NCBI GenBank assembly: GCA_030278955.1
Contig: JAOANR010000003.1
Location: 48,199,175 to 48,263,174, forward strand
DNA length: 64,000 nucleotides
DNA from: Hygrophila difformis
Taxonomy: Eukaryota; Streptophyta; Magnoliopsida; Lamiales; Acanthaceae
Direction: 5' to 3'
Part shown: one piece after another, positions 1 to 64,000 of the stretch
Numbering within the stretch: position 1 is the first letter of the stretch
How the letters are laid out: each line of letters begins with the position of its first letter
Made by a program: the position numbers and the translations under genes
The notes under the pieces: generated by a model
Seen by the model: the letters and a program-made list of their open reading frames with translations, nothing else
What the model was told of the DNA's origin: nothing
Databases searched by the model: none

Positions 1-703
1 CCTCGCGAACAGACAGGTTTAGTCCCATCTCGAACTTCTGTGCCTTTTCTGCATCAGTAGGCACTAGCCTTGGTGCGAACCTCACCAGCTCATTGAAACG
101 TGAGTAGTATTCCTGCACAGTTTGGCCTCCTTGCTTCAGCGACAGGAACTCTTCGTACATCGCTGATTTGGTACTCAGGGGATAGAATCGATCCCTGAGC
201 ATCTCCATCATTTCCGCCCATAAGAAGGGCTCGTCATCCTCCGTCAGTTTGGCTTGCGTCGCCTGCCACCAGTCGTCGGCTTCGCCTCCCAAGTAGTATG
301 AGGCGACATGCACTCTTTCCCCCTCCGGACATTTAACTGCTCCCAGCAGTTTGTCGAAGGTCCGGATCCATTCCTCCAGTTTGGCTGGATCCTCCTCACC
401 AGCATAGTGGGGTGGCTGGTAGGGATTCACCATAGCCAAATATTTAGGGCGAGCTTGGGGCGGAGGTACCGCCGCAGCTTGGCCCTGGTTGACTTGCGCG
501 TTTCCTAGCGCAATCAAAACCTCCTCTATCGTCCGAAGACGATCTCCCACATTGTTCGGTGCGGGGGCGTCCTGCGCACCTTGGGGTTGTTCCTCCTCAG
601 GTTGGGCCGGTTCCATGACATTTGGAGGTATTTCGGTAGGTGTTTCAGTGGTGGTTTGGAGAGCGGGTTGAGTTCTTCCTCTTCCTCTTCCTCTGGGTGC
701 CAT
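1..703 (-). CDS. gag polyprotein N-terminal part, element A (partial)
   Basis: Capsid protein of a Ty3/gypsy retrotransposon; it would assemble cytoplasmic virus-like particles around the element RNA. The ATG at 703 starts MAPRGRGRGRTQPA, followed by a low-complexity N-terminus rich in P, T and Q (about residues 1-60). The retrotransposon gag domain follows: WIRTFDKLLGAV, the YLGGEADDWW block, LRDRFYPLSTK and the VQEYYSRFNELVRFAPRL block. The frame is open for all 234 codons to the window edge, which makes this the least damaged gag here. Zinc knuckles and protease would lie beyond position 1. Copies D and E align along the whole length. Confidence 0.9.
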   Translation of the reverse strand, partial: MAPRGRGRGRTQPALQTTTETPTEIPPNVMEPAQPEEEQPQGAQDAPAPNNVGDRLRTIEEVLIALGNAQVNQGQAAAVPPPQARPKYLAMVNPYQPPHYAGEEDPAKLEEWIRTFDKLLGAVKCPEGERVHVASYYLGGEADDWWQATQAKLTEDDEPFLWAEMMEMLRDRFYPLSTKSAMYEEFLSLKQGGQTVQEYYSRFNELVRFAPRLVPTDAEKAQKFEMGLNLSVRE

Positions 704-971
704 TCTGGTACAAATAGGGTGGATTAGGACTTGTGAATTTAACATATAGTCTAAGCGATTTCTATAAATGTATATGTGTTTTGTAATTTAGCACGTGGTG
801 CTCGATCGAACTAAGAAGCATACGGCGCCTCGGGGTTTTATTTTAATTTGTTTCTTCTTTTTTTTTCGATTTATTATAAATAAGTCGGGCATTTTATTTC
901 CTCAAAAGAAATTTTAGAACAAAGGTAGAAATATTTTCCTAGCAAAATAGTATCTACTAAAAATAGAATCT

Positions 972-1306
972 CTAGCGCCTCAAGACGTCCTCCGGTGGGG
1001 TAGCGGGATCCTCCTCCGGGTCTTCCTCCTCCGAACTCGGCGGCAGTAGATCGTCAAAGATAGTGTTTAAGTCTTGCCCATGTGCATCGATGTGTTCCTT
1101 CAGTATTAAGTTTTGTATAGTAGGGTTTGGACTTGGCGTTCAAGTTTGTTTATGCGGTGATGATCCGCCTCTCTCAAGTTGCCCATGTGGTGCAAATTGG
1201 CCTCCAATTGAGCCATACGGTACTTCATTTGCTCTAGGGTTTGGTGGGAATCAAGATGAACGCTCATCATCCTGATTATCAACTGCATCATGTCTTGACT
1301 AGCCAT
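972..1306 (-). pseudogene. Coiled-coil leader ORF (MASQDMM family), element A, frameshifted
   Basis: An accessory ORF between the primer-binding site and gag. The start MASQDMMQL matches the intact copies in D and E, followed by a heptad-like helix (residues about 5-60, with QMKYRMAQLEANLHHM). Frame is lost after residue 63: near 1120 this copy reads gtatagtaggg where D reads gtgtagtgaggg, a one-base deletion. The acidic tail (EEEDPEEDPATPPED) is still readable in another frame down to the stop at 972-974. I recognise no characterised domain. Confidence 0.7.
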
Positions 1307-1332
1307 CTAGCGCAAGCAAGAGATCTAAGTTA

Positions 1333-1424
1333 ATATTCGCCAAGATTCTAAGTTCAATTTCGCCAAGATTCTAAGTTCAAAGTTGCCAAGATTCTAAGTT
1401 CAAATTCGCCAAGATTCTAAGTTC
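1333..1424 (-). repeat. 23-bp leader minisatellite, element A (about 4 units)
   Basis: Four tandem units of about 23 bp with core cgccaagattctaag lie between the primer-binding site and the coiled-coil ORF. The same repeat occurs at the same place in D (6 units) and F (5 units), so it belongs to the element's leader. Confidence 0.85.
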
Positions 1425-1490
1425 ATGGAAAAGATGCAATATGCAAATGCAAATGATGATTCCCCCCCCCAGAAAATAATTTAATGCACC

Positions 1491-1512
1491 ATATATATAT
1501 ATATATATATAT
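1491..1512. repeat. (AT)n microsatellite in the element A leader
   Basis: An AT dinucleotide run of about 22 bp in the untranslated leader. A related run lies at the same place in element E (57231-57264). Confidence 0.9.
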
Positions 1513-1639
1513 TTTTTTCCATGGGTTTTAAAATAAAAATTTTCTATGGAAATAACACTTTAAAATTTAAATAATAGTCAAAATAGTAATAATAGTTTAA
1601 AAATAATAATGGTTTCAAAATAATAGTTTCAAAATAGCC

Positions 1640-1653
1640 GGTCTCTGATACCA
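1640..1653 (-). other. Primer-binding site, element A (initiator tRNA-Met type)
   Basis: The minus strand reads TGGTATCAGAGACC, three bases inside the LTR end. The complement of the plant initiator tRNA-Met 3' end is TGGTATCAGAGCC, so this copy carries one extra base. Confidence 0.85.
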
Positions 1654-1656
1654 ACT

Positions 1657-4248
1657 TGTAACACCCCGGTTTTTGGTAACCCAGGTCGGGGTGCCACCGC
1701 CACACCTCCCTAGTAAGACACGGTTTCTCCGGCTTACTAAAGAGATGCAAGGCTAGGTATTGCAGTATTTAAAACATTTAAAGCATTCAAACAGCCCATA
1801 CAATATAGTTCGAAAATAATAATATCATAGCGCAGCGGAAATAATATTTAAGTATAGTATTGCAGCGGAAAATGTAAATAGGGCCGACATGGCCAAAACA
1901 GGGGTTAAACAGGCCCGTTCATAATATGGTCTAAAGTACGAATTTAAAAACAAAATAATGTTTCCCCAAAATCCCATGCATGAATCGTGCTCATACATGC
2001 TCATTCCACATACTCTGTAAGAAAAAAAAAGAATAAAAATGGTTTGGTCAGCACAACTTGCTGAGTAAGTTAACACATGCATGATCGTAGGGTTTAAAAG
2101 CCATTAATTTAATAATTAAACAAAAGCATGATAATAACATAATATTCAATTTAATCTAATCAACTATCCAATTGCATAATTTATTTCAGGGCTCTATTTA
2201 ACAACACATTTCGCATGATCTAGAATAATAGCCATAATTTAAATAAAGCATTTAAATAATTTAATTGGACAACAACCATAATTTAATCTAGTTTTATTTA
2301 ATTTAATATCCCCATTACATCCCATATTTGGTATTTCAAGTTTCACGATAGCATCGCGATGTCAACAAGTTTAGCCGGTAGCCCAGCGGCCGCAACCGTA
2401 TCAGCCATACCCAGTACCACTCCGGAGCCTCGGGAAACCCATGTGGATATTCTCGAGAGTGTAGGCTCTATATTTCGCCGTTTTGGCAATATCATATCTC
2501 AAGTTTAGCGCGCGGGGTCACTATCGTCCATTAAGGCACGAAGTGAATCGTTAGGGGGCACCCTGCAGAGCACTCACCCCTAATTTTAATTTATCAAGTT
2601 TGTAAGGGCATTTAATTCCAAAAATCTGATTTAAGTTTTATTTATTTGAAAACAATATTTCAATTTATTTCAACCCTAGAGGTTAACTCCATGTTTCAAC
2701 AAGATTTCAAGATTTGATTTCCGGTAAACCACAGTTTACTCTAAAATTCGTCTAAAATCAGATTTAATTCCAAAAATTCCAAACTTTCTCTACTGACTCA
2801 GAAACATCGAGATCTACAACTTTCGTGTTTTAACGTTTTCAATCCGTGATACCGAAATAGGTCAAAAACACCAATTTTCACAGAAGCATAATTCTGTCCG
2901 AATTTCCTATGTCACAGTTTAAAGATTTCGAATTCTACCATAGCAATTCAACTCCAAATTTGATGAAATTTTACAGAGACCATTTTAAGACATTTATCTA
3001 CAACTTTCATGTTCGGCCAATGATCTAAATCGGTCTGGAACCTATGTCAAAAACATGATCAAGATCTAACCTAAGTTCTGTCAAGAATTTCAAGATCTAG
3101 ATTCAAGCAGTTCGGTTTCGGTTGGTTTTCACATAATAAATTATCTCTAAAAATTCTGAAAAGTTTACAGTAGATAGATCTAAGCCTTAGAAACGTTTTT
3201 TGTGTTTTAAGTTTTTCCGTTTGAAGTTGTTTTAAGGTTCAAAAAAATTCATCAAATCTGTTGCGTCGGTAGAAAACATAAGATGGCAGATTTACGATTT
3301 CTTGTTAAATCTTTTAGTTTCGAACGTTTTAATTCCTCCCAAAACCATGTAAGAGTTAACTTACAGATTAATCATCGTCCGGGTTCGTCTATTTCAGAGG
3401 CGTGGTTTCCAGTCCACCGTTTATCCTCTCCTCTCGTCGGGTTCTCCGTTCTAGATCCGATACAGGGTGTAGAGAGAAAAGAAACGAGGTTAGAATCCAT
3501 TTTCGGATTGAAACGTGAAAGGATTTATCGGACTAGAGCTTACCACAACGTTGGAGATCTTCCGGATTTCGTCCAAAACAGTCGTTGTCTCCGTTTGGTG
3601 CCTCCGTTGACTCCAGGATTTCGACTTTTGTGTATAGAGAGTATCGTAGGGTTTTGAAAAAGGGTTTAGGCTTCCGAGGGAGTTTATTTATAGATATCTA
3701 AGTCCTAGGGCGTCCAAAATCTGACCCTAAGGGTCTTGAGTCGAGAGACGTTCAACCGAAAGTCGAAAAATCCGCGTTCGGGCGAGAGATTCGCGCAACG
3801 GGCGAATCTGTCAAGTGGCGCGGGGTTGGCGTGCGGTTCCCCGTATTAGCGCGCGGACAGCGCGCGGCTTCCGCCTGGACTTCGGTCCGGGCGGGTCGTG
3901 CGATCCGTCGTGCTTTTCCGCCTCTCTTTCGGGTTTCTATCCCTCTATGTTCCCGGATTCCAATTTCCGGACTCTCTTCGGGTTTACGAAATAGGAACCC
4001 CGTATAATTTATGTTTGGACTCGAGTTCTCGAGTTCATTTATATCGGATACCCGTGTAACGACTTATTTGACTTTATTTAATTTTAATTTCTTTTGTTTA
4101 CTTAAATCTCTTTTAATTTCATTTCTTATTTCTTCTATATTTATTTATTTAATGTATTTGCTGATTTATTTATTATATTTATTTATTTATTATATTTATT
4201 TATTGTATTTATTTATTTATTTATGTTGTAAAATTCTCGGGTATTACA
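1657..4248 (-). repeat. 5' LTR of element A (2,592 bp)
   Basis: On the plus strand it begins TGTAACACCCCGG and ends GGGTATTACA, the reverse complement of the Tekay-type LTR ends TGTAATACCC...GGTGTTACA. It contains a TATA-type box, a GC-rich U3 block (about 3740-3960) and an ATTT-rich stretch near the U3 end (about 4080-4230). By eye it is closest to the LTR of element F, which shares the variant U3 block around 3765-3800. Confidence 0.9.
3684..3693 (-). promoter_or_regulatory. TATA box in LTR A
   Basis: The minus strand reads CTATAAATAA, found at the equivalent place in all the long LTRs here (D 22029-22038, F 60303-60312, H 36659-36668). It sits about 560 bp inside the U3 end, so U3 is roughly 0.6 kb and R-U5 about 2 kb. 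Confidence 0.65.
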
Positions 4249-4599
4249 GTCCTGGCGCGCCCTGGAGCAGAGACCGCACGGCTCCGGTCTGGACTGCGGT
4301 CCGGACCGGGTCGTGCGATCCGTCGGGTCTTTTCTCCTCTCTTTCAGACTTCTATCTTTCTACATTTTCGGGCTCGATTTTCCGGGTCGTTCTCGGATTA
4401 TAAATTCTATCTTTAATCTATTTCGATTAAATTGATTTTGTGTTTGAAATCTTAAGTCCGTCGGTTTTGGATTTGTCGGCTTTTAATTCGTCGTCTTTTG
4501 ACTTCCGTGCATTTCCGAGTTTACGGGTTCTCGGAATCAAAATCCCTTCGCTCTTCGGATTGAATTCTATTTCATGTCATAAAATTTACGGGTATTACA
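4249..4599 (-). repeat. 3' LTR remnant of element B, interrupted by A
   Basis: It ends TTTACGGGTATTACA next to a polypurine tract and includes the typical GC-rich U3 block (tctggactgcggtccgg). It is diverged from the A, D and E LTRs. The rest of this LTR would be left of element A, outside the window. Confidence 0.8.
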
Positions 4600-4600
4600 G

Positions 4601-4637
4601 TCTACCCCCTTAAGGATCAACTTCGTCCGCGAAGTTG
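4601..4637 (-). other. Polypurine tract and adjacent hairpin, element B
   Basis: The minus strand reads TTAAGGGGGTAGA directly before the LTR, the site priming plus-strand DNA synthesis. Next to it is a perfect 8-bp stem CAACTTCG/CGAAGTTG (4618-4637) with loop TCCG. The same stem with loop TCCT occurs beside the tracts of D and E. A second purine-rich tract lies about 220 bp further in (4826-4840). Confidence 0.75.
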
Positions 4638-4866
4638 TGTTTCGGCTTTTCTCGCGCTAAGAGTTAGGGTCCTTTTGTTTATTTTATTATTTTGTGACTG
4701 AACTCAAAATTGAAATTTCCAAGTTGCCTACATACCCTGTAAAGGGATCAAGTCATTACGTAGTTCAAAATAATTTGAATTTGTTAATTTATTAATTTGG
4801 GATACATAATATCCGCGTTGTTACATCCTCCCCCCCTTAAGATTACAGTTATGTCCCCATAACTGC

Positions 4867-6018
4867 CTATTCATTATTCTCAAGAAGGTTCGGATTTTGG
4901 TCTTGCCTCTGAGGGAATCGATGCCCTTGGTTGTTGCCATTTCGATCGTCTGGGTTCTGTGGCTGCTTAGGTCGAGTGGTCACATCCCCTCTCTTATTGA
5001 TGTTCTCTATCCGTGTCCGGCAGTCACGCAGCTGATGACCATGTCGACCACATCGAAAGCATGCCCTAGGCTGAGGGCATCCTCTCGCATAATGTGGTTT
5101 ACCACAATTTGGACATGGTGGCGCATAGTTACCATGGTTGAAGACTATCCCCTTGTTTCCTCCATTTTCGTTTCGGTGTGGTTTGTTCGAGCTTCCACGG
5201 AAAGGGTCCTTATTCCTCTTGTATTCTCCTTGTAGTCCTAGGTTAATCTCACCTACCGGTTTCCGTTTTAGTCCTTGAACTCGTGCAACCGCTATCGCAC
5301 GATCGTACACAGCTTGTAGGTTAGGGTAGTACTCACTTGTGATCACCTCTCTGACGAATAGGTTCAGTCCCATCTCGAACTTCTGTGCCCTTTCTATATC
5401 AGTCGGCACTAGTCTCGGCGCGAACCGCACTAACTCCTTGAAACGGTTATAGTATTCTTGGACCGTTTTTCCTCCTTGCCTCAGTGTCAGAAACTCATCA
5501 TACATAGCAGTCTTCGTGCTCATTGGATAAAAGCGATCCCTTAGACCCTCCTTAAGTTCATTCCATGTATAGGCCTCTAGATCTTCCTCTATATTCCCTT
5601 GGAGGTTTTGCCACCACTTGTCGGCTTCACCTCTTAAGTAGTAGGTTGCCACCCAGACTTTCTCGTCCTCCGGGCATTTGACAGCATTCAGAAGCTTGTC
5701 GAAAGTACGAATCCAATCCTCCAAGTTGGCCGGGTCCCCTTGGCCGTCATAATGGGGTGGTTTGTAGGGGTTCACTAATGCTAAGTAGTTGGCTCAGGCT
5801 ACCGGTGGTGGTACACCCGCTTGTGCATGTTGCACTTCAGCATTTCCTAATGCTACGAGTACTTCTTCTACCGTCCTTAAACGTTCATCCATGTTGTTGG
5901 GAATAGGAGGCGCTCGTTCTCCTACTTTCTGAGGAATCTCATTGTTGTTAGGTGCGTTGGGGAGGTCAGTGTCAGTGCCGTTTGGACTTACCTTCCTCAG
6001 TTTTCTCCTAGGTGCCAT
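4867..6018 (-). pseudogene. gag of element B, one in-frame stop; rest of pol deleted
   Basis: Gag capsid-nucleocapsid protein. It starts MAPRRKLRKVSPNG at 6018 and is interrupted by TGA at 5794-5796, after which the same frame continues (VNPYKPPHYDGQG). Visible are the gag domain with EADKWWQNLQ and LRDRFYPMSTK, then two zinc knuckles (CPNCGKPHYARGC and CFRCGRHGHQLRDC), then an N/Q-rich tail. The stop at 4867 is followed at once by VMGT*, the sequence that ends pol in D and E. All of protease, reverse transcriptase, RNase H and integrase has therefore been deleted, making B a non-autonomous gag-only derivative of a different subfamily from A, D and E. Confidence 0.85.
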
Positions 6019-6676
6019 TTCCTGATATTAAGCACGCGAAGATGAGTTTCTAATCTAGGGAATATTAGGAGTCAGGAAAATTTGAAAGATAGATCGGTAA
6101 CGGCCGTTTAATCGACGTGGGCACGCTAAACATAAGTGATCAAGATCTAGGACTAAGGCAAAGTTAGTCTTTAGCAAGCGCTCCTAAGTCAAAGTCGTGT
6201 CGAATTCTAATATAGGAGTGTTTCTTAACGCCGATAATTCATATAAAAAGAGTTAGTACAATTATGTATGCATGCATATGCAATCCCCCCAATAAAAATT
6301 TAATTTATGCATGCATTTATTTATCCATGGTTTTAAAAATAAATTTATTCCATTGATAGATTTTAAAAGAATAAGGGTAAAAAGTTTGGGCCACTATATT
6401 GGGCCAAAAGAAATAAATTATTTGGGCTTAAGTAAAAACAAGGGTATTGGGCCAACATAGCAATTAAATATTGGGCTAAAAATTTGGGCTAAAAAAATTT
6501 TGGGCTCAAAAGTTTTAAGCTTTAAAATAATTAATTTAGGCTAAAAGTTAGGGCTTAGAAAAATTTTGGGCTCAACACTGATAGTTTCATAATAATAATG
6601 GTTTTAAAAATAATACTAGTTTAAAAAAAATAATAGTTTAAAAATAATAATACTAGTTTTAAAAATAGTACCACTT
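6019..6676 (-). other. Element B leader, primer-binding site mostly deleted
   Basis: Untranslated leader between B's LTR and gag with no coiled-coil ORF, unlike A, D, E and F. Beside the LTR the minus strand reads GTGGTA then CTATTTTTAAA. The other elements have TGGTATCAGAGCC and a short CCGG stretch between these blocks, so 10-11 bases of the primer-binding site are missing. Repeated ttgggcc/gggctaaaa patches fill 6390-6570. Confidence 0.7.
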
Positions 6677-6801
6677 TGTAACACCCCGGATTTGATCACC
6701 CAGGCTGGGATGCCACCGCCACACCTCCCAAGCAAGACACGACTTCATTCGAGCTCACTTGAGAGATGCAAGGCTAAGGGTATAAAATAATTTAAAACAA
6801 C
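6677..6801 (-). repeat. 5' LTR stub of element B, with target-site ACAAC
   Basis: It begins TGTAACACCCCGGATTTG and continues for 125 bp until a D-type LTR interrupts it. The last five bases, ACAAC (6797-6801), match the bases beyond D's other end (22609-22613). The LTR resumes at 22614. Confidence 0.8.
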
Positions 6802-9318
6802 TGTAACACCCCGGTTTTTGGTCACCCAGGTCGGGATGTCACCGCCACACCTCCCTAGTAAGACACGGTTTCTCCGGCTTACTAAAGAGATGCAAGGCTA
6901 AGTATTTCAGTATTTAAAAGCTTTGAAAACATCTGCAGACATCCCATACAAGATAATCTCGAAAAAAATAATAATATCATAGCGCATCGGAAAAAGTATT
7001 TAAGTATAATATTACATCGAAAATGTAAATACGACCAACATGGTCAAAACTCGGGTTAAACAGGCCCGTTTATTCTAATGTCTAATGTAAGAATTTAAAT
7101 AATAAGTTTGCAAAAATATAGTTCCCCCATGCATGAGCTCATGATCATTCCACATACTCTGTAAGGAAAAAGGAAAATAAAATGGTTTGGTCGGCACAAC
7201 TTGCTGAGTAAGTTAACACATTCATGATCGTAGGGTTTAAAAGCCATTAATTTAATATTTACATAAAAGCATGATAATATTCATAAATAATCTGAAATGA
7301 AGCCATAAGTAATTTTAAATAAAGCATTTAATAATTTAATGAACAACAATTAAAAATATTTAACTATCCCCATTACTCCCAAGATAATATAGCAAGTATT
7401 TCACGATTGCATCGCAATCTCGTCAATTTAGCCGGAAACCGGCGGCCGCAGCCGTATCTGCCATACTCAGTACCACTCCGGAGCCTCGAGAAACCCATAA
7501 GGATATTCACGAGAGTGTAGGCCATATATCTCATGCCGTTTTGGCAACATATCTAAAATTTTTCGCGCGGGGTCACCATCGTCCATATAGGCACGAAGTG
7601 AATTGTTAGGAGGGCACCCTGCAGAGCACTCACCCCCTAATTTTAACGATCAAGTTCGTAAAGGGGATTTTCTAAATTTCCAGATTTCATATCATTATTT
7701 CAAAGAGTCTTCTACTCGTTTAAACCTTAAAGGCTAGTTTCCTCGTTTCAACAATATTTCAAGATTTGACTCGGTCAACCACAGTTTACTCTAAAATTCA
7801 GTAAAAATTGAGTTTATTTCCAAAAATTCTGAAATTTCACCACTGACTCAGAAACATCGAGATGAACAACTTTCTTGTGTTAACTTTTTCAATCCGAGAT
7901 ACCGAAATAGGTCAAATACATCAATTTTCGTCATAACCTAAATCGGTCCGAAATTCGTATACAGCAGTTCAAGATTATCAAGATCTACCATAGCAAATCA
8001 ACTCCAAATTTAATGAAATTTTACAGAGATCATCTTAAGACATTTGTATACAACTTTTATGTTCGGCCAAAGATCTAAATCGGTCTAGAACCTATGTCAA
8101 AAACGTGATCAAGATCAGACCTAAGTTCTATCAAGAATTTCAAGATCCAATTTCAAGCAGTTTGGTTTCGGTGGGTTTTCACATATCAAATCGTCTCTAA
8201 AAATTCTGAAAATTTTACAGTAGATATATGTAAGCCTTAGGAACGTTTTTTGTGTTTTAAGTTTTGCTGTTTGAAGTCTTTTTAAGGTTCGGAAAAATTC
8301 GTCAAAACTGTTGCGCCGGTAGAAAACATTCAATGACAGATTTACGAAAGATTCGATTAAGCTTTTAGGTTTCCTGTTTTAATTACTCCCAAAACCATGT
8401 AAGTATTAACTTACATATTTGTAGATATCCGGGATCGTCTATTTCGAAGGCGTGGCTTCCAGTCCTCCGTCTATCCTCTCCGTTCGTCGGGTTCTACGTA
8501 CTAGATCCGATTCGGGGCGTAGAAAGTAAAAGAAGAAGGTTAGGATTCGTTTTCGAATCAAAAATAAGAGACGAATGGATCGGAACTTACCATGACGTCT
8601 AGGAGACTCTGATTTTCGTCCAAATCAGTCTTGCCTTGGTCTCGTGCCTCCGACGACTCCGGAATTAGGGTTTTCGGATGTTTAGAGAGTTGTAGGGTTT
8701 TGGAAAAGTATTCGGAGCTTTTAAGAGGGCTTATTTATAGTTAAACAAGCCCTAAGGACGCCCAAGGTCTGCCCCTAGGAGTCTTGAGCCGAAAGGTGTT
8801 TAACCAAAGTCGGAAAATCCGGATTCGGGCGAGAAAATCTCGCACGGGCGAATCTGTCACATGGCGCGGTCGTGGCGTGCTCTTCCTCCTTCGACCGCGC
8901 GGCCACCGCGCGACACTCGCCTGGACTTCAGTCCGGGCGGGTCGTGCGATCCGTCGTGCATTTCCTCCTCTCTTTCGGACTTCTATCCCTCTATGCTCTC
9001 GTATTCCGATCTCCGGGGTATCTTCGGGTTTCTACTTCCTCTCTAAATTTTTACTTGGGGTCTAATTGCATGTTTGGACTCGAATTCTCGAGTTCATTGA
9101 TGTCGGGTTTCGGTGTACAATTTATTTATCTCTAATAATTCTTTTTATTTAATTAAATTCCTTTAATTCCTTTTTAAGTCAAATCTCATTTCTCATTTCC
9201 TTATCTTTTTTTATTTATTTATTTGCTGGATTTATTTGTTTATGGTATTTATTGTATTTATTGTTTATTTATTTAATTTATTGTTTTATTTTATGTTGGA
9301 AAATTCTCGGGTATTACA
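6802..9318 (-). repeat. Duplicated copy of element D's 3' LTR (2,517 bp)
   Basis: Near-identical to 11117-13632. It exists because of the tandem duplication rather than a separate insertion: both its left flank (B stub) and right flank (polypurine tract, hairpin, pol tail) repeat those of the D copy. The hairpin recurs at 9338-9357. Confidence 0.85.
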
Positions 9319-9541
9319 GTCTACCCTCCTTAAGAATCAACTTCGTCCTCGAAGTTGTGTTTCGGCTTTTCTCGTGCTAAGGTCTTGTGTTTGTTTTATT
9401 ATGTTGTGACTGAACTCAGAATTAAAACTTCTAAAATGCCTACGTACCCTGTGAAGGGATCAAGCCATAACGTAGTTCAAAAGTTTACAAAAATGCACGA
9501 AAAATAGGTGGTATGACATCCTCTCCCCCTTAAGATTGCAG

Positions 9542-10147
9542 TTATGTCCCCATAACTGTGTCGGTATCGGTTTGGAACAATGTCGGGTAGCGTTCTCTCA
9601 TGTCGGATTCTACTTCCCAAGTTGTCGTCTCACTTTCGTGGTTCGACTAAAGAACCATGATCATTTTGACGGTTTTGTTCCTCGTTACTCGTTCCTTAGT
9701 GTCGAGAATACGCACTGGGACTTCTTCATAAGTCAAATCTTCATCGAGTTCAATTATCTCCGGTTGAAGTACATGTGTCGGGTCCGGCACATACTTCTTT
9801 AGTTGTGAGACATGGAAGACATTATGAACTCGATCTAATTGTGGCGGTAAAGCCAGTCGGTAGGCTAAATTTCCGACTCATTCTAGAATCTCGTAAGGTC
9901 CTATGTATCGAGGACTCAACTTTCCTCGCTTGCCAAAGCGCATCACCCCCTTCATGGGTGATATCTTTAGCATGACCCTATCTCCCACTTGAAATTCTAG
10001 GTCTCGTCGTCTCACGTCAGTGTAACTCTTTTGACAGTCTTGAGCGGCTTTCATTTTCCCTTGAATCACTTTGATTTGTTGAGCCATGTCTTCGATAAGT
10101 TGTGGTCCCACTACCACCGACTTATCGTTTTCTTCCCATCTCAACGG
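9542..10147 (-). pseudogene. Duplicated pol tail of element D (integrase C-terminus and chromodomain)
   Basis: A copy of 13856-14461. It encodes the end of the integrase ([20 protein letters not shown] and [10 protein letters not shown]) and the chromodomain-like tail ending VMGT*. Reading begins mid-protein at the duplication junction, RWEENDKS, where it abuts a gag N-terminus. The stops of the parent, after EILE and in the VLWSNHE motif, are present here too, so they predate the duplication. Confidence 0.85.
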
Positions 10148-10332
10148 ACTTCAGCATTTCCTAATGCTACGAGTACTTCTTCTACCGTCCTTAAACGTTC
10201 ATCCATGTTGTTGGGAATAGGAGGCGCTCGTTCTCCTACTTTCTGAGGAATCTCATTGTTGTTAGGTGCGTTGGGGATGTCAGTGTCAGTGCCGTTTGGA
10301 CTTACCTTCCTCAGTTTTCTCCTAGGTGCCAT
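10148..10332 (-). pseudogene. Duplicated gag N-terminus of element B
   Basis: The first about 60 codons of B's gag (MAPRRKLRKVSPNG to ALGNAEV) joined directly to pol-tail sequence. It differs from the unit 1 copy by one visible residue (DTDI for DTDL). It is a by-product of the duplication and cannot encode a complete domain. Confidence 0.85.
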
Positions 10333-10991
10333 TTCCTGATATTAAGCACGCGAAGATGAGTTTCTAATCTAGGGAATATTAGGAGTCAGGAAAATTTGAA
10401 AGATAGATCGGTAACGGCCGTTTAATCGACGTGGGCACGCTAAACATAAGTGATCAAGATCTAGGACTAAGGCAAAGTTAGTCTTTAGCAAGCGCTCCTA
10501 AGTCAAAGTCGTGTCGAATTCTAATATAGGAGTGTTTCTTAACGCCGATAATTCATATAAAAAGAGTTAGTACAATTATGTATGCATGCATATGCAATCC
10601 CCCCAATAAAAATTTAATTTATGCATGCATTTATTTATCCATGGGTTTTAAAAATAAATTTATTCCATTGATAGATTTTAAAAGAATAAGGGTAAAAAGT
10701 TTGGGCCACTATATTGGGCCAAAAGAAATAAATTATTTGGGCTTAAGTAAAAACAAGGGTATTGGGCCAACATAGCAATTAAATATTGGGCTAAAAATTT
10801 GGGCTAAAAAAATTTTGGGCTCAAAAGTTTTGAGCTTTAAAATAATTAATTTAGGCTAAAAGTTAGGGCTTAGAAAAATTTTGGGCTCAATACTGATAGT
10901 TTCATAATAATAATGGTTATAAAAATAATACTAGTTTAAAAAAAATAATAGTTTAAAAATAATAATACTAGTTTTAAAAATAGTACCACTT
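10333..10991 (-). other. Duplicated element B leader
   Basis: A copy of 6019-6676, including the deleted primer-binding site beside the LTR stub. No gene is seen in it. Confidence 0.8.
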
Positions 10992-11116
10992 TGTAACACC
11001 CCGGATTTGATCACCCAGGCTGGGATGCCACCGCCACACCTCCCAAGCAAGACACGACTTCATTCAAGCTCACTTGAGAGATGCAAGGCTAAGGGTATAA
11101 AATAATTTAAAACAAC
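10992..11116 (-). repeat. Duplicated 5' LTR stub of element B with target-site ACAAC
   Basis: A copy of 6677-6801. ACAAC at 11112-11116 directly abuts the D LTR and matches 22609-22613 at the other end of D. Confidence 0.8.
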
Positions 11117-13632
11117 TGTAACACCCCGATTTTTGGTCACCCAGGTCGGGATGTCACCGCCACACCTCCCTAGTAAGACACGGTTTCTCCGGCTTACTAA
11201 AGAGATGCAAGGCTAGGTATTTCAGTATTTAAAAGCTTTGAAAACATTTGCAGACATCCCATACAAGATAATCTCAAAAAAAATAATAATATCATAGCGC
11301 ATCGGAAAAAGTATTTAAGTATAATATTACAGCGGAAATGTAAATACGACCAACATGGTCAAAACTCGGGTTAAACAGGCTCGTTTATTCTAATGTCTAA
11401 TGTAAGAATTTAAATAATAAGTTTGCAAAAATATAGTTCCCCCATGCATGAGCTCATGATCATTCCACATACTCTGTAAGGAAAAAGGAAAATAAAATGG
11501 TTTGGTCGGCACAACTTGCTGAGTAAGTTAACACATGCATGATCGTAGGGTTTAAAAGCCATTAATTTAATATTTACATAAAAGCATGATAATATTCATA
11601 AATAATCTGAAATGAAGCCATAAGTAATTTTAAATAAAGCATTTAATAATTTAATGAACAACAATTAAAAATATTTAACTATCCCCATTACTCCCAAGAT
11701 AATATAGCAAGTATTTCACGATTGCATCGCAATCTCGTCAATTTAGCCGGAAACCGGCGGCCGCAGCCGTATCTGCCATACTCAGTACCACTCCGGAGCC
11801 TAGAGAAACCCATAAGGATATTCACGAGAGTGTAGGCCATATATCTTATGCCGTTTTGGCAACATATCTAAAATTTTTCGCGCGGGGTCACCATCGTCCA
11901 TATAGGCACGAAGTGAATTGTTAGGAGGGCACCCTGCAGAGCACTCACCCCCTAATTTTAACGATCAAGTTCGTAAAGGGGATTTTCTAAATTTCCAGAT
12001 TTCATATCATTATTTCAAAGAGTCTTCTACTCGTTTAAACCTTAAAGGCTAGTTTCCTCGTTTCAACAATATTTCAAGATTTGACTCGGTCAACCACAGT
12101 TTACTCTAAAATTCAGTAAAAATTGAGTTAATTCCAAAAATTCTGAAATTTCACCACTGACTCAGAAACATCGAGATGAACAACTTTCTTGTGTTAACTT
12201 TTTCAATCCGAGATACCGAAATAGGTCAAATACATCAATTTTCGTCATAACCTAAATCTGTCCGAAATTCGTATACAGCAGTTCAAGATTATCAAGATCT
12301 ACCATAGCAAATCAACTCCAAATTTAATGAAATTTTACAGAGATCATCTTAAGACATTTGTATACAACTTTTATGTTCGGCCAAAGATCTAAATCGTTCT
12401 AGAACCTATGTCAAAAACGTGATCAAGATCGGACCTAAGTTCTGTCAAGAATTTCAAGATCCAATTTCAAGCAGTTTGGTTTCAGTGGGTTTTCACATAT
12501 CAAATCGTCTCTAAAAATTCTGAAAATTTTACAGTATATATATGTAAGCCTTAGGAACGTTTTTTGTGTTTTAAGTTTTTCTCTTTGAAGTCTTTTTAAG
12601 GTTCGGAAAAATTCGTCAAAACTGTTGCGCCGGTAGAAAACATTCAATGACAGATTTACGAAAGATTCGATTAAGCTTTTAGGTTTCCTGTTTTAATTAC
12701 TCCCAAAACCATGTAAGTATTAACTTACATATTTGTAGATATTCGGGATCGTCTATTTCGAAGGCGTGGCTTCCAGTCCTCCGTCTATCCTCTCCGTTCG
12801 TCGGGTTCTACGTACTAGATCCGATTCGGGGCGTAGAAAGTAAAAGAAGAAGGTTAGGATTCGTTTTCGAATCAAAAATAAGAGACGAATGGATCGGAAC
12901 TTACCATGACGTCTAGGAGACTCTGATTTTCGTCCAAATCAGTCTTGCCTTGGTCTCGTGCCTCCGACGACTCCGGAATTAGGGTTTTCGGATGTTTAGA
13001 GAGTTGTAGGGTTTTGGAAAAGTATTCGGAGCTTTTAAGAGGGCTTATTTATAGTTAAACAAGCCCTAAGGACGCCCAAGGTCTGCCCCTAGGAGTCTTG
13101 AGCCGAAAGGTGTTTAACCAAAGTCGGAAAATCCGGATTCGGGCGAGAAAATCTCGCACGGGCGAATCTGTCACATGGCGCGGTCGTGGCGCGCTCTTCC
13201 TCCTTCGACCGCGCGGCCACCGCGCGACACTCGCCTGGACTTCAGTCCGGGCGGGTCGTGCGATCCGTCGTGCATTTCCTCATCTCTTTCGGACTTCTAT
13301 CCCTCTATGCTCCCGTATTCCGATCTCCGGGGTATCTTCGGGTTTCTACTTCCTCTCTAAATTTTTACTTGGGGTCTAATTGCATGTTTGGACTCGAATT
13401 CTCGAGTTCATTGATGTCGGGTTTCGGTGTACAATTTATTTATCTCTAATAATTCTTTTTATTTAATTAAATTTCTTTAATTCCTTTTTAAGTCAAATCT
13501 CATTTCTCATTTCCTTATCTTTATTTATTTATTTATTTGCTGGATTTATTTGTTTATGGTATTTATTGTATTTATTGTTTATTTATTTAATTTATTGTTT
13601 TATTTTATGTTGGAAAATTCTCGGGTATTACA
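11117..13632 (-). repeat. 3' LTR of element D (2,516 bp)
   Basis: Bounded by TGTAACACCCCGA and CGGGTATTACA on the plus strand. It pairs with 20104-22608 over its whole length. A TATA-type box lies at 13045-13054 (minus). Confidence 0.95.
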
Positions 13633-13633
13633 G

Positions 13634-13671
13634 TCTACCCTCCTTAAGAATCAACTTCGTCCTCGAAGTTG
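13634..13671 (-). other. Polypurine tract and hairpin, element D
   Basis: The minus strand reads TTAAGGAGGGTAGA against the LTR. The adjoining stem CAACTTCG/CGAAGTTG (13652-13671) has loop TCCT. A second tract, CTTAAGGGGGAGAGGATG on the minus strand, lies near 13831-13848. Confidence 0.8.
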
Positions 13672-13855
13672 TGTTTCGGCTTTTCTCGTGCTAAGGTCTT
13701 GTGTTTGTTTTATTATGTTGTGACTGAACTCAGAATTAAAACTTCTAAAATGCCTACGTACCCTGTGAAGGGATCAAGCCATAACGTAGTTCAAAAGTTT
13801 ACAAAAATGCACGAAAAATAGGTGGTATGACATCCTCTCCCCCTTAAGATTGCAG

Positions 13856-16800
13856 TTATGTCCCCATAACTGTGTCGGTATCGGTTTGGAACAATGTCGG
13901 GTAGCGTTCTCTCATGTCGGATTCTACTTCCCAAGTTGTCGTCTCACTTTCGTGGTTCGACTAAAGAACCTTGATCATTTTGACGGTTTTGTTCCTCGTT
14001 ACTCGTTCCTTAGTGTCGAGAATACGCACTGGGACTTCTTCATAAGTCAAATCTTCATCGAGTTCAATTATCTCCGGTTGAAGTACATGTGTCGGGTCCG
14101 GCACATACTTCTTTAGTTGTGAGACATGGAAGACATTATGAACTCGATCTAATTGTGGCGGTAAAGCCAGTCGGTAGGCTAAATTTCCGACTCATTCTAG
14201 AATCTCGTAAGGTCCTATGTATCGAGGACTCAACTTTCCTCGCTTGCCAAAGCGCATCACCCCCTTCATGGGTGATATCTTTAGCATGACCCTATCTCCC
14301 ACTTGAAATTCTAGGTCTCGTCGTCTCACGTCAGTGTAACTCTTTTGACAGTCTTGAGCGGCTTTCATTTTCCCTTGAATCACTTTGATTTGTTGAGCCA
14401 TGTCTTCGATAAGTTGTGGTCCCACTACCACCGACTTATCGTTTTCTTCCCATCTCAACGGACTTCGGCATTTTCGTCCATACAACGCCTCGAAAGGTGT
14501 CATGCCAATGCTAGCATGGTAGCTATTATTATAAGAGAATTCGATTAAGGGTAAATGGGATTCCCAATTTCCCTTAAATTCCAACACGCATGCTCTCAGC
14601 ATGTCTTCTAGTGTTTGGATTGTTCTCTCGGTTTGACCATCCGTCATTGGGTGGAATGCGGTGCTCATTTTGATTTGAGTACCGAGAGCTTGTTGTAACT
14701 CCATCCAAAAGTGAGAGACAAATCTACTGTCTCTATCGGAAATGATGTCATGTGGTACTCCATGTCGTCGTACCACATTATCAATGTAGGCTCGGGCCAA
14801 TTGGTCCATAGTCCACGTGTCCTTCATCGGGATAAATATGGCTATCTTCGTTAGCCTATCCACAATCACCCAAATCTTGTTCATGCCTTTAGGTGATCGG
14901 GGTAATCCCGAGACAAAATCCATTGAGATGCTATCCCACTTCCAACTTGGAATCTCTAGTGGTTGCATCAGTCCTAAGGGTTTATGTCGCACTGCCTTGA
15001 CCTTTTGGCAGGTGAGACATTTCGCCACGAAGTCTGCCACTTCCTTCTTCATTCCCGGCCACCAATAGATCTTCTTCAGATCTTTGTAAAGTTTGTCGCC
15101 TCCGGGATGCACTGAATATGGCGTGCTGTGCCCTTCCTCCATCAACCTTCGCTTCAATTCGGCACATTTAAGGGGCACGCACCATCTCCCTTTGAAACGA
15201 ATGCTTCCATCCTCATGGACAGCAAATCCTATTGCCCTTCCTTCGGCAATATACTCCCTTATCTTCTCGAGTTTTGCATCGCCCGGTTGGGCGAGCTTAA
15301 TCTCGTCCAAAATTGGAGTTTCTACGACCATGGCGTTGATCGTTTCACTCACTGTGCCAGGATGCACAAGTTCTAACTCCAATCTTGCTAACTCCATGTA
15401 CAATGCCGGCGGAATTACCAACGAATTTGTCACGTGTTGGGTTTTCCGACTTAGGGCATCGGCTACCACATTCGCCTTCCCCTCGTGGTATGCTATCTCT
15501 AAATCGTAGTCTTTAATAAGTTCCAACCACCTTCGCTGTCTCAAATTCAACTCCTTCTGAGTGAATATATATTTCAAGCTCTTGTGGTCGGTGAACATTC
15601 GACACTTCCGCCCATAAAGATAATGTCTCCATATCTTTAGAGCGAAAACGACCGCTGCCAACTCCAGGTCATGTGTCGGATAATTCTCCTCGTGAGGTTT
15701 TAGTTGGCGTGATGAATACGCTACGACTCTCGAGTCTTGCATCAAAACACAACCTAAACCTTCCTTCGAAGTATCGCTGTAAACTTCGAAGTCACCATTC
15801 TCTGATAGTAGTGTTAATACGGGTGTGGTTGTGAACCGTTTCTTCAGCTCTTGAAACGCTGTCTCACAAGCCTCTGTCCACACGTATTTTACTCCCTTCT
15901 TAAGTAGCTGGGTCAAAGGTCGTGCGATTTTAGAAAAATCCTTCACGAACCGTCTATAGTACCCCTCCTTATCTCGGTTTGGCTCTTGGGAGTTGCCCAT
16001 TCAGTTACGGCAGAGACTTTTGCCTGGATCCACTGAAACTCCATCAGCGGATACTATATGTCCAAGAAATGCTACCTCCTTCAACCAAAAATCGCATTTG
16101 GACAATTTTTCGTATAGATGATTCTTTCACAAGGTCCCTAACACTTGGTGCAAGTGCTGGGCATGCTCCTCCTCGTTTTTCGAGTAGATCAGGATGTCAT
16201 CGATGAACACCACTACGCACTGATCTAACAGCTCTCGAAATACATTGTTCATGAAGTTCATGAACATTGCCGGAGCATTTGTTAACCCAAAGGATAACAC
16301 TGTGAACTCGTAGTGACCATATCGAGTTCGAAACGCCGTCTTCGGAATGTCTTTCTCGGCAGTTCTCAGCTGGTGATACCCAGATCGTAAGTCGATCTTC
16401 GAGAATACTGAAGCTCCCTTCAGTTGATCAAATAGATCCTCTATTCTCGGCAGAGGGTATTTATTTTTGATGGTCAATTGGTTTAGTCCTTAGTAATCTA
16501 TGCAAAGACGTAGTCCTCCGTCTTTCTTCTTAACGAATAAAACCGGTGCTCCCCAGGGGGAAGTACTCGGCCTTATATACCCCTTTCCTAACAGCTCCTC
16601 GAGTTGGTCTTTTAACTCCTTCATTTCCAGTGGTGCCATCCGGTACGGAGCTTTTGAGACAGGCTCTGTGCCCGGAATGAGATCTATAGTGAACTCAAGA
16701 TCTCTCTCAGGTGGCATTCCCGGGATGTCTTCAGGAAACACGTCCGGGTATTCTCTTACCACTGGTATGCTATCAACCTTGTTCTCTTCCGCCTCAAGGT

Positions 16801-17239
16801 TGTGCACGTAGCACGCATATAGCTCATACCCCTTTCGCATCAAGTTACTTAGTTTAAGTGCACTAACGATTTTGTTACTCTTCTTAGGGGGCTGAGAGTA
16901 AAAGATAGCTCTCTTTCCCCTACTTTTTGACAAGGTGATCTTTTGTTTTTGGCATTCGATCACCGCTTTATACTGGGATAACCAATCCATCCCCAGTATG
17001 ATGTCAAAGTCTCTTAAGTTAAATTCTACTAAGTTCGCGAAGAATTCTACGTTCTTTATCACTATAGGAATTTCGTTATATCGTTTAGAGCAAGATACTA
17101 CTTCCCCAGAAGGCAATTGAATTCCTAAGCTAATTCTCTCGCACTTAGGTAGATCTAACTCAGGCACTATCCTTGATGCTATAATCTAGCAACTAGCTCC
17201 AGAATCAAATAGAACTCTAAGGGGTGTATTCAAAACGTG
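13856..17239 (-). pseudogene. pol of element D: protease, RT, RNase H, integrase, chromodomain (broken)
   Basis: Replication and integration enzymes of the retrotransposon. Order on the minus strand: protease with FDSGASC (near 17190); reverse transcriptase with [15 protein letters not shown] and [10 protein letters not shown]; RNase H ([27 protein letters not shown]); integrase HHCC region ([17 protein letters not shown]) and the D-D-E residues in [18 protein letters not shown] and TIQTLEDM; then a chromodomain tail ending VMGT*. Breaks: TAG 17186-17188 beside the protease motif, TAA 16490-16492 after CIDY, TGA 16127-16129, a 16-base deletion near 15962 relative to E, TGA 14192-14194 after EILE, and a stop in the VLWSNHE motif. 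RNase H reads DTS where E has DAS. Confidence 0.9.
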
Positions 17240-19076
17240 AAATGTACCTGCCATCACTTCTCCTTGCGCAGGCACGTCCGCTTGGTTAACCACATTGAGC
17301 CTCCCCACAGGGCGTCCTTGGTTGCCCTGCTGATTCCCATTCTGCTGCTGGTTTTGCTGTTGGTTTTGATTCTGCGGGGGCGGAGGTCGTTGGTTCTGGT
17401 TCTGATTCGGCGGCCTAAATTGGTTTTGAGGGGGTCTATACCCCTGGTTATTTCCGTTCCGCCCGTTTTGGTTCTGAGGCTGTTCTTGCCCCGTGACCAA
17501 GTCTTCCCTTTTCGTTATGTTCTCAAGCCTAGTTCGGCACTCCCGACGTATGTGACCCATTCGACCGCATCGGAAGCAGGTGCCCTGTTGAGGGCATCCC
17601 CTCGTCAGATGGGGTCGTCCACACCTTGGACAGGGTGGTACGGGTTCTTCTTGGTTAAACCTTCTCCCGTTGTTGTTTTGTTGAGGCCTATTCGACCTCT
17701 CCGCTGTTCGTTCCTTCCAGTGTTGTTCTCGCTTCTCGAGTCCCAGTTTCTCTTGTCTTGGGGACCCCTGCTGGACTCCCCACTCACCCTTCTCTTCAGT
17801 TGTTGCACACGCGCTACCGCCACAGCACGGTCATACACAGCTTGCAGGTCGGGGTTGTGTACCCCCGCGATCACCTCGCGAACAGACAGGTTCAGCCCCA
17901 TCTCGAACTTCTGTGCTTTCTCTGCATCCGTGGGTACGAGTCTCGGTGCAAATCTCACTAGCTCCTTGAATCGTGTGTAGTACTCTTGTACGGTTTGGCC
18001 TCCTTGCTTCAGTGACAGGAATTCTTCGCACATGGCGGCTTTAGTACTCAAGGGATAGAATCGATCCCTGAGTAGTTCCATCATCTCCATCCACGAGTAG
18101 GGCTCGTCATCTTCAGTCAACTTGGCTTGAGTCGCCTGCCACCAGTCGTCCGCTTCGCCTCCCAAGTAGTACGAAGTGACATGTACCCTTTCTCCTTCCG
18201 GACATTTAACTGCTCCCAACAGTTTGTNNNNNNNNNNNNNNNNNNNNNNNNNNNNNNNNNNNNNNNNNNNNNNNNNNNNNNNNNNNNNNNNNNNNNNNNN
18301 NNNNNNNNNNNNNNNNNNNNNNNNNNNNNNNNNNNNNNNNNNNNNNNNNNNNNNNNNNNNNNNNNNNNNNNNNNNNNNNNNNNNNNNNNNNNNNNNNNNN
18401 NNNNNNNNNNNNNNNNNNNNNNNNNNNNNNNNNNNNNNNNNNNNNNNNNNNNNNNNNNNNNNNNNNNNNNNNNNNNNNNNNNNNNNNNNNNNNNNNNNNN
18501 NNNNNNNNNNNNNNNNNNNNNNNNNNNNNNNNNNNNNNNNNNNNNNNNNNNNNNNNNNNNNNNNNNNNNNNNNNNNNNNNNNNNNNNNNNNNNNNNNNNN
18601 NNNNNNNNNNNNNNNNNNNNNNNNNNNNNNNNNNNNNNNNNNNNNNNNNNNNNNNNNNNNNNNNNNNNNNNNNNNNNNNNNNNNNNNNNNNNNNNNNNNN
18701 NNNNNNNNNNNNNNNNNNNNNNNNNNNCGAAGGTCCGGATCCATTCCTCCAATTTGGCTGGATCCTCCTCACCAGCATAGTGGGGTGGCTGGTAGGGATT
18801 CACCATAGCCAGATAGTTAGGGCGAGCTTGGGGCGGAGGTACCGCCGCAGCTTGGCCATGGTTGACTTGCGCGTTCCCTAGCGCAATCAAAACCTCCTCT
18901 ATCGTCCGAAGACGATCGCCCACATTGTTCGGTGCGGGGGCGTCCTGCGCACCTTGGGGTTGTTCCTCTACATGTTGGGCCGGTTCCATGACATTTGGAG
19001 GTATTTCGGTAGGTGTTTCAGTGGTGGTTTGGGGAGTGGGTTGAGTTCTTCCTCTTCCTCTTCCTCTGGGTGCCAT
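17240..19076 (-). pseudogene. gag of element D, frameshifted and crossed by an assembly gap
   Basis: It starts MAPRGRGRGRTQPTPQ at 19076. The gag domain is interrupted by 500 N, then continues with KLLGAVKCPEGERVH and the EADDWWQATQAKL block. A one-base deletion at about 17695 (cgacctctcc, against cgaccctctcc in E) shifts frame before the zinc knuckles. The second knuckle, CFRCGRMGHIRREC, lies past the shift, followed by a long N/Q/P-rich linker (17300-17470) into the protease. Gag and pol are one polyprotein, as usual for this clade. Confidence 0.85.
18228..18727. other. Assembly gap, exactly 500 N, probably no missing sequence
   Basis: The bases flanking the gap (agtttgt and cgaaggtccgg) are directly adjacent in element A (around 348-360) and, with minor changes, in element E (around 56200). 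Closing the gap at zero length also puts the two parts of D's gag in one frame. The run is most likely a placeholder of fixed size. Confidence 0.8.
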
Positions 19077-19384
19077 TCTGGTTCAAATAGGGCGGATTAG
19101 GACTTGTGAATTTAACATATAGTCTAAGCAATTTCTATAAATGCATATGTGTTTTGTAATTTAGCACGTGGTGCTCGATCGAACTAAGAAGCGCCGTACG
19201 TTTTGGGGTTTTATTTTAATTTGTTTTATTTCGTTTTTTTTTTTGTCGTACGGACAGGTCTGTCCGTTTTTTTTTTCCGATTTATTTATAATAAATCGGG
19301 CATTTTATTTCCTCAAAAGAAATTTTAGTACAAAGGTAAAAATATTTTCCTAGCAAAATAGTATCTACTTAAAAAATAAAATCT

Positions 19385-19720
19385 CTAGCGTCTCAAGACG
19401 TCCTTCGGTGGGGTAGCGGGATCCTCCTCCGGGTCTTCCTCCTCCGAACTTGGCGGCAGTAGATCGTCAAAGATAGTGTTCAAGTCTTGCCCATGGGCAT
19501 CGATGTGTTCCTTCAGTATTAGGTTTTGTGTAGTGAGGGTTTGGACTTGGCGTTCGAGTTGGTTTATGCGGTGGTGATCCGCCTCTCTCAAGTTGCCCAT
19601 GTGGTGCAAATTGGCCTCCAATTGAGCAATACGGTATTTCATTTGTTCTATGGTTTGTTGGGAATCAAGGTGAAAGTTCATCATTTTGATCATCAACTGC
19701 ATCATATCTTGACTAGCCAT
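19385..19720 (-). CDS. Coiled-coil leader ORF (MASQDMM family), element D, intact
   Basis: A protein of 111 residues, encoded between the primer-binding site and gag. The start chosen is MASQDMM at 19720, the start shared with A, E and F; an upstream in-frame ATG at 19729 adds MRQ. Residues 1-75 form an amphipathic helix with regular hydrophobic spacing (MMQLMIKMMNFHL, QMKYRIAQLEANLHHM, INQLERQVQTL). The tail is strongly acidic and proline-containing (SSEEEDPEEDPATPPKD) and ends LRR. There is no signal peptide, membrane segment or zinc motif. I do not recognise the family; a role in RNA or particle assembly is only a guess from its place beside gag. Confidence 0.75.
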   Translation of the reverse strand: MASQDMMQLMIKMMNFHLDSQQTIEQMKYRIAQLEANLHHMGNLREADHHRINQLERQVQTLTTQNLILKEHIDAHGQDLNTIFDDLLPPSSEEEDPEEDPATPPKDVLRR

Positions 19721-19747
19721 CTGGCGCAAGCAAGAGATCTAAGTTAA

Positions 19748-19884
19748 TATTCGCCAAGATTCTAGGTTAAACTTCGCCAAGATTCTAAGTTCAAATTCGC
19801 GAAGATTCTAAGTTCGAATTCGCCAAGATTCTAAGTTCAAATTCGCCAAGATTCTAAGTTCAAATTCGCCAAGATTCTAAGTTC
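19748..19884 (-). repeat. 23-bp leader minisatellite, element D (about 6 units)
   Basis: Six tandem units with core cgccaagattctaag and spacer ttcaaatt lie between the coiled-coil ORF and the primer-binding site. Confidence 0.9.
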
Positions 19885-20086
19885 ATAGAAGAGATGCAAT
19901 ATGCAAATGCAAATGATGATTTTCCCCCAAAAATAATTTAATGCACTATATATATTTTTTTTCCCATGGGTTTTAAAATAAAAATTTTCCATGGAAATGA
20001 TACTTTAAAAATTTAAAATAATAGTCAAAATATTAATAGTAGTTTAAAAATAATAAGGGTTTAAAAATAATAGTTTAAAAATAGCC

Positions 20087-20100
20087 GGGTTCTGATACCA
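20087..20100 (-). other. Primer-binding site, element D (initiator tRNA-Met type)
   Basis: The minus strand reads TGGTATCAGAACCC, with one mismatch to the complement of the initiator tRNA-Met 3' end, three bases inside the LTR. Confidence 0.85.
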
Positions 20101-20103
20101 ACT

Positions 20104-22608
20104 TGTAACACCTCGGTTTTTGGTCACTCAGGTCGGGATGTCACCACCACACCTCCCTAGTAAGACACGGTTTCTCCGGCTTACTAAAGAGATGCAAGGC
20201 TAGGTATTTCAGTATTTAAAAGCTTTGAAAACATTTGCAAACAGCCCATACAAGATAATCTCGAAAAAAATAATAATATCATAGCGCAGCGGCAAAAGTA
20301 TTTAAGTATAATATTGCAGCGGAAATGTAAATACGACCAACATGGTCAAAACTCGGGTTAAACAAGCCCGTTTATTCTAATGTCTAATGCAAGAATTTAA
20401 ATAATAAGTTTGCAAAAATATAGTTCCCCCATGCATGAGCTCATGATCATTCCACATACTCTGTAAGGAAAAAGGAAAATAAAATGGTTTGGTCAGCACA
20501 ACTTGCTGAGTAAGTTAACACATGCATGATCGTAGGGTTTAAAAGCCATTAATTTAATATTTACATAAAAGCATGATAATATTCATAAATAATCTGAAAT
20601 GAAGCCATAAGTTTAAATAAAGCATTTAATAATTTAATGAACAACAATTAAAACTATTTAACTATCCCCATTACTCCCAAGATAATATAGCAAGTATTTC
20701 ACGATTGCATCGCAATCTCGTCAATTTAGCCGGAAACCGGCGGCCGCAGCCGTATCTGCCATACTCAGTACCACTCCGGAGCCTCGAGAAACCCATAAGG
20801 ATATTCACGAGAGTGTAGGCCATATATCTCATGCCGTTTTGGCAACATATCTCAAATTTTTCGCGCGGGGTCACCATCGTCCATATAGGCACGAAGTGAA
20901 TTGTTAGGAGGGCACCCTGCAGAGCACTCACCCCCTAATTTTAACGATCAAGTTCGTAAAGGGGATTTTCTAAATTTCCAGATTTCATATCATTATTTCA
21001 AAGAGTCTTCTACTCGTTTAAACCTTAAAGGCTAGTTTCCTCGTTTCAACAATATTTCAAGATTTGACTCGGTCAACCACAGTTTACTCTAAAATTCAGT
21101 AAAAATCGAGTTTAATTCCAAAAATTCTGAAATTTCACCACTGACTCAGAAACATCAAGATGAACAACTTTCTTGTTTTAACTTTTTCAATCCGAGATAC
21201 CGAAATAGGTCAAATACATCAATTTTCGTCATAACCTAAATCTGTCCGAAATTCGTATACAGCAGTTCAAGATTATCAAGATCTACCATAGCAAATCAAC
21301 TCCAAATTTAATGAAATTTTACAGAGATCATTTTAAGACATTTGTATACAACTTTCATGTTCGGCCAAAGATCTAAATCGGTCTAGAACCTATGTCAAAA
21401 ACGTGATCAAGATCGGACCTAAGTTCTGTCAAGAATTTCAAGATCCAATTTCAAGCAGTTTGGTTTCGGTGGGTTTTCACATATCAAATCGTCTCTAACA
21501 ATTCTGAAAATTTTACAGTAGATATATCTAAGCCTTAGGAACGTTTTTTGTGTTTTAAGTTTTTCCGTTTGAAGTCGTTTTAAGGTTCGGAAAAATTCGT
21601 CAAAACTGTTGCGCCGGTAGAAAACATTCAATGACAGATTTACGAAAGATTCGATTAAGCTTTTAGGTTTCCTGTTTTAATTACTCCCAAAACCATGTAA
21701 GTATTAACTTACAGATTTGTAGATTTCCGGGATCGTCTATTTCGAAGGCGTGGCTTCCAGTCCTCCGTCTATCCTCTCCGTTCGTCGGGTTCTACGTTCT
21801 AGATCCGATTCGGGGCGTTGAAAGTAAAAGAAGAAGGTTAGGATTCGTTTTCGAATCAAACGTAAGAGATGAATGGATCGGAACTTACCACGACGTCTAG
21901 GAGACTCTAATTTTTGTCCAAATCAGTCTTGCCTTGGTCTCGTGCCTCCGACGACTCCGGAATTAGGGTTTTCGGATGTTTAGAGAGTTGTCGGGTTTTG
22001 GAAAAGTATTCGGAGCTTTTAAGAGGGCTTATTTATAGTTAAACAAGCCCTAGGGACGCCCAAGGTCTGACCCTAGGAGTCTTGAGCCGAAAGGTGTTCA
22101 ACCAAAGTCGGAAAATCCGGATTCGGGCGAGAAAATCTCGCACGGGCGAATCTGTCACATGGCGCGGTCGTGGCGCGCTCTTCCTCCTTCGACCGCGCGG
22201 CCACCGCGCGACACTCGCCTGGACTTCGGTCCGGGCGGGTCGTGCGATCCGTCGTGCATTTCCTCCTCTCTTTCAGACTTCTATCCCTCTATGCTCCCGT
22301 ATTCCGATCTCCGGGGTATCTTCGGGTTTCTACTTCCTCTCTAAATTTTTACTCGGGTCTAATTGCATGTTTGGACTCGAATTCTCGAGTTCATTGGTGT
22401 CGGGTTTCGGTGTACAATTTATTTATCTCTAATAATTCTTTTTATTTAATTAAATTCCTTTAATTCCTTTTTAAGTTAAATCTCATTTCTCATTTCCTTA
22501 TCTTTATTTATTTATTTATTTGCTGGATTTATTTGTTTATGGTATTTATTGTATTTATTTATTTAATTTATTAATTAATTTTATGTTGGAAAATTCTCGA
22601 GTATTACA
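20104..22608 (-). repeat. 5' LTR of element D (2,505 bp)
   Basis: Bounded by TGTAACACCTCGG and CGAGTATTACA on the plus strand and collinear with 11117-13632. The right flank starts ACAAC, the target duplication. Confidence 0.95.
22029..22038 (-). promoter_or_regulatory. TATA box in the 5' LTR of element D
   Basis: The minus strand reads CTATAAATAA, 570 bp from the start of U3. It is the likely core promoter for D's transcript; the start site would lie about 30 bp downstream on the minus strand. Confidence 0.65.
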
Positions 22609-22613
22609 ACAAC

Positions 22614-22988
22614 CGAGTCCAGAAGTACTTGTATTTAAAAATAATAATCATCCATATACGCAGTGGAACTATAAGTTGTGCAGCGGAAATAAAATATAAG
22701 GGCCGACATGGCCAAAACTCGGGTTAACCGGCCCGTATGCGGTCTCATGCAGAAAATAATTTAATGTCCAAAATAAATCCCCCCCGGATGTATGCTCATG
22801 CTTCATACTCTGTCATACAAACTCTGTAATGGAAAAATAAACAACGGGTTTTATCAGTATATAAAATACTGAGGAAGACAATTCCTAGCATAGCAATAAA
22901 GGGGTTCTTAATTATTAAATTTCAAAGGGTCTTTTTAGCATGCATGTTTAGACAACAATAAAATCCCCAATTTCTCATAATCGAGTTA
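22614..22988 (-). repeat. Continuation of element B's 5' LTR between insertions D and E
   Basis: LTR-type sequence (gcagcggaaat, gggccgacatggccaaaac, gggttaaccggcccg) that continues the stub ending at 6801/11116 once D is removed. Element E interrupts it at 22989. No gene is seen. Confidence 0.75.
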
Positions 22989-25586
22989 TGTAACACCCCG
23001 GTTTTTGTCACCCAGGTCGGAATGTCATCGCCACACCTCTCTAGCAAGACACGGTTTCTCCGAGCTCACTAAAGAGATGCAAGGCTAGGTATTGCAGTAT
23101 TTAAAACATTTAAAACCATTCAAGTAGCCCATTCAGTATAAATTCAAAATAAATATTATAATGCAGCTGAATAATAGTATCTAAGTATAAGTGTTGCAGC
23201 GGAAAATGTAAATAGGGCCAACATGGCCAAAACACGGGTTAAACAGGTCTGTTTATACTATAGTCTAACGCAAGAAATTTAAAATAGAAAGTTTCCCAAA
23301 AATTCCCCCATGCATATAGTGCTCATACTCATTCCACATACTCTGTAAGGAAAAAGGAAATAAAATGGTTTGGTCAGCATACTTGCTGAGTAAGTTAATA
23401 CAGACATGATCGTGGGGTTTCAAAGCCATTAATTAATATTCAAATAAAAGTATGATAATAAATCATAAATAATTCAATTTAATAATCTAACCAATTCACA
23501 TAATTAATTCATGGCACTAATCAATAATACATTTAGCATAATTTAAATAAAAGCCATAATTAATTTAAATAAAATGTTTAACAATTTAAAAAGGACAACA
23601 AGTAATTATTTAACTATCCCCATTACACCCAAGATTTAGTATTTCAAGTATTTCACGATTGCATCGCAATCTCGTCAAGTCTAGCCGGAAGCCGGCGGCC
23701 GCAGCCGTATCTGCCATACCCAGTACCACTCCGGAGTCTCGGGAAACCCATATGGATATTCACGAGAGTGTAGGCCATATATCTCATGCCGTTTTGGCAA
23801 CATATCTCATAATTTCGTGGGGGTCACCATCGTCCATAAAGGCACGAAGTGAATCGTTAGGAGGGCACCCTGCAGAGCACTCACCCCCTAATTTTAAAAC
23901 ATCAAGTTTGTAAGGGATTTCCTAAATTTCAGATTTCATGTATTTGTTTCAAAAGACTTTTCAATTCGTTTAACCCTTAAAGGCTAGTTTCACCGTTTCA
24001 ACAAGATTTCAAGATTTGACTCGGTCAACCACAGTTTACTTCAAAATACATTAAAAATCGAGTTTAAATCCAAAAATTCTGAAATTTGACCAGTGACTCG
24101 AAAACAAAAAGATGAACAAGTTTCATGTTTTAAGTTTCATGTTTTAAGTTTTAATCCGAGATATGGAATTAAGGGAAAAACGTCAATCTTTAACAGGATG
24201 ATAATCTGTCCGAAAAATTCAACACCAGTTTCAAGGTTTCAAGATCTACCATATCAAACTAACTCCAAATTTGATGAAATTTTATAGAGAGATACCTAAG
24301 ACATATCTACAACTTTCATGTTCGGCTAAGGTTCTGAATCGGTCTAGATCTAATGTCTAAAACATCTACAAGTTCGGACCTATGTTCTGTCCAGATTTCA
24401 AGATTCAAATTCAGAGCAGTTCGGCTTGAGATCAAATTCAGATATCAAATCAAAACGAAAAATTATGAAATTTTTACAGTAGCTAGATTAATGTCTTAGG
24501 AACATTTTTCATGTTTTAAGTTTTCTCGTTTGAATAGGTTTAATGGTTCGGAAAAATCAAGCAAAAACGCTGCGCTGTTAAAGATTTCGTTTTGACAGAT
24601 TTTACGTTCTTGGTTTAAATCGTTAGATCAAGTGTATTTTAAATCCTCCCAAAACCATAGTAAGATTAACTTATAGATTGTTGGGCGTCCGGGATCGTCG
24701 ATTTGGAGGCGTGGCTTCCAGTCCACCATTTATCTTCTCCGTTCGTCAGGTTCTTCGTTCTAGATCCGATTCGTGATGTCGAAAGGAAAAAGATTAAGTT
24801 AGGATTCGTTTTCGAATCAAAACATAAGAGACGAATGGATCAGACTTACCACGATGATAGAAGACTTCCGGATTCGTCCAAAACAGTCCTTGCCTTGGTT
24901 TCGTGCCTCCGACGACTCCGGGATTAGGGTTTTCGAACGTATAGAGAGTTGTAGGGTTTTGAAAAGTGTTCGGGGCTGCCAAGAGGTGTTATTTATAGAT
25001 AGGCACAACCTAGGGACGTCCAAGGTCGGCCTTGGTGAGTCTTGAGCCGAAAGGAGTTCAACCGAAGTCGGAAAATCCGGATTCGGGCGAGTGAATCTCG
25101 CAACCGGCGAATCTATCGAGTGGCGCGGTCTCGGCGCGCCGAGTAGCCATTCACCGCGCGGCCCACACCTGGACTTCGGTCCGGGCGGGTTTTGCGATCC
25201 GTCGGGCATTTCCTCCTCTCTTTCGGACTTCTATCCCTCTATGTTCTCGGATTCGGATTTCCGGGATATTTTCGGGCTCCTAGTTCCTATCTTAATTCTT
25301 TCTCGGGTCTAGATTTAATATTGGCCTCGAATTGTCGAGTCCATTAGTGTCGGGTACACTTGTACAATTTATTTGATTAAGTTATCTTTGGTTCCCCGGG
25401 TATTGAAAATTAAATTCCTTCTTAAATTAAATTCCATTTCTCACTTCCTTGTCTATGTATTATGTTTATTCATTTATTATATTTATTTATTATTATTGTT
25501 TTATTTATTCTTTGTTTATTTATTTATTTTATTTGTTTATTTTATTTATTTATTTATTTTATGTTGCAAAATTCCCGGGTATCACA
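22989..25586 (-). repeat. 3' LTR of element E (2,598 bp)
   Basis: Begins TGTAACACCCCGG and ends CGGGTATCACA on the plus strand. It is collinear with 57570-59729 until the F insertion. A TATA-type box lies at 24989-24998 (minus). Confidence 0.93.
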
Positions 25587-25587
25587 G

Positions 25588-25625
25588 TCTACCCTCCTTA
25601 AGAATCAACTTCGTCCTCGAAGTTG
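25588..25625 (-). other. Polypurine tract and hairpin, element E
   Basis: The minus strand reads TTAAGGAGGGTAGA next to the LTR, with the stem CAACTTCG/CGAAGTTG (25606-25625, loop TCCT). Confidence 0.8.
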
Positions 25626-25853
25626 TGTTTCGGCTTTTCTCGTGTTAAGAATGAATCCTTTTGTTTGTTTTATTATTTTGTGACTGAACTTAGAATTAAA
25701 ACTTCCAAGCTGCCTACGTACCTTGTGAAGGGATCAAGCCATAACGTAGTTCAAAACAATTTGAATTTGTTTGGTTACAAAAATGTACGGAAATGCATGG
25801 TAAAATACGGATGTGACACCGCGTATTACATCCTCTCCCCCTTAAGATTGCAG

Positions 25854-28298
25854 TTATGTCCCCATAACTGTGTCGGTGTCGGTTTGGAACAGTGTCGGAT
25901 AGCATTCCTTCATGTCCGATTCTAACTCCCATGTTGTTGTCTCTCTTTCATGGTTCGACCAAAGAACATTGACCATCTTGACAGTTTTATTCCTCGTTAC
26001 TCGCTCTTTAGTGTCTAGAATTCGCACTGGAACTTCTTCATAAGTCAGATCCTCATCTAGTTCGATTACTTCCGGTTGAAGTACATGTGTCGGGTCTGGC
26101 ACATATTTCTTTAGTTGTGAGACATGGAAGACATTGTGAACTCGATCTAATTGTGGCGGTAAAGCCAGTCGGTAGGCCAAATTTCCGACTTGTCCTAGAA
26201 TTTCATAAGGTCCTATGTATCGAGGACTCAACTTTCCTCGTTTGCCAAAGCGCATCACCCCCTTCATGGGTGATATCTTTAGCATGACCCTATCTCCCAC
26301 TTGAAATTCTAGGTCTCGTTGTCTTACGTCAGCATAACCCTTCTGACGGTCTTGAGCGGCTTTTATTTTCCCTTGAATCACCTTTATCTGTTGAGCTATT
26401 TCTTCGACAAGTTGTGGTCCCACTATCACAGACTTACCGTTTTCTTCCCAGCTCAACGGGCTTCGGCACTTTCGTCCATACAACGCCTCGAAAGGTGCCA
26501 TGCCAATGCTAGCATGGTAGCTATTGTTATAGGAGAACTCAATTAAGGGCAAATGAGCTTCCCAATTTCCCTTAAACTCCAACACACATGCTCTCAGCAT
26601 GTCTTCTAGTGTTTGGATCGTTCTCTCGGTTTGTCCATCCATCATCGGGTGGAATGCGGTGCTCATTTTGATTTGAGTACCGAGAACTTTTTGTAACTCC
26701 GTCCAAAAATGAGAGACAAATCTACTGTCTCTATCAGAAATGATATCATGTGGTACTCCATGTCGTCGTACCACATTATCAATGTAGGCTCGGGCCAATT
26801 GGTCCATAGTCCACGTGTCCTTCATCGGGATAAATATGGCCGTCTTCGTTAGCCGATCCACAATCACCTAAATCTTGTTCATGCCTTTAGGTGATCGGGG
26901 CAATCCCGAGACAAAGTCCATCGAGATGCTATCCCACTTTCAACTTGGAATCTCTAGTGGTTGCATCAATCCTCAGGGTTTGTGTCTCACTGCCTTAACC
27001 CTTTGACAGGTGAGGCATTTCGCCACGAAGTTTGCCACTTCCTTTTTCATTCCCGGCCACCAGTAGATCTTCTTCAGGTCCTTGTAAAGTTTGTCACCTC
27101 CGGGATGCACTGAATATGGTGTATTGTGACCTTCATTCATCAACTTTTGCTTCAACTTGACACACTTTTGAGGCACACACCATCTCCCTTTGAAGAGAAT
27201 GCTTCCATCCTCATGGATAGCAAATCCTATTGCCTTACCCTCGGCAATATACTCCTTTATTCTCTCCAACTTCGCGTCGCCCGGTTGAGCCAGTCGAATT
27301 TCGTCCAATATTGGAGTTTCTACGATCATGGCATTGATTGTGTCACTCACTATGCCCGGATGCACAAGTTCCAAATCCAATCTTGCCAACTCCATGTACA
27401 ATGTCGGCGGAATTACCAACGAGTTTGTCACGTGTGGGTTTTCCGGCTTAAGGCATCAGCTACCACATTCGCCTTCCCCTCATGGTAGGATATCTCCAAA
27501 TCATAATCTTTAATGAGTTCCAACCACCTTCGCTGTCTCAAATTCAACTCCTTCTGAGTGAATATATATTTCAAGCTCTTGTGGTCGGTAAACATTCGAC
27601 ACTTTCGCCCATAAAGATAATGTCTCCATATCTTTAGAGCGAAAACGACCGCTGCCAACTCCAGGTCGTGTGTCGGATAATTTTCCTCGTGAGGTTTCAG
27701 TTGGCGTGATGCATATGCAACGACCCTCGAGTCTTGCATCAAGACACAACCTAAGCCTTCCTTCGAAGCATCGCTGTATACTTCGAAGTCACCATTCTCT
27801 GATGGTAGTGTCAATACGGGTGTGGTTGTGAGTCGTTTTTTCAGCTCTTGAAACGTGGTCTCACACGCCTCTGTCCACACGTATTTTACCCCCTTCTTCA
27901 GTAGCTGGGTTAAAGGTCGTGCGATTTTCGAAAAATCCTTCACGAACCGTCTATAGTACCCGGCTAATCTAAGGAAACTCCTTATCTCAGTTGGGCTCTT
28001 TGGCGCTGCCCATTCTGTCATGGCAGAAACTTTTGCCAGATCCACTGAAACTCCATCAGCGGATACTATGTGTCCAAGAAATGCTACTTCCTTCAACCAG
28101 AAATCGCATTTGGACAACTTGCCGTATAGCTAATTCTTTCGCAAGGTCCCTAATACTTGGTGCAAGTGCTGGGCATGCTCCTCCTCGCTTTTCGAGTAGA
28201 TCAGGATGTCATCAATGAACACCACTACGCACTGATTTAACAGCTCTCGAAATACATTGTTCATGAGATTCATGAACATTGCTGGAGCATTTGTTAAC
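25854..28298 (-). pseudogene. pol of element E, 3' portion: RT end, RNase H, integrase, chromodomain (broken)
   Basis: From the G insertion leftwards: RT from [11 protein letters not shown] and [10 protein letters not shown]; RNase H with [16 protein letters not shown] and [11 protein letters not shown]; integrase with [26 protein letters not shown] and TIQTLEDM; then [11 protein letters not shown] and a chromodomain-like end (VPVRILDTKERV, LWSNHERETTTWELESDM) to the stop at 25854-25856. Breaks: TAG near 28130, a one-base deletion near 27431 (tgtggg against tgttggg in D), TGA 26973-26975 and TAG 26868-26870 in the integrase core. The chromodomain is the best preserved in the window and supports the Tekay/Del chromovirus assignment. 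Confidence 0.9.
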
Positions 28299-28485
28299 TG
28301 ATGACAGTCTTTTATAACTGTCATTTGCGTCCAATTTAGTGTCTTAATAATGATCTTTTGTTCTTAATTTCATAAGTTTTCAATGAATAATCATGGAAGA
28401 TATGAAAAGATGGAAGAAGAACCAAGATTGTGAAGAAATTGGAAATTACATAAAATGGCTTGAAATTCTAAGTTTTTATTATAAG

Positions 28486-28830
28486 TCTCGCACGCTATGT
28501 TTTTATTTGATCTGAATCACGCTTTGTCATTCAGCAGGAAGTTAAGTTGAAAGGCTGCGGGAGATGGAAATGAACGTAGCGAGGAAAGAAAATGAATGAT
28601 GTGAGGACTTAAATACGAAATCAGAAAAAGATCCAAGGAAAAATGTTCAGAAGCTGAAGTCTACACGATGATCATTTGACATCGCGTGGGAAGAAAGTTT
28701 GTGCAAGACAAGAAGTCTTTAGTGTTATGGCGAGAAGAAAATTGTTTGAAGAAGATCTTAGAATCTCGCCTTGATAAGAAAGATAATTCCATTTTGACTC
28801 TCGCTTTGAAGGAACTGGGACAAAGCGATA
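28486..28830 (+). promoter_or_regulatory. Cluster of CGC-TTTG/CAAAGCG motifs in U3 of G
   Basis: Repeated short motifs and partial palindromes: tctcgcacgctatg, tcacgctttg (28517-28526), gtagcgagg, cacgatg...catcgcgtg (28663-28688), tctcgccttg and ctcgctttg...caaagcg (28800-28827). They sit 60-400 bp upstream of the TATA box, where enhancer elements would be expected. The 3' LTR has the same cluster. Confidence 0.5.
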
Positions 28831-28890
28831 GGAGAGCTATTCTGATGCGAGTGGTTATTATCCAATGCGGAAAGCAGTTACAACGCCCAT

Positions 28891-28900
28891 CTATAAATAA
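28891..28900 (+). promoter_or_regulatory. TATA box of the G LTR
   Basis: ctataaataa, followed by gacccttggg. The 3' LTR has the same box at 51495-51504. It implies a U3 of about 620 bp and a very long R-U5. Confidence 0.7.
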
Positions 28901-31600
28901 GACCCTTGGGAGATCAGCTCAAACAGCCGGAGATTGAAGAGAATAGCTCGTTTTACTCTCCAGTTCACTTTTAGAATTCAGTAGGTAGGTTAGCTAAGGT
29001 TTATTTTCGCTGTAATTTAATTCATGTTCTTCAGATTTGTAATTCGATTTCACAGTAGATTTTCTTCGGATTATTTTAGTAGATTAGTTTGAGAGTACTC
29101 TGGAAGAAGGATTGCTATCGGAATGCTTTTGTTCATCCATTATGACGATCGCCATTTAGTTTCCGACTTCTTCGTTCGAATTCGCATTATTCTGATTGCA
29201 ATCAGATTTCCAGGTGTATTCGTTTTTAATTTCTTTGTTATTCATGATATATGAAGGAAGATCAGTTGTCAAATCTTGTATTCTTATCTTTCTGGTTACA
29301 ATTTTTAAAGGCTTTATCAGAATTCAATGTTCTTTAATTCTGTTTTAGAGAAGTATAAACCTCGAACACAATATTCGCTTTTTGAAATCTGCGTAACATC
29401 GATAATTTGATTTTCGAGATCATGCTAGTATCATATTTTCAATTCGTAATTTGTCTGGCATAATTACTCAAGAAGTTTGGATATTGTAACCGAGTTGGGT
29501 ATGAAACTGATAGAACCATTAATTCATTTGATTTTCTGTTAATAGTATACTTTGATTACAATTTTTGAAGCAATCTGCAGAAATTAATGTTCAGAACTAA
29601 AAGAAGTTCCTAAAGACCCATGCAGTGTTAACCATCGCGTGATAATCTTTAAGAACTAAACAACTATAAATTCTCAAATCTGGAGGTAAAAGGTTCTGTT
29701 TTCATTGTTTACTGAATAAATGTTCCTGAAAGTAGTTATGGTTAATCTCAGGATTTGATCATTTACTTCATATAAGGATTAAACCTCGCTTAGTCTTAAA
29801 AGATGACGCGAGGAAATATCCAAACAACTTTGTTCCAAAACAAGTTATTCCAATGCTCTCGCGATGTCATTTTGACAGAGCGAGAGAGTCAACTTGAAAT
29901 AGCGACAGAATTGGTTCCCATTCTCTGGGATATCAACTACTCAATTCTTATATATATATAACCCCTATTCTATAAGTAGGAGTTGAATAATCTCGCTGCA
30001 TTCTTTCAGACTATACTGCGAGGGATTCAGTTCTTTGTATAAACTAAATTTGAGGAACATTCTTTGAACAATAGCTCCCTCCACGCTGTACAGATATAGC
30101 GCGCGGAAAATTAGAATGTTCATAGTTTGAAACCCAAGATAGTTACTCCGAGCTATTTTGGACACTTATTTTGCTGGATTATTCCTTAAATCTGTTTCAT
30201 AGGAAAGTAATTTCCTAATTCTGTCTAGTTTCCAATTTATATTTTGGAAACACTCTAGCATTTTACTTAAGAGGATTCAGAACTCTTATCGTTTCTTTAT
30301 ACATATATTACTACTTATATCTAGAATATTTTGGGATATTTCTCATACTATGTGAAGTACTCTTACTTCTTAATACAAATTTACATTTCATATAAGAAAT
30401 TCATAGGATTACCATCACTGATGCATTGAGGAAGAGGATGATATAAGTTTTCTCAGAACATTTTCCACTTAGGATGATTGAGAACAAACCTGTTCTTAAG
30501 TTGGGCACCTAGTACCTGTCGTTTAAAAGGGAAAGATGTTTCAAAAGCCATCTTTTGTCTTATAAATTAATGAGAATTAGGAAGAGTTAGCTTCCAGGGT
30601 TCATAGCTTTTTGATGATCTAATCATATGCTATGAGTAGGAGGCTAAGTAACTTACTAAATTTCATTAATCCTGAGTTAAGTCATGGGTATTCGGAATTG
30701 TTTACAGAGAATGCCCACGCTAATACATCAATATGAATCTGAATAGTTCAGATAAGTCAAGGATTTTGATTTGCAATTTTATCTTGATATACTTACAGAA
30801 CTATTATTTCTTATAAATACTTGAATGAATTACTCTAAGAAGTTAAGGCTTGTGTAACCAATGGATGATAGATTTAAATATTTGCTTTCTTATTTCTTGT
30901 AGAGGACATCCATTATAGGGACATGAGGCTCTTATCTCATCTCAGAGTAATAAAGAGAATAACTTCAAGTTCAGATGAATGTATGATGATTTAGATGTGA
31001 CCTTGGGTTGCCAATGGCTTAATCTGAATCTGAAAGAAACAGATTAAGTGATAATTCTGAAAGCTTTTACCAAGAAATGAGTCTGACCGATCATTTCTTT
31101 GTAATTGTATCTCAAGATTTCAGTGCTTAATAATGTCATGACACTAGATCATTAGTACTTGTCTTGGGAAAATGATCAAAGACATGAAGATCTGATTAAC
31201 TTGCATAAAGGATTTTTCTATCCTCAATGAGTCTCCAATTTATCTTTTAACCCATGAATTCATAAACATATTCATATCATTTAACATCATTTTAATTGCT
31301 TTCTTTATTTTCTTTACAGTTTTATGCATTTACTATTCAGCATTTATTTCTTAGATATCATCATTACACCATCCATAAACCAAGAGTAGAAACAAGTTCT
31401 AGAACCAATAATTCTATTAGAGCACTTCTATCGTGTAACTCTCCAGAGAACGATCCCGACAATTATAAATAAATACTGCAAGCTTGATACCGTGCGCTTT
31501 CGGTAGGCAGACCAGGCATTACTCTTGAACAGTCCTATGAGATTTGTAGTGTAAAGATAGTCAAGAGATATGTGGCAGGTAGGTCACACACAAAGCTTCA

Positions 31601-31617
31601 TGGCGCTGTTGCCGGGG
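31601..31617 (+). other. Primer-binding site of G (tRNA-Asp type)
   Basis: TGGCGCTGTTGCCGGGG abuts the LTR end. The complement of the plant tRNA-Asp 3' end is TGGCGCCGTTGCCGGGG, so there is one mismatch. tRNA-Asp priming is typical of Athila. Confidence 0.9.
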
Positions 31618-31744
31618 AGGGTGTAGCGTTATGAATTTTAGAACTATAGATACTCTTTGGTTTATTTGTAATTATTTACCTTTTACCATATTGAATAAAT
31701 TCATTAATTCTTTCATTTTGTTCACAGAGAAATTTCAACAGTTT

Positions 31745-34700
31745 ATGAGCGAAAGAACAACTCGATCTTCAAGGCAACCTTTGCTTCCTTTTAATTGTGA
31801 ACTTGAAAGAACAGCGAAGCTGATCAGAGCGAACGCTAGAAGGAGACAAAGAGATCTTGCAGAAGGGAATCTTTCAACGATAACTGGAATGGCTAATAAT
31901 GGACAAAATGACGGACCTGGAAACTTACCAAATGGACAGCCAGAAAATCAGCAAAACATACCACTTCGAGGACATTTCCAAGCACCACAAAGGGCTTCCG
32001 CGCCACAATTTCTTCATCAACATTACTTTCCACCTAATTTTGCTAATCCTGCTCCAAATCCTCAAGAAGAACAGTATCAACCATGGCAACCAAATGTTGA
32101 TCAGTACTTGGCTGGAACAGATGAAGAGGTTGATATACCACCTGCTATATTAAACTTGGCATCTTCCAGAGCTTTTTATGGGTTGAGTGCTGAAGATCCA
32201 CACTTGCATCTTAAAAAGTTTGTTGAATTGAGTAAGACAGTGAAGAAGGGTAGAACTTCAAGAGAAAGCATTCAACTAGCAATGTTTCCATTCTCCCTGG
32301 ATGGTTCTGCGAAGGAATGGTATGACTCATTGAATGCTCAACAGAAGGCTACTTGGCCAGAACTAGTCAGAAACTACTTGCTCAAGTATTTTCCAGAAAG
32401 TAAAGTAGATGAATGGGTAGATAAGATTTCCAGCTTTAAGATGAGAAAAGGAAAATCTCTGAAGGATGCTCGAGACAGATTCTTTGATATGCTTAAAAGA
32501 TATCCACAGCATGGTATCTCAGAAAGAAGACTTTTAAAGATCTTTTTCACAGGACTTACTCATACTTGGCAGATGATGATCAATGCCACTGGATGGGAAC
32601 AATTACTCCAGATGCCACTTGATAGAGCTTGGTCAACAATAGACACCATGACAGCCAGCAGAGCAGTCCTCCAAGATGATGACCCTCCATCACCCACAAG
32701 AAAGAGTCTTGTTATCCATACAGACAAGAATGAAGAAAAATTTGCGGCACTCACTAAACAGATTGCTGAGTTACAGCTAGCTCAGCAAACAAGTCAACAA
32801 ATTCAGCATCAACAACAACAACCTATGATGATTCTTCAACCTACTCCCATGGAACCAATTTATCAATGTGGAATCTGTTCTGGACCACATCATAATGATC
32901 AATGTCCGCAGCTTCAGGAAGCACCTAAACAAGATGAAAGCTGTAATTACACTGGTTTCCAGAACAAGCATCCAAACTTGAGCTATGGTAACACTCAAAA
33001 TGCACAGAATGCACATCTCCTAGATCCTCCTCAACAGAACTAGCAGCAGTTTCGTCCTCAGCAACAATTCTATCCTCAGCAGCAAATGTATCCTCAGAGA
33101 CCTCCTCAACAAATGAATCAGCAGAATAGGCCATATGGACTGTTTGCACCAATGCCTGCAAATTTTCCACAGCAACAGGTGCCACCAGTCCCTTATCCTG
33201 TTGTTCAAGATAATACTTATTCTTTAAAAGTGGAGAATGCTCTGAAGGAGTTTATTATTAAGCAGACAGAGATGAATAACCAACTGCAGGCTTCAATCAA
33301 AAATGTTGAAAATTCAGTAACAGAGATGGCCAAGTTATTACAGCAAAGAGAAAAATGAAAACTACCAAGTTCTTCTGAAACAAATCCACAATGTAAGGCA
33401 GTTACATTGAGGGGATGGAAAGAAGTTGTTGATCGCGAATTTGAAAAGAAACGAGATAGGTTGCTACAGCAGAAAAAGTTCAAAGATGTCCAGACAATGG
33501 AAGAAGATGATCAGCTTGAAGAAAGGCGGATACTTGAGGATAAGGGTTTGGAAAAGAATGTTTCAGGACACTCCTTTCCAAAGGAAAAAGAGGGAGGCAA
33601 TGATATCCCTAACTCTACACGTAACAAAAAGGATCCACTGGATGAACACATGCCCAGGATACCATATCCTGGGAGACTCAAAAATGATCTTCAAGAAATT
33701 AAATTTAAGAAATTTCTTGAAAAGATTAAGGCCATTGAAATCTCAATCCCTTTGGTTGAATTAATTGCAGAAATGCCCACTTACGCTAAGTTTCTGAAAG
33801 AATTGATTTCAGAGAAACGAAGTGCGGGAGAGCAGCAAATGGTGGTCCTAAATCAGAATTGCATCTTGGTTCTTCAACAACGGATTCCTCCAAAGCTTGA
33901 AGATCCAAGGAGTTTTACTTTGCCCCTGATTATCAACTGTAAAGAAGCTGGACGAGGGCTTTGTGACTTAGGAAGCAGCATCAATGTAATGCCACTTGCT
34001 ATGGCCAGAAGATTGGACTTGGGGAAGATGAGACCAGTGAATATGACTCTCTTCTTTGCTGATCAGTCGAGCACCAGACCAGAAGGAATCATTGAAGACG
34101 TTCTAGTAAAGACAGAAGGCCTTTGTTTTCCAGCTGACTTTGTCATTCTTGATATTGATGAAAATGTCAGAATCCCTGTCATACTAGGAAGACCTTTCCT
34201 GGTTACTGCAGGAGCTATGATTGATGCAAAGAATGGCATAGTTAAACCTCACGTTGATGATCAGGAAGTTACCTTCGACATGATGAAGATGGCAACATAT
34301 CCTTTTAATGCTTTTGAAACCAATGTAGCGGGGAAGGGATTAGATTCTAGTACTATGGAGGGGGAAAATCTTTTAGATTACTATAATCTCTTTACCACTG
34401 ATGTAATTGAGAACAATCTCACCCCACTCACAAATGTTGAAGATGCTACTTTTGCTTACTTGTGCGCGGTTAGATTCTCTGATCCTGAGACTGGTGATAT
34501 CAAGGACGGATTAGAAAGTGAGGATATGACATCTTTAGAACAATCTGAGGATGACATTGATAAAACAAATCCTTCTACAGAAGGATCTGATTTAAAGATG
34601 GAAGTGCAAACTCGAAGCAAATTAATTCCATCTATAGAAAATCCACCAAAGCTTGAACTTAAAGTACTACCAGAACATCTTAAGTATGCCTTCTTGGCAG

Positions 34701-34768
34701 ACAAAAAGAAGCTTCCGGTAATAATTTCATCCAAATTGAGTGAAGAACAAGAACAAGCTCTAGTGTGT
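31745..34768 (+). pseudogene. gag-protease of Athila element G, two in-frame stops, cut by solo LTR H
   Basis: Structural protein plus aspartic protease. I chose the ATG at 31745 (MSERTTRSSRQPLLPFN), because the in-frame ATG at 31631 adds a hydrophobic stretch unlike Athila gag. The gag domain lies at about residues 130-300 (FPFSLDGSAKEWYDSL, KYFPESKVDEW). A Q-rich region and a single knuckle-like CGICSGPHHNDQC follow near residue 375. Stops are TAG 33041-33043, in a QQ run where CAG is likely ancestral, and TGA 33356-33358; the frame continues beyond each. The protease has LCDLGSSINVMPL and VILGRPFLVTAGAMID. Reading ends at the LTR in ...QALVC and resumes in frame at 37222. Confidence 0.9.
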
Positions 34769-37221
34769 TGTAACACCCCGATTTTTGGTCACCCAGGTCG
34801 GGGTGTCACCGCCACACCTCCCTAGCAAGACACGGTTTCTCCGAGCTTAATAAAGAGATGCAAGGCTATGGTTTTTCAGAATTTAAAATATTCAAACAAC
34901 CCATTCATATATAATTTAAAAATAATACATCGAAGTTGCAGCGGAAAATAATAATTACATATGTATAATGCAGCGGAATTTAAATATAGCCAACACGGCC
35001 AGAATACGGGTTAAACAGACCCGTTCATGCAAGATCTAGTCTAATACAATAATTCAAAATAATATATCTTCCCAAAATTCCCATGTATGCATATGACGAT
35101 GCATAATTCTCAACTCTGAAAGAAAAAGGAAAAATATGGTTTGGTCAGCAAAAACTTGCTGAGTAAGTTAACACGTACATGTTTATGAGGTTTCAAAGCC
35201 TTTAATTAAATTTAAAAGAAACATGTGCATAATGTAATCTATTCATTTAATAATAATTTAATCGCATAATATGGATTCCATACGATCTTAAATATAGCTC
35301 GCAAAGTAATTACATAAATTGCCATAAATATAAAGGCACAATTTAATACAGATTTAATTTGGAATTCTCGCAAACTTCTCGTTTCATATCTTTTAGAGAT
35401 CACCATCGCTAGGGCTCTTATGTCCACCAGCCTTACGCCTGGGCTCTTATGTCCACAAGTATCATGGTCGATCTTTTAATTAGAGTTAATCCGTCCGCTA
35501 GCCATACGATCAGTGTTTCGCTAGGGCTCTTACGTCAACCTAGACATACACTTGGGCTCTTGTGTACCAAGCCGCAGAGAACATTGACAGTATCTAGCTT
35601 AGTCATAACCCGCAATATTTTAACCTTCTCGTTTCGGGTATCTTATTTCAAAGAATTTCTACTCGTTTCAACCTTAAAGGCTAACTTCACCGTTTCAACA
35701 AGATTTCAAGATTTAACTCCCAGTAAACCCCTGTTTACTCTGAAATTCATTAAAAATCGAATTTAATTCCAAAAATTCTGAACATCGAGATGAACAACTT
35801 TCGTGTTTTAACTTTTTCAATCCGAGATACCGAAACAGGTCAAATACATCAATTTTCGCCCTATCATAAATCTGTCCGAATTTCGTGTACAGCAGTTCAA
35901 GATTATCAAGATCTACCATAGCAAATCAACTCCAAACTTAATGAAATTTTACAGAGACCTTCTTAAGAAATTTATCTACAACTTTCATGTTTGGCTAAAG
36001 ATCTAAATCGGTTTAGATCTAATGTCAAAAACGTCATCAAAATCGGACCTAAGTTCTGTCAAGAAATTCAAGATCCAAGTTTCAGCAGTTCGGTTTCGGG
36101 TGGATTTCAAATATCAAAACGTCTCTAAAAATTCTGAAAATTTTACAGTAGATGGACCTAAGCCTTAGGAACGTTTTTTGTGTTTTAAGTTTTTCCGTTT
36201 GAAGTCGTTTTAAGGTTCGGAAAAATTCGACAAAGCTGTTGCGCCGTTAAAAATCATACGTTGACAGATTTTTGAAAGATTCGGTTAAGCTTTTAGTTTT
36301 CGTGTTTTAATTTCTCCCAAAACCATGTAAGTATCAACTTACAGATTTGTAGATATCCGGGATCGTCTATTTCGAAGGCGTGGCTTCCAGTCCACCGTTT
36401 ATCCTCTCTGTTCGTCGGGTTCTACGTTCTAGATCCGATTCGGGGCGTAGAAAGAAAAAGAAGAAGGTTAGGATTCGTTTTCGAATCGTATATGGAACAA
36501 GGATCGGATTGAAGCATACCACGACGTTAGGGATCTTCAAAATTTCGTCCACGCAGTCCTTGCCTTGGTTTCGTGCCTCCGACGACTCCGGAATTAGGGT
36601 TTTCGACGTATACAGAGTTGTAGGGTTTTGGAAAAGTGTTCGGAGCTTTCAAGAGGGCTTATTTATAGGTAAATAAGACCTAGGGGCGTCCAAGGTCTGC
36701 CTCTAAGGGTCTTGAGCCGATTGGTATTCAACCGAAGTCGGAAAATCCGGATTCGGGCGAGTAAATCTCGCACCAAACAAATCTGTGGGGTGGCGCGGCC
36801 GTGGCGTGCCCATTGCCCATTGACCGCAGCGGCCACCGCGCGGCTGCCGCCTGGACTTCAGTCCGGGCGGGTCGTGCGATCCGTCGTGCTTTTCCTCCTC
36901 TCTTTCGGACTTCTATCCCTTTATGCTCCAGGATTCCGATTTCCGGGGTACCTTCGGGTTGCTACTTTCTCTCTAAATTTTTACTCGGGTCTAATTGCAT
37001 GTTCGGATTCGAATTCTCGAGTTCATTGGTGTCGGGTTTCGGTGTACAATTTATTTACCTTTAATAATTCTTTTTATTTAATTAAATTCCTTTAGTCTCA
37101 TTTCTCATTTCCTTATCTTTATTTATTTATTTGCTGAATTTATTTATTTATTGTATTTATTTTATTATTGTTTTATTTATTTAGTTATTGGTTTTATGTT
37201 GCAAAATTCTCGGGTATTACA
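34769..37221 (-). mobile_element. Element H: solo Tekay-type LTR inside G's polyprotein gene (2,453 bp)
   Basis: It runs TGTAACACCCCG to CGGGTATTACA with the 5-bp duplication TGTGT (34764-34768 and 37222-37226). No internal sequence is present, so it is the product of LTR-LTR recombination. Parts resemble the D LTR, but the region around 35400-35600 differs (repeated gggctcttatgt patches). A TATA-type box lies at 36659-36668. Confidence 0.95.
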
Positions 37222-40001
37222 TGTGTACTCTTAAAAATCATATTCAGGCAATTGCTTGGACAATAGCAGATATTAAAGGCATTAGTCCTCACATTTGTAT
37301 GCATAGGATCATGATGGAATATGAGTATAAACCATCCAGACAACCACAGAGGAGGCTAAATCCACTAATGCAGGAAGTTTTCAAGAAGGAGGTAATCAAA
37401 CTACTTGATGCAGGTATAATCTATCCTATTTCTGATAGAAAATGGGTAAGTCCAACACAAGTTGTACCTAAAAAGGGTGGGATTTGTATTGTGACTAATG
37501 AACATGGCGATGAAGTAGCAACAAGACCGGTAACTGGTTGGAGAGTTTGCATTGATTATGGAAAATTAAATACTGCCACAAGAAAAGATCATTTTCCTTT
37601 ACCTTTTATTGATCAAATGTTAGAAAGATTGTCAGGTAAACCATTTTACAGCTTCTTAGATGGTTATTCTGGTTATAATCAAATAGTAATTGCTAGCGAA
37701 GATCATGAGAAAACAACTTTTACTTGCCCATATGGAACATTTGCTTACAGAAGAATGCCCTTTGGATTATGCAATGCTCCTGCCACTTTTCAAAGATGCA
37801 TGATGAGTATTTTTTCTGATTTTATTGAAAAATGCATTGAAGTGTTTATGGATGATTTCATTGTCTATGGAATTGACTTTGAGGATTGTTTACAAAATTT
37901 ATCAAAAATTTTGCAGAGATGTGAAGACACTAACTTGGTTCTTAACTGGGAAAAGTGTCATTTCATGGTTCAAGAAGGAATTGTCCTAGGACACAAAGTA
38001 TCTAGAGCAGGAATAGAAGTAGACAAAGCTAAGGTTTCTGTTATAGCAAATTTACCACCCCCTAAAACAATCAAGGCAGTAAGGAGTTTTCTTGGTCATG
38101 TTGGTTTCTACAGAAGGTTTATAAAGGACTTTTCTAAAATAGCAAGACCTTTATGTAATCTTCTTCATAAGGATGTGGTATTTAGCTTTGATGAAGATTG
38201 TTTGACTGCTTTTAAGACTTTGAAAGAAAAACTTATCACTGCACCTATAGTTCAGTCTCCTGATTGGAATCTACCTTTTGAACTCATGTGTGATGGAAGT
38301 GATAATGCAGTAGGAGCAGTTTTAGGGCAACATAAAGAAGGCAAACATCATGTCATTTATTATGCCAGCCATACTCTTAATGATGCCCAGATAAACTACA
38401 CCACTACAGATTAGGAAATGTATGCTGTAGTTTTTGCCTTTGACAAGTTCAGACAGTATCTTATTGGAGCTCAGACTATAGTCTACACAGATCATTCTGC
38501 ATTAAGATATCTCTTCCCACAGCAAGAAGCCAAACCTAGGCTGATAAGATGGGTTTTGCTTTTACAAGAGTTTGACATTATTATTAAAGACAGAAAAGGA
38601 AAAGACAATGGAGTAGCAGATCATCTTTCGAGATTGGAAGAGAAAACAGAAAATGAGGAAGTTGTAAATGATAAATTTCCAGATAAACAGTTATATGCCT
38701 TGCAGTTGCATCAATTTGATTGTCCTTGCTTTTCAGATTTTGCTAATTATCTGGCCTGCAAGATTGTTCCAAAGTTTAAAGACTCTCATCAGAAGTCAAG
38801 ATTTTTCAGAGAGATTCAGAAATACTACTGGGATGACCCCTTTTTATTTAAATTTTGCTCTGATCAGGTTATTAGACGCTGTGTTCATGAGAAAGAAGGT
38901 TTTCAAATTGTTAGGAAGTGTCATGAGAATCCTTTAGGAGGCCATCATGGCCCTGCTAGAACTGCTAGAAAGGTTCTACATTGTGGTTTCTTCTGGCCAA
39001 CTATCTTTTTGGATTGCCAGAAACTTTTAAAGATGTGTGACAGATGCCAAAGATTGGGAAACATTTCAATGAGAGAAGAAATGCCTCAAAAAGGAATTTT
39101 AGAAGTTGAGATATTTGATGTTTGGGGAATTGATTTTATGGGACCTTTTCCCCCTTCATATGGTAATCACTACATTCTAGTAGCTGTTGATTATGTCTCA
39201 AAATGGGTAGAAGCAGTGGCTTTACCCAATAGTGAAGCTAAACAAGTTACTAAATTTCTGCAAAAGAATATTTTTACCAGGTTTGGAGCCCCTCGTGCCG
39301 TTATATCTGATGGAGGATCTCACTTTGTAAATAAACTCTTTGAGAAGTTGCTTAAACAATACGGTGTTCATCATAAGGTTGGATCACCATATCATCCTTA
39401 GACAAGTGGACAAGTGGAGGTATTTAATAAGGAAATTAAGCATATTTTACAAGCTTCTGTGAATATTACAAGAAAAGACTGGTCAAACAAACTGGATGAT
39501 GCTTTATGGGCATAAAGAACTGCTTTCAAGACTCCCATAAGGATGTTTCCTTACAGATTAGTTTTTGGAAAAGCTTGTCATCTTCCATTTGAGCTAGAAC
39601 ACAGAGCATATTGGGCCATTAAGATGCTTAATATGGATGTTCAGTTAGGACAAGAAAAGAGGAAATTTGTTCTGTCTAAGTTGGAAGAGATGAGACTGGA
39701 AGCATATGAAAGCAGCAAGATTTACAAAGATCGAACCAAGAAAATTCATGATGCAAAGATAAAACATAAGGAATTTTATGTTGGTCAGATGGTATTGTTG
39801 TATAACTCTCGTTTGAAATTGTTTCCAGGAAAGCTGAGATCAAGGTGGACAGGACCATTTCCTATTGTAGCTGTTCATGATAATGGAGCTGTCACAATTA
39901 TGCTTAATGAAGGAGAAAAGACAGTAAATGGACACAGGCTTAAAGAATATATTGGTCAACAAGATTTAAATATTCAAACGGATTACTTGGATAATCCATA
40001 G
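37222..40001 (+). pseudogene. pol of Athila element G: RT, RNase H, integrase, three in-frame stops
   Basis: The same polyprotein frame as the gag-protease part. RT: VVPKKGGICIV, WRVCIDYGKLN, FYSFLDGYSGYNQI, FGLCNAPATFQRCM and the active-site block VFMDDFIVYG (ATG-GAT-GAT at 37848-37856). RNase H: LMCDGSDNAVGAVLG, then TDHSALRYL. Integrase: zinc region [12 protein letters not shown]...CDRCQRLG and catalytic D (39132, [11 protein letters not shown]), D (39309, ISDGGSHF) and E (39432, FNKEIKHI). Stops: TAG 38412-38414, TAG 39399-39401, TAA 39513-39515. The end is [12 protein letters not shown] to TAG 39999-40001. There are no frameshifts, so decay is recent or slight. Confidence 0.93.
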
Positions 40002-40683
40002 TTTTTCTGAATTTCTAGTTATCTACTGATTCAAAAAAAAATATATATATATATATAGGGGGTGGGGTACTACCCAGGTTAGCTGAGTAGTATTTCCCCT
40101 TTTTCTTAAAGAATTTTGTTAATTCCTTTTTTGTTTTTGTTTTTCAGGATTTCAAGGAATGAAGCTGTGATGAATTAAGAAGGAAAAAGAAAGAAGTCTT
40201 CAATCAGGTTTTTGAGTATTGAATAAATTTTTACAAGTGTTTGATCTATCAATCTAAGTACTCACGCTTTGTTTCAAATTAAAGTGTGATTAAGATTGAA
40301 GAATGATAGCTCACGCCTTGTTTAAATCTATGAAACGAGAAGGAAGTTTCAAGTTTTGTTAACTAATACAAAATTTGGCTAAGATTCTCGCTTTGATAAA
40401 AATAATAATTGGCATGAGGAACTGAATAATCACGCATTGTTAAATTTACAAAGCATGACCAAGTTCTTGAACAAATTCTTCCTCGCTTTGATCAATTTAC
40501 AAAGCGAGGGACGTTCTACATGTTACGCGCTTACAATAAACAAAGCGAGATTCTGGGAACTTGAACGGATAGATTTTCAAAACGATTTAAGACCAAAACA
40601 CCCTTACAGACTCTTCTCCCTTTTCATTAAACCATCACACGTCGTTTCACTCCTCTGCAATTATGTCACATAACTTTCCCTGG
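40002..40683 (+). promoter_or_regulatory. Post-pol spacer with CGC-TTTG/CAAAGCG motif array
   Basis: No gene. After an AT microsatellite (about 40040-40058) the spacer repeats the U3 motif: cacgctttg (40263), cacgccttg (40312), ctcgctttg (40387), cacgcattg...caaagcatg (40431-40457), ctcgctttg...caaagcgag (40482-40508) and caaagcgag (40541). Spacing is about 40-75 bp, ending 140 bp before the TATA box of the first F-box gene. Confidence 0.5.
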
Positions 40684-40693
40684 TCTATAAATA
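40684..40693 (+). promoter_or_regulatory. TATA box of F-box gene 1
   Basis: tctataaata, 56 bp before the ATG at 40749. Its surroundings resemble the G LTR core (ctataaata preceded by motif repeats), so the cluster may have its own LTR-like promoter. Confidence 0.5.
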
Positions 40694-40748
40694 ACCAGTT
40701 ATAGTCCTTTTCCCATTCATATTATCTTAAGTTCTTTCACTAAGATAA

Positions 40749-41489
40749 ATGGCTGGATTACCCCCAAATCGTATAACCTCCATTTTAGATATCCCTGATG
40801 AGATTCTAGGGGATATTCTGTCAAGAATGGGGCAGGAAGACATCAAAGATGTGGCTAGAGCAGCACCTACTTGCAGAAAATTTCACAGAGCAAGTGAACT
40901 CCCTGTTGTGCGGAGAAGAGCAAACATGGTGGAGGAAATCACTGCAGAGAGAACTTTTGATCAAGAATATCAAGCATTCTTGAGAAGATGCAGGGAAGAC
41001 AATAACTACATGCTAAACCTGGAGCCCGCATTGAAAGCCTTCCGGAGCACAGGGCTCATGGAAGCTGCATTTGAAATCTTGCGGCCAGGAATAGAAGATG
41101 AACATCATCCTTCAATCTTCATCAAAGCATTTATTCTGATGAGTTCAGAGAGCTTTGAGAAGATTGATGAGGGCCTATATTTGATGGGATCAATCTTCAA
41201 AGAAGAGGAGCATATTCAGAAGATGAAGGAGAAGATTAGAAAAGTTTTTGCCAATAGTGAGGAGGAGCCAAATCCATTTTTAGGGCAAAAACATAGGGAC
41301 TACTGTGAATACTTGGCCCCTCATGATAGAAATTTGGTTTTGCAACCTCCGCATTACAATTAAGGTGCTACAAACATTAATTGTTTATGCTGTGAGGTTA
41401 CAATCTTAATTAAGGATTTGAGGGTAGCCTTTAATGAATATGTAGATGAACTAGATTCAGACTCTGAGTCTGATTTAGAATTTGATTAG
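40749..41489 (+). pseudogene. F-box protein 1 in element G, nonsense-truncated
   Basis: Likely substrate adaptor of an SCF ubiquitin ligase, by family. The F-box lies at about residues 10-50 (ILDIPDEILGDILSRMG, then CRKFHRASELPVV). A Sel1/TPR-like helical region follows (NNYMLNLEPALKAF, AAFEILRPGIEDEHHPSIF), as in plant F-box proteins related to At1g67623 and At2g35280. The C-terminal block PNPFLGQKHRDYC is followed by TAA at 41361-41363. Past this stop the same frame continues with GATNINCLCC and an acidic end to TAG 41487-41489. Paralogue 2 has Y at the stop position, so this is a nonsense mutation that removes a conserved C-x2-C. It is a single-exon ORF with its own TATA box and ATG. Confidence 0.8.
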
Positions 41490-41920
41490 GCTGAATGCGT
41501 TTGTTCGTTATCATGTAACCTTTTCAGCCTATGTTTTTGTATAAATGAAATTTTTATGTAGTTTTTAATTCTCGCGTTGTTTTTCTTGAATAACTTGTTT
41601 CCATCTAAAAATTTTTGCATGCATAAGTTTATTAACTCAATTTTGAGTTAATTTCAAATCCGCTGACATGGCAAGCCTAGGCTTAATCATTAAAATTTAA
41701 GAGAAGAATAACACTTGAGTATCCTACTCTGCAGTCTTTAGACTAGGCCGGCTCATTTCTATATCTCTTAACTTCCACATCTTTTCAAATCACTCTCAAA
41801 TCTATCCATATCTTTTCTCTCGAGAAGAAACCGCCATCGTCAAGTTTCTTCCATCCCATTCGCAACATTTCCATCCAGAAACGTTCGCAACATTTTCACT
41901 TCCAGGAACTCATTCAGAAA
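41490..41920 (+). other. Spacer between F-box gene 1 and the mini-exon
   Basis: No ORF of note. The first half looks like a 3' untranslated region (tgtataaatgaaa). The second half (41700-41920) is a C/T-rich leader-like stretch with a weak tctatatctc TATA candidate near 41759, consistent with a promoter and 5' UTR for the following exon. Confidence 0.4.
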
Positions 41921-41937
41921 ATGGCAGGTGATAATCC
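41921..41937 (+). CDS. Candidate shared first exon (MAGDN) for the downstream F-box exons
   Basis: ATGGCAGGTGATAATCC is followed by the donor gtaagc at 41938, so it gives five codons plus two bases (phase 2). The F-box exons at 43098 and 44013 each begin, after good pyrimidine-rich acceptors, with one base that completes such a codon. The exon before F-box 2 (acceptor near 42187) is not in phase. This is inference from splice signals only. Confidence 0.4.
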
Positions 41938-42211
41938 GTAAGCTTTCAAGCTTATTTCATTTTCTTCTTACTGGTGTTTAAATTCTGCAGACTTTGCTTC
42001 TGTATTTCGCGTTTAAATGTTTGATTTGTAGCATTAGGGTTTGCATTCTGCATTTTGCATATTTTCTCTTTCACTTGATTACAATTCTCTGAAAACTCGC
42101 AGAATCTTAGTTTTAGATTTTCATTAATACAAACAACTAATTTTTCTCCTTAAAACTCGCTTAAACAACATTAACTTTGGAGAGCAGGCTTCTGAGTTCT
42201 CTGTACTACAA

Positions 42212-42922
42212 ATGACTGATCTTCCACTGGACATCATTGGAGAGATTTTGTCACGAGTAGGGCAGAGTAGCTTTGAAGACTTGCTCCACTGTAAAGGAAC
42301 ATGTTCAATATTCAGAATTGCTTCAAATTATCCTATTGTCTTCCGGAGATTCAATGTAGAGGATCCAGTTTTTAAGAGTATCTCTAACAAATCCTTTGGT
42401 AAGGCTGAGTTTCTACACTCCTGCAGACGGGCTAATAATCACATTTTAAATCTTCATAAAGCTATGGAACTGTTCACGCAAGGTGAAGAGAACAAAGCAT
42501 TTCAAATTCTGGAAGAAGGAATTAATGATAATCATAAGTTCTCTCGGTATATAAAAGCTTTATGTTGTTTAAGCAGAGTTTCCAAAAAGGAAATAGATAG
42601 AGTGCTTTGTTTAATGAGTTCTATATTAAATGATAGGTTAACTAGCTATAATTTTAGATATAGCCTTTTGACTCTACTCTCAGAATAGGAATATGTGCCA
42701 AATCCTTTCCTAGGACAGAATAAGAGGGAATTCTGCAACTTTGATAATCATGACTGGGAAATCATCCATGAGCCGCCATATTTCAATTATGGAGCGGGTC
42801 AGATTATCTGCCTTTGTTGTGATACAACTAGGGCAGTAGCTGACTTCAGGATAATGGCAAAGGAGGTCTTTTATAACCATAGTATTATTGGAGATTTCTT
42901 GGATGAAGAAGGAGGAGAATAA
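42212..42922 (+). pseudogene. F-box protein 2 in element G, internal stop
   Basis: Paralogue of F-box 1. The F-box is at residues 1-45 (MTDLPLDIIGEILSRVG, CSIFRIASNYPIVFRR). The helical region follows (NNHILNLHKAMELF, AFQILEEGINDNH, RYIKALCCLS). TAG at 42686-42688 interrupts just before PNPFLGQNKREFC; the same frame then reads through PPYFNYGAGQIICLCC to an acidic end (DEEGGE) at 42922. A splice acceptor (gagagcag) lies 24 bp before the ATG. Conserved Cys spacing in the tail (FC...CLCC) suggests a small metal-binding unit. Confidence 0.8.
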
Positions 42923-43097
42923 TGTTTGTGATAAGCTTTCTAGTATTAGATTTTAAATTGTCACCAATCCAAGTTTCTTGTATTTTGTAAGGCAGCTTGG
43001 TATTGTTAATGAAATCTAATCTTTTACCTTGTAATTACTGCACAAACAACAAGTTTTTCTCTGAATTCTGTGTTTTCTTCCTCTTCTTTTCAAACAG

Positions 43098-43851
43098 AAA
43101 TGTCGGAATTCCCCAACTCTTGGGAACTCAAATATTTGATATACCTACTGAGTTGTTGGGAGACATTCTGTCGAGATTGGGAAAGGATAGCATAAAGAAA
43201 CTCTTTAGAGCATCAGAGATATCCAAACAATTTCTTTCAGCAAGCAGATCATCACTAGCTCTAAAGAGAGTTAATCTGGAAACTTGTGCTATGTGGAGAG
43301 AAAGTGTTTATCCCAGTAACCAGGTTAAATTTATCAAAGAATGTCAGGATGCGGGAAACTATATGTTTAATCTTGAACCTGAACTGATAGCTTTTGTTGA
43401 TAATAATGATGAGAAAAAAGCCTATGAACTCTTAAAGCCTGGTTTAGATGATAAACACCAACCATCTGCTTTCATAAGATGCCTCCTACTGCTCTCCAAG
43501 CAAGACCAACAATTTGATGAAGAAGGGATCCAACTGATCAAATCTGTAACCCAGGATTCTTTTGAGTTAGCCTTCCTTAAGATTAGTGTTTTGCACTGGC
43601 TTCTCTATTGTGAAAAATTCGCAAATGCATTCCTTGCTCAAGAGGAAAGGAGCTTCTGTAAGAATCACTCTCTCATCGAGCGTCAGCAACTACCTTTGAA
43701 TGAAAGGATGGAGTGCATACCTTGCGAATTAGTTGACATAGTCAAGCAATTCAGAAGAGCAACTGGTGAGGAAGGTATATTATTCGAATGGGAGCAGTGG
43801 GGCAATGAAGAAGAAGAGCAAAATGAAGATGAGTTGTTAGATTTAGAATAG
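43098..43851 (+). CDS. F-box protein 3 in element G, open terminal exon
   Basis: The reading frame is open from the acceptor ttttcaaacag (exon start 43098) to TAG 43849-43851, about 250 codons, with no ATG before the F-box in the exon. F-box: IFDIPTELLGDILSRLG, KQFLSASRSSLALKR. Helical region: GNYMFNLEPELIAF, AYELLKPGLDDKHQPSAF. Tail: FANAFLAQEERSFC and CIPCELV, ending in an acidic run (NEEEEQNEDELLDLE). Upstream in-frame codons run into intron-like T-rich sequence. It probably needs an upstream exon such as 41921-41937. The lack of stops contrasts with copies 1 and 2. Confidence 0.7.
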
Positions 43852-44012
43852 TGTTGTTATCAAGCAGTTCATGATTCCTTTTGTTTGTAATCCTTTGTGC
43901 TTACTTCCTTGAACAATGAATTCTCTCTATGTCCAGATCTGTACATTCCTTTTACGTCAATGATTTTCATTTCTTAGCTTTTAATTTGGCTACTGTTTTT
44001 AATCCTGCTCAG

Positions 44013-44760
44013 CTGTGAAATTGGAAGCTCCTCAAAGCAACCAAGGACTTCAATAAAGAAATCTGGATCACGGGGAACTCAGATCACAGATCTTCCTTAT
44101 GAGATTCTTGGGAATATTTTGTCGAGATTGGCATTTGATCACCTTGAGACTGTTTTCAATTGTAAATTAGTCTGCAAGGGATTAGAAGAAGCCACCCACC
44201 ATCCTTTAGTCTTGAAGAGGGCTATTCTTGAAGAATTCTCTGCATGGGGATGGGGGACTTTCGAAGAAACACAGAGAGATTTTATTGAAAGCTGTAGAAA
44301 TGCAGGAAATTGGATGTACCAATTACCAGAGGCACTGCGTTTGTTTGTTCGAGTTAAGAATGAACAAGCAGCATTTGATCTCTTAAAACCTGCAATTACT
44401 GATAATCACCCCCCATCCATTTACATAAAAGCTCTTATGCTTTTGAGTAAGGATGAAGTTGAAGAGCAAGAGAAAGGAATTTGGCTTTTTGCTACTCTGT
44501 GTAAGAATAGACGAAGGCTCAAAGATCTCCAGCTCCAAGTCAGAGGGTGGCTATCAAATCAGAATGAATTCCTTTCACCTTTTCAAGGACAACCTAAGAA
44601 GAGATTTTGCAATTATAGGAACTATTATGATAATAATCACAGTCTTTTAAGAAACTTTTATGGTGTTTCCTCAATTTACTGCATGAGGTGTTTAGTCTCT
44701 GAGCATTGTAATTTGTTTCTCAGATTTGGTGTTGATGGGGAGATTCCTCCTTATCTTTGA
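44013..44760 (+). CDS. F-box protein 4 in element G, open terminal exon
   Basis: Open from the acceptor atcctgctcag (exon start 44013) to TGA 44758-44760, about 248 codons. F-box: ITDLPYEILGNILSRLAF, CKLVCKGLEEATHHPLVLKR. The helical region is the closest to the family consensus (GNWMYQLPEALRLF, AAFDLLKPAITDNHPPSIY, IKALMLLSKDEVEEQEKG). Tail: SPFQGQPKKRFC and IYCMRCLVSEHC. Like copy 3 it has no initiating ATG upstream of the F-box in its own exon, and it is in phase with the mini-exon at 41921-41937. A 3' UTR with polyadenylation-like AATAAG and AATGAA stretches follows. Confidence 0.7.
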
Positions 44761-44922
44761 TTAACAAATTGGAGTCATAAGAACCATCATGCTTTGTAAT
44801 TCCTTAATATTAGCATGAATCTGATGAATTTTGTATTCTGTTTTGGTTTGTTCATACTATGTTTTTAAATCTTCTTGTATTCTCGTCTTTCAATAAGCAG
44901 ACTTAATCAACATTTAAATTTT

Positions 44923-45062
44923 CACATTTAGAGCAAATCTCTAAATGTGAGTATGGTGATATCATGCAAAAATGATGAGTATAAGAAAGGAAGAATTGAT
45001 ATTATGCTTTCTTTTAACACCTGCACATTTAGAGTAAAGCTCTAAATGTGAGTATGGTGACA
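44923..45062 (+). repeat. Two hairpins repeating the 3' LTR junction sequence of G
   Basis: Two perfect 11-bp stems CACATTTAGAG/CTCTAAATGTG (44923-44949, loop CAAAT; 45024-45050, loop TAAAG). Each is followed by agtatggtga. The sequence at the real 3' LTR start, tctaaatgtgaggatggTGA (50889-50906), is almost the same as the right arm plus its tail. The two units are about 100 bp apart and lie between the F-box cluster and the next ORF region. Confidence 0.8.
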
Positions 45063-45107
45063 CCGATTTATTCAGTTTATCTTATCTCTTTCTAAAGGAT
45101 TCATAAG

Positions 45108-46654
45108 ATGACCTATGAAGAACTTCAAGCTCGAGGCATAGAATCAGACAAGAAAGAAAAATCATTTTTGAGAATGAAGAAAACAGCAAAAATTGTGAAG
45201 GATATTCAGAACGGTTGTGGATGGTTAGGAATGGAAATTTCACCTCCAGAATTTTATGTCAATCCACTGATGATTCAACATATACCTGATAAGGAAAAGG
45301 AATCATTGATGATTGATCTGGAAGAAATGGAGTCAAGAATGTTACACAATAGTCAATCCAAAGGATCAAACAGGATTGGAGTTGGACTATTTTGACCCTC
45401 AACCAATGCCCAAGTATGTGAAGCGACTCACTAAGTATAGCTGTAAACTTCAAGAAATTCGGAATGCTCGAGTTTATGATGCTCAGCAGGCACTCCCCGC
45501 ATACATGCCTCCAACATTCTTGAACAAGAAGGGGCCTATTGAACAAAATTTCTTGACAAATTTGGCTCTAGACAGGATTATTGATGTTCGGATCAATTTA
45601 AGACATGACCTCGAGCCTTATTTTAAGAAAGCTAAACAAGGCAAGATGGTATGGAAAGATGTTCTTAGAACCATTCAGGAAGCTAGGAATAGCGGGATCA
45701 GGCATATGAATGAGTGGGCTAAGGGAGAAAATCTGAGGACAAGAATTCTTAAACCAGGGTTGGAAAGAAAACCTAATGAAGAATTTCCATTAGAAAAGTT
45801 TGCTGATTTAATGCCTGAACAACAAGCATGGGTTAAAGATGCAGAAGAGAGAGAAGCTGAGAGATCAGGGAAAAACAGGAAGCAGAGATCAGATGCAAAG
45901 CAGACACCACAGAACATAGTCAGGAATATATTCAGAGAATTTGTTATTCATGAAGGACTGGAACCTATAAAGAATTTCAGGAAAGTTTCAGCCCCAACAA
46001 TAACACCAGCAGATGCAGATCCTCATTACAGACAGACCTAACAACATCATGAAGAGATTACCCCCAACTCTCCAGCAAGAAGTTCATGGATATGTTCAGG
46101 AGAGAAGGAAAGAATTCATTGAGAAATATATCAGATATGATAGTATATGCAGAGAAAACGCATACAAGGAGCATAGAGCTTATACTGATCAAACACAAGG
46201 AATGATTCAGCAGGTAATCATTGATGATTGGGATGCATGGAATGAGAAGTATCTGAACAGAAAGGGAATGAATGTGATGCTAAAAGGTATGGGTAAGAAT
46301 TTTTATGTCAAGAAAAATGATTCAGATGAAGATAGTACAGATGAGGAACAAAGATTTGAGAAAATGCGAGTAGTGGATGAAGTTACAACTATTGTAGGAG
46401 AGGGGAATGAAGAAAATGATGAACCCCATCCGATCTTGCAAGAGAGTATTAAACACTATTATGCAAGCAGGCAAAAGGAAAAGCATGAATTCGAAGAATT
46501 TATGAAAACCCAAGATAAGAAAGGTAAAAAGAAAATATCCACCAGGAAGAGAAAGTCACATAATCTTAGTTCAAGCCCTTCAGAAGAAGCACCTTCAGCT
46601 AAGAAAAGGACTGGGAGCAAGGTGGAGAAATTCAAAGAAGAAGAGGAAGAATGA
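45108..46654 (+). pseudogene. Unrecognised charged ORF region of G, part 1 (two frameshifts)
   Basis: Three consecutive open frames that read as one broken protein: 45108-45395 (MTYEELQARGIESDKKEK), 45313-46041 (ELDYFDPQPMPKYVKRL, then KKAKQGKMVWKDVLR) and 46013-46654 (RPNNIMKRLPPTLQQEVHG, ending in a K/E/S-rich stretch). Frame changes fall near 45350 and 46030. It is mostly helical and highly charged, with a basic nuclear-signal-like stretch (KKGKKKISTRKRK). There is no signal peptide or membrane span, so no envelope-like feature is visible. Athila elements often carry an extra ORF here. I do not recognise the domain. Confidence 0.55.
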
Positions 46655-48306
46655 AGATGAGCTAGCAATCAAAGAGGTTTTGGACTTGAAAGCAGGAATT
46701 CCAGAAACAAGGAATTTGATGGATGAGGATAAAGAGACACTACAACCATCTCAAGGAAAGAAGGAAGTTGTTACTTACAGAAGGAGAGGAAAGTTACTTT
46801 CTGAGCAGAAGGAGACTAATCCTGGGAAATCTAAGCAGCAAGAATCCTCTTTTGAGAATGTAGAACAATCATAAACCGTTCCTGAGAAAGAAAAGCAACA
46901 AGAAAAAGAACCTGAGAAACCTGTTAAGAAGTTCAGAATAAAGATGAAGGCTAGGAAGCCAAAGTATGTGGTGCAAGATACCAGCTCTGATGAAGAGAAA
47001 GTTGAACCAACTTTAGGAGTAATACCTTATACAGAAGGGTTAGAACTCACTCCTTATGGTAATTTGGAAGTGGGAGATATAGATCTAGAAGGCTGGAGAG
47101 CATGTAGTGACGAACATCAACCAGATGTACAAGGATCAACTCAACCAACCACTGAACTTCAACAGACTCAGATTATTGCAAGAAATGATTTGGAAAGACA
47201 GGATGAAGATCAACAAGCTCAGGTCAACAAGGTTCTTATCCAAAGTCAGATCGATTTACAAGGATCTTCAGAAAAAGAAGTTGAACAAGAAATCTTCAAA
47301 GATCCAGCCACAGAAGTTGATAATTCTTTTAAAGTGGCAGATCAGTAGGAACAAGATTCACCACCAAAACAAGCTTCAGATGAGCAAGAATTTTTGGATC
47401 AAGTGGAAAAATTAGTGGTGAACACATTGCAAGATCAATCAATTGAAGATTTGCAAGATTTTGAAGATCTGAACTTGCATGGAACTACTGTGGGAAACAT
47501 GACCTTATCTTTGGAAGGTTTGATCAAAAAGTTCAGAAAACTGGCCAGGGAAGGAGGGAATGCACGTACTTCAGTAGAACAAGCAAATGAATATGCAGCT
47601 AAGCTTGAGTTAGAATTGGAGAAAGTTAAACAGCAAATGAATTCTGAGCAAACACTGGAGCCATCTCCATTAGCACTCCAAGCTTATAGAGAAGAAGTGC
47701 AGAGGATGTGCAAATGAAATTCAAGAGAATCAACAGAGAGAGTGTTTGGTGGAAGACACTGTTAATCAACATCTCGGAGCACAGACAAATTCTGAGGATC
47801 AAATGAATCAATGGGTTCTTCCATCTCAAATTAGGGATGAGGTAACTCATAGAGCGGTTGCAAGGATGAATGATCCTGAGTGGGTTGCAGAACAGAAGAA
47901 GAAAGCAGAAGAACATTTTGGAATCCAAGGATTTGATGATTCAGAACCTCCTGCTGTCATTCTTTTGTTAAAGGAACCGGTACAGGAAGATCCCACAGAG
48001 ATCCTGAACCAGCATAGTTTGGAGATCACTGAAAAGATAGACACCAGCACATCATTGATGCATGAGTCAGACATAGGTAATCTACAACATAATGATGCTG
48101 AGGAAGTTCAAGAAGAGAATCCAGAACCTGTCCATGAAGAAAACTCAGAAAAAGTTCAGGAAGAAAATACAGAACCTGCTCAAGAAGGAGGTCAATTAGA
48201 AGAAGAAGGAAATGAGAATGTTGGGAATGAGCAGGAAGAAGCACAAGAGTCTGAGAGGAGTGAATCAGATACTTCTGAAGGATCTTCACCGGAAAAGAAA
48301 TTCTAG
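46655..48306 (+). pseudogene. Unrecognised acidic coiled-coil ORF region of G, part 2
   Basis: Continuation in two frames: 46655-47717, with TAG stops at 46872-46874 and 47346-47348, then 47746-48306. It is rich in Q, E, K and S with long helical stretches, for example a coiled coil at 47520-47640 (AKLELELEKVKQQM). An imperfect repeat EVQEENPEPVHEENSEKV lies at 48100-48180. The end is very acidic (SESDTSEGSSPEKK). The composition is that of a flexible linker between part 1 and the domain in part 3. No function can be assigned. Confidence 0.5.
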
Positions 48307-49835
48307 AGCTGTTGCCTTTGAGTTATTGGGGAAAGAATAGTCCAAAGGTGAGGTTATCAATCCCTGATAGCATTGAAAAGAAGACTGAATTCACAAAAGA
48401 AGAAATCAAGATTAAGTTTAATGGAAGAAAAGAAGCATTAGAGAATTACCTGGGAATGTCCAAGATCATTGTCCCAGACAAGGGATTTCATCCCAAGTGG
48501 TTGGATCATAAGTGTATCAATTATTGGAGAAGAATCAATGAATGGGACATTTTCATGAGACATAACAACAAATGTGGTTATGTGGAATTGACCAGGGAGT
48601 TCTATGCTAATTTTGATGTGGAGGCTGAAACAACATGGATTAGAGGAAAAACAGTGCAAGTCACTGTGGAGACTCTAAATGATTTGATACAGGCACCTCT
48701 GTTAGAACAGCCGGAAGTCAAGTCTGAAGTTCTTTTGAGAAAGAAAACTCAAGGAAATAAGCTTACTAATGCTAGAAAAATGGCATTAGGATTCTGTTCA
48801 ACACACAGAGGAACTGAGCAGAATAAGATTCAATTGAAGAATTTGAAGCCTGAGTATCTGCCAACTCTTGATTTCTACTACTCAAAGCTCAGACCCACTA
48901 CTAATTTTCAAGGACCTTCTGCTGGAACTTTTGAGGGATTTGCTTTATTATGGTCAGGGAGAAAGTGTAGTGTTGCACACCATGTTCTCAATGTCATTAA
49001 ATCAAGAGTTGGAGAAGATGCAGCACTAGCCTATCCAAATCTTATCAGAAGGCTTTCTGAAAAACAAGGAGTGTCAATCACACCATTCTTAGCAGAGATC
49101 ATAAAGATAGACCCTCCCATTCCATTACCAGTAGATACCTTGAGGGGAGAATTGGTTTACCAAATGCCGGATCTGGAGGAACAAACTTCTGAAGGATCAG
49201 GATCAAAAGTACCATCTCCTAAGACAAAATGGGTAAAGCTTCCTTTAAAATCAAAATCATCTCAATCAAGAGCTGCAGTGAAAAGGACAAAGATTTCAGC
49301 AGCATCTCCTGCATTGAATCCTATTCCAGAAGATAAGGAATTTGAGAATACTTCTGTACCATCTCAACCTTTGAGACAACCAATGAGGAACACAGTGTCT
49401 GTGGATGAATCTCAGAATATGAGTACTTCAATTCAAAGTTTTGCATAGTCCATGGAGATGTTAGTGAAAACTACGTCAGAAGACAAGCACATTCAAAGAG
49501 AGATAGAGCAGAAGAGGATTGAACTTCAGCATACCAGGATTCAAACTGAAGAGAAACTCAGGAAAGAGGAGATGGACAGACAAGAGAAGATAAGGAAGGA
49601 AGAGTGGGATAGGCAAGAAAGAATGAGAAGAGAAGAGATGGAAAGATTTGAAAGATTGAGGAAAGAAGAGCTTGAGGAGAGAAGACAGGGACGAGAAAGG
49701 GATATGGAGCTGAGGAGACAGGAGCAGCAAAATAGTACAAGGTTGGTAGACATTCTTGCCAACCTAGTTTCAGACCTGAAGAAGTCTCCATCAATACCAC
49801 CAAAAGACCCAGGCAGTGATGCAGGCCCATCCTGA
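48307..49835 (+). pseudogene. Plant-transposon-type domain protein plus coiled-coil tail, part 3
   Basis: Frame 48312-49448 has WGKNSPKVRLSIPDS, INEWDIFMRHNN, VELTREFYANFDVEAET and WIRGKTVQVTVETLNDLI. This spacing of a REFYAN block and an RGKxV block is what I know from the plant domain PF20167 (putative plant transposon protein), common in ORFs of Athila/Tat relatives. TAG at 49446-49448 separates a 128-codon tail (49452-49835) that is one long E/R/K coiled coil (KLRKEEMDRQEKIRKEEWD). It may be the C-terminus of a large protein spanning 45108-49835 or a separate ORF. The function of the domain family is unknown. Confidence 0.6.
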
Positions 49836-50887
49836 GATCACAGGGGAGTTTTCTCTAACCTTCTCTTTCCTTTGTTATTGCTTTCTTTCTTTCATTGTTT
49901 CTTTTCTGTTTCCATTTATTTCCCAAATCATGATTGTGATCTAGAGTATATTTAATGTGAAGTTATATTGTGAGATTGAATTTCAAGTTAAGATTAATCT
50001 AATCAGAAACTCAAGTGGGGCAAAAAACTGATGAAGGAATAGAAGACTAGTCTAAAGTGGCTGACCACATAAACATTCACTTTATAGATTTTGACTGCAT
50101 GCATGAGCCGCTCTTGAAAACTATTTTAAGCTGTGAACTTTGAGACTGATTGATGTCATTACTAGATAAACAGTTTGAAGATTTTATGATTGTATTAACT
50201 TTAGTGATTTGTATACCATAAACAACAACTGCACTAAGTTAGAAGGATTGATCTAATCTAGTCTCTCTTAGAAGATGAGTGTGCATATTGAGTGAAGTAT
50301 GAGTCCAAAGCTAAAGAGCAAGGGACATTTCAGAAACAAACGTGGTAAAATAATGTGGATATAAGTAGCTGGCACAGCTGCCCCTCTGACTTATGAGTTG
50401 AAGAACTCTAAAAGAGCAAAGTTAAGGGCAGGGGAGTTGAAGTTTCATCTGCAATGTCAGGTCATGCGAATCCTCCTAATAATGTGAAACCGAGCTATTG
50501 AAACCCACGGAAAGCCACCCCTTGATAAAAAAAAATTAAAAAAAAGAGTGTGTATTAGCTTATTCTTTTTAGCTAAGGATTCAGAAGCGCGAGATATGCA
50601 CATAAGTTGGATAGGATTGAGCGTGAGAAGAGAAATTTGACTAACTAAAGGGCAGAACAATAGTTCACATAAATGCAAATCACTTTTGTTAATGCTTTCA
50701 TGAAGTCTGGTAAACTCAAAGTCAGGTATGAAGCATCAATCAGTTGAAAGAGTTGAGCTTGAGATAGTTGGAAAAGGGAAGGTATTGATCCAGGAAAGTC
50801 TTACATGAACATCTAAATCTTGGAAGCCACAAATTGGACTTGTTCTTTGAAACTTTATAAGTTTCCTACCACTTGAGGACAATGGTT
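49836..50887 (+). other. Noncoding 3' region of element G
   Basis: About 1 kb without a coding gene, following a TGA at 49833. It is T-rich at first, then of mixed composition. A stretch cgaaacccacggaaagccacc with an A-rich run lies near 50490-50550. A long 3' untranslated region before the LTR is usual for Athila. Confidence 0.6.
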
Positions 50888-50903
50888 CTAAATGTGAGGA
50901 TGG
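50888..50903 (+). other. Polypurine-tract region of G
   Basis: ctaaatgtgaggatgg directly precedes the 3' LTR start TGATGAC. The purine run tgaggatgg is short and imperfect. The internal hairpins at 44923-45062 carry close copies (tgagtatgg). Confidence 0.6.
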
Positions 50904-53900
50904 TGATGACAGTCATTTATAACTGTCATTTGCGTCCAATTTAGTGTCATAATAATGATCTTTTGTTCTTAATTTCATAAGTTTTCAATGAATAATCATG
51001 GAAGATATGAAAAGATGGAAGAAGAACCAAGATTGTGAAGAAATTGGAAATTACATAAAATGGCTTGAAATTCTAAGTTTTTATTATAAGTCTCGCACGC
51101 TATGTTTTTATTTGATCTGACTCACGCTTTGTCATTCAGCATGAAGTTAAGTTGAAAGGCTGCGGGAGATGGAAATGAACGTAGCGAGGAAAGAAAATGA
51201 ATGATGCAAGGACTTAAATACGAAATCAGAAAAAGATCTAAGGAAAAATGTTCAGAAGCTGAAGTCTACGTGATGATCATTTGACATCGCGTGGGAAGAA
51301 AGTTTGTGCAAGACAAGAAGTCTTCAGTGTTATGGCGAGAAGAAAATTGTTTGAAGAAGATCTTAGAATCTCGCCTTGATAAGAAAGATAATTCCATTTC
51401 AACTCTCGCTTTGAAGGAACTGGGACAAAGCGAGAGGAGAGTTATTCTGATGTAAGCGGTTATTATCCAAGGCGGAAAGCAGTTACAACGCCCATCTATA
51501 AATAAGACCCTTGGGAGATCAGCTCAAACAGCCGGAGATTGAAGAGAATAGCTCGTTTTACTCTCCAGTTCACTTTTAGAATTCAGTAGGTAGGTTAGCT
51601 AGGGTTTATTTTCTCTGCAATTTAATTCATGTTCTTCAGATTTGTAATTCGATTTCGCAGTAGATTTTTCTTCGGATTATTTTAGTAGATTAGTTTGAGA
51701 GTACTCTGGAAGAAGGATTGCTATCGGAATGCTTTTGTTCATCCATTATGACGATCGCCATCTTGTTTCCGACTTCTTCGTTCGAATTCGCATTATTCTG
51801 ATTGCAATCAGATTTCCAGGTGTATTCGTTTTTAATTTCTTTGTTATTCATGATATATGAAGGAAGATCAATTGTCAAATCTTGTATTCTTATCTTTCTG
51901 GTTACAATTTCGAAAGGCTTTATCAGAATTCAATGTTCTTCAATTCTGTTTTAGAGAAGTATAAACCTCGAACACAATATTCGCTTTTTGAAATCTGCAT
52001 AACATCGATAATTTGATTTTCGAGATCATGCTAGTATCATATTTTCAATTCGTAATTTGTCTGGCATAACTACTCAAGAAGTTTGGATATTGTAACCGAG
52101 TTAGGTATGAAACTGATAGAACCATTAATTCCTTTGATTTTCTGTTAATAGTATACTTTGATTACAATTTTTGAAGCAATCTGCAGAAATTAATGTTCAG
52201 AACTAAAAGAAGTTCCTAAAGACCCATGCTGTGTTAACCATCGCGTGATAATCTTTAAGAACTAAACAACTCTAAATTCTCAAATCTGGAGGTAAAAGGT
52301 TCTGTTTTCATTGTTTACTCAATAAATGTTCCAGAAAGTAGTTATGGTTGATCTCAGGATTTGATCATTTACTTCATATAAGGATTAAACCTCGCTTAGT
52401 CTTAAAAGATGATGCGGGGAAATATCCAAACAACTTTGTTCCAAAACAAGTTATTCCAATGCTCTCGCGATGTCATTTTGACAGCGCGAGAGAGTCAACT
52501 TGAAATAGCGACAGAATTGGTTCCCATTCTCTGGGATATCAACTACTCAATTCTTATATATATATAACCTCTATTCTATAAGTAGGAGTTGAATAATCTC
52601 GCCGCATTCTTTCAGACTATACTGCGAGGGATTCAGTTCTTTGTATAAACTAAATCTGAGGAACATTCTTTGAACAATAGCTCCCTCCACGCTGTACAGA
52701 TATAGCGCACGGAAAATTAGAATGTTCATAGTTTGAAACCCAAGATAGTTACTGCGAGCTATTTTGGACACTTATTTTGCAGGATTATTCCTTAAATATG
52801 TTTCATAGGAAAGTACTTTCCTAATTCTGTCTAGTTTCCAATTTATATTTTGGAAACACTCTAGCATTTTACTTAAGAGGATTCAGAACCCTCATCGTTT
52901 CTTTATACATATATTACTACTTATATCTAGAATATTTTGGGATATTACTCGGACTATGTGAAGTACTCTTACTTCTTAATACAAATTTACATTTCATATA
53001 AGAAATTCATAGGATTACCATCACTGATGCATTGAGGAAGAGGATGATATAAGTTTTCTCAGAACATTTTCCACTCAGGATGATTGAGAACAAACCTGTT
53101 CTTAAGTTAGGCACCTAGTACCTGTCGTTTAAAAGGGAAAGATGTTTCAAAAGCCATCTTTTGTCTTATAAATTAATGAGAATTAGGAAGAGTTAGCTTC
53201 AAGGGTTCATAGCTTTATGATGATCTAATCATATGCTATGAGTAGGAGGCTAAGCAACTTACTAAATTTCATTAATCCTGAGTTAAGTCGTGGGTATTCA
53301 AAATTGTTTACAGAGAATGCCCACGCTAATACATCAATATGAATCTGAATAGTTCAGATAAGTCAAGGATTTTGATTAGCAATTTTATCTTGATATACTT
53401 ACAGAACTATTATTTCTTATAAATACTTGAAGGAATTACTCTAAGAAGTTAAGGCTTGTGTAACAAATGGATGATAGATTTAAATATTTGCTTTCTTATT
53501 TCTTGTAGAGGACATCCATTATAGGGACATGAGGCTCTTATCTCATCTCAGAGTAATAAAGAGAATAACTTCAAGTTCAGATGAATGTATGATGATTTAG
53601 ATGTGACCATGGGTTGCCAATGGCTTAATCTGAATCTGAAAGAAATAGATTAAGTGATAATTCTGAAAGGTTTTACCAAGAAATGAGTCTAACCGATCAT
53701 TTCTTAGTAATTGTATCTCAAGATTTCAGTGCTTAATAATGTCATGACACTAGATCATTAGTGCTTGTCTTGGGAAAATGATCAAAGACATGAAGATCTT
53801 ATTAACTTGCATAAAGGATTTTTCTATCCTCAATGAGTCTCCACATTATTATTGATAATGAAAGTATGACTACTTAATCATAGTCTTATTTCGTTTAATT

Positions 53901-54276
53901 GTCGTTAGGTCCAATTTATCTTTTAACCCATGAATTCATAAACATATTCATATCATTTAACATTATTTTAATTGCTTTCTTTATTTTCTTTACAGTTTTA
54001 TGCATTTACTATTCAGCATTTATTTCTTAGATATCATCATTACACCATCCATAAACCAAGAGTAGAAACAATTTCTAGAACCAATAATTCTATTAGAACA
54101 CTTCTATTGTGTAACTCTCCAGAGAACGATCCCGACAATTATAAATAAATACTGCAAGCTTGATACCGTGCGCTTTCGGTAGGCAGACCAGGCATTACTC
54201 TTGAACAGTCCTATGAGATTTGTAGTGTAAAGATAGTCGAGAGATATGTAGCAGGTAGGTCACACACAAAGCTTCA
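50904..54276 (+). repeat. 3' LTR of Athila element G (3,373 bp)
   Basis: Collinear with 28299-31600. It carries about 70 bp absent from the 5' copy (53844-53913), flanked by TCCA on each side. The end, AAGCTTCA, is followed by TTAAC, the target duplication. It has the same U3 motif cluster and a TATA box at 51495-51504. Confidence 0.95.
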
Positions 54277-55219
54277 TTAACCCAAAGGATAACACTGTGA
54301 ACTCGTAGTGGCCATATCAAGTTCGAAACGCCGTCTTCGGACTGTCTTTCTCGGCGATTCTCAACTGGTGATACCCAGATCATAAGTCGATCTTCGAGAA
54401 TACTGAAGCTCCCTTCAGTTGATCAAATAGATCCTCAATTCTCGGCAGTGGGTATTTATTCTTGATAGTCACTTGGTTCAATCCTCGGTAATCTATGCAA
54501 AGACGCAATCCTCCGTCTTTCTTCTTAACAAATAAAACCGGTGCTCCCCATGGGGAAGTACTCGGTCTTATGTATCCTTTCTGCAGTAGCTCCTCGAGTT
54601 GTTCCTTTAACTCCTTCATTTCCAGTGGTGCCATCCGGTACGGAGCTTTTGAGACAGGCTCGGTTACCGAAATGAGATCTATCGTGAATTCAAGATCTCG
54701 CTCAGGCGGCATGCCCGGGATGTCTTCAGGAAACACATCCGGGTATTCTCTTACCACTGGTATGCTGTCAACCTTGTTCTCTTCCGCCTCAAGGTTGTGC
54801 ACGTAGCACGCATATAGCTCATACCCCTTACGCATCAAGTTACTTAGTTTGAGGTCACTAACGATTTTGTTGCTCCTCTTAGGGGGCTGAGAATAAAAGA
54901 TAACTCTCTTTCCCTTACTTTTCGATAGGGTGATCTTTTGTTTCTGGTATTCAATCACCGCTTTATACTGGGACAACCAGTCCATCCCCAGTATAATGTC
55001 AAAGTCCCTTAAGTTAAACTCTACTAAGTTTGCGAAGAATTCTATGTTCTTGATCACTATAGGAATTCCATTGTATCGTTTAGAGCAAGCTACTACTTCT
55101 CCTTAAGGCAGTTGAATTCCTAAGCTAATTATCTCGTACTTAGGTAGACCTAACTCAGGCACTATTCTTGATGCTATGATTGAGCAACTAGCTCCAAAAT
55201 CAAATAAGACTCTAAGGGG
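54277..55219 (-). pseudogene. pol of element E, 5' portion: protease and RT N-terminal half (broken)
   Basis: The minus strand carries the protease starting near 55219 with LFDFGASC, where the conserved catalytic D-S-G reads D-F-G. It continues with the [15 protein letters not shown] block, then RT from [13 protein letters not shown] through [36 protein letters not shown] and VFSKIDL. Breaks: TAA 55103-55105 (LP*GEV) and TGA 54380-54382 (IDL*SGYHQ; D has CGA here). G is inserted at 54276/28299 in the codons of FGLTNAPA, the RT template-contact motif. With G and one TTAAC removed the frame is unchanged (25,983 bp is divisible by 3). Confidence 0.9.
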
Positions 55220-56533
55220 TGTATTCAAGACATGAAATGTACATGCCATCACTTCTCCTTGTGCAGGCATGTCCACTTGGTTAACCACGTTAAGTCTTCC
55301 CATCGGGCATCCTTGATTGCCTTGCTGATTTGGATTCGGCTGCTGATCCTGCTGTTGATTTTGATTCTGAGGTGGTTGAGGACGTTGGTTCTGATCCTGG
55401 TTCGGCTTCCTAAATTGATTTTGAGGGGGTCTATACCCCTGATTGTCGTCGTTCCGTCCATTTTGATTTTGAGGCTGTCCCTGCCCCGTGACCAAGTCTT
55501 CCCTTTTCGTTATGTTTTCAAGCCTTGTTCGGCACTCCCGACGTATGTGGCCCATGCGTCCACACCGAAAGCATGCCCCTTGTTGAGGACATCCCCTCGC
55601 CAGATGGGGTCGTCCACATCTCGGGCAAGGTGGTACCGGTTCTTCTTGGTTAAACCTCCTTCCATTATTGGTTTGTTGTGGCCTATTCGACCCTCTCCGC
55701 TGTTCGTTCCTTCCCGTGTTGTTCTCGCTTCTTGCGACCCGGTTCCTCTTGTCTTGGGGACCCCGGCTGGACTCCCCACTCACTCTCCTTTTCAGTTGCT
55801 GTACTCGCGCCACTGCCACAGCGCGACCGTACACGGCTTGCAGATCAAGGTAGTGCACCCCTGCGATCACCTCGCGTACTGCCAGGTTCAGTCCCATCTC
55901 GAACCGTGGGTACTAATCTTGGTGCGAACCTCACCAGTTCCTTGAATCGAGCGTAGTATTCTTGCACGGTCTGGCTTCCTTGTCTCAGTGACAGAAACTC
56001 TTCGTACATCGCTGCTTTAGTACTCAAGGGATAAAATCTATCCCTGAGTAGCTCCATCATTTCCGCCCAAGAGTAGGGCTCGTCATCTTCAGTCAGTTTT
56101 GCTTGAGTCGCCTGCCACCAGTCGTCCGCTTCGCCTCCCAAGTAGTACGAAGCGACGTGCACCCTCTCTCCTTCCGGACACTTGACCGCGCCCAGCAGCT
56201 TGTCAAAGGTTCGGATCCATTCTTCAAGTTTGGCTGGATCCTCCTCACGAGCATAGTGGGGTGGCTGGTAGGGATTCACCATTGCCAGGTAGTTGAGGCG
56301 AGCTTGGGGCGGAGGTACCGCCGCAGCTTGGCCAGATTGACTTGCGCGTTCCCTAGCGCAATCCAGACCTCCTCTATCGTCCGAAGACGATCGCCCACAT
56401 TGCTCGGTGCGAGGGCGTCCTGCGCACCTTGGGGTTGCTCTCCTACAAGTTGAGCGGGTTCGGTGTCATTTGGTGGCACTTCAGTAGTAGTTTGGGGAGC
56501 AGGTTGGTTCCTTGATCTACTTCGTGGTGCCAT
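55220..56533 (-). pseudogene. gag of element E, two frameshifts
   Basis: Starts MAPRSRSRNQPAPQTTTEVP at 56533. Frame is lost near 56336 (ggccagattgac, one base fewer than ggccatggttgac in D). The gag domain (YLGGEADDWWQATQAKL, LRDRFYPLSTKAAM) then reads in a second frame. A 20-base deletion near 55905, in the segment matching EKAQK, returns it to the first frame. The C-terminal part has two zinc knuckles (CPRCGRPHLARGC and CFRCGRMGHIRREC) and a long Q/N/P-rich linker into the protease. The changes of -1 and -20 sum to a multiple of three, but the middle third is unreadable to a ribosome starting at 56533. Confidence 0.88.
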
Positions 56534-56778
56534 TCTGTTACAAACGGTGTGAATTAGAACGTAATATATTGTCTCGGCAGGTTACTATGCTTGTACGTGT
56601 ATTTTCACAATCAATGCCTGATTGGACTTTAACGTAACGCAAGGTTTTGTTTTATTTTGTTTAAATGAATAGCTCTTGTATTTTATTCCCTTAAAAGAAG
56701 CTTTTAATACAAGTGAGGAGATGTACAAAAATAGCAACGTTTTCTTAGCAAAAATAGTATCTACTATAAATAGAATCC

Positions 56779-57114
56779 CTAGCGCCTCAAGACGTCCTCC
56801 GGTGGGGTAGCGGGATCCTCCTCCGGATCTTCCTCCTCCGAACTTGACGGCAGTAGATCGTCAAAGATGGTGTTCAAGTCTTGTCCATGAGCATCGACGT
56901 GTTCCTTCAGTATTAGGTTTTGCGTAGTGAGGGTGTGGACTTGGCGTTTGAGTTGGTTTATGCGGTGGTGATCCGCCTCTCTCAAGTTGCCCATATGGTG
57001 CAGATTTGCCTCCAATTGAGCCATACGATGTTTCATTTGTTGTATGGTTTGTTGGGAATCAAGGTGAGCGTTCATCATTTTGATCATCAAGTTCATCATA
57101 TCTTGACTAGCCAT
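56779..57114 (-). CDS. Coiled-coil leader ORF (MASQDMM family), element E, intact
   Basis: 111 codons from ATG 57114 to TAG 56779-56781. It is close to the D copy: MASQDMMNLMIKMMNAHL, QMKHRMAQLEANLHHM, READHHRINQLKRQV, TIFDDLLPSSSEEED, then PATPPEDVLRR. Here, too, it lies between primer-binding site and gag on the same strand. It remains open although this element's gag and pol carry several breaks. With only about 330 bp and few substitutions, survival may be chance rather than selection. Confidence 0.75.
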   Translation of the reverse strand: MASQDMMNLMIKMMNAHLDSQQTIQQMKHRMAQLEANLHHMGNLREADHHRINQLKRQVHTLTTQNLILKEHVDAHGQDLNTIFDDLLPSSSEEEDPEEDPATPPEDVLRR

Positions 57115-57226
57115 CTAGCGCAAGCAAAAGATCTAAGTTAGAGTGTATCACGCTTCTAAGTTCTCTAAGTTTAGTCAATGCAGTATGCACATGCAAATAA
57201 TGATTTCTCCCCAAAAATAATTCATG

Positions 57227-57230
<4 letters not shown>

Positions 57231-57264
<34 letters not shown>
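57231..57264. repeat. (AT)n microsatellite in the element E leader
   Basis: An uninterrupted AT run of about 34 bp at the same place as 1491-1512 in element A. The minisatellite found here in A, D and F is reduced to fragments (ttctaagttctctaagttt near 57150). Confidence 0.9.
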
Positions 57265-57266
<2 letters not shown>

Positions 57267-57553
57267 CCATAGGTTTTAAAATAAAAATTCATTTCCATGG
57301 AAATAATGCTTCAAAAATTTAAAACATTATTTAAAATCCTTGGACCTCTATATTGGGTCAAAAATAATTATAATTTGGGCTCAAAAATAATTTTGGACTA
57401 GGTAAGTTTAAAAACAATAATTTGGGCTTCTATAACAATAATATAAATACTAATGGTTTAAAAATAATAATCTAGTAGTTTAAAAATAATAATAATTTTA
57501 AAAAAATAGTTTAAAAATAATAATGGTTTAAAAATAATAGTTTAAAAATATCC

Positions 57554-57566
57554 GGCTCTGATACCA
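57554..57566 (-). other. Primer-binding site, element E (initiator tRNA-Met type)
   Basis: The minus strand reads TGGTATCAGAGCC, a perfect match to the complement of the initiator tRNA-Met 3' end, three bases inside the LTR. Confidence 0.9.
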
Positions 57567-57569
57567 ACT

Positions 57570-59729
57570 TGTAACACCCCAGTTTTTGGTCACCCAGGTC
57601 GGGATGTCACCGCCACACTTCTCTAGCAAGACACGATTTTTCCGAGCTTACTAAAGAGATGCAAGGCTAGGTATTGCAGTATTTAAAACATTTAAAACCA
57701 TTCAAGTAGCCCATTCAGTATAAATTCAAAATATATATTATAATGCAGCGGAATAATAGTATCTAAGTATAAGTGTTGCAGCGGAAAATGTAAATAGGGC
57801 CAACATGGCCAAAACACGGGTTAAACATGCCCGTTTATACTATAGTCTAACGCAAGAAATTTAAAATAGAAAGTTTCCCAAAAATTCCCCCATGCATATA
57901 GTGCTCATGCTCATTCCACATACTCTGTAAGGAAAAATGAAATAAAATGGTTTGGTCAGCACACTTGCTGAGTAAGTTAATACAGACATGATCGTGGGGT
58001 TTCAAAGCCATTAATTAATATTCAAATAAAAGCATGATAATAAATCATAAATAATTCAATTTAATAATCTAACCAATTCGCATAATTAATTCATGGCACT
58101 AATCAATAATACATTTAGCATAATTTAAATAAAAGCCATAATTAATTTAAATAAAACGTTTAACAATTTAAAAAGGACAACAAGTAATTATTTAACTATC
58201 CCCATTACACACAAGATTTAGTATTTCAAGTATTTCACGATTGCATCGCAATCTCGTCAAGTCTAGCCGGAAGCCGGCGGCCGCAGCCGTATCTACCATA
58301 CCCAGTACCACTTCGGAGCCTCGGGAAACCCATATGGATATTCACGAGTGTGTATGCCATATATCTCATGCCGTTTTGGCAACATATCTCAAAATTTCGC
58401 GTGGGTCACCATCGTCCATAAAGGCACGAAGTGAATCGTTAGTAGGGCACCCTGCAGAGCACTCACCCCCTAATTTTAAAAGATCAAGTTTGTAAGGGGA
58501 TTTCCTAAATTTCAGATTTCATGTATTTGTTTCAAAAGACTTTTCAATTCGTTTAACCCTTAAAGGCTAGTTTCACCGTTTCAACAAGATTTCAAGATTT
58601 GACTCGGTCAACCACAGTTTACTTCAAAATTCATTAAAAATCGAGTTTAAATCCAACAATTCTAAAATTTGACTAGTGACTCGAAAACACAGAGATGAAC
58701 AAGTTTCATGTTTTAAGTTTTTCAATCCGAGATAAGAAAGTAAGTGAAAAACGTCAATCTTTAATAGGATGATAATCTGTCCGAAAAATTCAACACCAGT
58801 TTCAAGATTTCAAGATCTACCATAGCAAACTAACTCCAAATTTGATTAAATTTTACAGAGAGATACCTAAGACATATATCTCCAACTTTCATGTTCGGCT
58901 AAGGTTCTGAATCGGTCTAGATCTAATGTCAAAAACGTCTACAAGTTTGGACCTGTGTTCTGTCCAGATTTCAAGATTCAAATTCAAAGCAGTTCGGTTT
59001 GAGATCGAATTCAGATATCAAATCATAACGAAAAATTATGAAATTTTTACAGTAGCTAGATTAATGTCATAGGAACGTTTTTCATGTTTTAAGTTTTCTC
59101 GTTTGAACAGGTTTAAAGATTCAGAAAAATCAAGCACAAATATTGCGCCGTTAAAGATTTAGTTTTGACAGATTTTACGTTCTTGGTTTAAATCGTTAGA
59201 TCAAGTGTATTTTAAATCCTCCAAAAACCATAGTAAGATTAACTTACAGATTGATGGGCGTCCGAGATCGTCGATTCGGAGGCGTGGCTTCCAGTCCACC
59301 ATTTATCTTCTCCATTCGTCGGGTTCTTCGTTCTAGATCCGATTCGTGATGTCGAAAGGAAAAAGATTAAGTTAGGATTCGTTTTTTAATCAAAATGTAA
59401 GAGACGAATGGATCAGACTTACCACGACGATAGAAGACTTCCGGATTCATCCAAAGCAGTCTTTGCCTTAGTTTCGTGCCTCCGACGACTCCGGGATTAG
59501 GGTTTTCGAACGTATAGAGAGTTGTAGGGTTTTGAAAAGTGTTCGGGGCTGCCAAGAGGTGTTATTTATAGATAGGCACGACCTAGGGACGTCTAAGGTC
59601 GGCCTGGGTGAGTCTTGAGCCGAAAGGAGTTCAACCGAAGTCGGAAAATTCGGATTCGGGCGAGTGAATCTCGCAACCGGTGAATCTGTCGAGTGGCGCG
59701 GTCTCGGCGCGCCGAGGAGCCATTCACCG
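57570..59729 (-). repeat. 5' LTR of element E, cut by element F
   Basis: Starts TGTAACACCCCAG and is collinear with 22989-25586 up to ...gccattcaccg, where F's LTR begins. About 440 bp (the U3 end) must lie to the right of F, beyond the window. A TATA-type box lies at 59562-59571 (minus). Confidence 0.92.
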
Positions 59730-62331
59730 TGTAATACCCGTGAATTTTCCATCATAAAATAAAACAATAATTAAATAAATAAATAATAAATAAAATAAAT
59801 ACCATAAATAAATAAATGAATCCAGCAAATAAATAAATAAATAAAGATAAGGTAATGAGAAATGAGATTTTAACTTAAAAAGGAATTTAATTAAATAAAA
59901 AGAATTACTAAAGGAAAATAAATTGTACACCAAAACCCGACACTAATGAACTCGAGGATTCGAGTCCAAAACATCCAATTAGACCCGAGTGAAAATTTAG
60001 AGAGAAAGTAGAAACCCGAAGATACCCCGGGAATCGGAATTCGGGAGCATAGAGGGATAGAAACCCGAAAGAGAGGCGGAAAAGCACGACGGATCGCACG
60101 ACCCGCCCGGACCGAAGTCCAGGCGAGTGTCGCGCGGTGGCCGCGCGGTGAAGGAGGAAAAGCGCGCCACGACCGCGCCACATGACAGATTTGCCCGTTG
60201 CGTGAATCTCTCGCCCGAACGCGGATTTTTCGACTTTCGGTTGAACATCTCTCGACCCAAGACCTTTAGGTCAGATGTTGAACGCCCTAAGGCTTGGGAA
60301 ATCTATAAATAAACCCCTTGGGAGCCCCAAACAAGGTTACAAAACCCTACAACCTCCTACACATTCGAAACCCTAAATCCGGAGTCGTCGGAGGCACGAA
60401 ACCAAGACGAACGCTGTTGGACGAATTTTTCTACAGATCTCCATAGTCGTGGTAAGTCTCGATCCAATCTCTATTCAATAAACGATTCGAAAATGAATCC
60501 TAATCATCTCCTTTTTCTTTCTACACCCCGTATTGGATCTAGATCGTAGAACCCGACGAACGGAGAGGAGAAACGGTGGACTGGAAGCCACGCCTTCGAA
60601 TAGACGATCCCGGACGTTCATAAACTCAGTAAGTTAACTCTTACATGGTTTGGGATGAATTAAAACATTCAAAAACTAAAAGATTAACAAGAAATCAAAA
60701 ATCTGTCAATTTATACTTTCTACCGACGCAACAGATTTGATGAATTTTTCCGAACCTTAAAACGAACTCAAACGGAAAAACTTAAAACACGAAAAACGTT
60801 CCTAAGACTTAGATCTAGCTACTGTAAAATTTTGAGAATTTTTGGAGTTGATTTGTTATGTGAAAACCCACCGGAACCGAGCTGTTTAAATCTAGATCTT
60901 GAAATCTTGGACAGAACTTAGGAATGATCTTGATCACGTTTTTGACATAGGATCTAGACTGTTTTAGATCTTTGGCCGAACATGAAAGTCGTAGATAATG
61001 GTCTTAAGATGATTTCTGTCAAATTTCATTAAATTTGGAGTTGAATTGATATGGTAGAATTCGAAATCTTTAAACTATGACACATTAAACTCGGACAGAT
61101 TTGTTCTTCTGCGAAAATTGGTGATTTTAACCTACTTAGGTATCTCGGATTGAAAAAGTTAAAACACGAAAGTTGTAGATCTTGACGTTTCTGAGTCAGA
61201 TATGAAATTTTGGAATTTTTGGAATTAAATCTGATTTTTGACGAATTTTAGAGTAAACTGCGGTTTACCGGAAACAAAATCTTGAAATCTTGTTGAAACA
61301 TGGAATTAACCTTTAGGGTTGAACGAGTTGAGATATTATTTCTAAATAAATACAATTGAAGTCAGATTTTAAAAATTAAATCCCCTTACAAACTTGATAA
61401 ATTAAAATTAGGGGTGAGTGCTCTGCAGGGTGCCCCCTAACGATTCACTTCGTGCCGTAATGGACGATGGTGACCCCGCGCGCTAAACTTGAAATGTGAT
61501 ATTGCCAAAACGGCAAAATATAGAGCCTACACTCTCGTGAATATCCGTATGGGTTTCCCGAGGCTCCGGAGTGGTACTGGGTATGGCTGATACGGTTGCG
61601 GCCGCCGGGCTACCGGCTAAACTTGTTGACATCGCGATGCTATCGTGAAACTTTGAAATACCAAATCGGGGATGTAATGGGGATTTTCAATTAAATTAAA
61701 TTAGATTAAATTATGTTGTTGTCCAATTAAATTATTTAAATGCTTTATTTAAATTATGGCTTTTATCTTAAACCATGCGATATGTGTTATTAAATAGAGT
61801 CCGTGATAAATTATGCTATTGGATAGTTGATTAGATTAAATTAAATATTATGTTACTATCATGCTTTTAGTAAATTATTCAATTAATGGCTTTTAAACCC
61901 TACGATCATGCATGTGTTAACTTACTCAGCAAATTTGCTGACCAAAACCATTTTTAACCCTTTTCTTACAGAATATGTGGAATGAGCATGTGTGAGCACG
62001 AATCATGCATGGGATTTTGGGGAACGTTACTCTGCTTTTGAATTCGTACTTTAGACTATATTATGAACGGGTCTGTTTAACCCGTGTTTTGGCCATGTCG
62101 GCCCTATTTATGTTTTCCGCTGCGATATGTACTAAACCATTTATTTCCGCTGCGCTATACTATTATTATTTTCCAATATTATTGAATGGGCTGTCTTGAA
62201 TGATTTAAATACTTTTAAATACTGCAATACCTAGCCTTGCATCTCTTTAGTAAGCTCGGAGAAACCGTGTCTTACTAGGGAGATGTGGCGGTGACATCCC
62301 GACCTGGGTGACCAAAAACCGGGGTGTTACA
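59730..62331 (+). repeat. 5' LTR of element F (2,602 bp)
   Basis: Begins TGTAATACCCGTG and ends CGGGGTGTTACA. It is the inverse-orientation relative of LTR A (1657-4248): U3 blocks such as gcggatttttcgactttcgg are shared with A but not with D or E. Confidence 0.92.
60303..60312 (+). promoter_or_regulatory. TATA box in LTR F
   Basis: ctataaataa followed by accccttggg, 573 bp into the LTR. The start site is expected near 60335. Confidence 0.7.
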
Positions 62332-62334
62332 GGT

Positions 62335-62347
62335 TGGTATCAGAGCC
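62335..62347 (+). other. Primer-binding site, element F (initiator tRNA-Met type)
   Basis: TGGTATCAGAGCC, three bases after the LTR end, a perfect match to the complement of the initiator tRNA-Met 3' end. Confidence 0.92.
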
Positions 62348-62536
62348 CGGCTATTTTTAAACCATTATTATTTTTAAACTATTATTACTATTTTGACTAT
62401 TATTTTAAATTTTAAAGTATTATTTCCATGGAGAAATTTTTATTTTAAAACCCATGGAAAAATATATATATGTGGTGCATTAAATTATTATTGGGGGGAA
62501 ATATCATTTGCATGTGCATATTGCATCTCTCCTATG

Positions 62537-62665
62537 AACTTAGAATCTTGGCGAAACTTGAACTTAGAATCTTGGCAACTTCGAATCTAGAATCTTGGCG
62601 GAACTTGAACCTAGAATCTTGGCGAATTGAACTTAGAATCTTGGCGAATATTAACTTAGATCTCT
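62537..62665 (+). repeat. 23-bp leader minisatellite, element F (about 5 units)
   Basis: Units with core cttagaatcttggcg, the complement of the repeat in A and D, with more divergence between units. It ends just before the ATG of the coiled-coil ORF. Confidence 0.85.
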
Positions 62666-62677
62666 TGCTTGCGCTAG

Positions 62678-63277
62678 ATGGCTAGTCAAGACATGATGCA
62701 GTGGATGATCAAGATGATGAACGCCCACCTTGACACCCAACAAACCATACAACAAATGAAAAATCGTATAGCTCACTTGGAGGCAAATCTGCACCAAATG
62801 GGAGATTTAAGGGAAGCTGACCTCCAGCACTTCCTGAACTTGAGAGCCGCTGATCAAGATCGCATAAAAGACTTAGAAACTCAAGTGCAAAAACTCACCG
62901 AACGAAGCGATGCTGTGATAGATAGAGTCGAGGATCTAGGGACGGACCTGCTCGACCTCACTGATATAGTAGTACCATATAGCCCTGTGGAAGACCACTT
63001 GATGGGACCACGAAGCCTAACACCCCCAGTGGAGAGCCCGTCCGGCCTTATCCATGGACGCTACGGAACCCTTGGGCTCTGGCCCCACATGGTCCGCCCA
63101 CCGCCAAACCCGAGCCCCGTGGAGAACCATCTGGAGGAGACACCGGACCCAGTTCCGGAAGCCGTCGATCCACCATCCCCAGTGTTTCATGGACCCTTGG
63201 GCACCGGCCAGGTCTCTGATGAGGATGATCCTATGGAAGACCCCGCTACTCTGCCAGAGGACGCAGAGATCTTTTAG
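62678..63277 (+). CDS. Enlarged coiled-coil leader ORF (MASQDMM family), element F
   Basis: 199 codons from ATG 62678 to TAG 63275-63277. Residues 1-50 match the other copies (MASQDMMQWMIKMMNAHL, IAHLEANLHQMGDLREAD). A second helix follows (LRAADQDRIKDLETQVQKL, then VEDLGTDLLDL). About 85 extra residues, rich in P and containing a loose internal repeat (PVEDHLMGPRSLTPPVE and PVENHLEETPDPVPE), precede the familiar acidic end DEDDPMEDPATLPED. Both ends are conserved and the middle is expanded, so it is the same gene, not a chance ORF. It is intact; I recognise no characterised domain. Confidence 0.78.
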   Translation: MASQDMMQWMIKMMNAHLDTQQTIQQMKNRIAHLEANLHQMGDLREADLQHFLNLRAADQDRIKDLETQVQKLTERSDAVIDRVEDLGTDLLDLTDIVVPYSPVEDHLMGPRSLTPPVESPSGLIHGRYGTLGLWPHMVRPPPNPSPVENHLEETPDPVPEAVDPPSPVFHGPLGTGQVSDEDDPMEDPATLPEDAEIF

Positions 63278-63584
63278 ATACTTTATCTTAGATAGTATAT
63301 TTATTTTGCGCATCCTATTACTTGTATTAAATTTCTTTTAAAGGAATGAAATGCGAGTTGATTTTTTTTGGAATTCTTCAGCCAAAAATTATTGGAAAAA
63401 AAAAACCCGAAACAGTTCCACCGCATTTTCTCTAAATGATAACAGTCAAATCAGTCAACAAGGATACAACGGGAACATAAACTGCGAAACATAATCAGCA
63501 AGATCATTCTTGTACAGTCCATAAGAAAACAACTAAATAAAACACTACTACAGCAAGCCTAGATGGAAACGCAGAAACAAAGGA
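63278..63584. other. Leader remnant of F passing into sequence of unclear origin
   Basis: The first about 90 bp (agatactttatcttagat, acttgtattaaatttctttt) parallel the leader downstream of the coiled-coil ORF in D and E. After about 63370 the similarity is lost and no gag follows. The rest could be the 3' untranslated end of the minus-strand ORF that starts at the right edge. No boundary or target duplication could be seen. Confidence 0.4.
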
Positions 63585-64000
63585 TCACTGGTCGGGAGGC
63601 GGGAACTGACTACGCATATACTCGTCCATCTGGCGCATGTAGGCGTCATGTCGGTCATGGAGGCCTGCTGCTCCAGCTGCCTCGTGGTGATCGTATCCAT
63701 GCGAGCCTGGTATAGATCCATCCTGGCATCCAGAGCGTCGTAGCGAGCCTGCCCGGCTGCAAACCCAGCGTCCATACGAGCAAACCCCGCGTCCATACTA
63801 AGCTGCATACCCTGCAGCATCTGAACTATCTGCGGCATCTCCGCACCCTGCTGGGGAACCACGGGAGGCGGAGGTGGCTGCTCAGGAGGGACAACTAGAA
63901 TCAAACCATCACCGTTGGGCTCCGGGCGAAGGACAGCCGGAGGAGCCCCACGTCGAAGAGCACTGCGTCGAGGGGCGTAGGTAGGGATACGGTAGTAGCC
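63585..64000 (-). pseudogene. Unrecognised minus-strand ORF, C-terminal part, one-base frameshift
   Basis: Open on the minus strand from the window edge: YYRIPTYAPRRSALRRGAPP, a proline run, then a helical repeat (MDAGFARMDAGFAAGQ, ALDARMDLYQARMD, TTRQLEQQASMTD). After MTD the frame breaks by one missing base near 63648. The other frame continues DAYMRQMDEYMRS and QFPPPDQ to TGA 63585-63587. It runs antisense to element F. It is either another transposon inserted here or an antisense ORF of F. Such M/D/R helical C-termini look transposon-linked to me, but I cannot name the family. Confidence 0.5.

Follow-up and report, generated by a model that had tools for sequence, protein, structure and literature searches.

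Why would an Athila-like retrotransposon of the plant Hygrophila difformis carry four F-box genes between its integrase and its 3' LTR, and are these genes cargo or are they used by the element? To address this, we analyzed a window of 64,000 nucleotides (the whole stretch of DNA under study) from contig JAOANR010000003.1 of the 915-Mb genome. The best explanation as a whole, to which we give a probability of roughly 0.8, is that an Athila-like lineage took up, amplified and uses F-box/TPR_27 genes.

Structure of the element and its F-box units

The Athila-like Ty3/gypsy element occupies positions 28299-54276 of the window and contains gag, pol, four F-box units (u1 to u4), an env-like region, a PPT and LTRs. 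Its features are as follows (strand in brackets; a dot where none applies):

28294..28298 (.), left target site duplication TTAAC, 5 bp, abutting the 5' LTR
28299..31600 (+), 5' LTR (TG...CA), 97.7% identical to the 3' LTR
31601..31617 (+), primer binding site-like TGGCGCTGTTGCCGGGG, immediately 3' of the 5' LTR
31583..33043 (+), gag ORF, stop to stop, Retrotrans_gag PF03732
33359..34825 (+), gag/protease-region ORF, stop to stop, without Pfam match, conserved in copy L040
34768..37221 (.), LTR-like insertion of another element in pol, from self-comparison of the window
37185..39401 (+), pol: reverse transcriptase, RNase H, integrase H2C2 and core; two ORFs, Pfam matches
39516..40001 (+), integrase C-terminal part, assigned by position, no Pfam match over cut-off
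40749..41363 (+), F-box unit 1, intronless, premature stop here, homologous tail to ~41489
41921..41937 (+), 17-nt first exon (MAGDNP..), donor GTAAGC at 41938
42212..42688 (+), F-box unit 2, premature stop here, homologous tail to ~42922
43098..43851 (+), F-box unit 3, exon 2, 3' splice site conserved
44013..44760 (+), F-box unit 4, exon 2, 3' splice site conserved
44942..45060 (+), two internal PPT-like copies, at 44942 and 45043, a short hairpin before each
45313..49835 (+), env-like region, several ORFs in the window copy, Transposase_32 (PF20167) at 48279-49448
50889..50906 (+), PPT motif extending into the 3' LTR
50904..54276 (+), 3' LTR, pairing with the 5' LTR
54277..54281 (.), right target site duplication TTAAC, abutting the 3' LTR

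Alignment of the 5' LTR (3302 bp) with the 3' LTR (3373 bp) gave 77 mismatches over 3302 aligned bases (2.3%). A paralogue of the target in the same window (~16247-16330) represents the empty site, being uninterrupted across the insertion point and holding a single TTAAC. The primer binding site-like motif resembles what we take to be the tRNA-Asp type. An LTR pair, TG..CA ends, a 5-bp target duplication and a PPT are all present, and the Pfam scan of the ORFs recovered the Ty3/gypsy order RT-RNase H-integrase. Transposase_32 (PF20167), said in the accessible part of PMC11728184 to be related to Athila ORF1, scored 46.9 bits in the env-like region (cut-off 45). An additional RNase H is given as a mark of Tat elements in the part of PMC6317226 available to us; no second RNase H match occurred in the scanned ORFs of the window element, whose pol carries an insertion. 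This foreign insertion accounts for ~2.4 kb of the element's 26 kb, and in the window copy u1, u2, pol and the env-like region are all disrupted. Nested elements are abundant in this region of the contig. As far as the available sources describe the Athila lineage (Athila4, Calypso, Cyclops, Diaspora), its members have in common with our element the LTRs, gag, RT-RH-INT, a Transposase_32/env-like region before the 3' LTR and a 5-bp target duplication; the family in the window differs by having four or five F-box genes between INT and the env-like region.

For the window units, matches to the Pfam F-box/F-box-like and TPR_27 models were counted at E < 0.02. The F-box model was over its cut-off in window u1, u2 and u4 and, in the second subfamily described below (B), in u1, uX, u3 and u4; window u3 and B u2, each taken alone, missed it. 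TPR_27 exceeded its cut-off of 27 bits only in window u1 and u4 and B u4, while window u2 and u3 and B u1, uX and u3 scored 22.4-26.8 bits, with window u3 under the cut-off for both domains; the available part of B u2 had no TPR_27 match. Pfam and the LTR comparison together confirmed what the initial annotation had reported, namely four F-box ORFs between pol and the 3' LTR, inside an LTR pair with TTAAC duplications. Its shared plan of F-box, "Sel1/TPR-like" region and Cys tail holds for the order of the domains, the middle part being Pfam TPR_27. Homologous Cys-motif tails exist as well; in u1 and u2, which it had also credited with them, they lie beyond the premature stops (41361 and 42686). 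There are indeed units at 43098 and 44013, where each position directly follows a 3' splice site and is not a start codon. Plant host F-box proteins with TPR_27, for example the Arabidopsis At2g35280/At1g67623 class, likewise have an F-box followed by a TPR_27-like region, those being host genes. An AlphaFold model of the four-unit alignment was unusable (pLDDT 43), and a PDB sequence search returned chance-level matches only (E >= 0.5).

Copies and subfamilies in the genome

The initial annotation had proposed looking for other Athila copies with the F-box block at the same place, and such copies were found. A 30-base word of u4 had 685 matches in the genome against 0 for the reversed-pattern control, which excludes chance, and words from the integrase (568 matches) and the env-like region (597) were about as frequent. 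u4 was listed downstream, within 30 kb, at a minimum of 39 of the 52 integrase places tested; the spacing was 4.2-4.5 kb, that of subfamily A, at 5 or more of them and 5.9-6.5 kb, that of subfamily B, at 20 or more. Upstream of the env-like word, u4 lay at no fewer than 73 of 100 listed places (at least 60 of the 100 at 4-6 kb), a lower bound in which only the listed places of each were compared. When 12 of the 27 env-like places without a listed u4 were probed, seven held u4, two held other units and three held none. At the other end of the array, u1 was present in 8/8 A and 11/12 B upstream pieces, with the integrase adjoining it in six A pieces and one B piece, and five of eight further pieces extended past the PPT and into the 3' LTR. 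Far from being confined to the window copy, the array occurs at the same position in many copies, in the order INT, F-box, env-like region, LTR, and belongs to a family of hundreds of copies.

These counts bear on the idea of a host F-box cluster that a composite or nested insertion happens to enclose between its LTRs. A region rich in nested elements might invite that idea, but hundreds of dispersed copies, the recurring INT-array-env-LTR spacing and the empty site speak against it, and we regard it as refuted by the copy number and the shared position.

Subfamily A has four units, whereas B has five, with unit X (uX) as the extra one and the array at the same place. The tree contains one group per unit, each spanning both subfamilies, which bears out the suggestion that the units form element-borne clades; since orthologous A and B units group together, the array is older than the A/B split. 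One copy (L039/L040/L001/L041), in which the protease region passes straight to an F-box unit, had suggested that subfamily B is without pol. This was rejected, as the integrase adjoins unit 1 in B copy L048, and the absence of pol in the former copy is taken as a local loss.

Selection, splicing and origin of the units

Comparison of A with B gave median dN/dS values of 0.12 for u3 and 0.15 for u4 (8 copies each) and 0.10 for u1, while a single copy of u2 gave 0.15; within subfamily B, the value for uX was 0.10. For comparison, one copy each yielded 0.04 for gag, 0.07 for the protease-region ORF, 0.05-0.06 for INT and 0.085-0.12 for the env-like region. The dS of u1 was near saturation (1.5-2.4). 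Third codon positions differed 1.8-4.2 times more than first and second positions in u1, u3 and u4, and not in the spacer. These patterns indicate that the units were under purifying selection during the element's evolution.

Purifying selection disfavors the alternative, left standing by the initial annotation, that the F-box genes are simply cargo, carried without use. Stops are found in many A copies (8/29 for u3, 13/29 for u4) and u1 and u2 are broken in the window copy, as passive carriage would allow; however, dN/dS of ~0.10-0.15, a third-position excess missing in the spacer, retained splice sites and the absence of stops from the available part of unit X in 10/10 B pieces make it very improbable. 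A copies with stops are expected of dead insertions, as is the dN/dS above 1 that three near-identical u4 copies show on very few differences. The F-box genes are probably tools of the element and not stray host cargo.

In units X and 2, the first exon is 17 bases long and has a conserved donor; exon length and intron phase are the same in both, and by eye their 5' leaders are similar. The first exon of unit X was found in 10/10 B pieces and 448 times genome-wide (control, 0). No own first exon of units 3 and 4 was seen in the sequence, so they would have to splice from a shared exon upstream of u2; the frames of both are compatible with exon 41921-41937, and the acceptor AG is retained in 35/35 copies of u3 and 33/37 of u4. 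Unit 1, which has a TATA-like CTATAAATAACC ~60 bp upstream, looks like a precisely intronless copy, i.e., a retrocopy, with intron gain in the other units as the alternative.

The initial annotation's reading that the element captured a host F-box gene and amplified it is supported, and capture with tandem amplification before the subfamily split fits best. Separate capture of the units from different host F-box genes is unlikely. The other units are only ~32% identical to u4 and the tree resolves the deeper splits between units poorly, as that alternative would predict; against it stand the common domain plan, the exon length and intron phase shared by uX and u2 together with their similar leaders, the phase-compatible acceptors of u3 and u4, and the sister relationship of uX and u3 (support 99/99). 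Queries with the four-unit alignment, unit 3 and B unit 1 found no relatives in protein databases, the searches reaching no plant proteins. A genome search with the TPR_27 profile was dominated by element copies: no host F-box/TPR_27 gene outside elements was identified among the best 150 of 5039 candidates, which were not each checked for element membership. A match without stop in 147 of these 150 is no evidence of intactness, as they are the best-scoring ones.

Relation to known systems and possible function

Steinbauerova reportedly described, in 2011, plant LTR retrotransposons with additional ORFs. According to the available parts of PMC7264820, PMC11963269 and PMC11728184, extra sense ORFs between pol and the 3' LTR are kept in many copies of such elements, and the additional ORFs are env-like, antisense, of unassigned function or single captured domains. 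Those of the window family, in contrast, constitute a multi-gene, intron-bearing array of one recognizable host protein class. A large Gypsy element of Phalaenopsis with an m6A demethylase (2-ODD) ORF, as described in the accessible part of PMC9289625, is alike in that a host-type protein was fixed through subfamily diversification, and differs in having a single ORF with another activity, shown in vitro. LTR retrotransposons with additional ORFs are already known, while our literature search, which included the accessible part of PMC1142308, found no description of F-box genes in Athila elements or of a tandem F-box array in an LTR retrotransposon; the term "F-box" does not occur in the main text, as available, of PMC7264820, PMC11963269, PMC11728184, PMC9289625 and PMC6317226.

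Based on the sequence evidence, the array is element-borne and selected, and it is probably composed of SCF adaptors. What an Athila-like lineage acquired would have been a plant F-box/TPR_27 gene having a very short first exon and a single intron, which was then duplicated into a tandem array of four (A) or five (B) between the integrase and the env-like region. The units, with u3 and u4 spliced from the shared exon upstream of u2, may be translated as F-box proteins that bind host SKP1 and join SCF ubiquitin ligases; the TPR_27/Cys part would pick the targets, and the proteins would help the element replicate.

A P0-type silencing suppressor directs ARGONAUTE loss through SKP1. By analogy, our leading but unproven guess is that the proteins, like polerovirus P0, most likely target host factors that restrict the element through small-RNA or chromatin silencing. 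Given the low dN/dS, conserved targets are more plausible than a fast arms race. Polerovirus P0 and nanovirus Clink, as covered in the accessible part of PMC9572368, are parasite-encoded F-box proteins using host SKP1, as the element's proteins presumably do; they are likened to ours by class and not by sequence, being viral genes with no retrotransposon array. SKP1 and the retinoblastoma protein are both binding partners of Clink (same part of PMC9572368), and the array adjoins env-like ORFs that evolve at a similar rate. Both points favor an action directed at proteins of the element itself or at host cell-cycle or movement functions instead of silencing, to which we give somewhat less than even odds. 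More speculatively, and with considerable doubt, the element may carry its own diversified ubiquitin-ligase adaptor kit, with internal promoters and alternative splicing from shared mini-exons, turning the host proteasome on silencing factors as a transposon's equivalent of the F-box silencing suppressors of viruses.

Much about how plant retrotransposons resist silencing awaits explanation, and the extra ORFs of plant LTR elements are mostly without known activity. In this family of hundreds of copies, several paralogues are kept under selection, and the extra genes encode proteins of a class whose mode of action is well understood. Each gene can be examined singly for SKP1 binding and for loss of its targets, and annotations of host F-box/TPR genes in such genomes may in fact refer to genes of elements.

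Architecture of the element and of its F-box units

The genome searched, a plant genome judging by its elements and domains, comprised 915 Mb in 246 contigs, with the window at C9:48199175-48263174. The initial annotation had placed an Athila-type element inside a matching LTR pair with TTAAC target duplications, and this outline is confirmed:

28299-54276, retrotransposon, LTR pair with TTAAC outside both ends
40749, F-box unit 1
42212, F-box unit 2
43098, F-box unit 3
44013, F-box unit 4

The LTRs (3302 and 3373 bp) show 77 differences per 3302 aligned bases, and TTAAC flanks the element on either outer side. A paralogous target sequence elsewhere in the window has a single TTAAC and is continuous across the insertion point, representing an empty site. 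A primer-binding-like motif directly adjoins the end of the 5' LTR, and the PPT motif continues into the 3' LTR. Pfam matched gag, reverse transcriptase, RNase H and integrase, as well as Transposase_32 in the env-like ORF, a domain described as related to Athila ORF1 (PMC11728184). Pol is split by the insertion of another LTR-like sequence, and both flanks of the element are Ty3/gypsy sequence on the opposite strand. Elsewhere in the window (5834-14473) lies a 4.3-kb direct duplication (5834-10159 and 10148-14473, 99% identity).

The integrase and the env-like region are separated by four units that match F-box and TPR_27 (Pfam), units 1, 2 and 3 each being ~32% identical to unit 4. Units 1, 2 and 4 scored above the Pfam cut-off for an F-box model, as did units 1 and 4 for TPR_27. 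Unit 3 of the window was slightly under the cut-off for both, and its counterpart in a second subfamily (B) passes for the F-box. The four ORFs had initially been described as running from the F-box through a Sel1/TPR-like region to a Cys-containing tail. The Cys motif is indeed present in the tails of units 1-4, but in this copy stops precede the tails of units 1 and 2, and what marks the start of units 3 and 4 (43098 and 44013) is a 3' splice site rather than a start codon.

Both acceptors are in frame with a 17-base exon at 41921-41937, which runs from an ATG to a GTAAGC donor. Since no first exon of their own was seen for units 3 and 4 (window sequence, by eye), they would use this upstream exon by alternative splicing. 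The acceptor AG is retained for unit 3 in 35/35 copies with data (of 37), and for unit 4 in 33/37. In subfamily B, a 17-base exon ATGGC[CT]GAGAACAA[CT]CC with a GTAAG donor occurs in 10/10 pieces containing a fifth unit, X, starting 362-387 bases 5' of exon 2; the string with its donor (up to 1 mismatch) was found 448 times in the genome, with 0 for the reversed control. In length and phase, the exon upstream of unit 2 agrees with that of unit X in the window, in another copy of the window's subfamily A (L057) and in a B copy (L040). Unit 1 is intronless: its first 17 bases occupy the first-exon position and are followed directly by sequence resembling, by eye, the exon 2 start of units 3 and X, as if it had been copied back from spliced RNA, while intron gain by the other units might account for the same arrangement. 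A TATA-like box lies ~60 bp before the unit 1 ATG in the window and in 6/6 other A copies examined, and further upstream in B copy L048.

The motif TAAATGTGAG[GT]ATGGTGA occurs three times in the window. The copy at 50889 is the PPT at the 3' LTR; those at 44942 and 45043, each preceded by a short hairpin, lie downstream of the F-box array, ahead of the env-like region, and may mark a former 3' end or a site of internal priming. Where the env-like region starts, the window copy seems to carry a deletion, because other copies whose match extends beyond 45326 carry ~125 bp more at that point.

Genome-wide recurrence and two subfamilies

A search for other copies with F-box ORFs between the integrase and the 3' LTR had been proposed as a check, and such copies were found. 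A 30-base word from unit 4 (up to 3 mismatches) gave 351 + 334 matches, with 0 for the reversed control; integrase and env-like ORF words gave 568 and 597 (controls 0), with recurring spacing of unit 4 to both. Among the first 100 env-like matches listed, at least 73 were preceded on their own strand by a listed unit 4 no more than 30 kb away, at 4-6 kb for at least 60. Unit-4 places compared were 94 of 100 matches listed, 62 TPR_27 and 17 BLAST places on C1-C5. Among 52 of 100 integrase matches listed (C1-C5, within the listed range), at least 39 had unit 4 downstream within 30 kb, at least 5 at 4.2-4.5 kb and at least 20 at 5.9-6.5 kb. These pairing counts are lower bounds because only matches listed were compared. 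Of the env-like places left unmatched (27), 12 were probed: 7 contained unit 4, 2 other F-box units and 3 no F-box unit. In 5/8 further pieces the env-like region was followed without a break by the PPT and the 3' LTR; this continuity was not seen in the other 3.

Subfamily A, that of the window, has units 1-4 and includes 29 other copies (unit 4 identity 95-98%), and subfamily B (L001-L008) is 78-82% identical across the matched region, with unit X placed between units 1 and 2. Among 12 B upstream pieces, unit 1 was present in 11 and X in 10, L042 having neither; five come from copies in which units 3 and 4 and the tail of unit 2 are visible at the downstream locus. L040 is the only copy in which the F-box part of a B unit 2 was observed. 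A tree of 26 unit proteins placed each unit in a group of its own, four groups containing both subfamilies, with X as sister of unit 3 (unit 3 group support 93/91); the deep order of units is weakly supported, with a long-branch warning from the tool. L066 and L067/L068 are possible further array types, in which a unit resembling X/3 precedes a unit-4 tail and unit 4 relatives occur at ~77% protein identity. L039/L040/L001/L041 form one B copy in which the protease region adjoins an F-box unit directly, pol and unit 1 apparently having been lost locally.

Constraint on the units and their proposed role

Between A and B, unit 3 had a median dN/dS of 0.12 and unit 4 one of 0.15 (8 B copies each); unit 1 gave 0.10 over the 10 of 11 B copies whose dS was finite, though near saturation, and unit 2 gave 0.15 (one copy). 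Within B, X gave 0.10 (range 0.07-0.23, 9 copies vs L049). By the same measure, with one copy each, gag gave 0.04, the protease-region ORF 0.07, integrase 0.05-0.06 and env-like ORFs 0.085-0.12. In units 1, 3 and 4, third codon positions were 1.8-4.2x more variable than either of the other two; for the spacer 3' of unit 4 the third phase was not the most variable. Within A, stops interrupt unit 3 in 8/29 copies and unit 4 in 13/29, and unit 4 dN/dS exceeds 1 in three very close copies, which is the pattern of dead insertions. It is the comparison between subfamilies, reflecting the replicating lineage, that shows the constraint.

Literature searches, largely of openly available papers, listed no case of an F-box array in a plant LTR element. 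No mention of F-box occurs in the main texts of review and survey articles on additional ORFs of such elements (PMC7264820, PMC11963269, PMC6317226, PMC11728184) or of an extra-domain screen (PMC9289625).

F-box proteins connect targets to SKP1 within SCF ubiquitin ligases. Conservation of the F-box, together with a TPR_27/Cys part that is conserved yet specific to each unit, points to several adaptors that differ in their targets; the F-box would contact SKP1, and the TPR_27/Cys part the targets. Precedent comes from plant viruses: the P0 protein of poleroviruses binds SKP1 and brings about the loss of ARGONAUTE, and the nanovirus protein Clink has both SKP1 and the retinoblastoma protein as binding partners (both described in PMC9572368). 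Based on this conservation and the viral precedent, the array probably aids the element against host restriction. By analogy, a specific action against silencing is possible, at less than even odds; that the units are of some importance to the element is probable, at roughly 80%.
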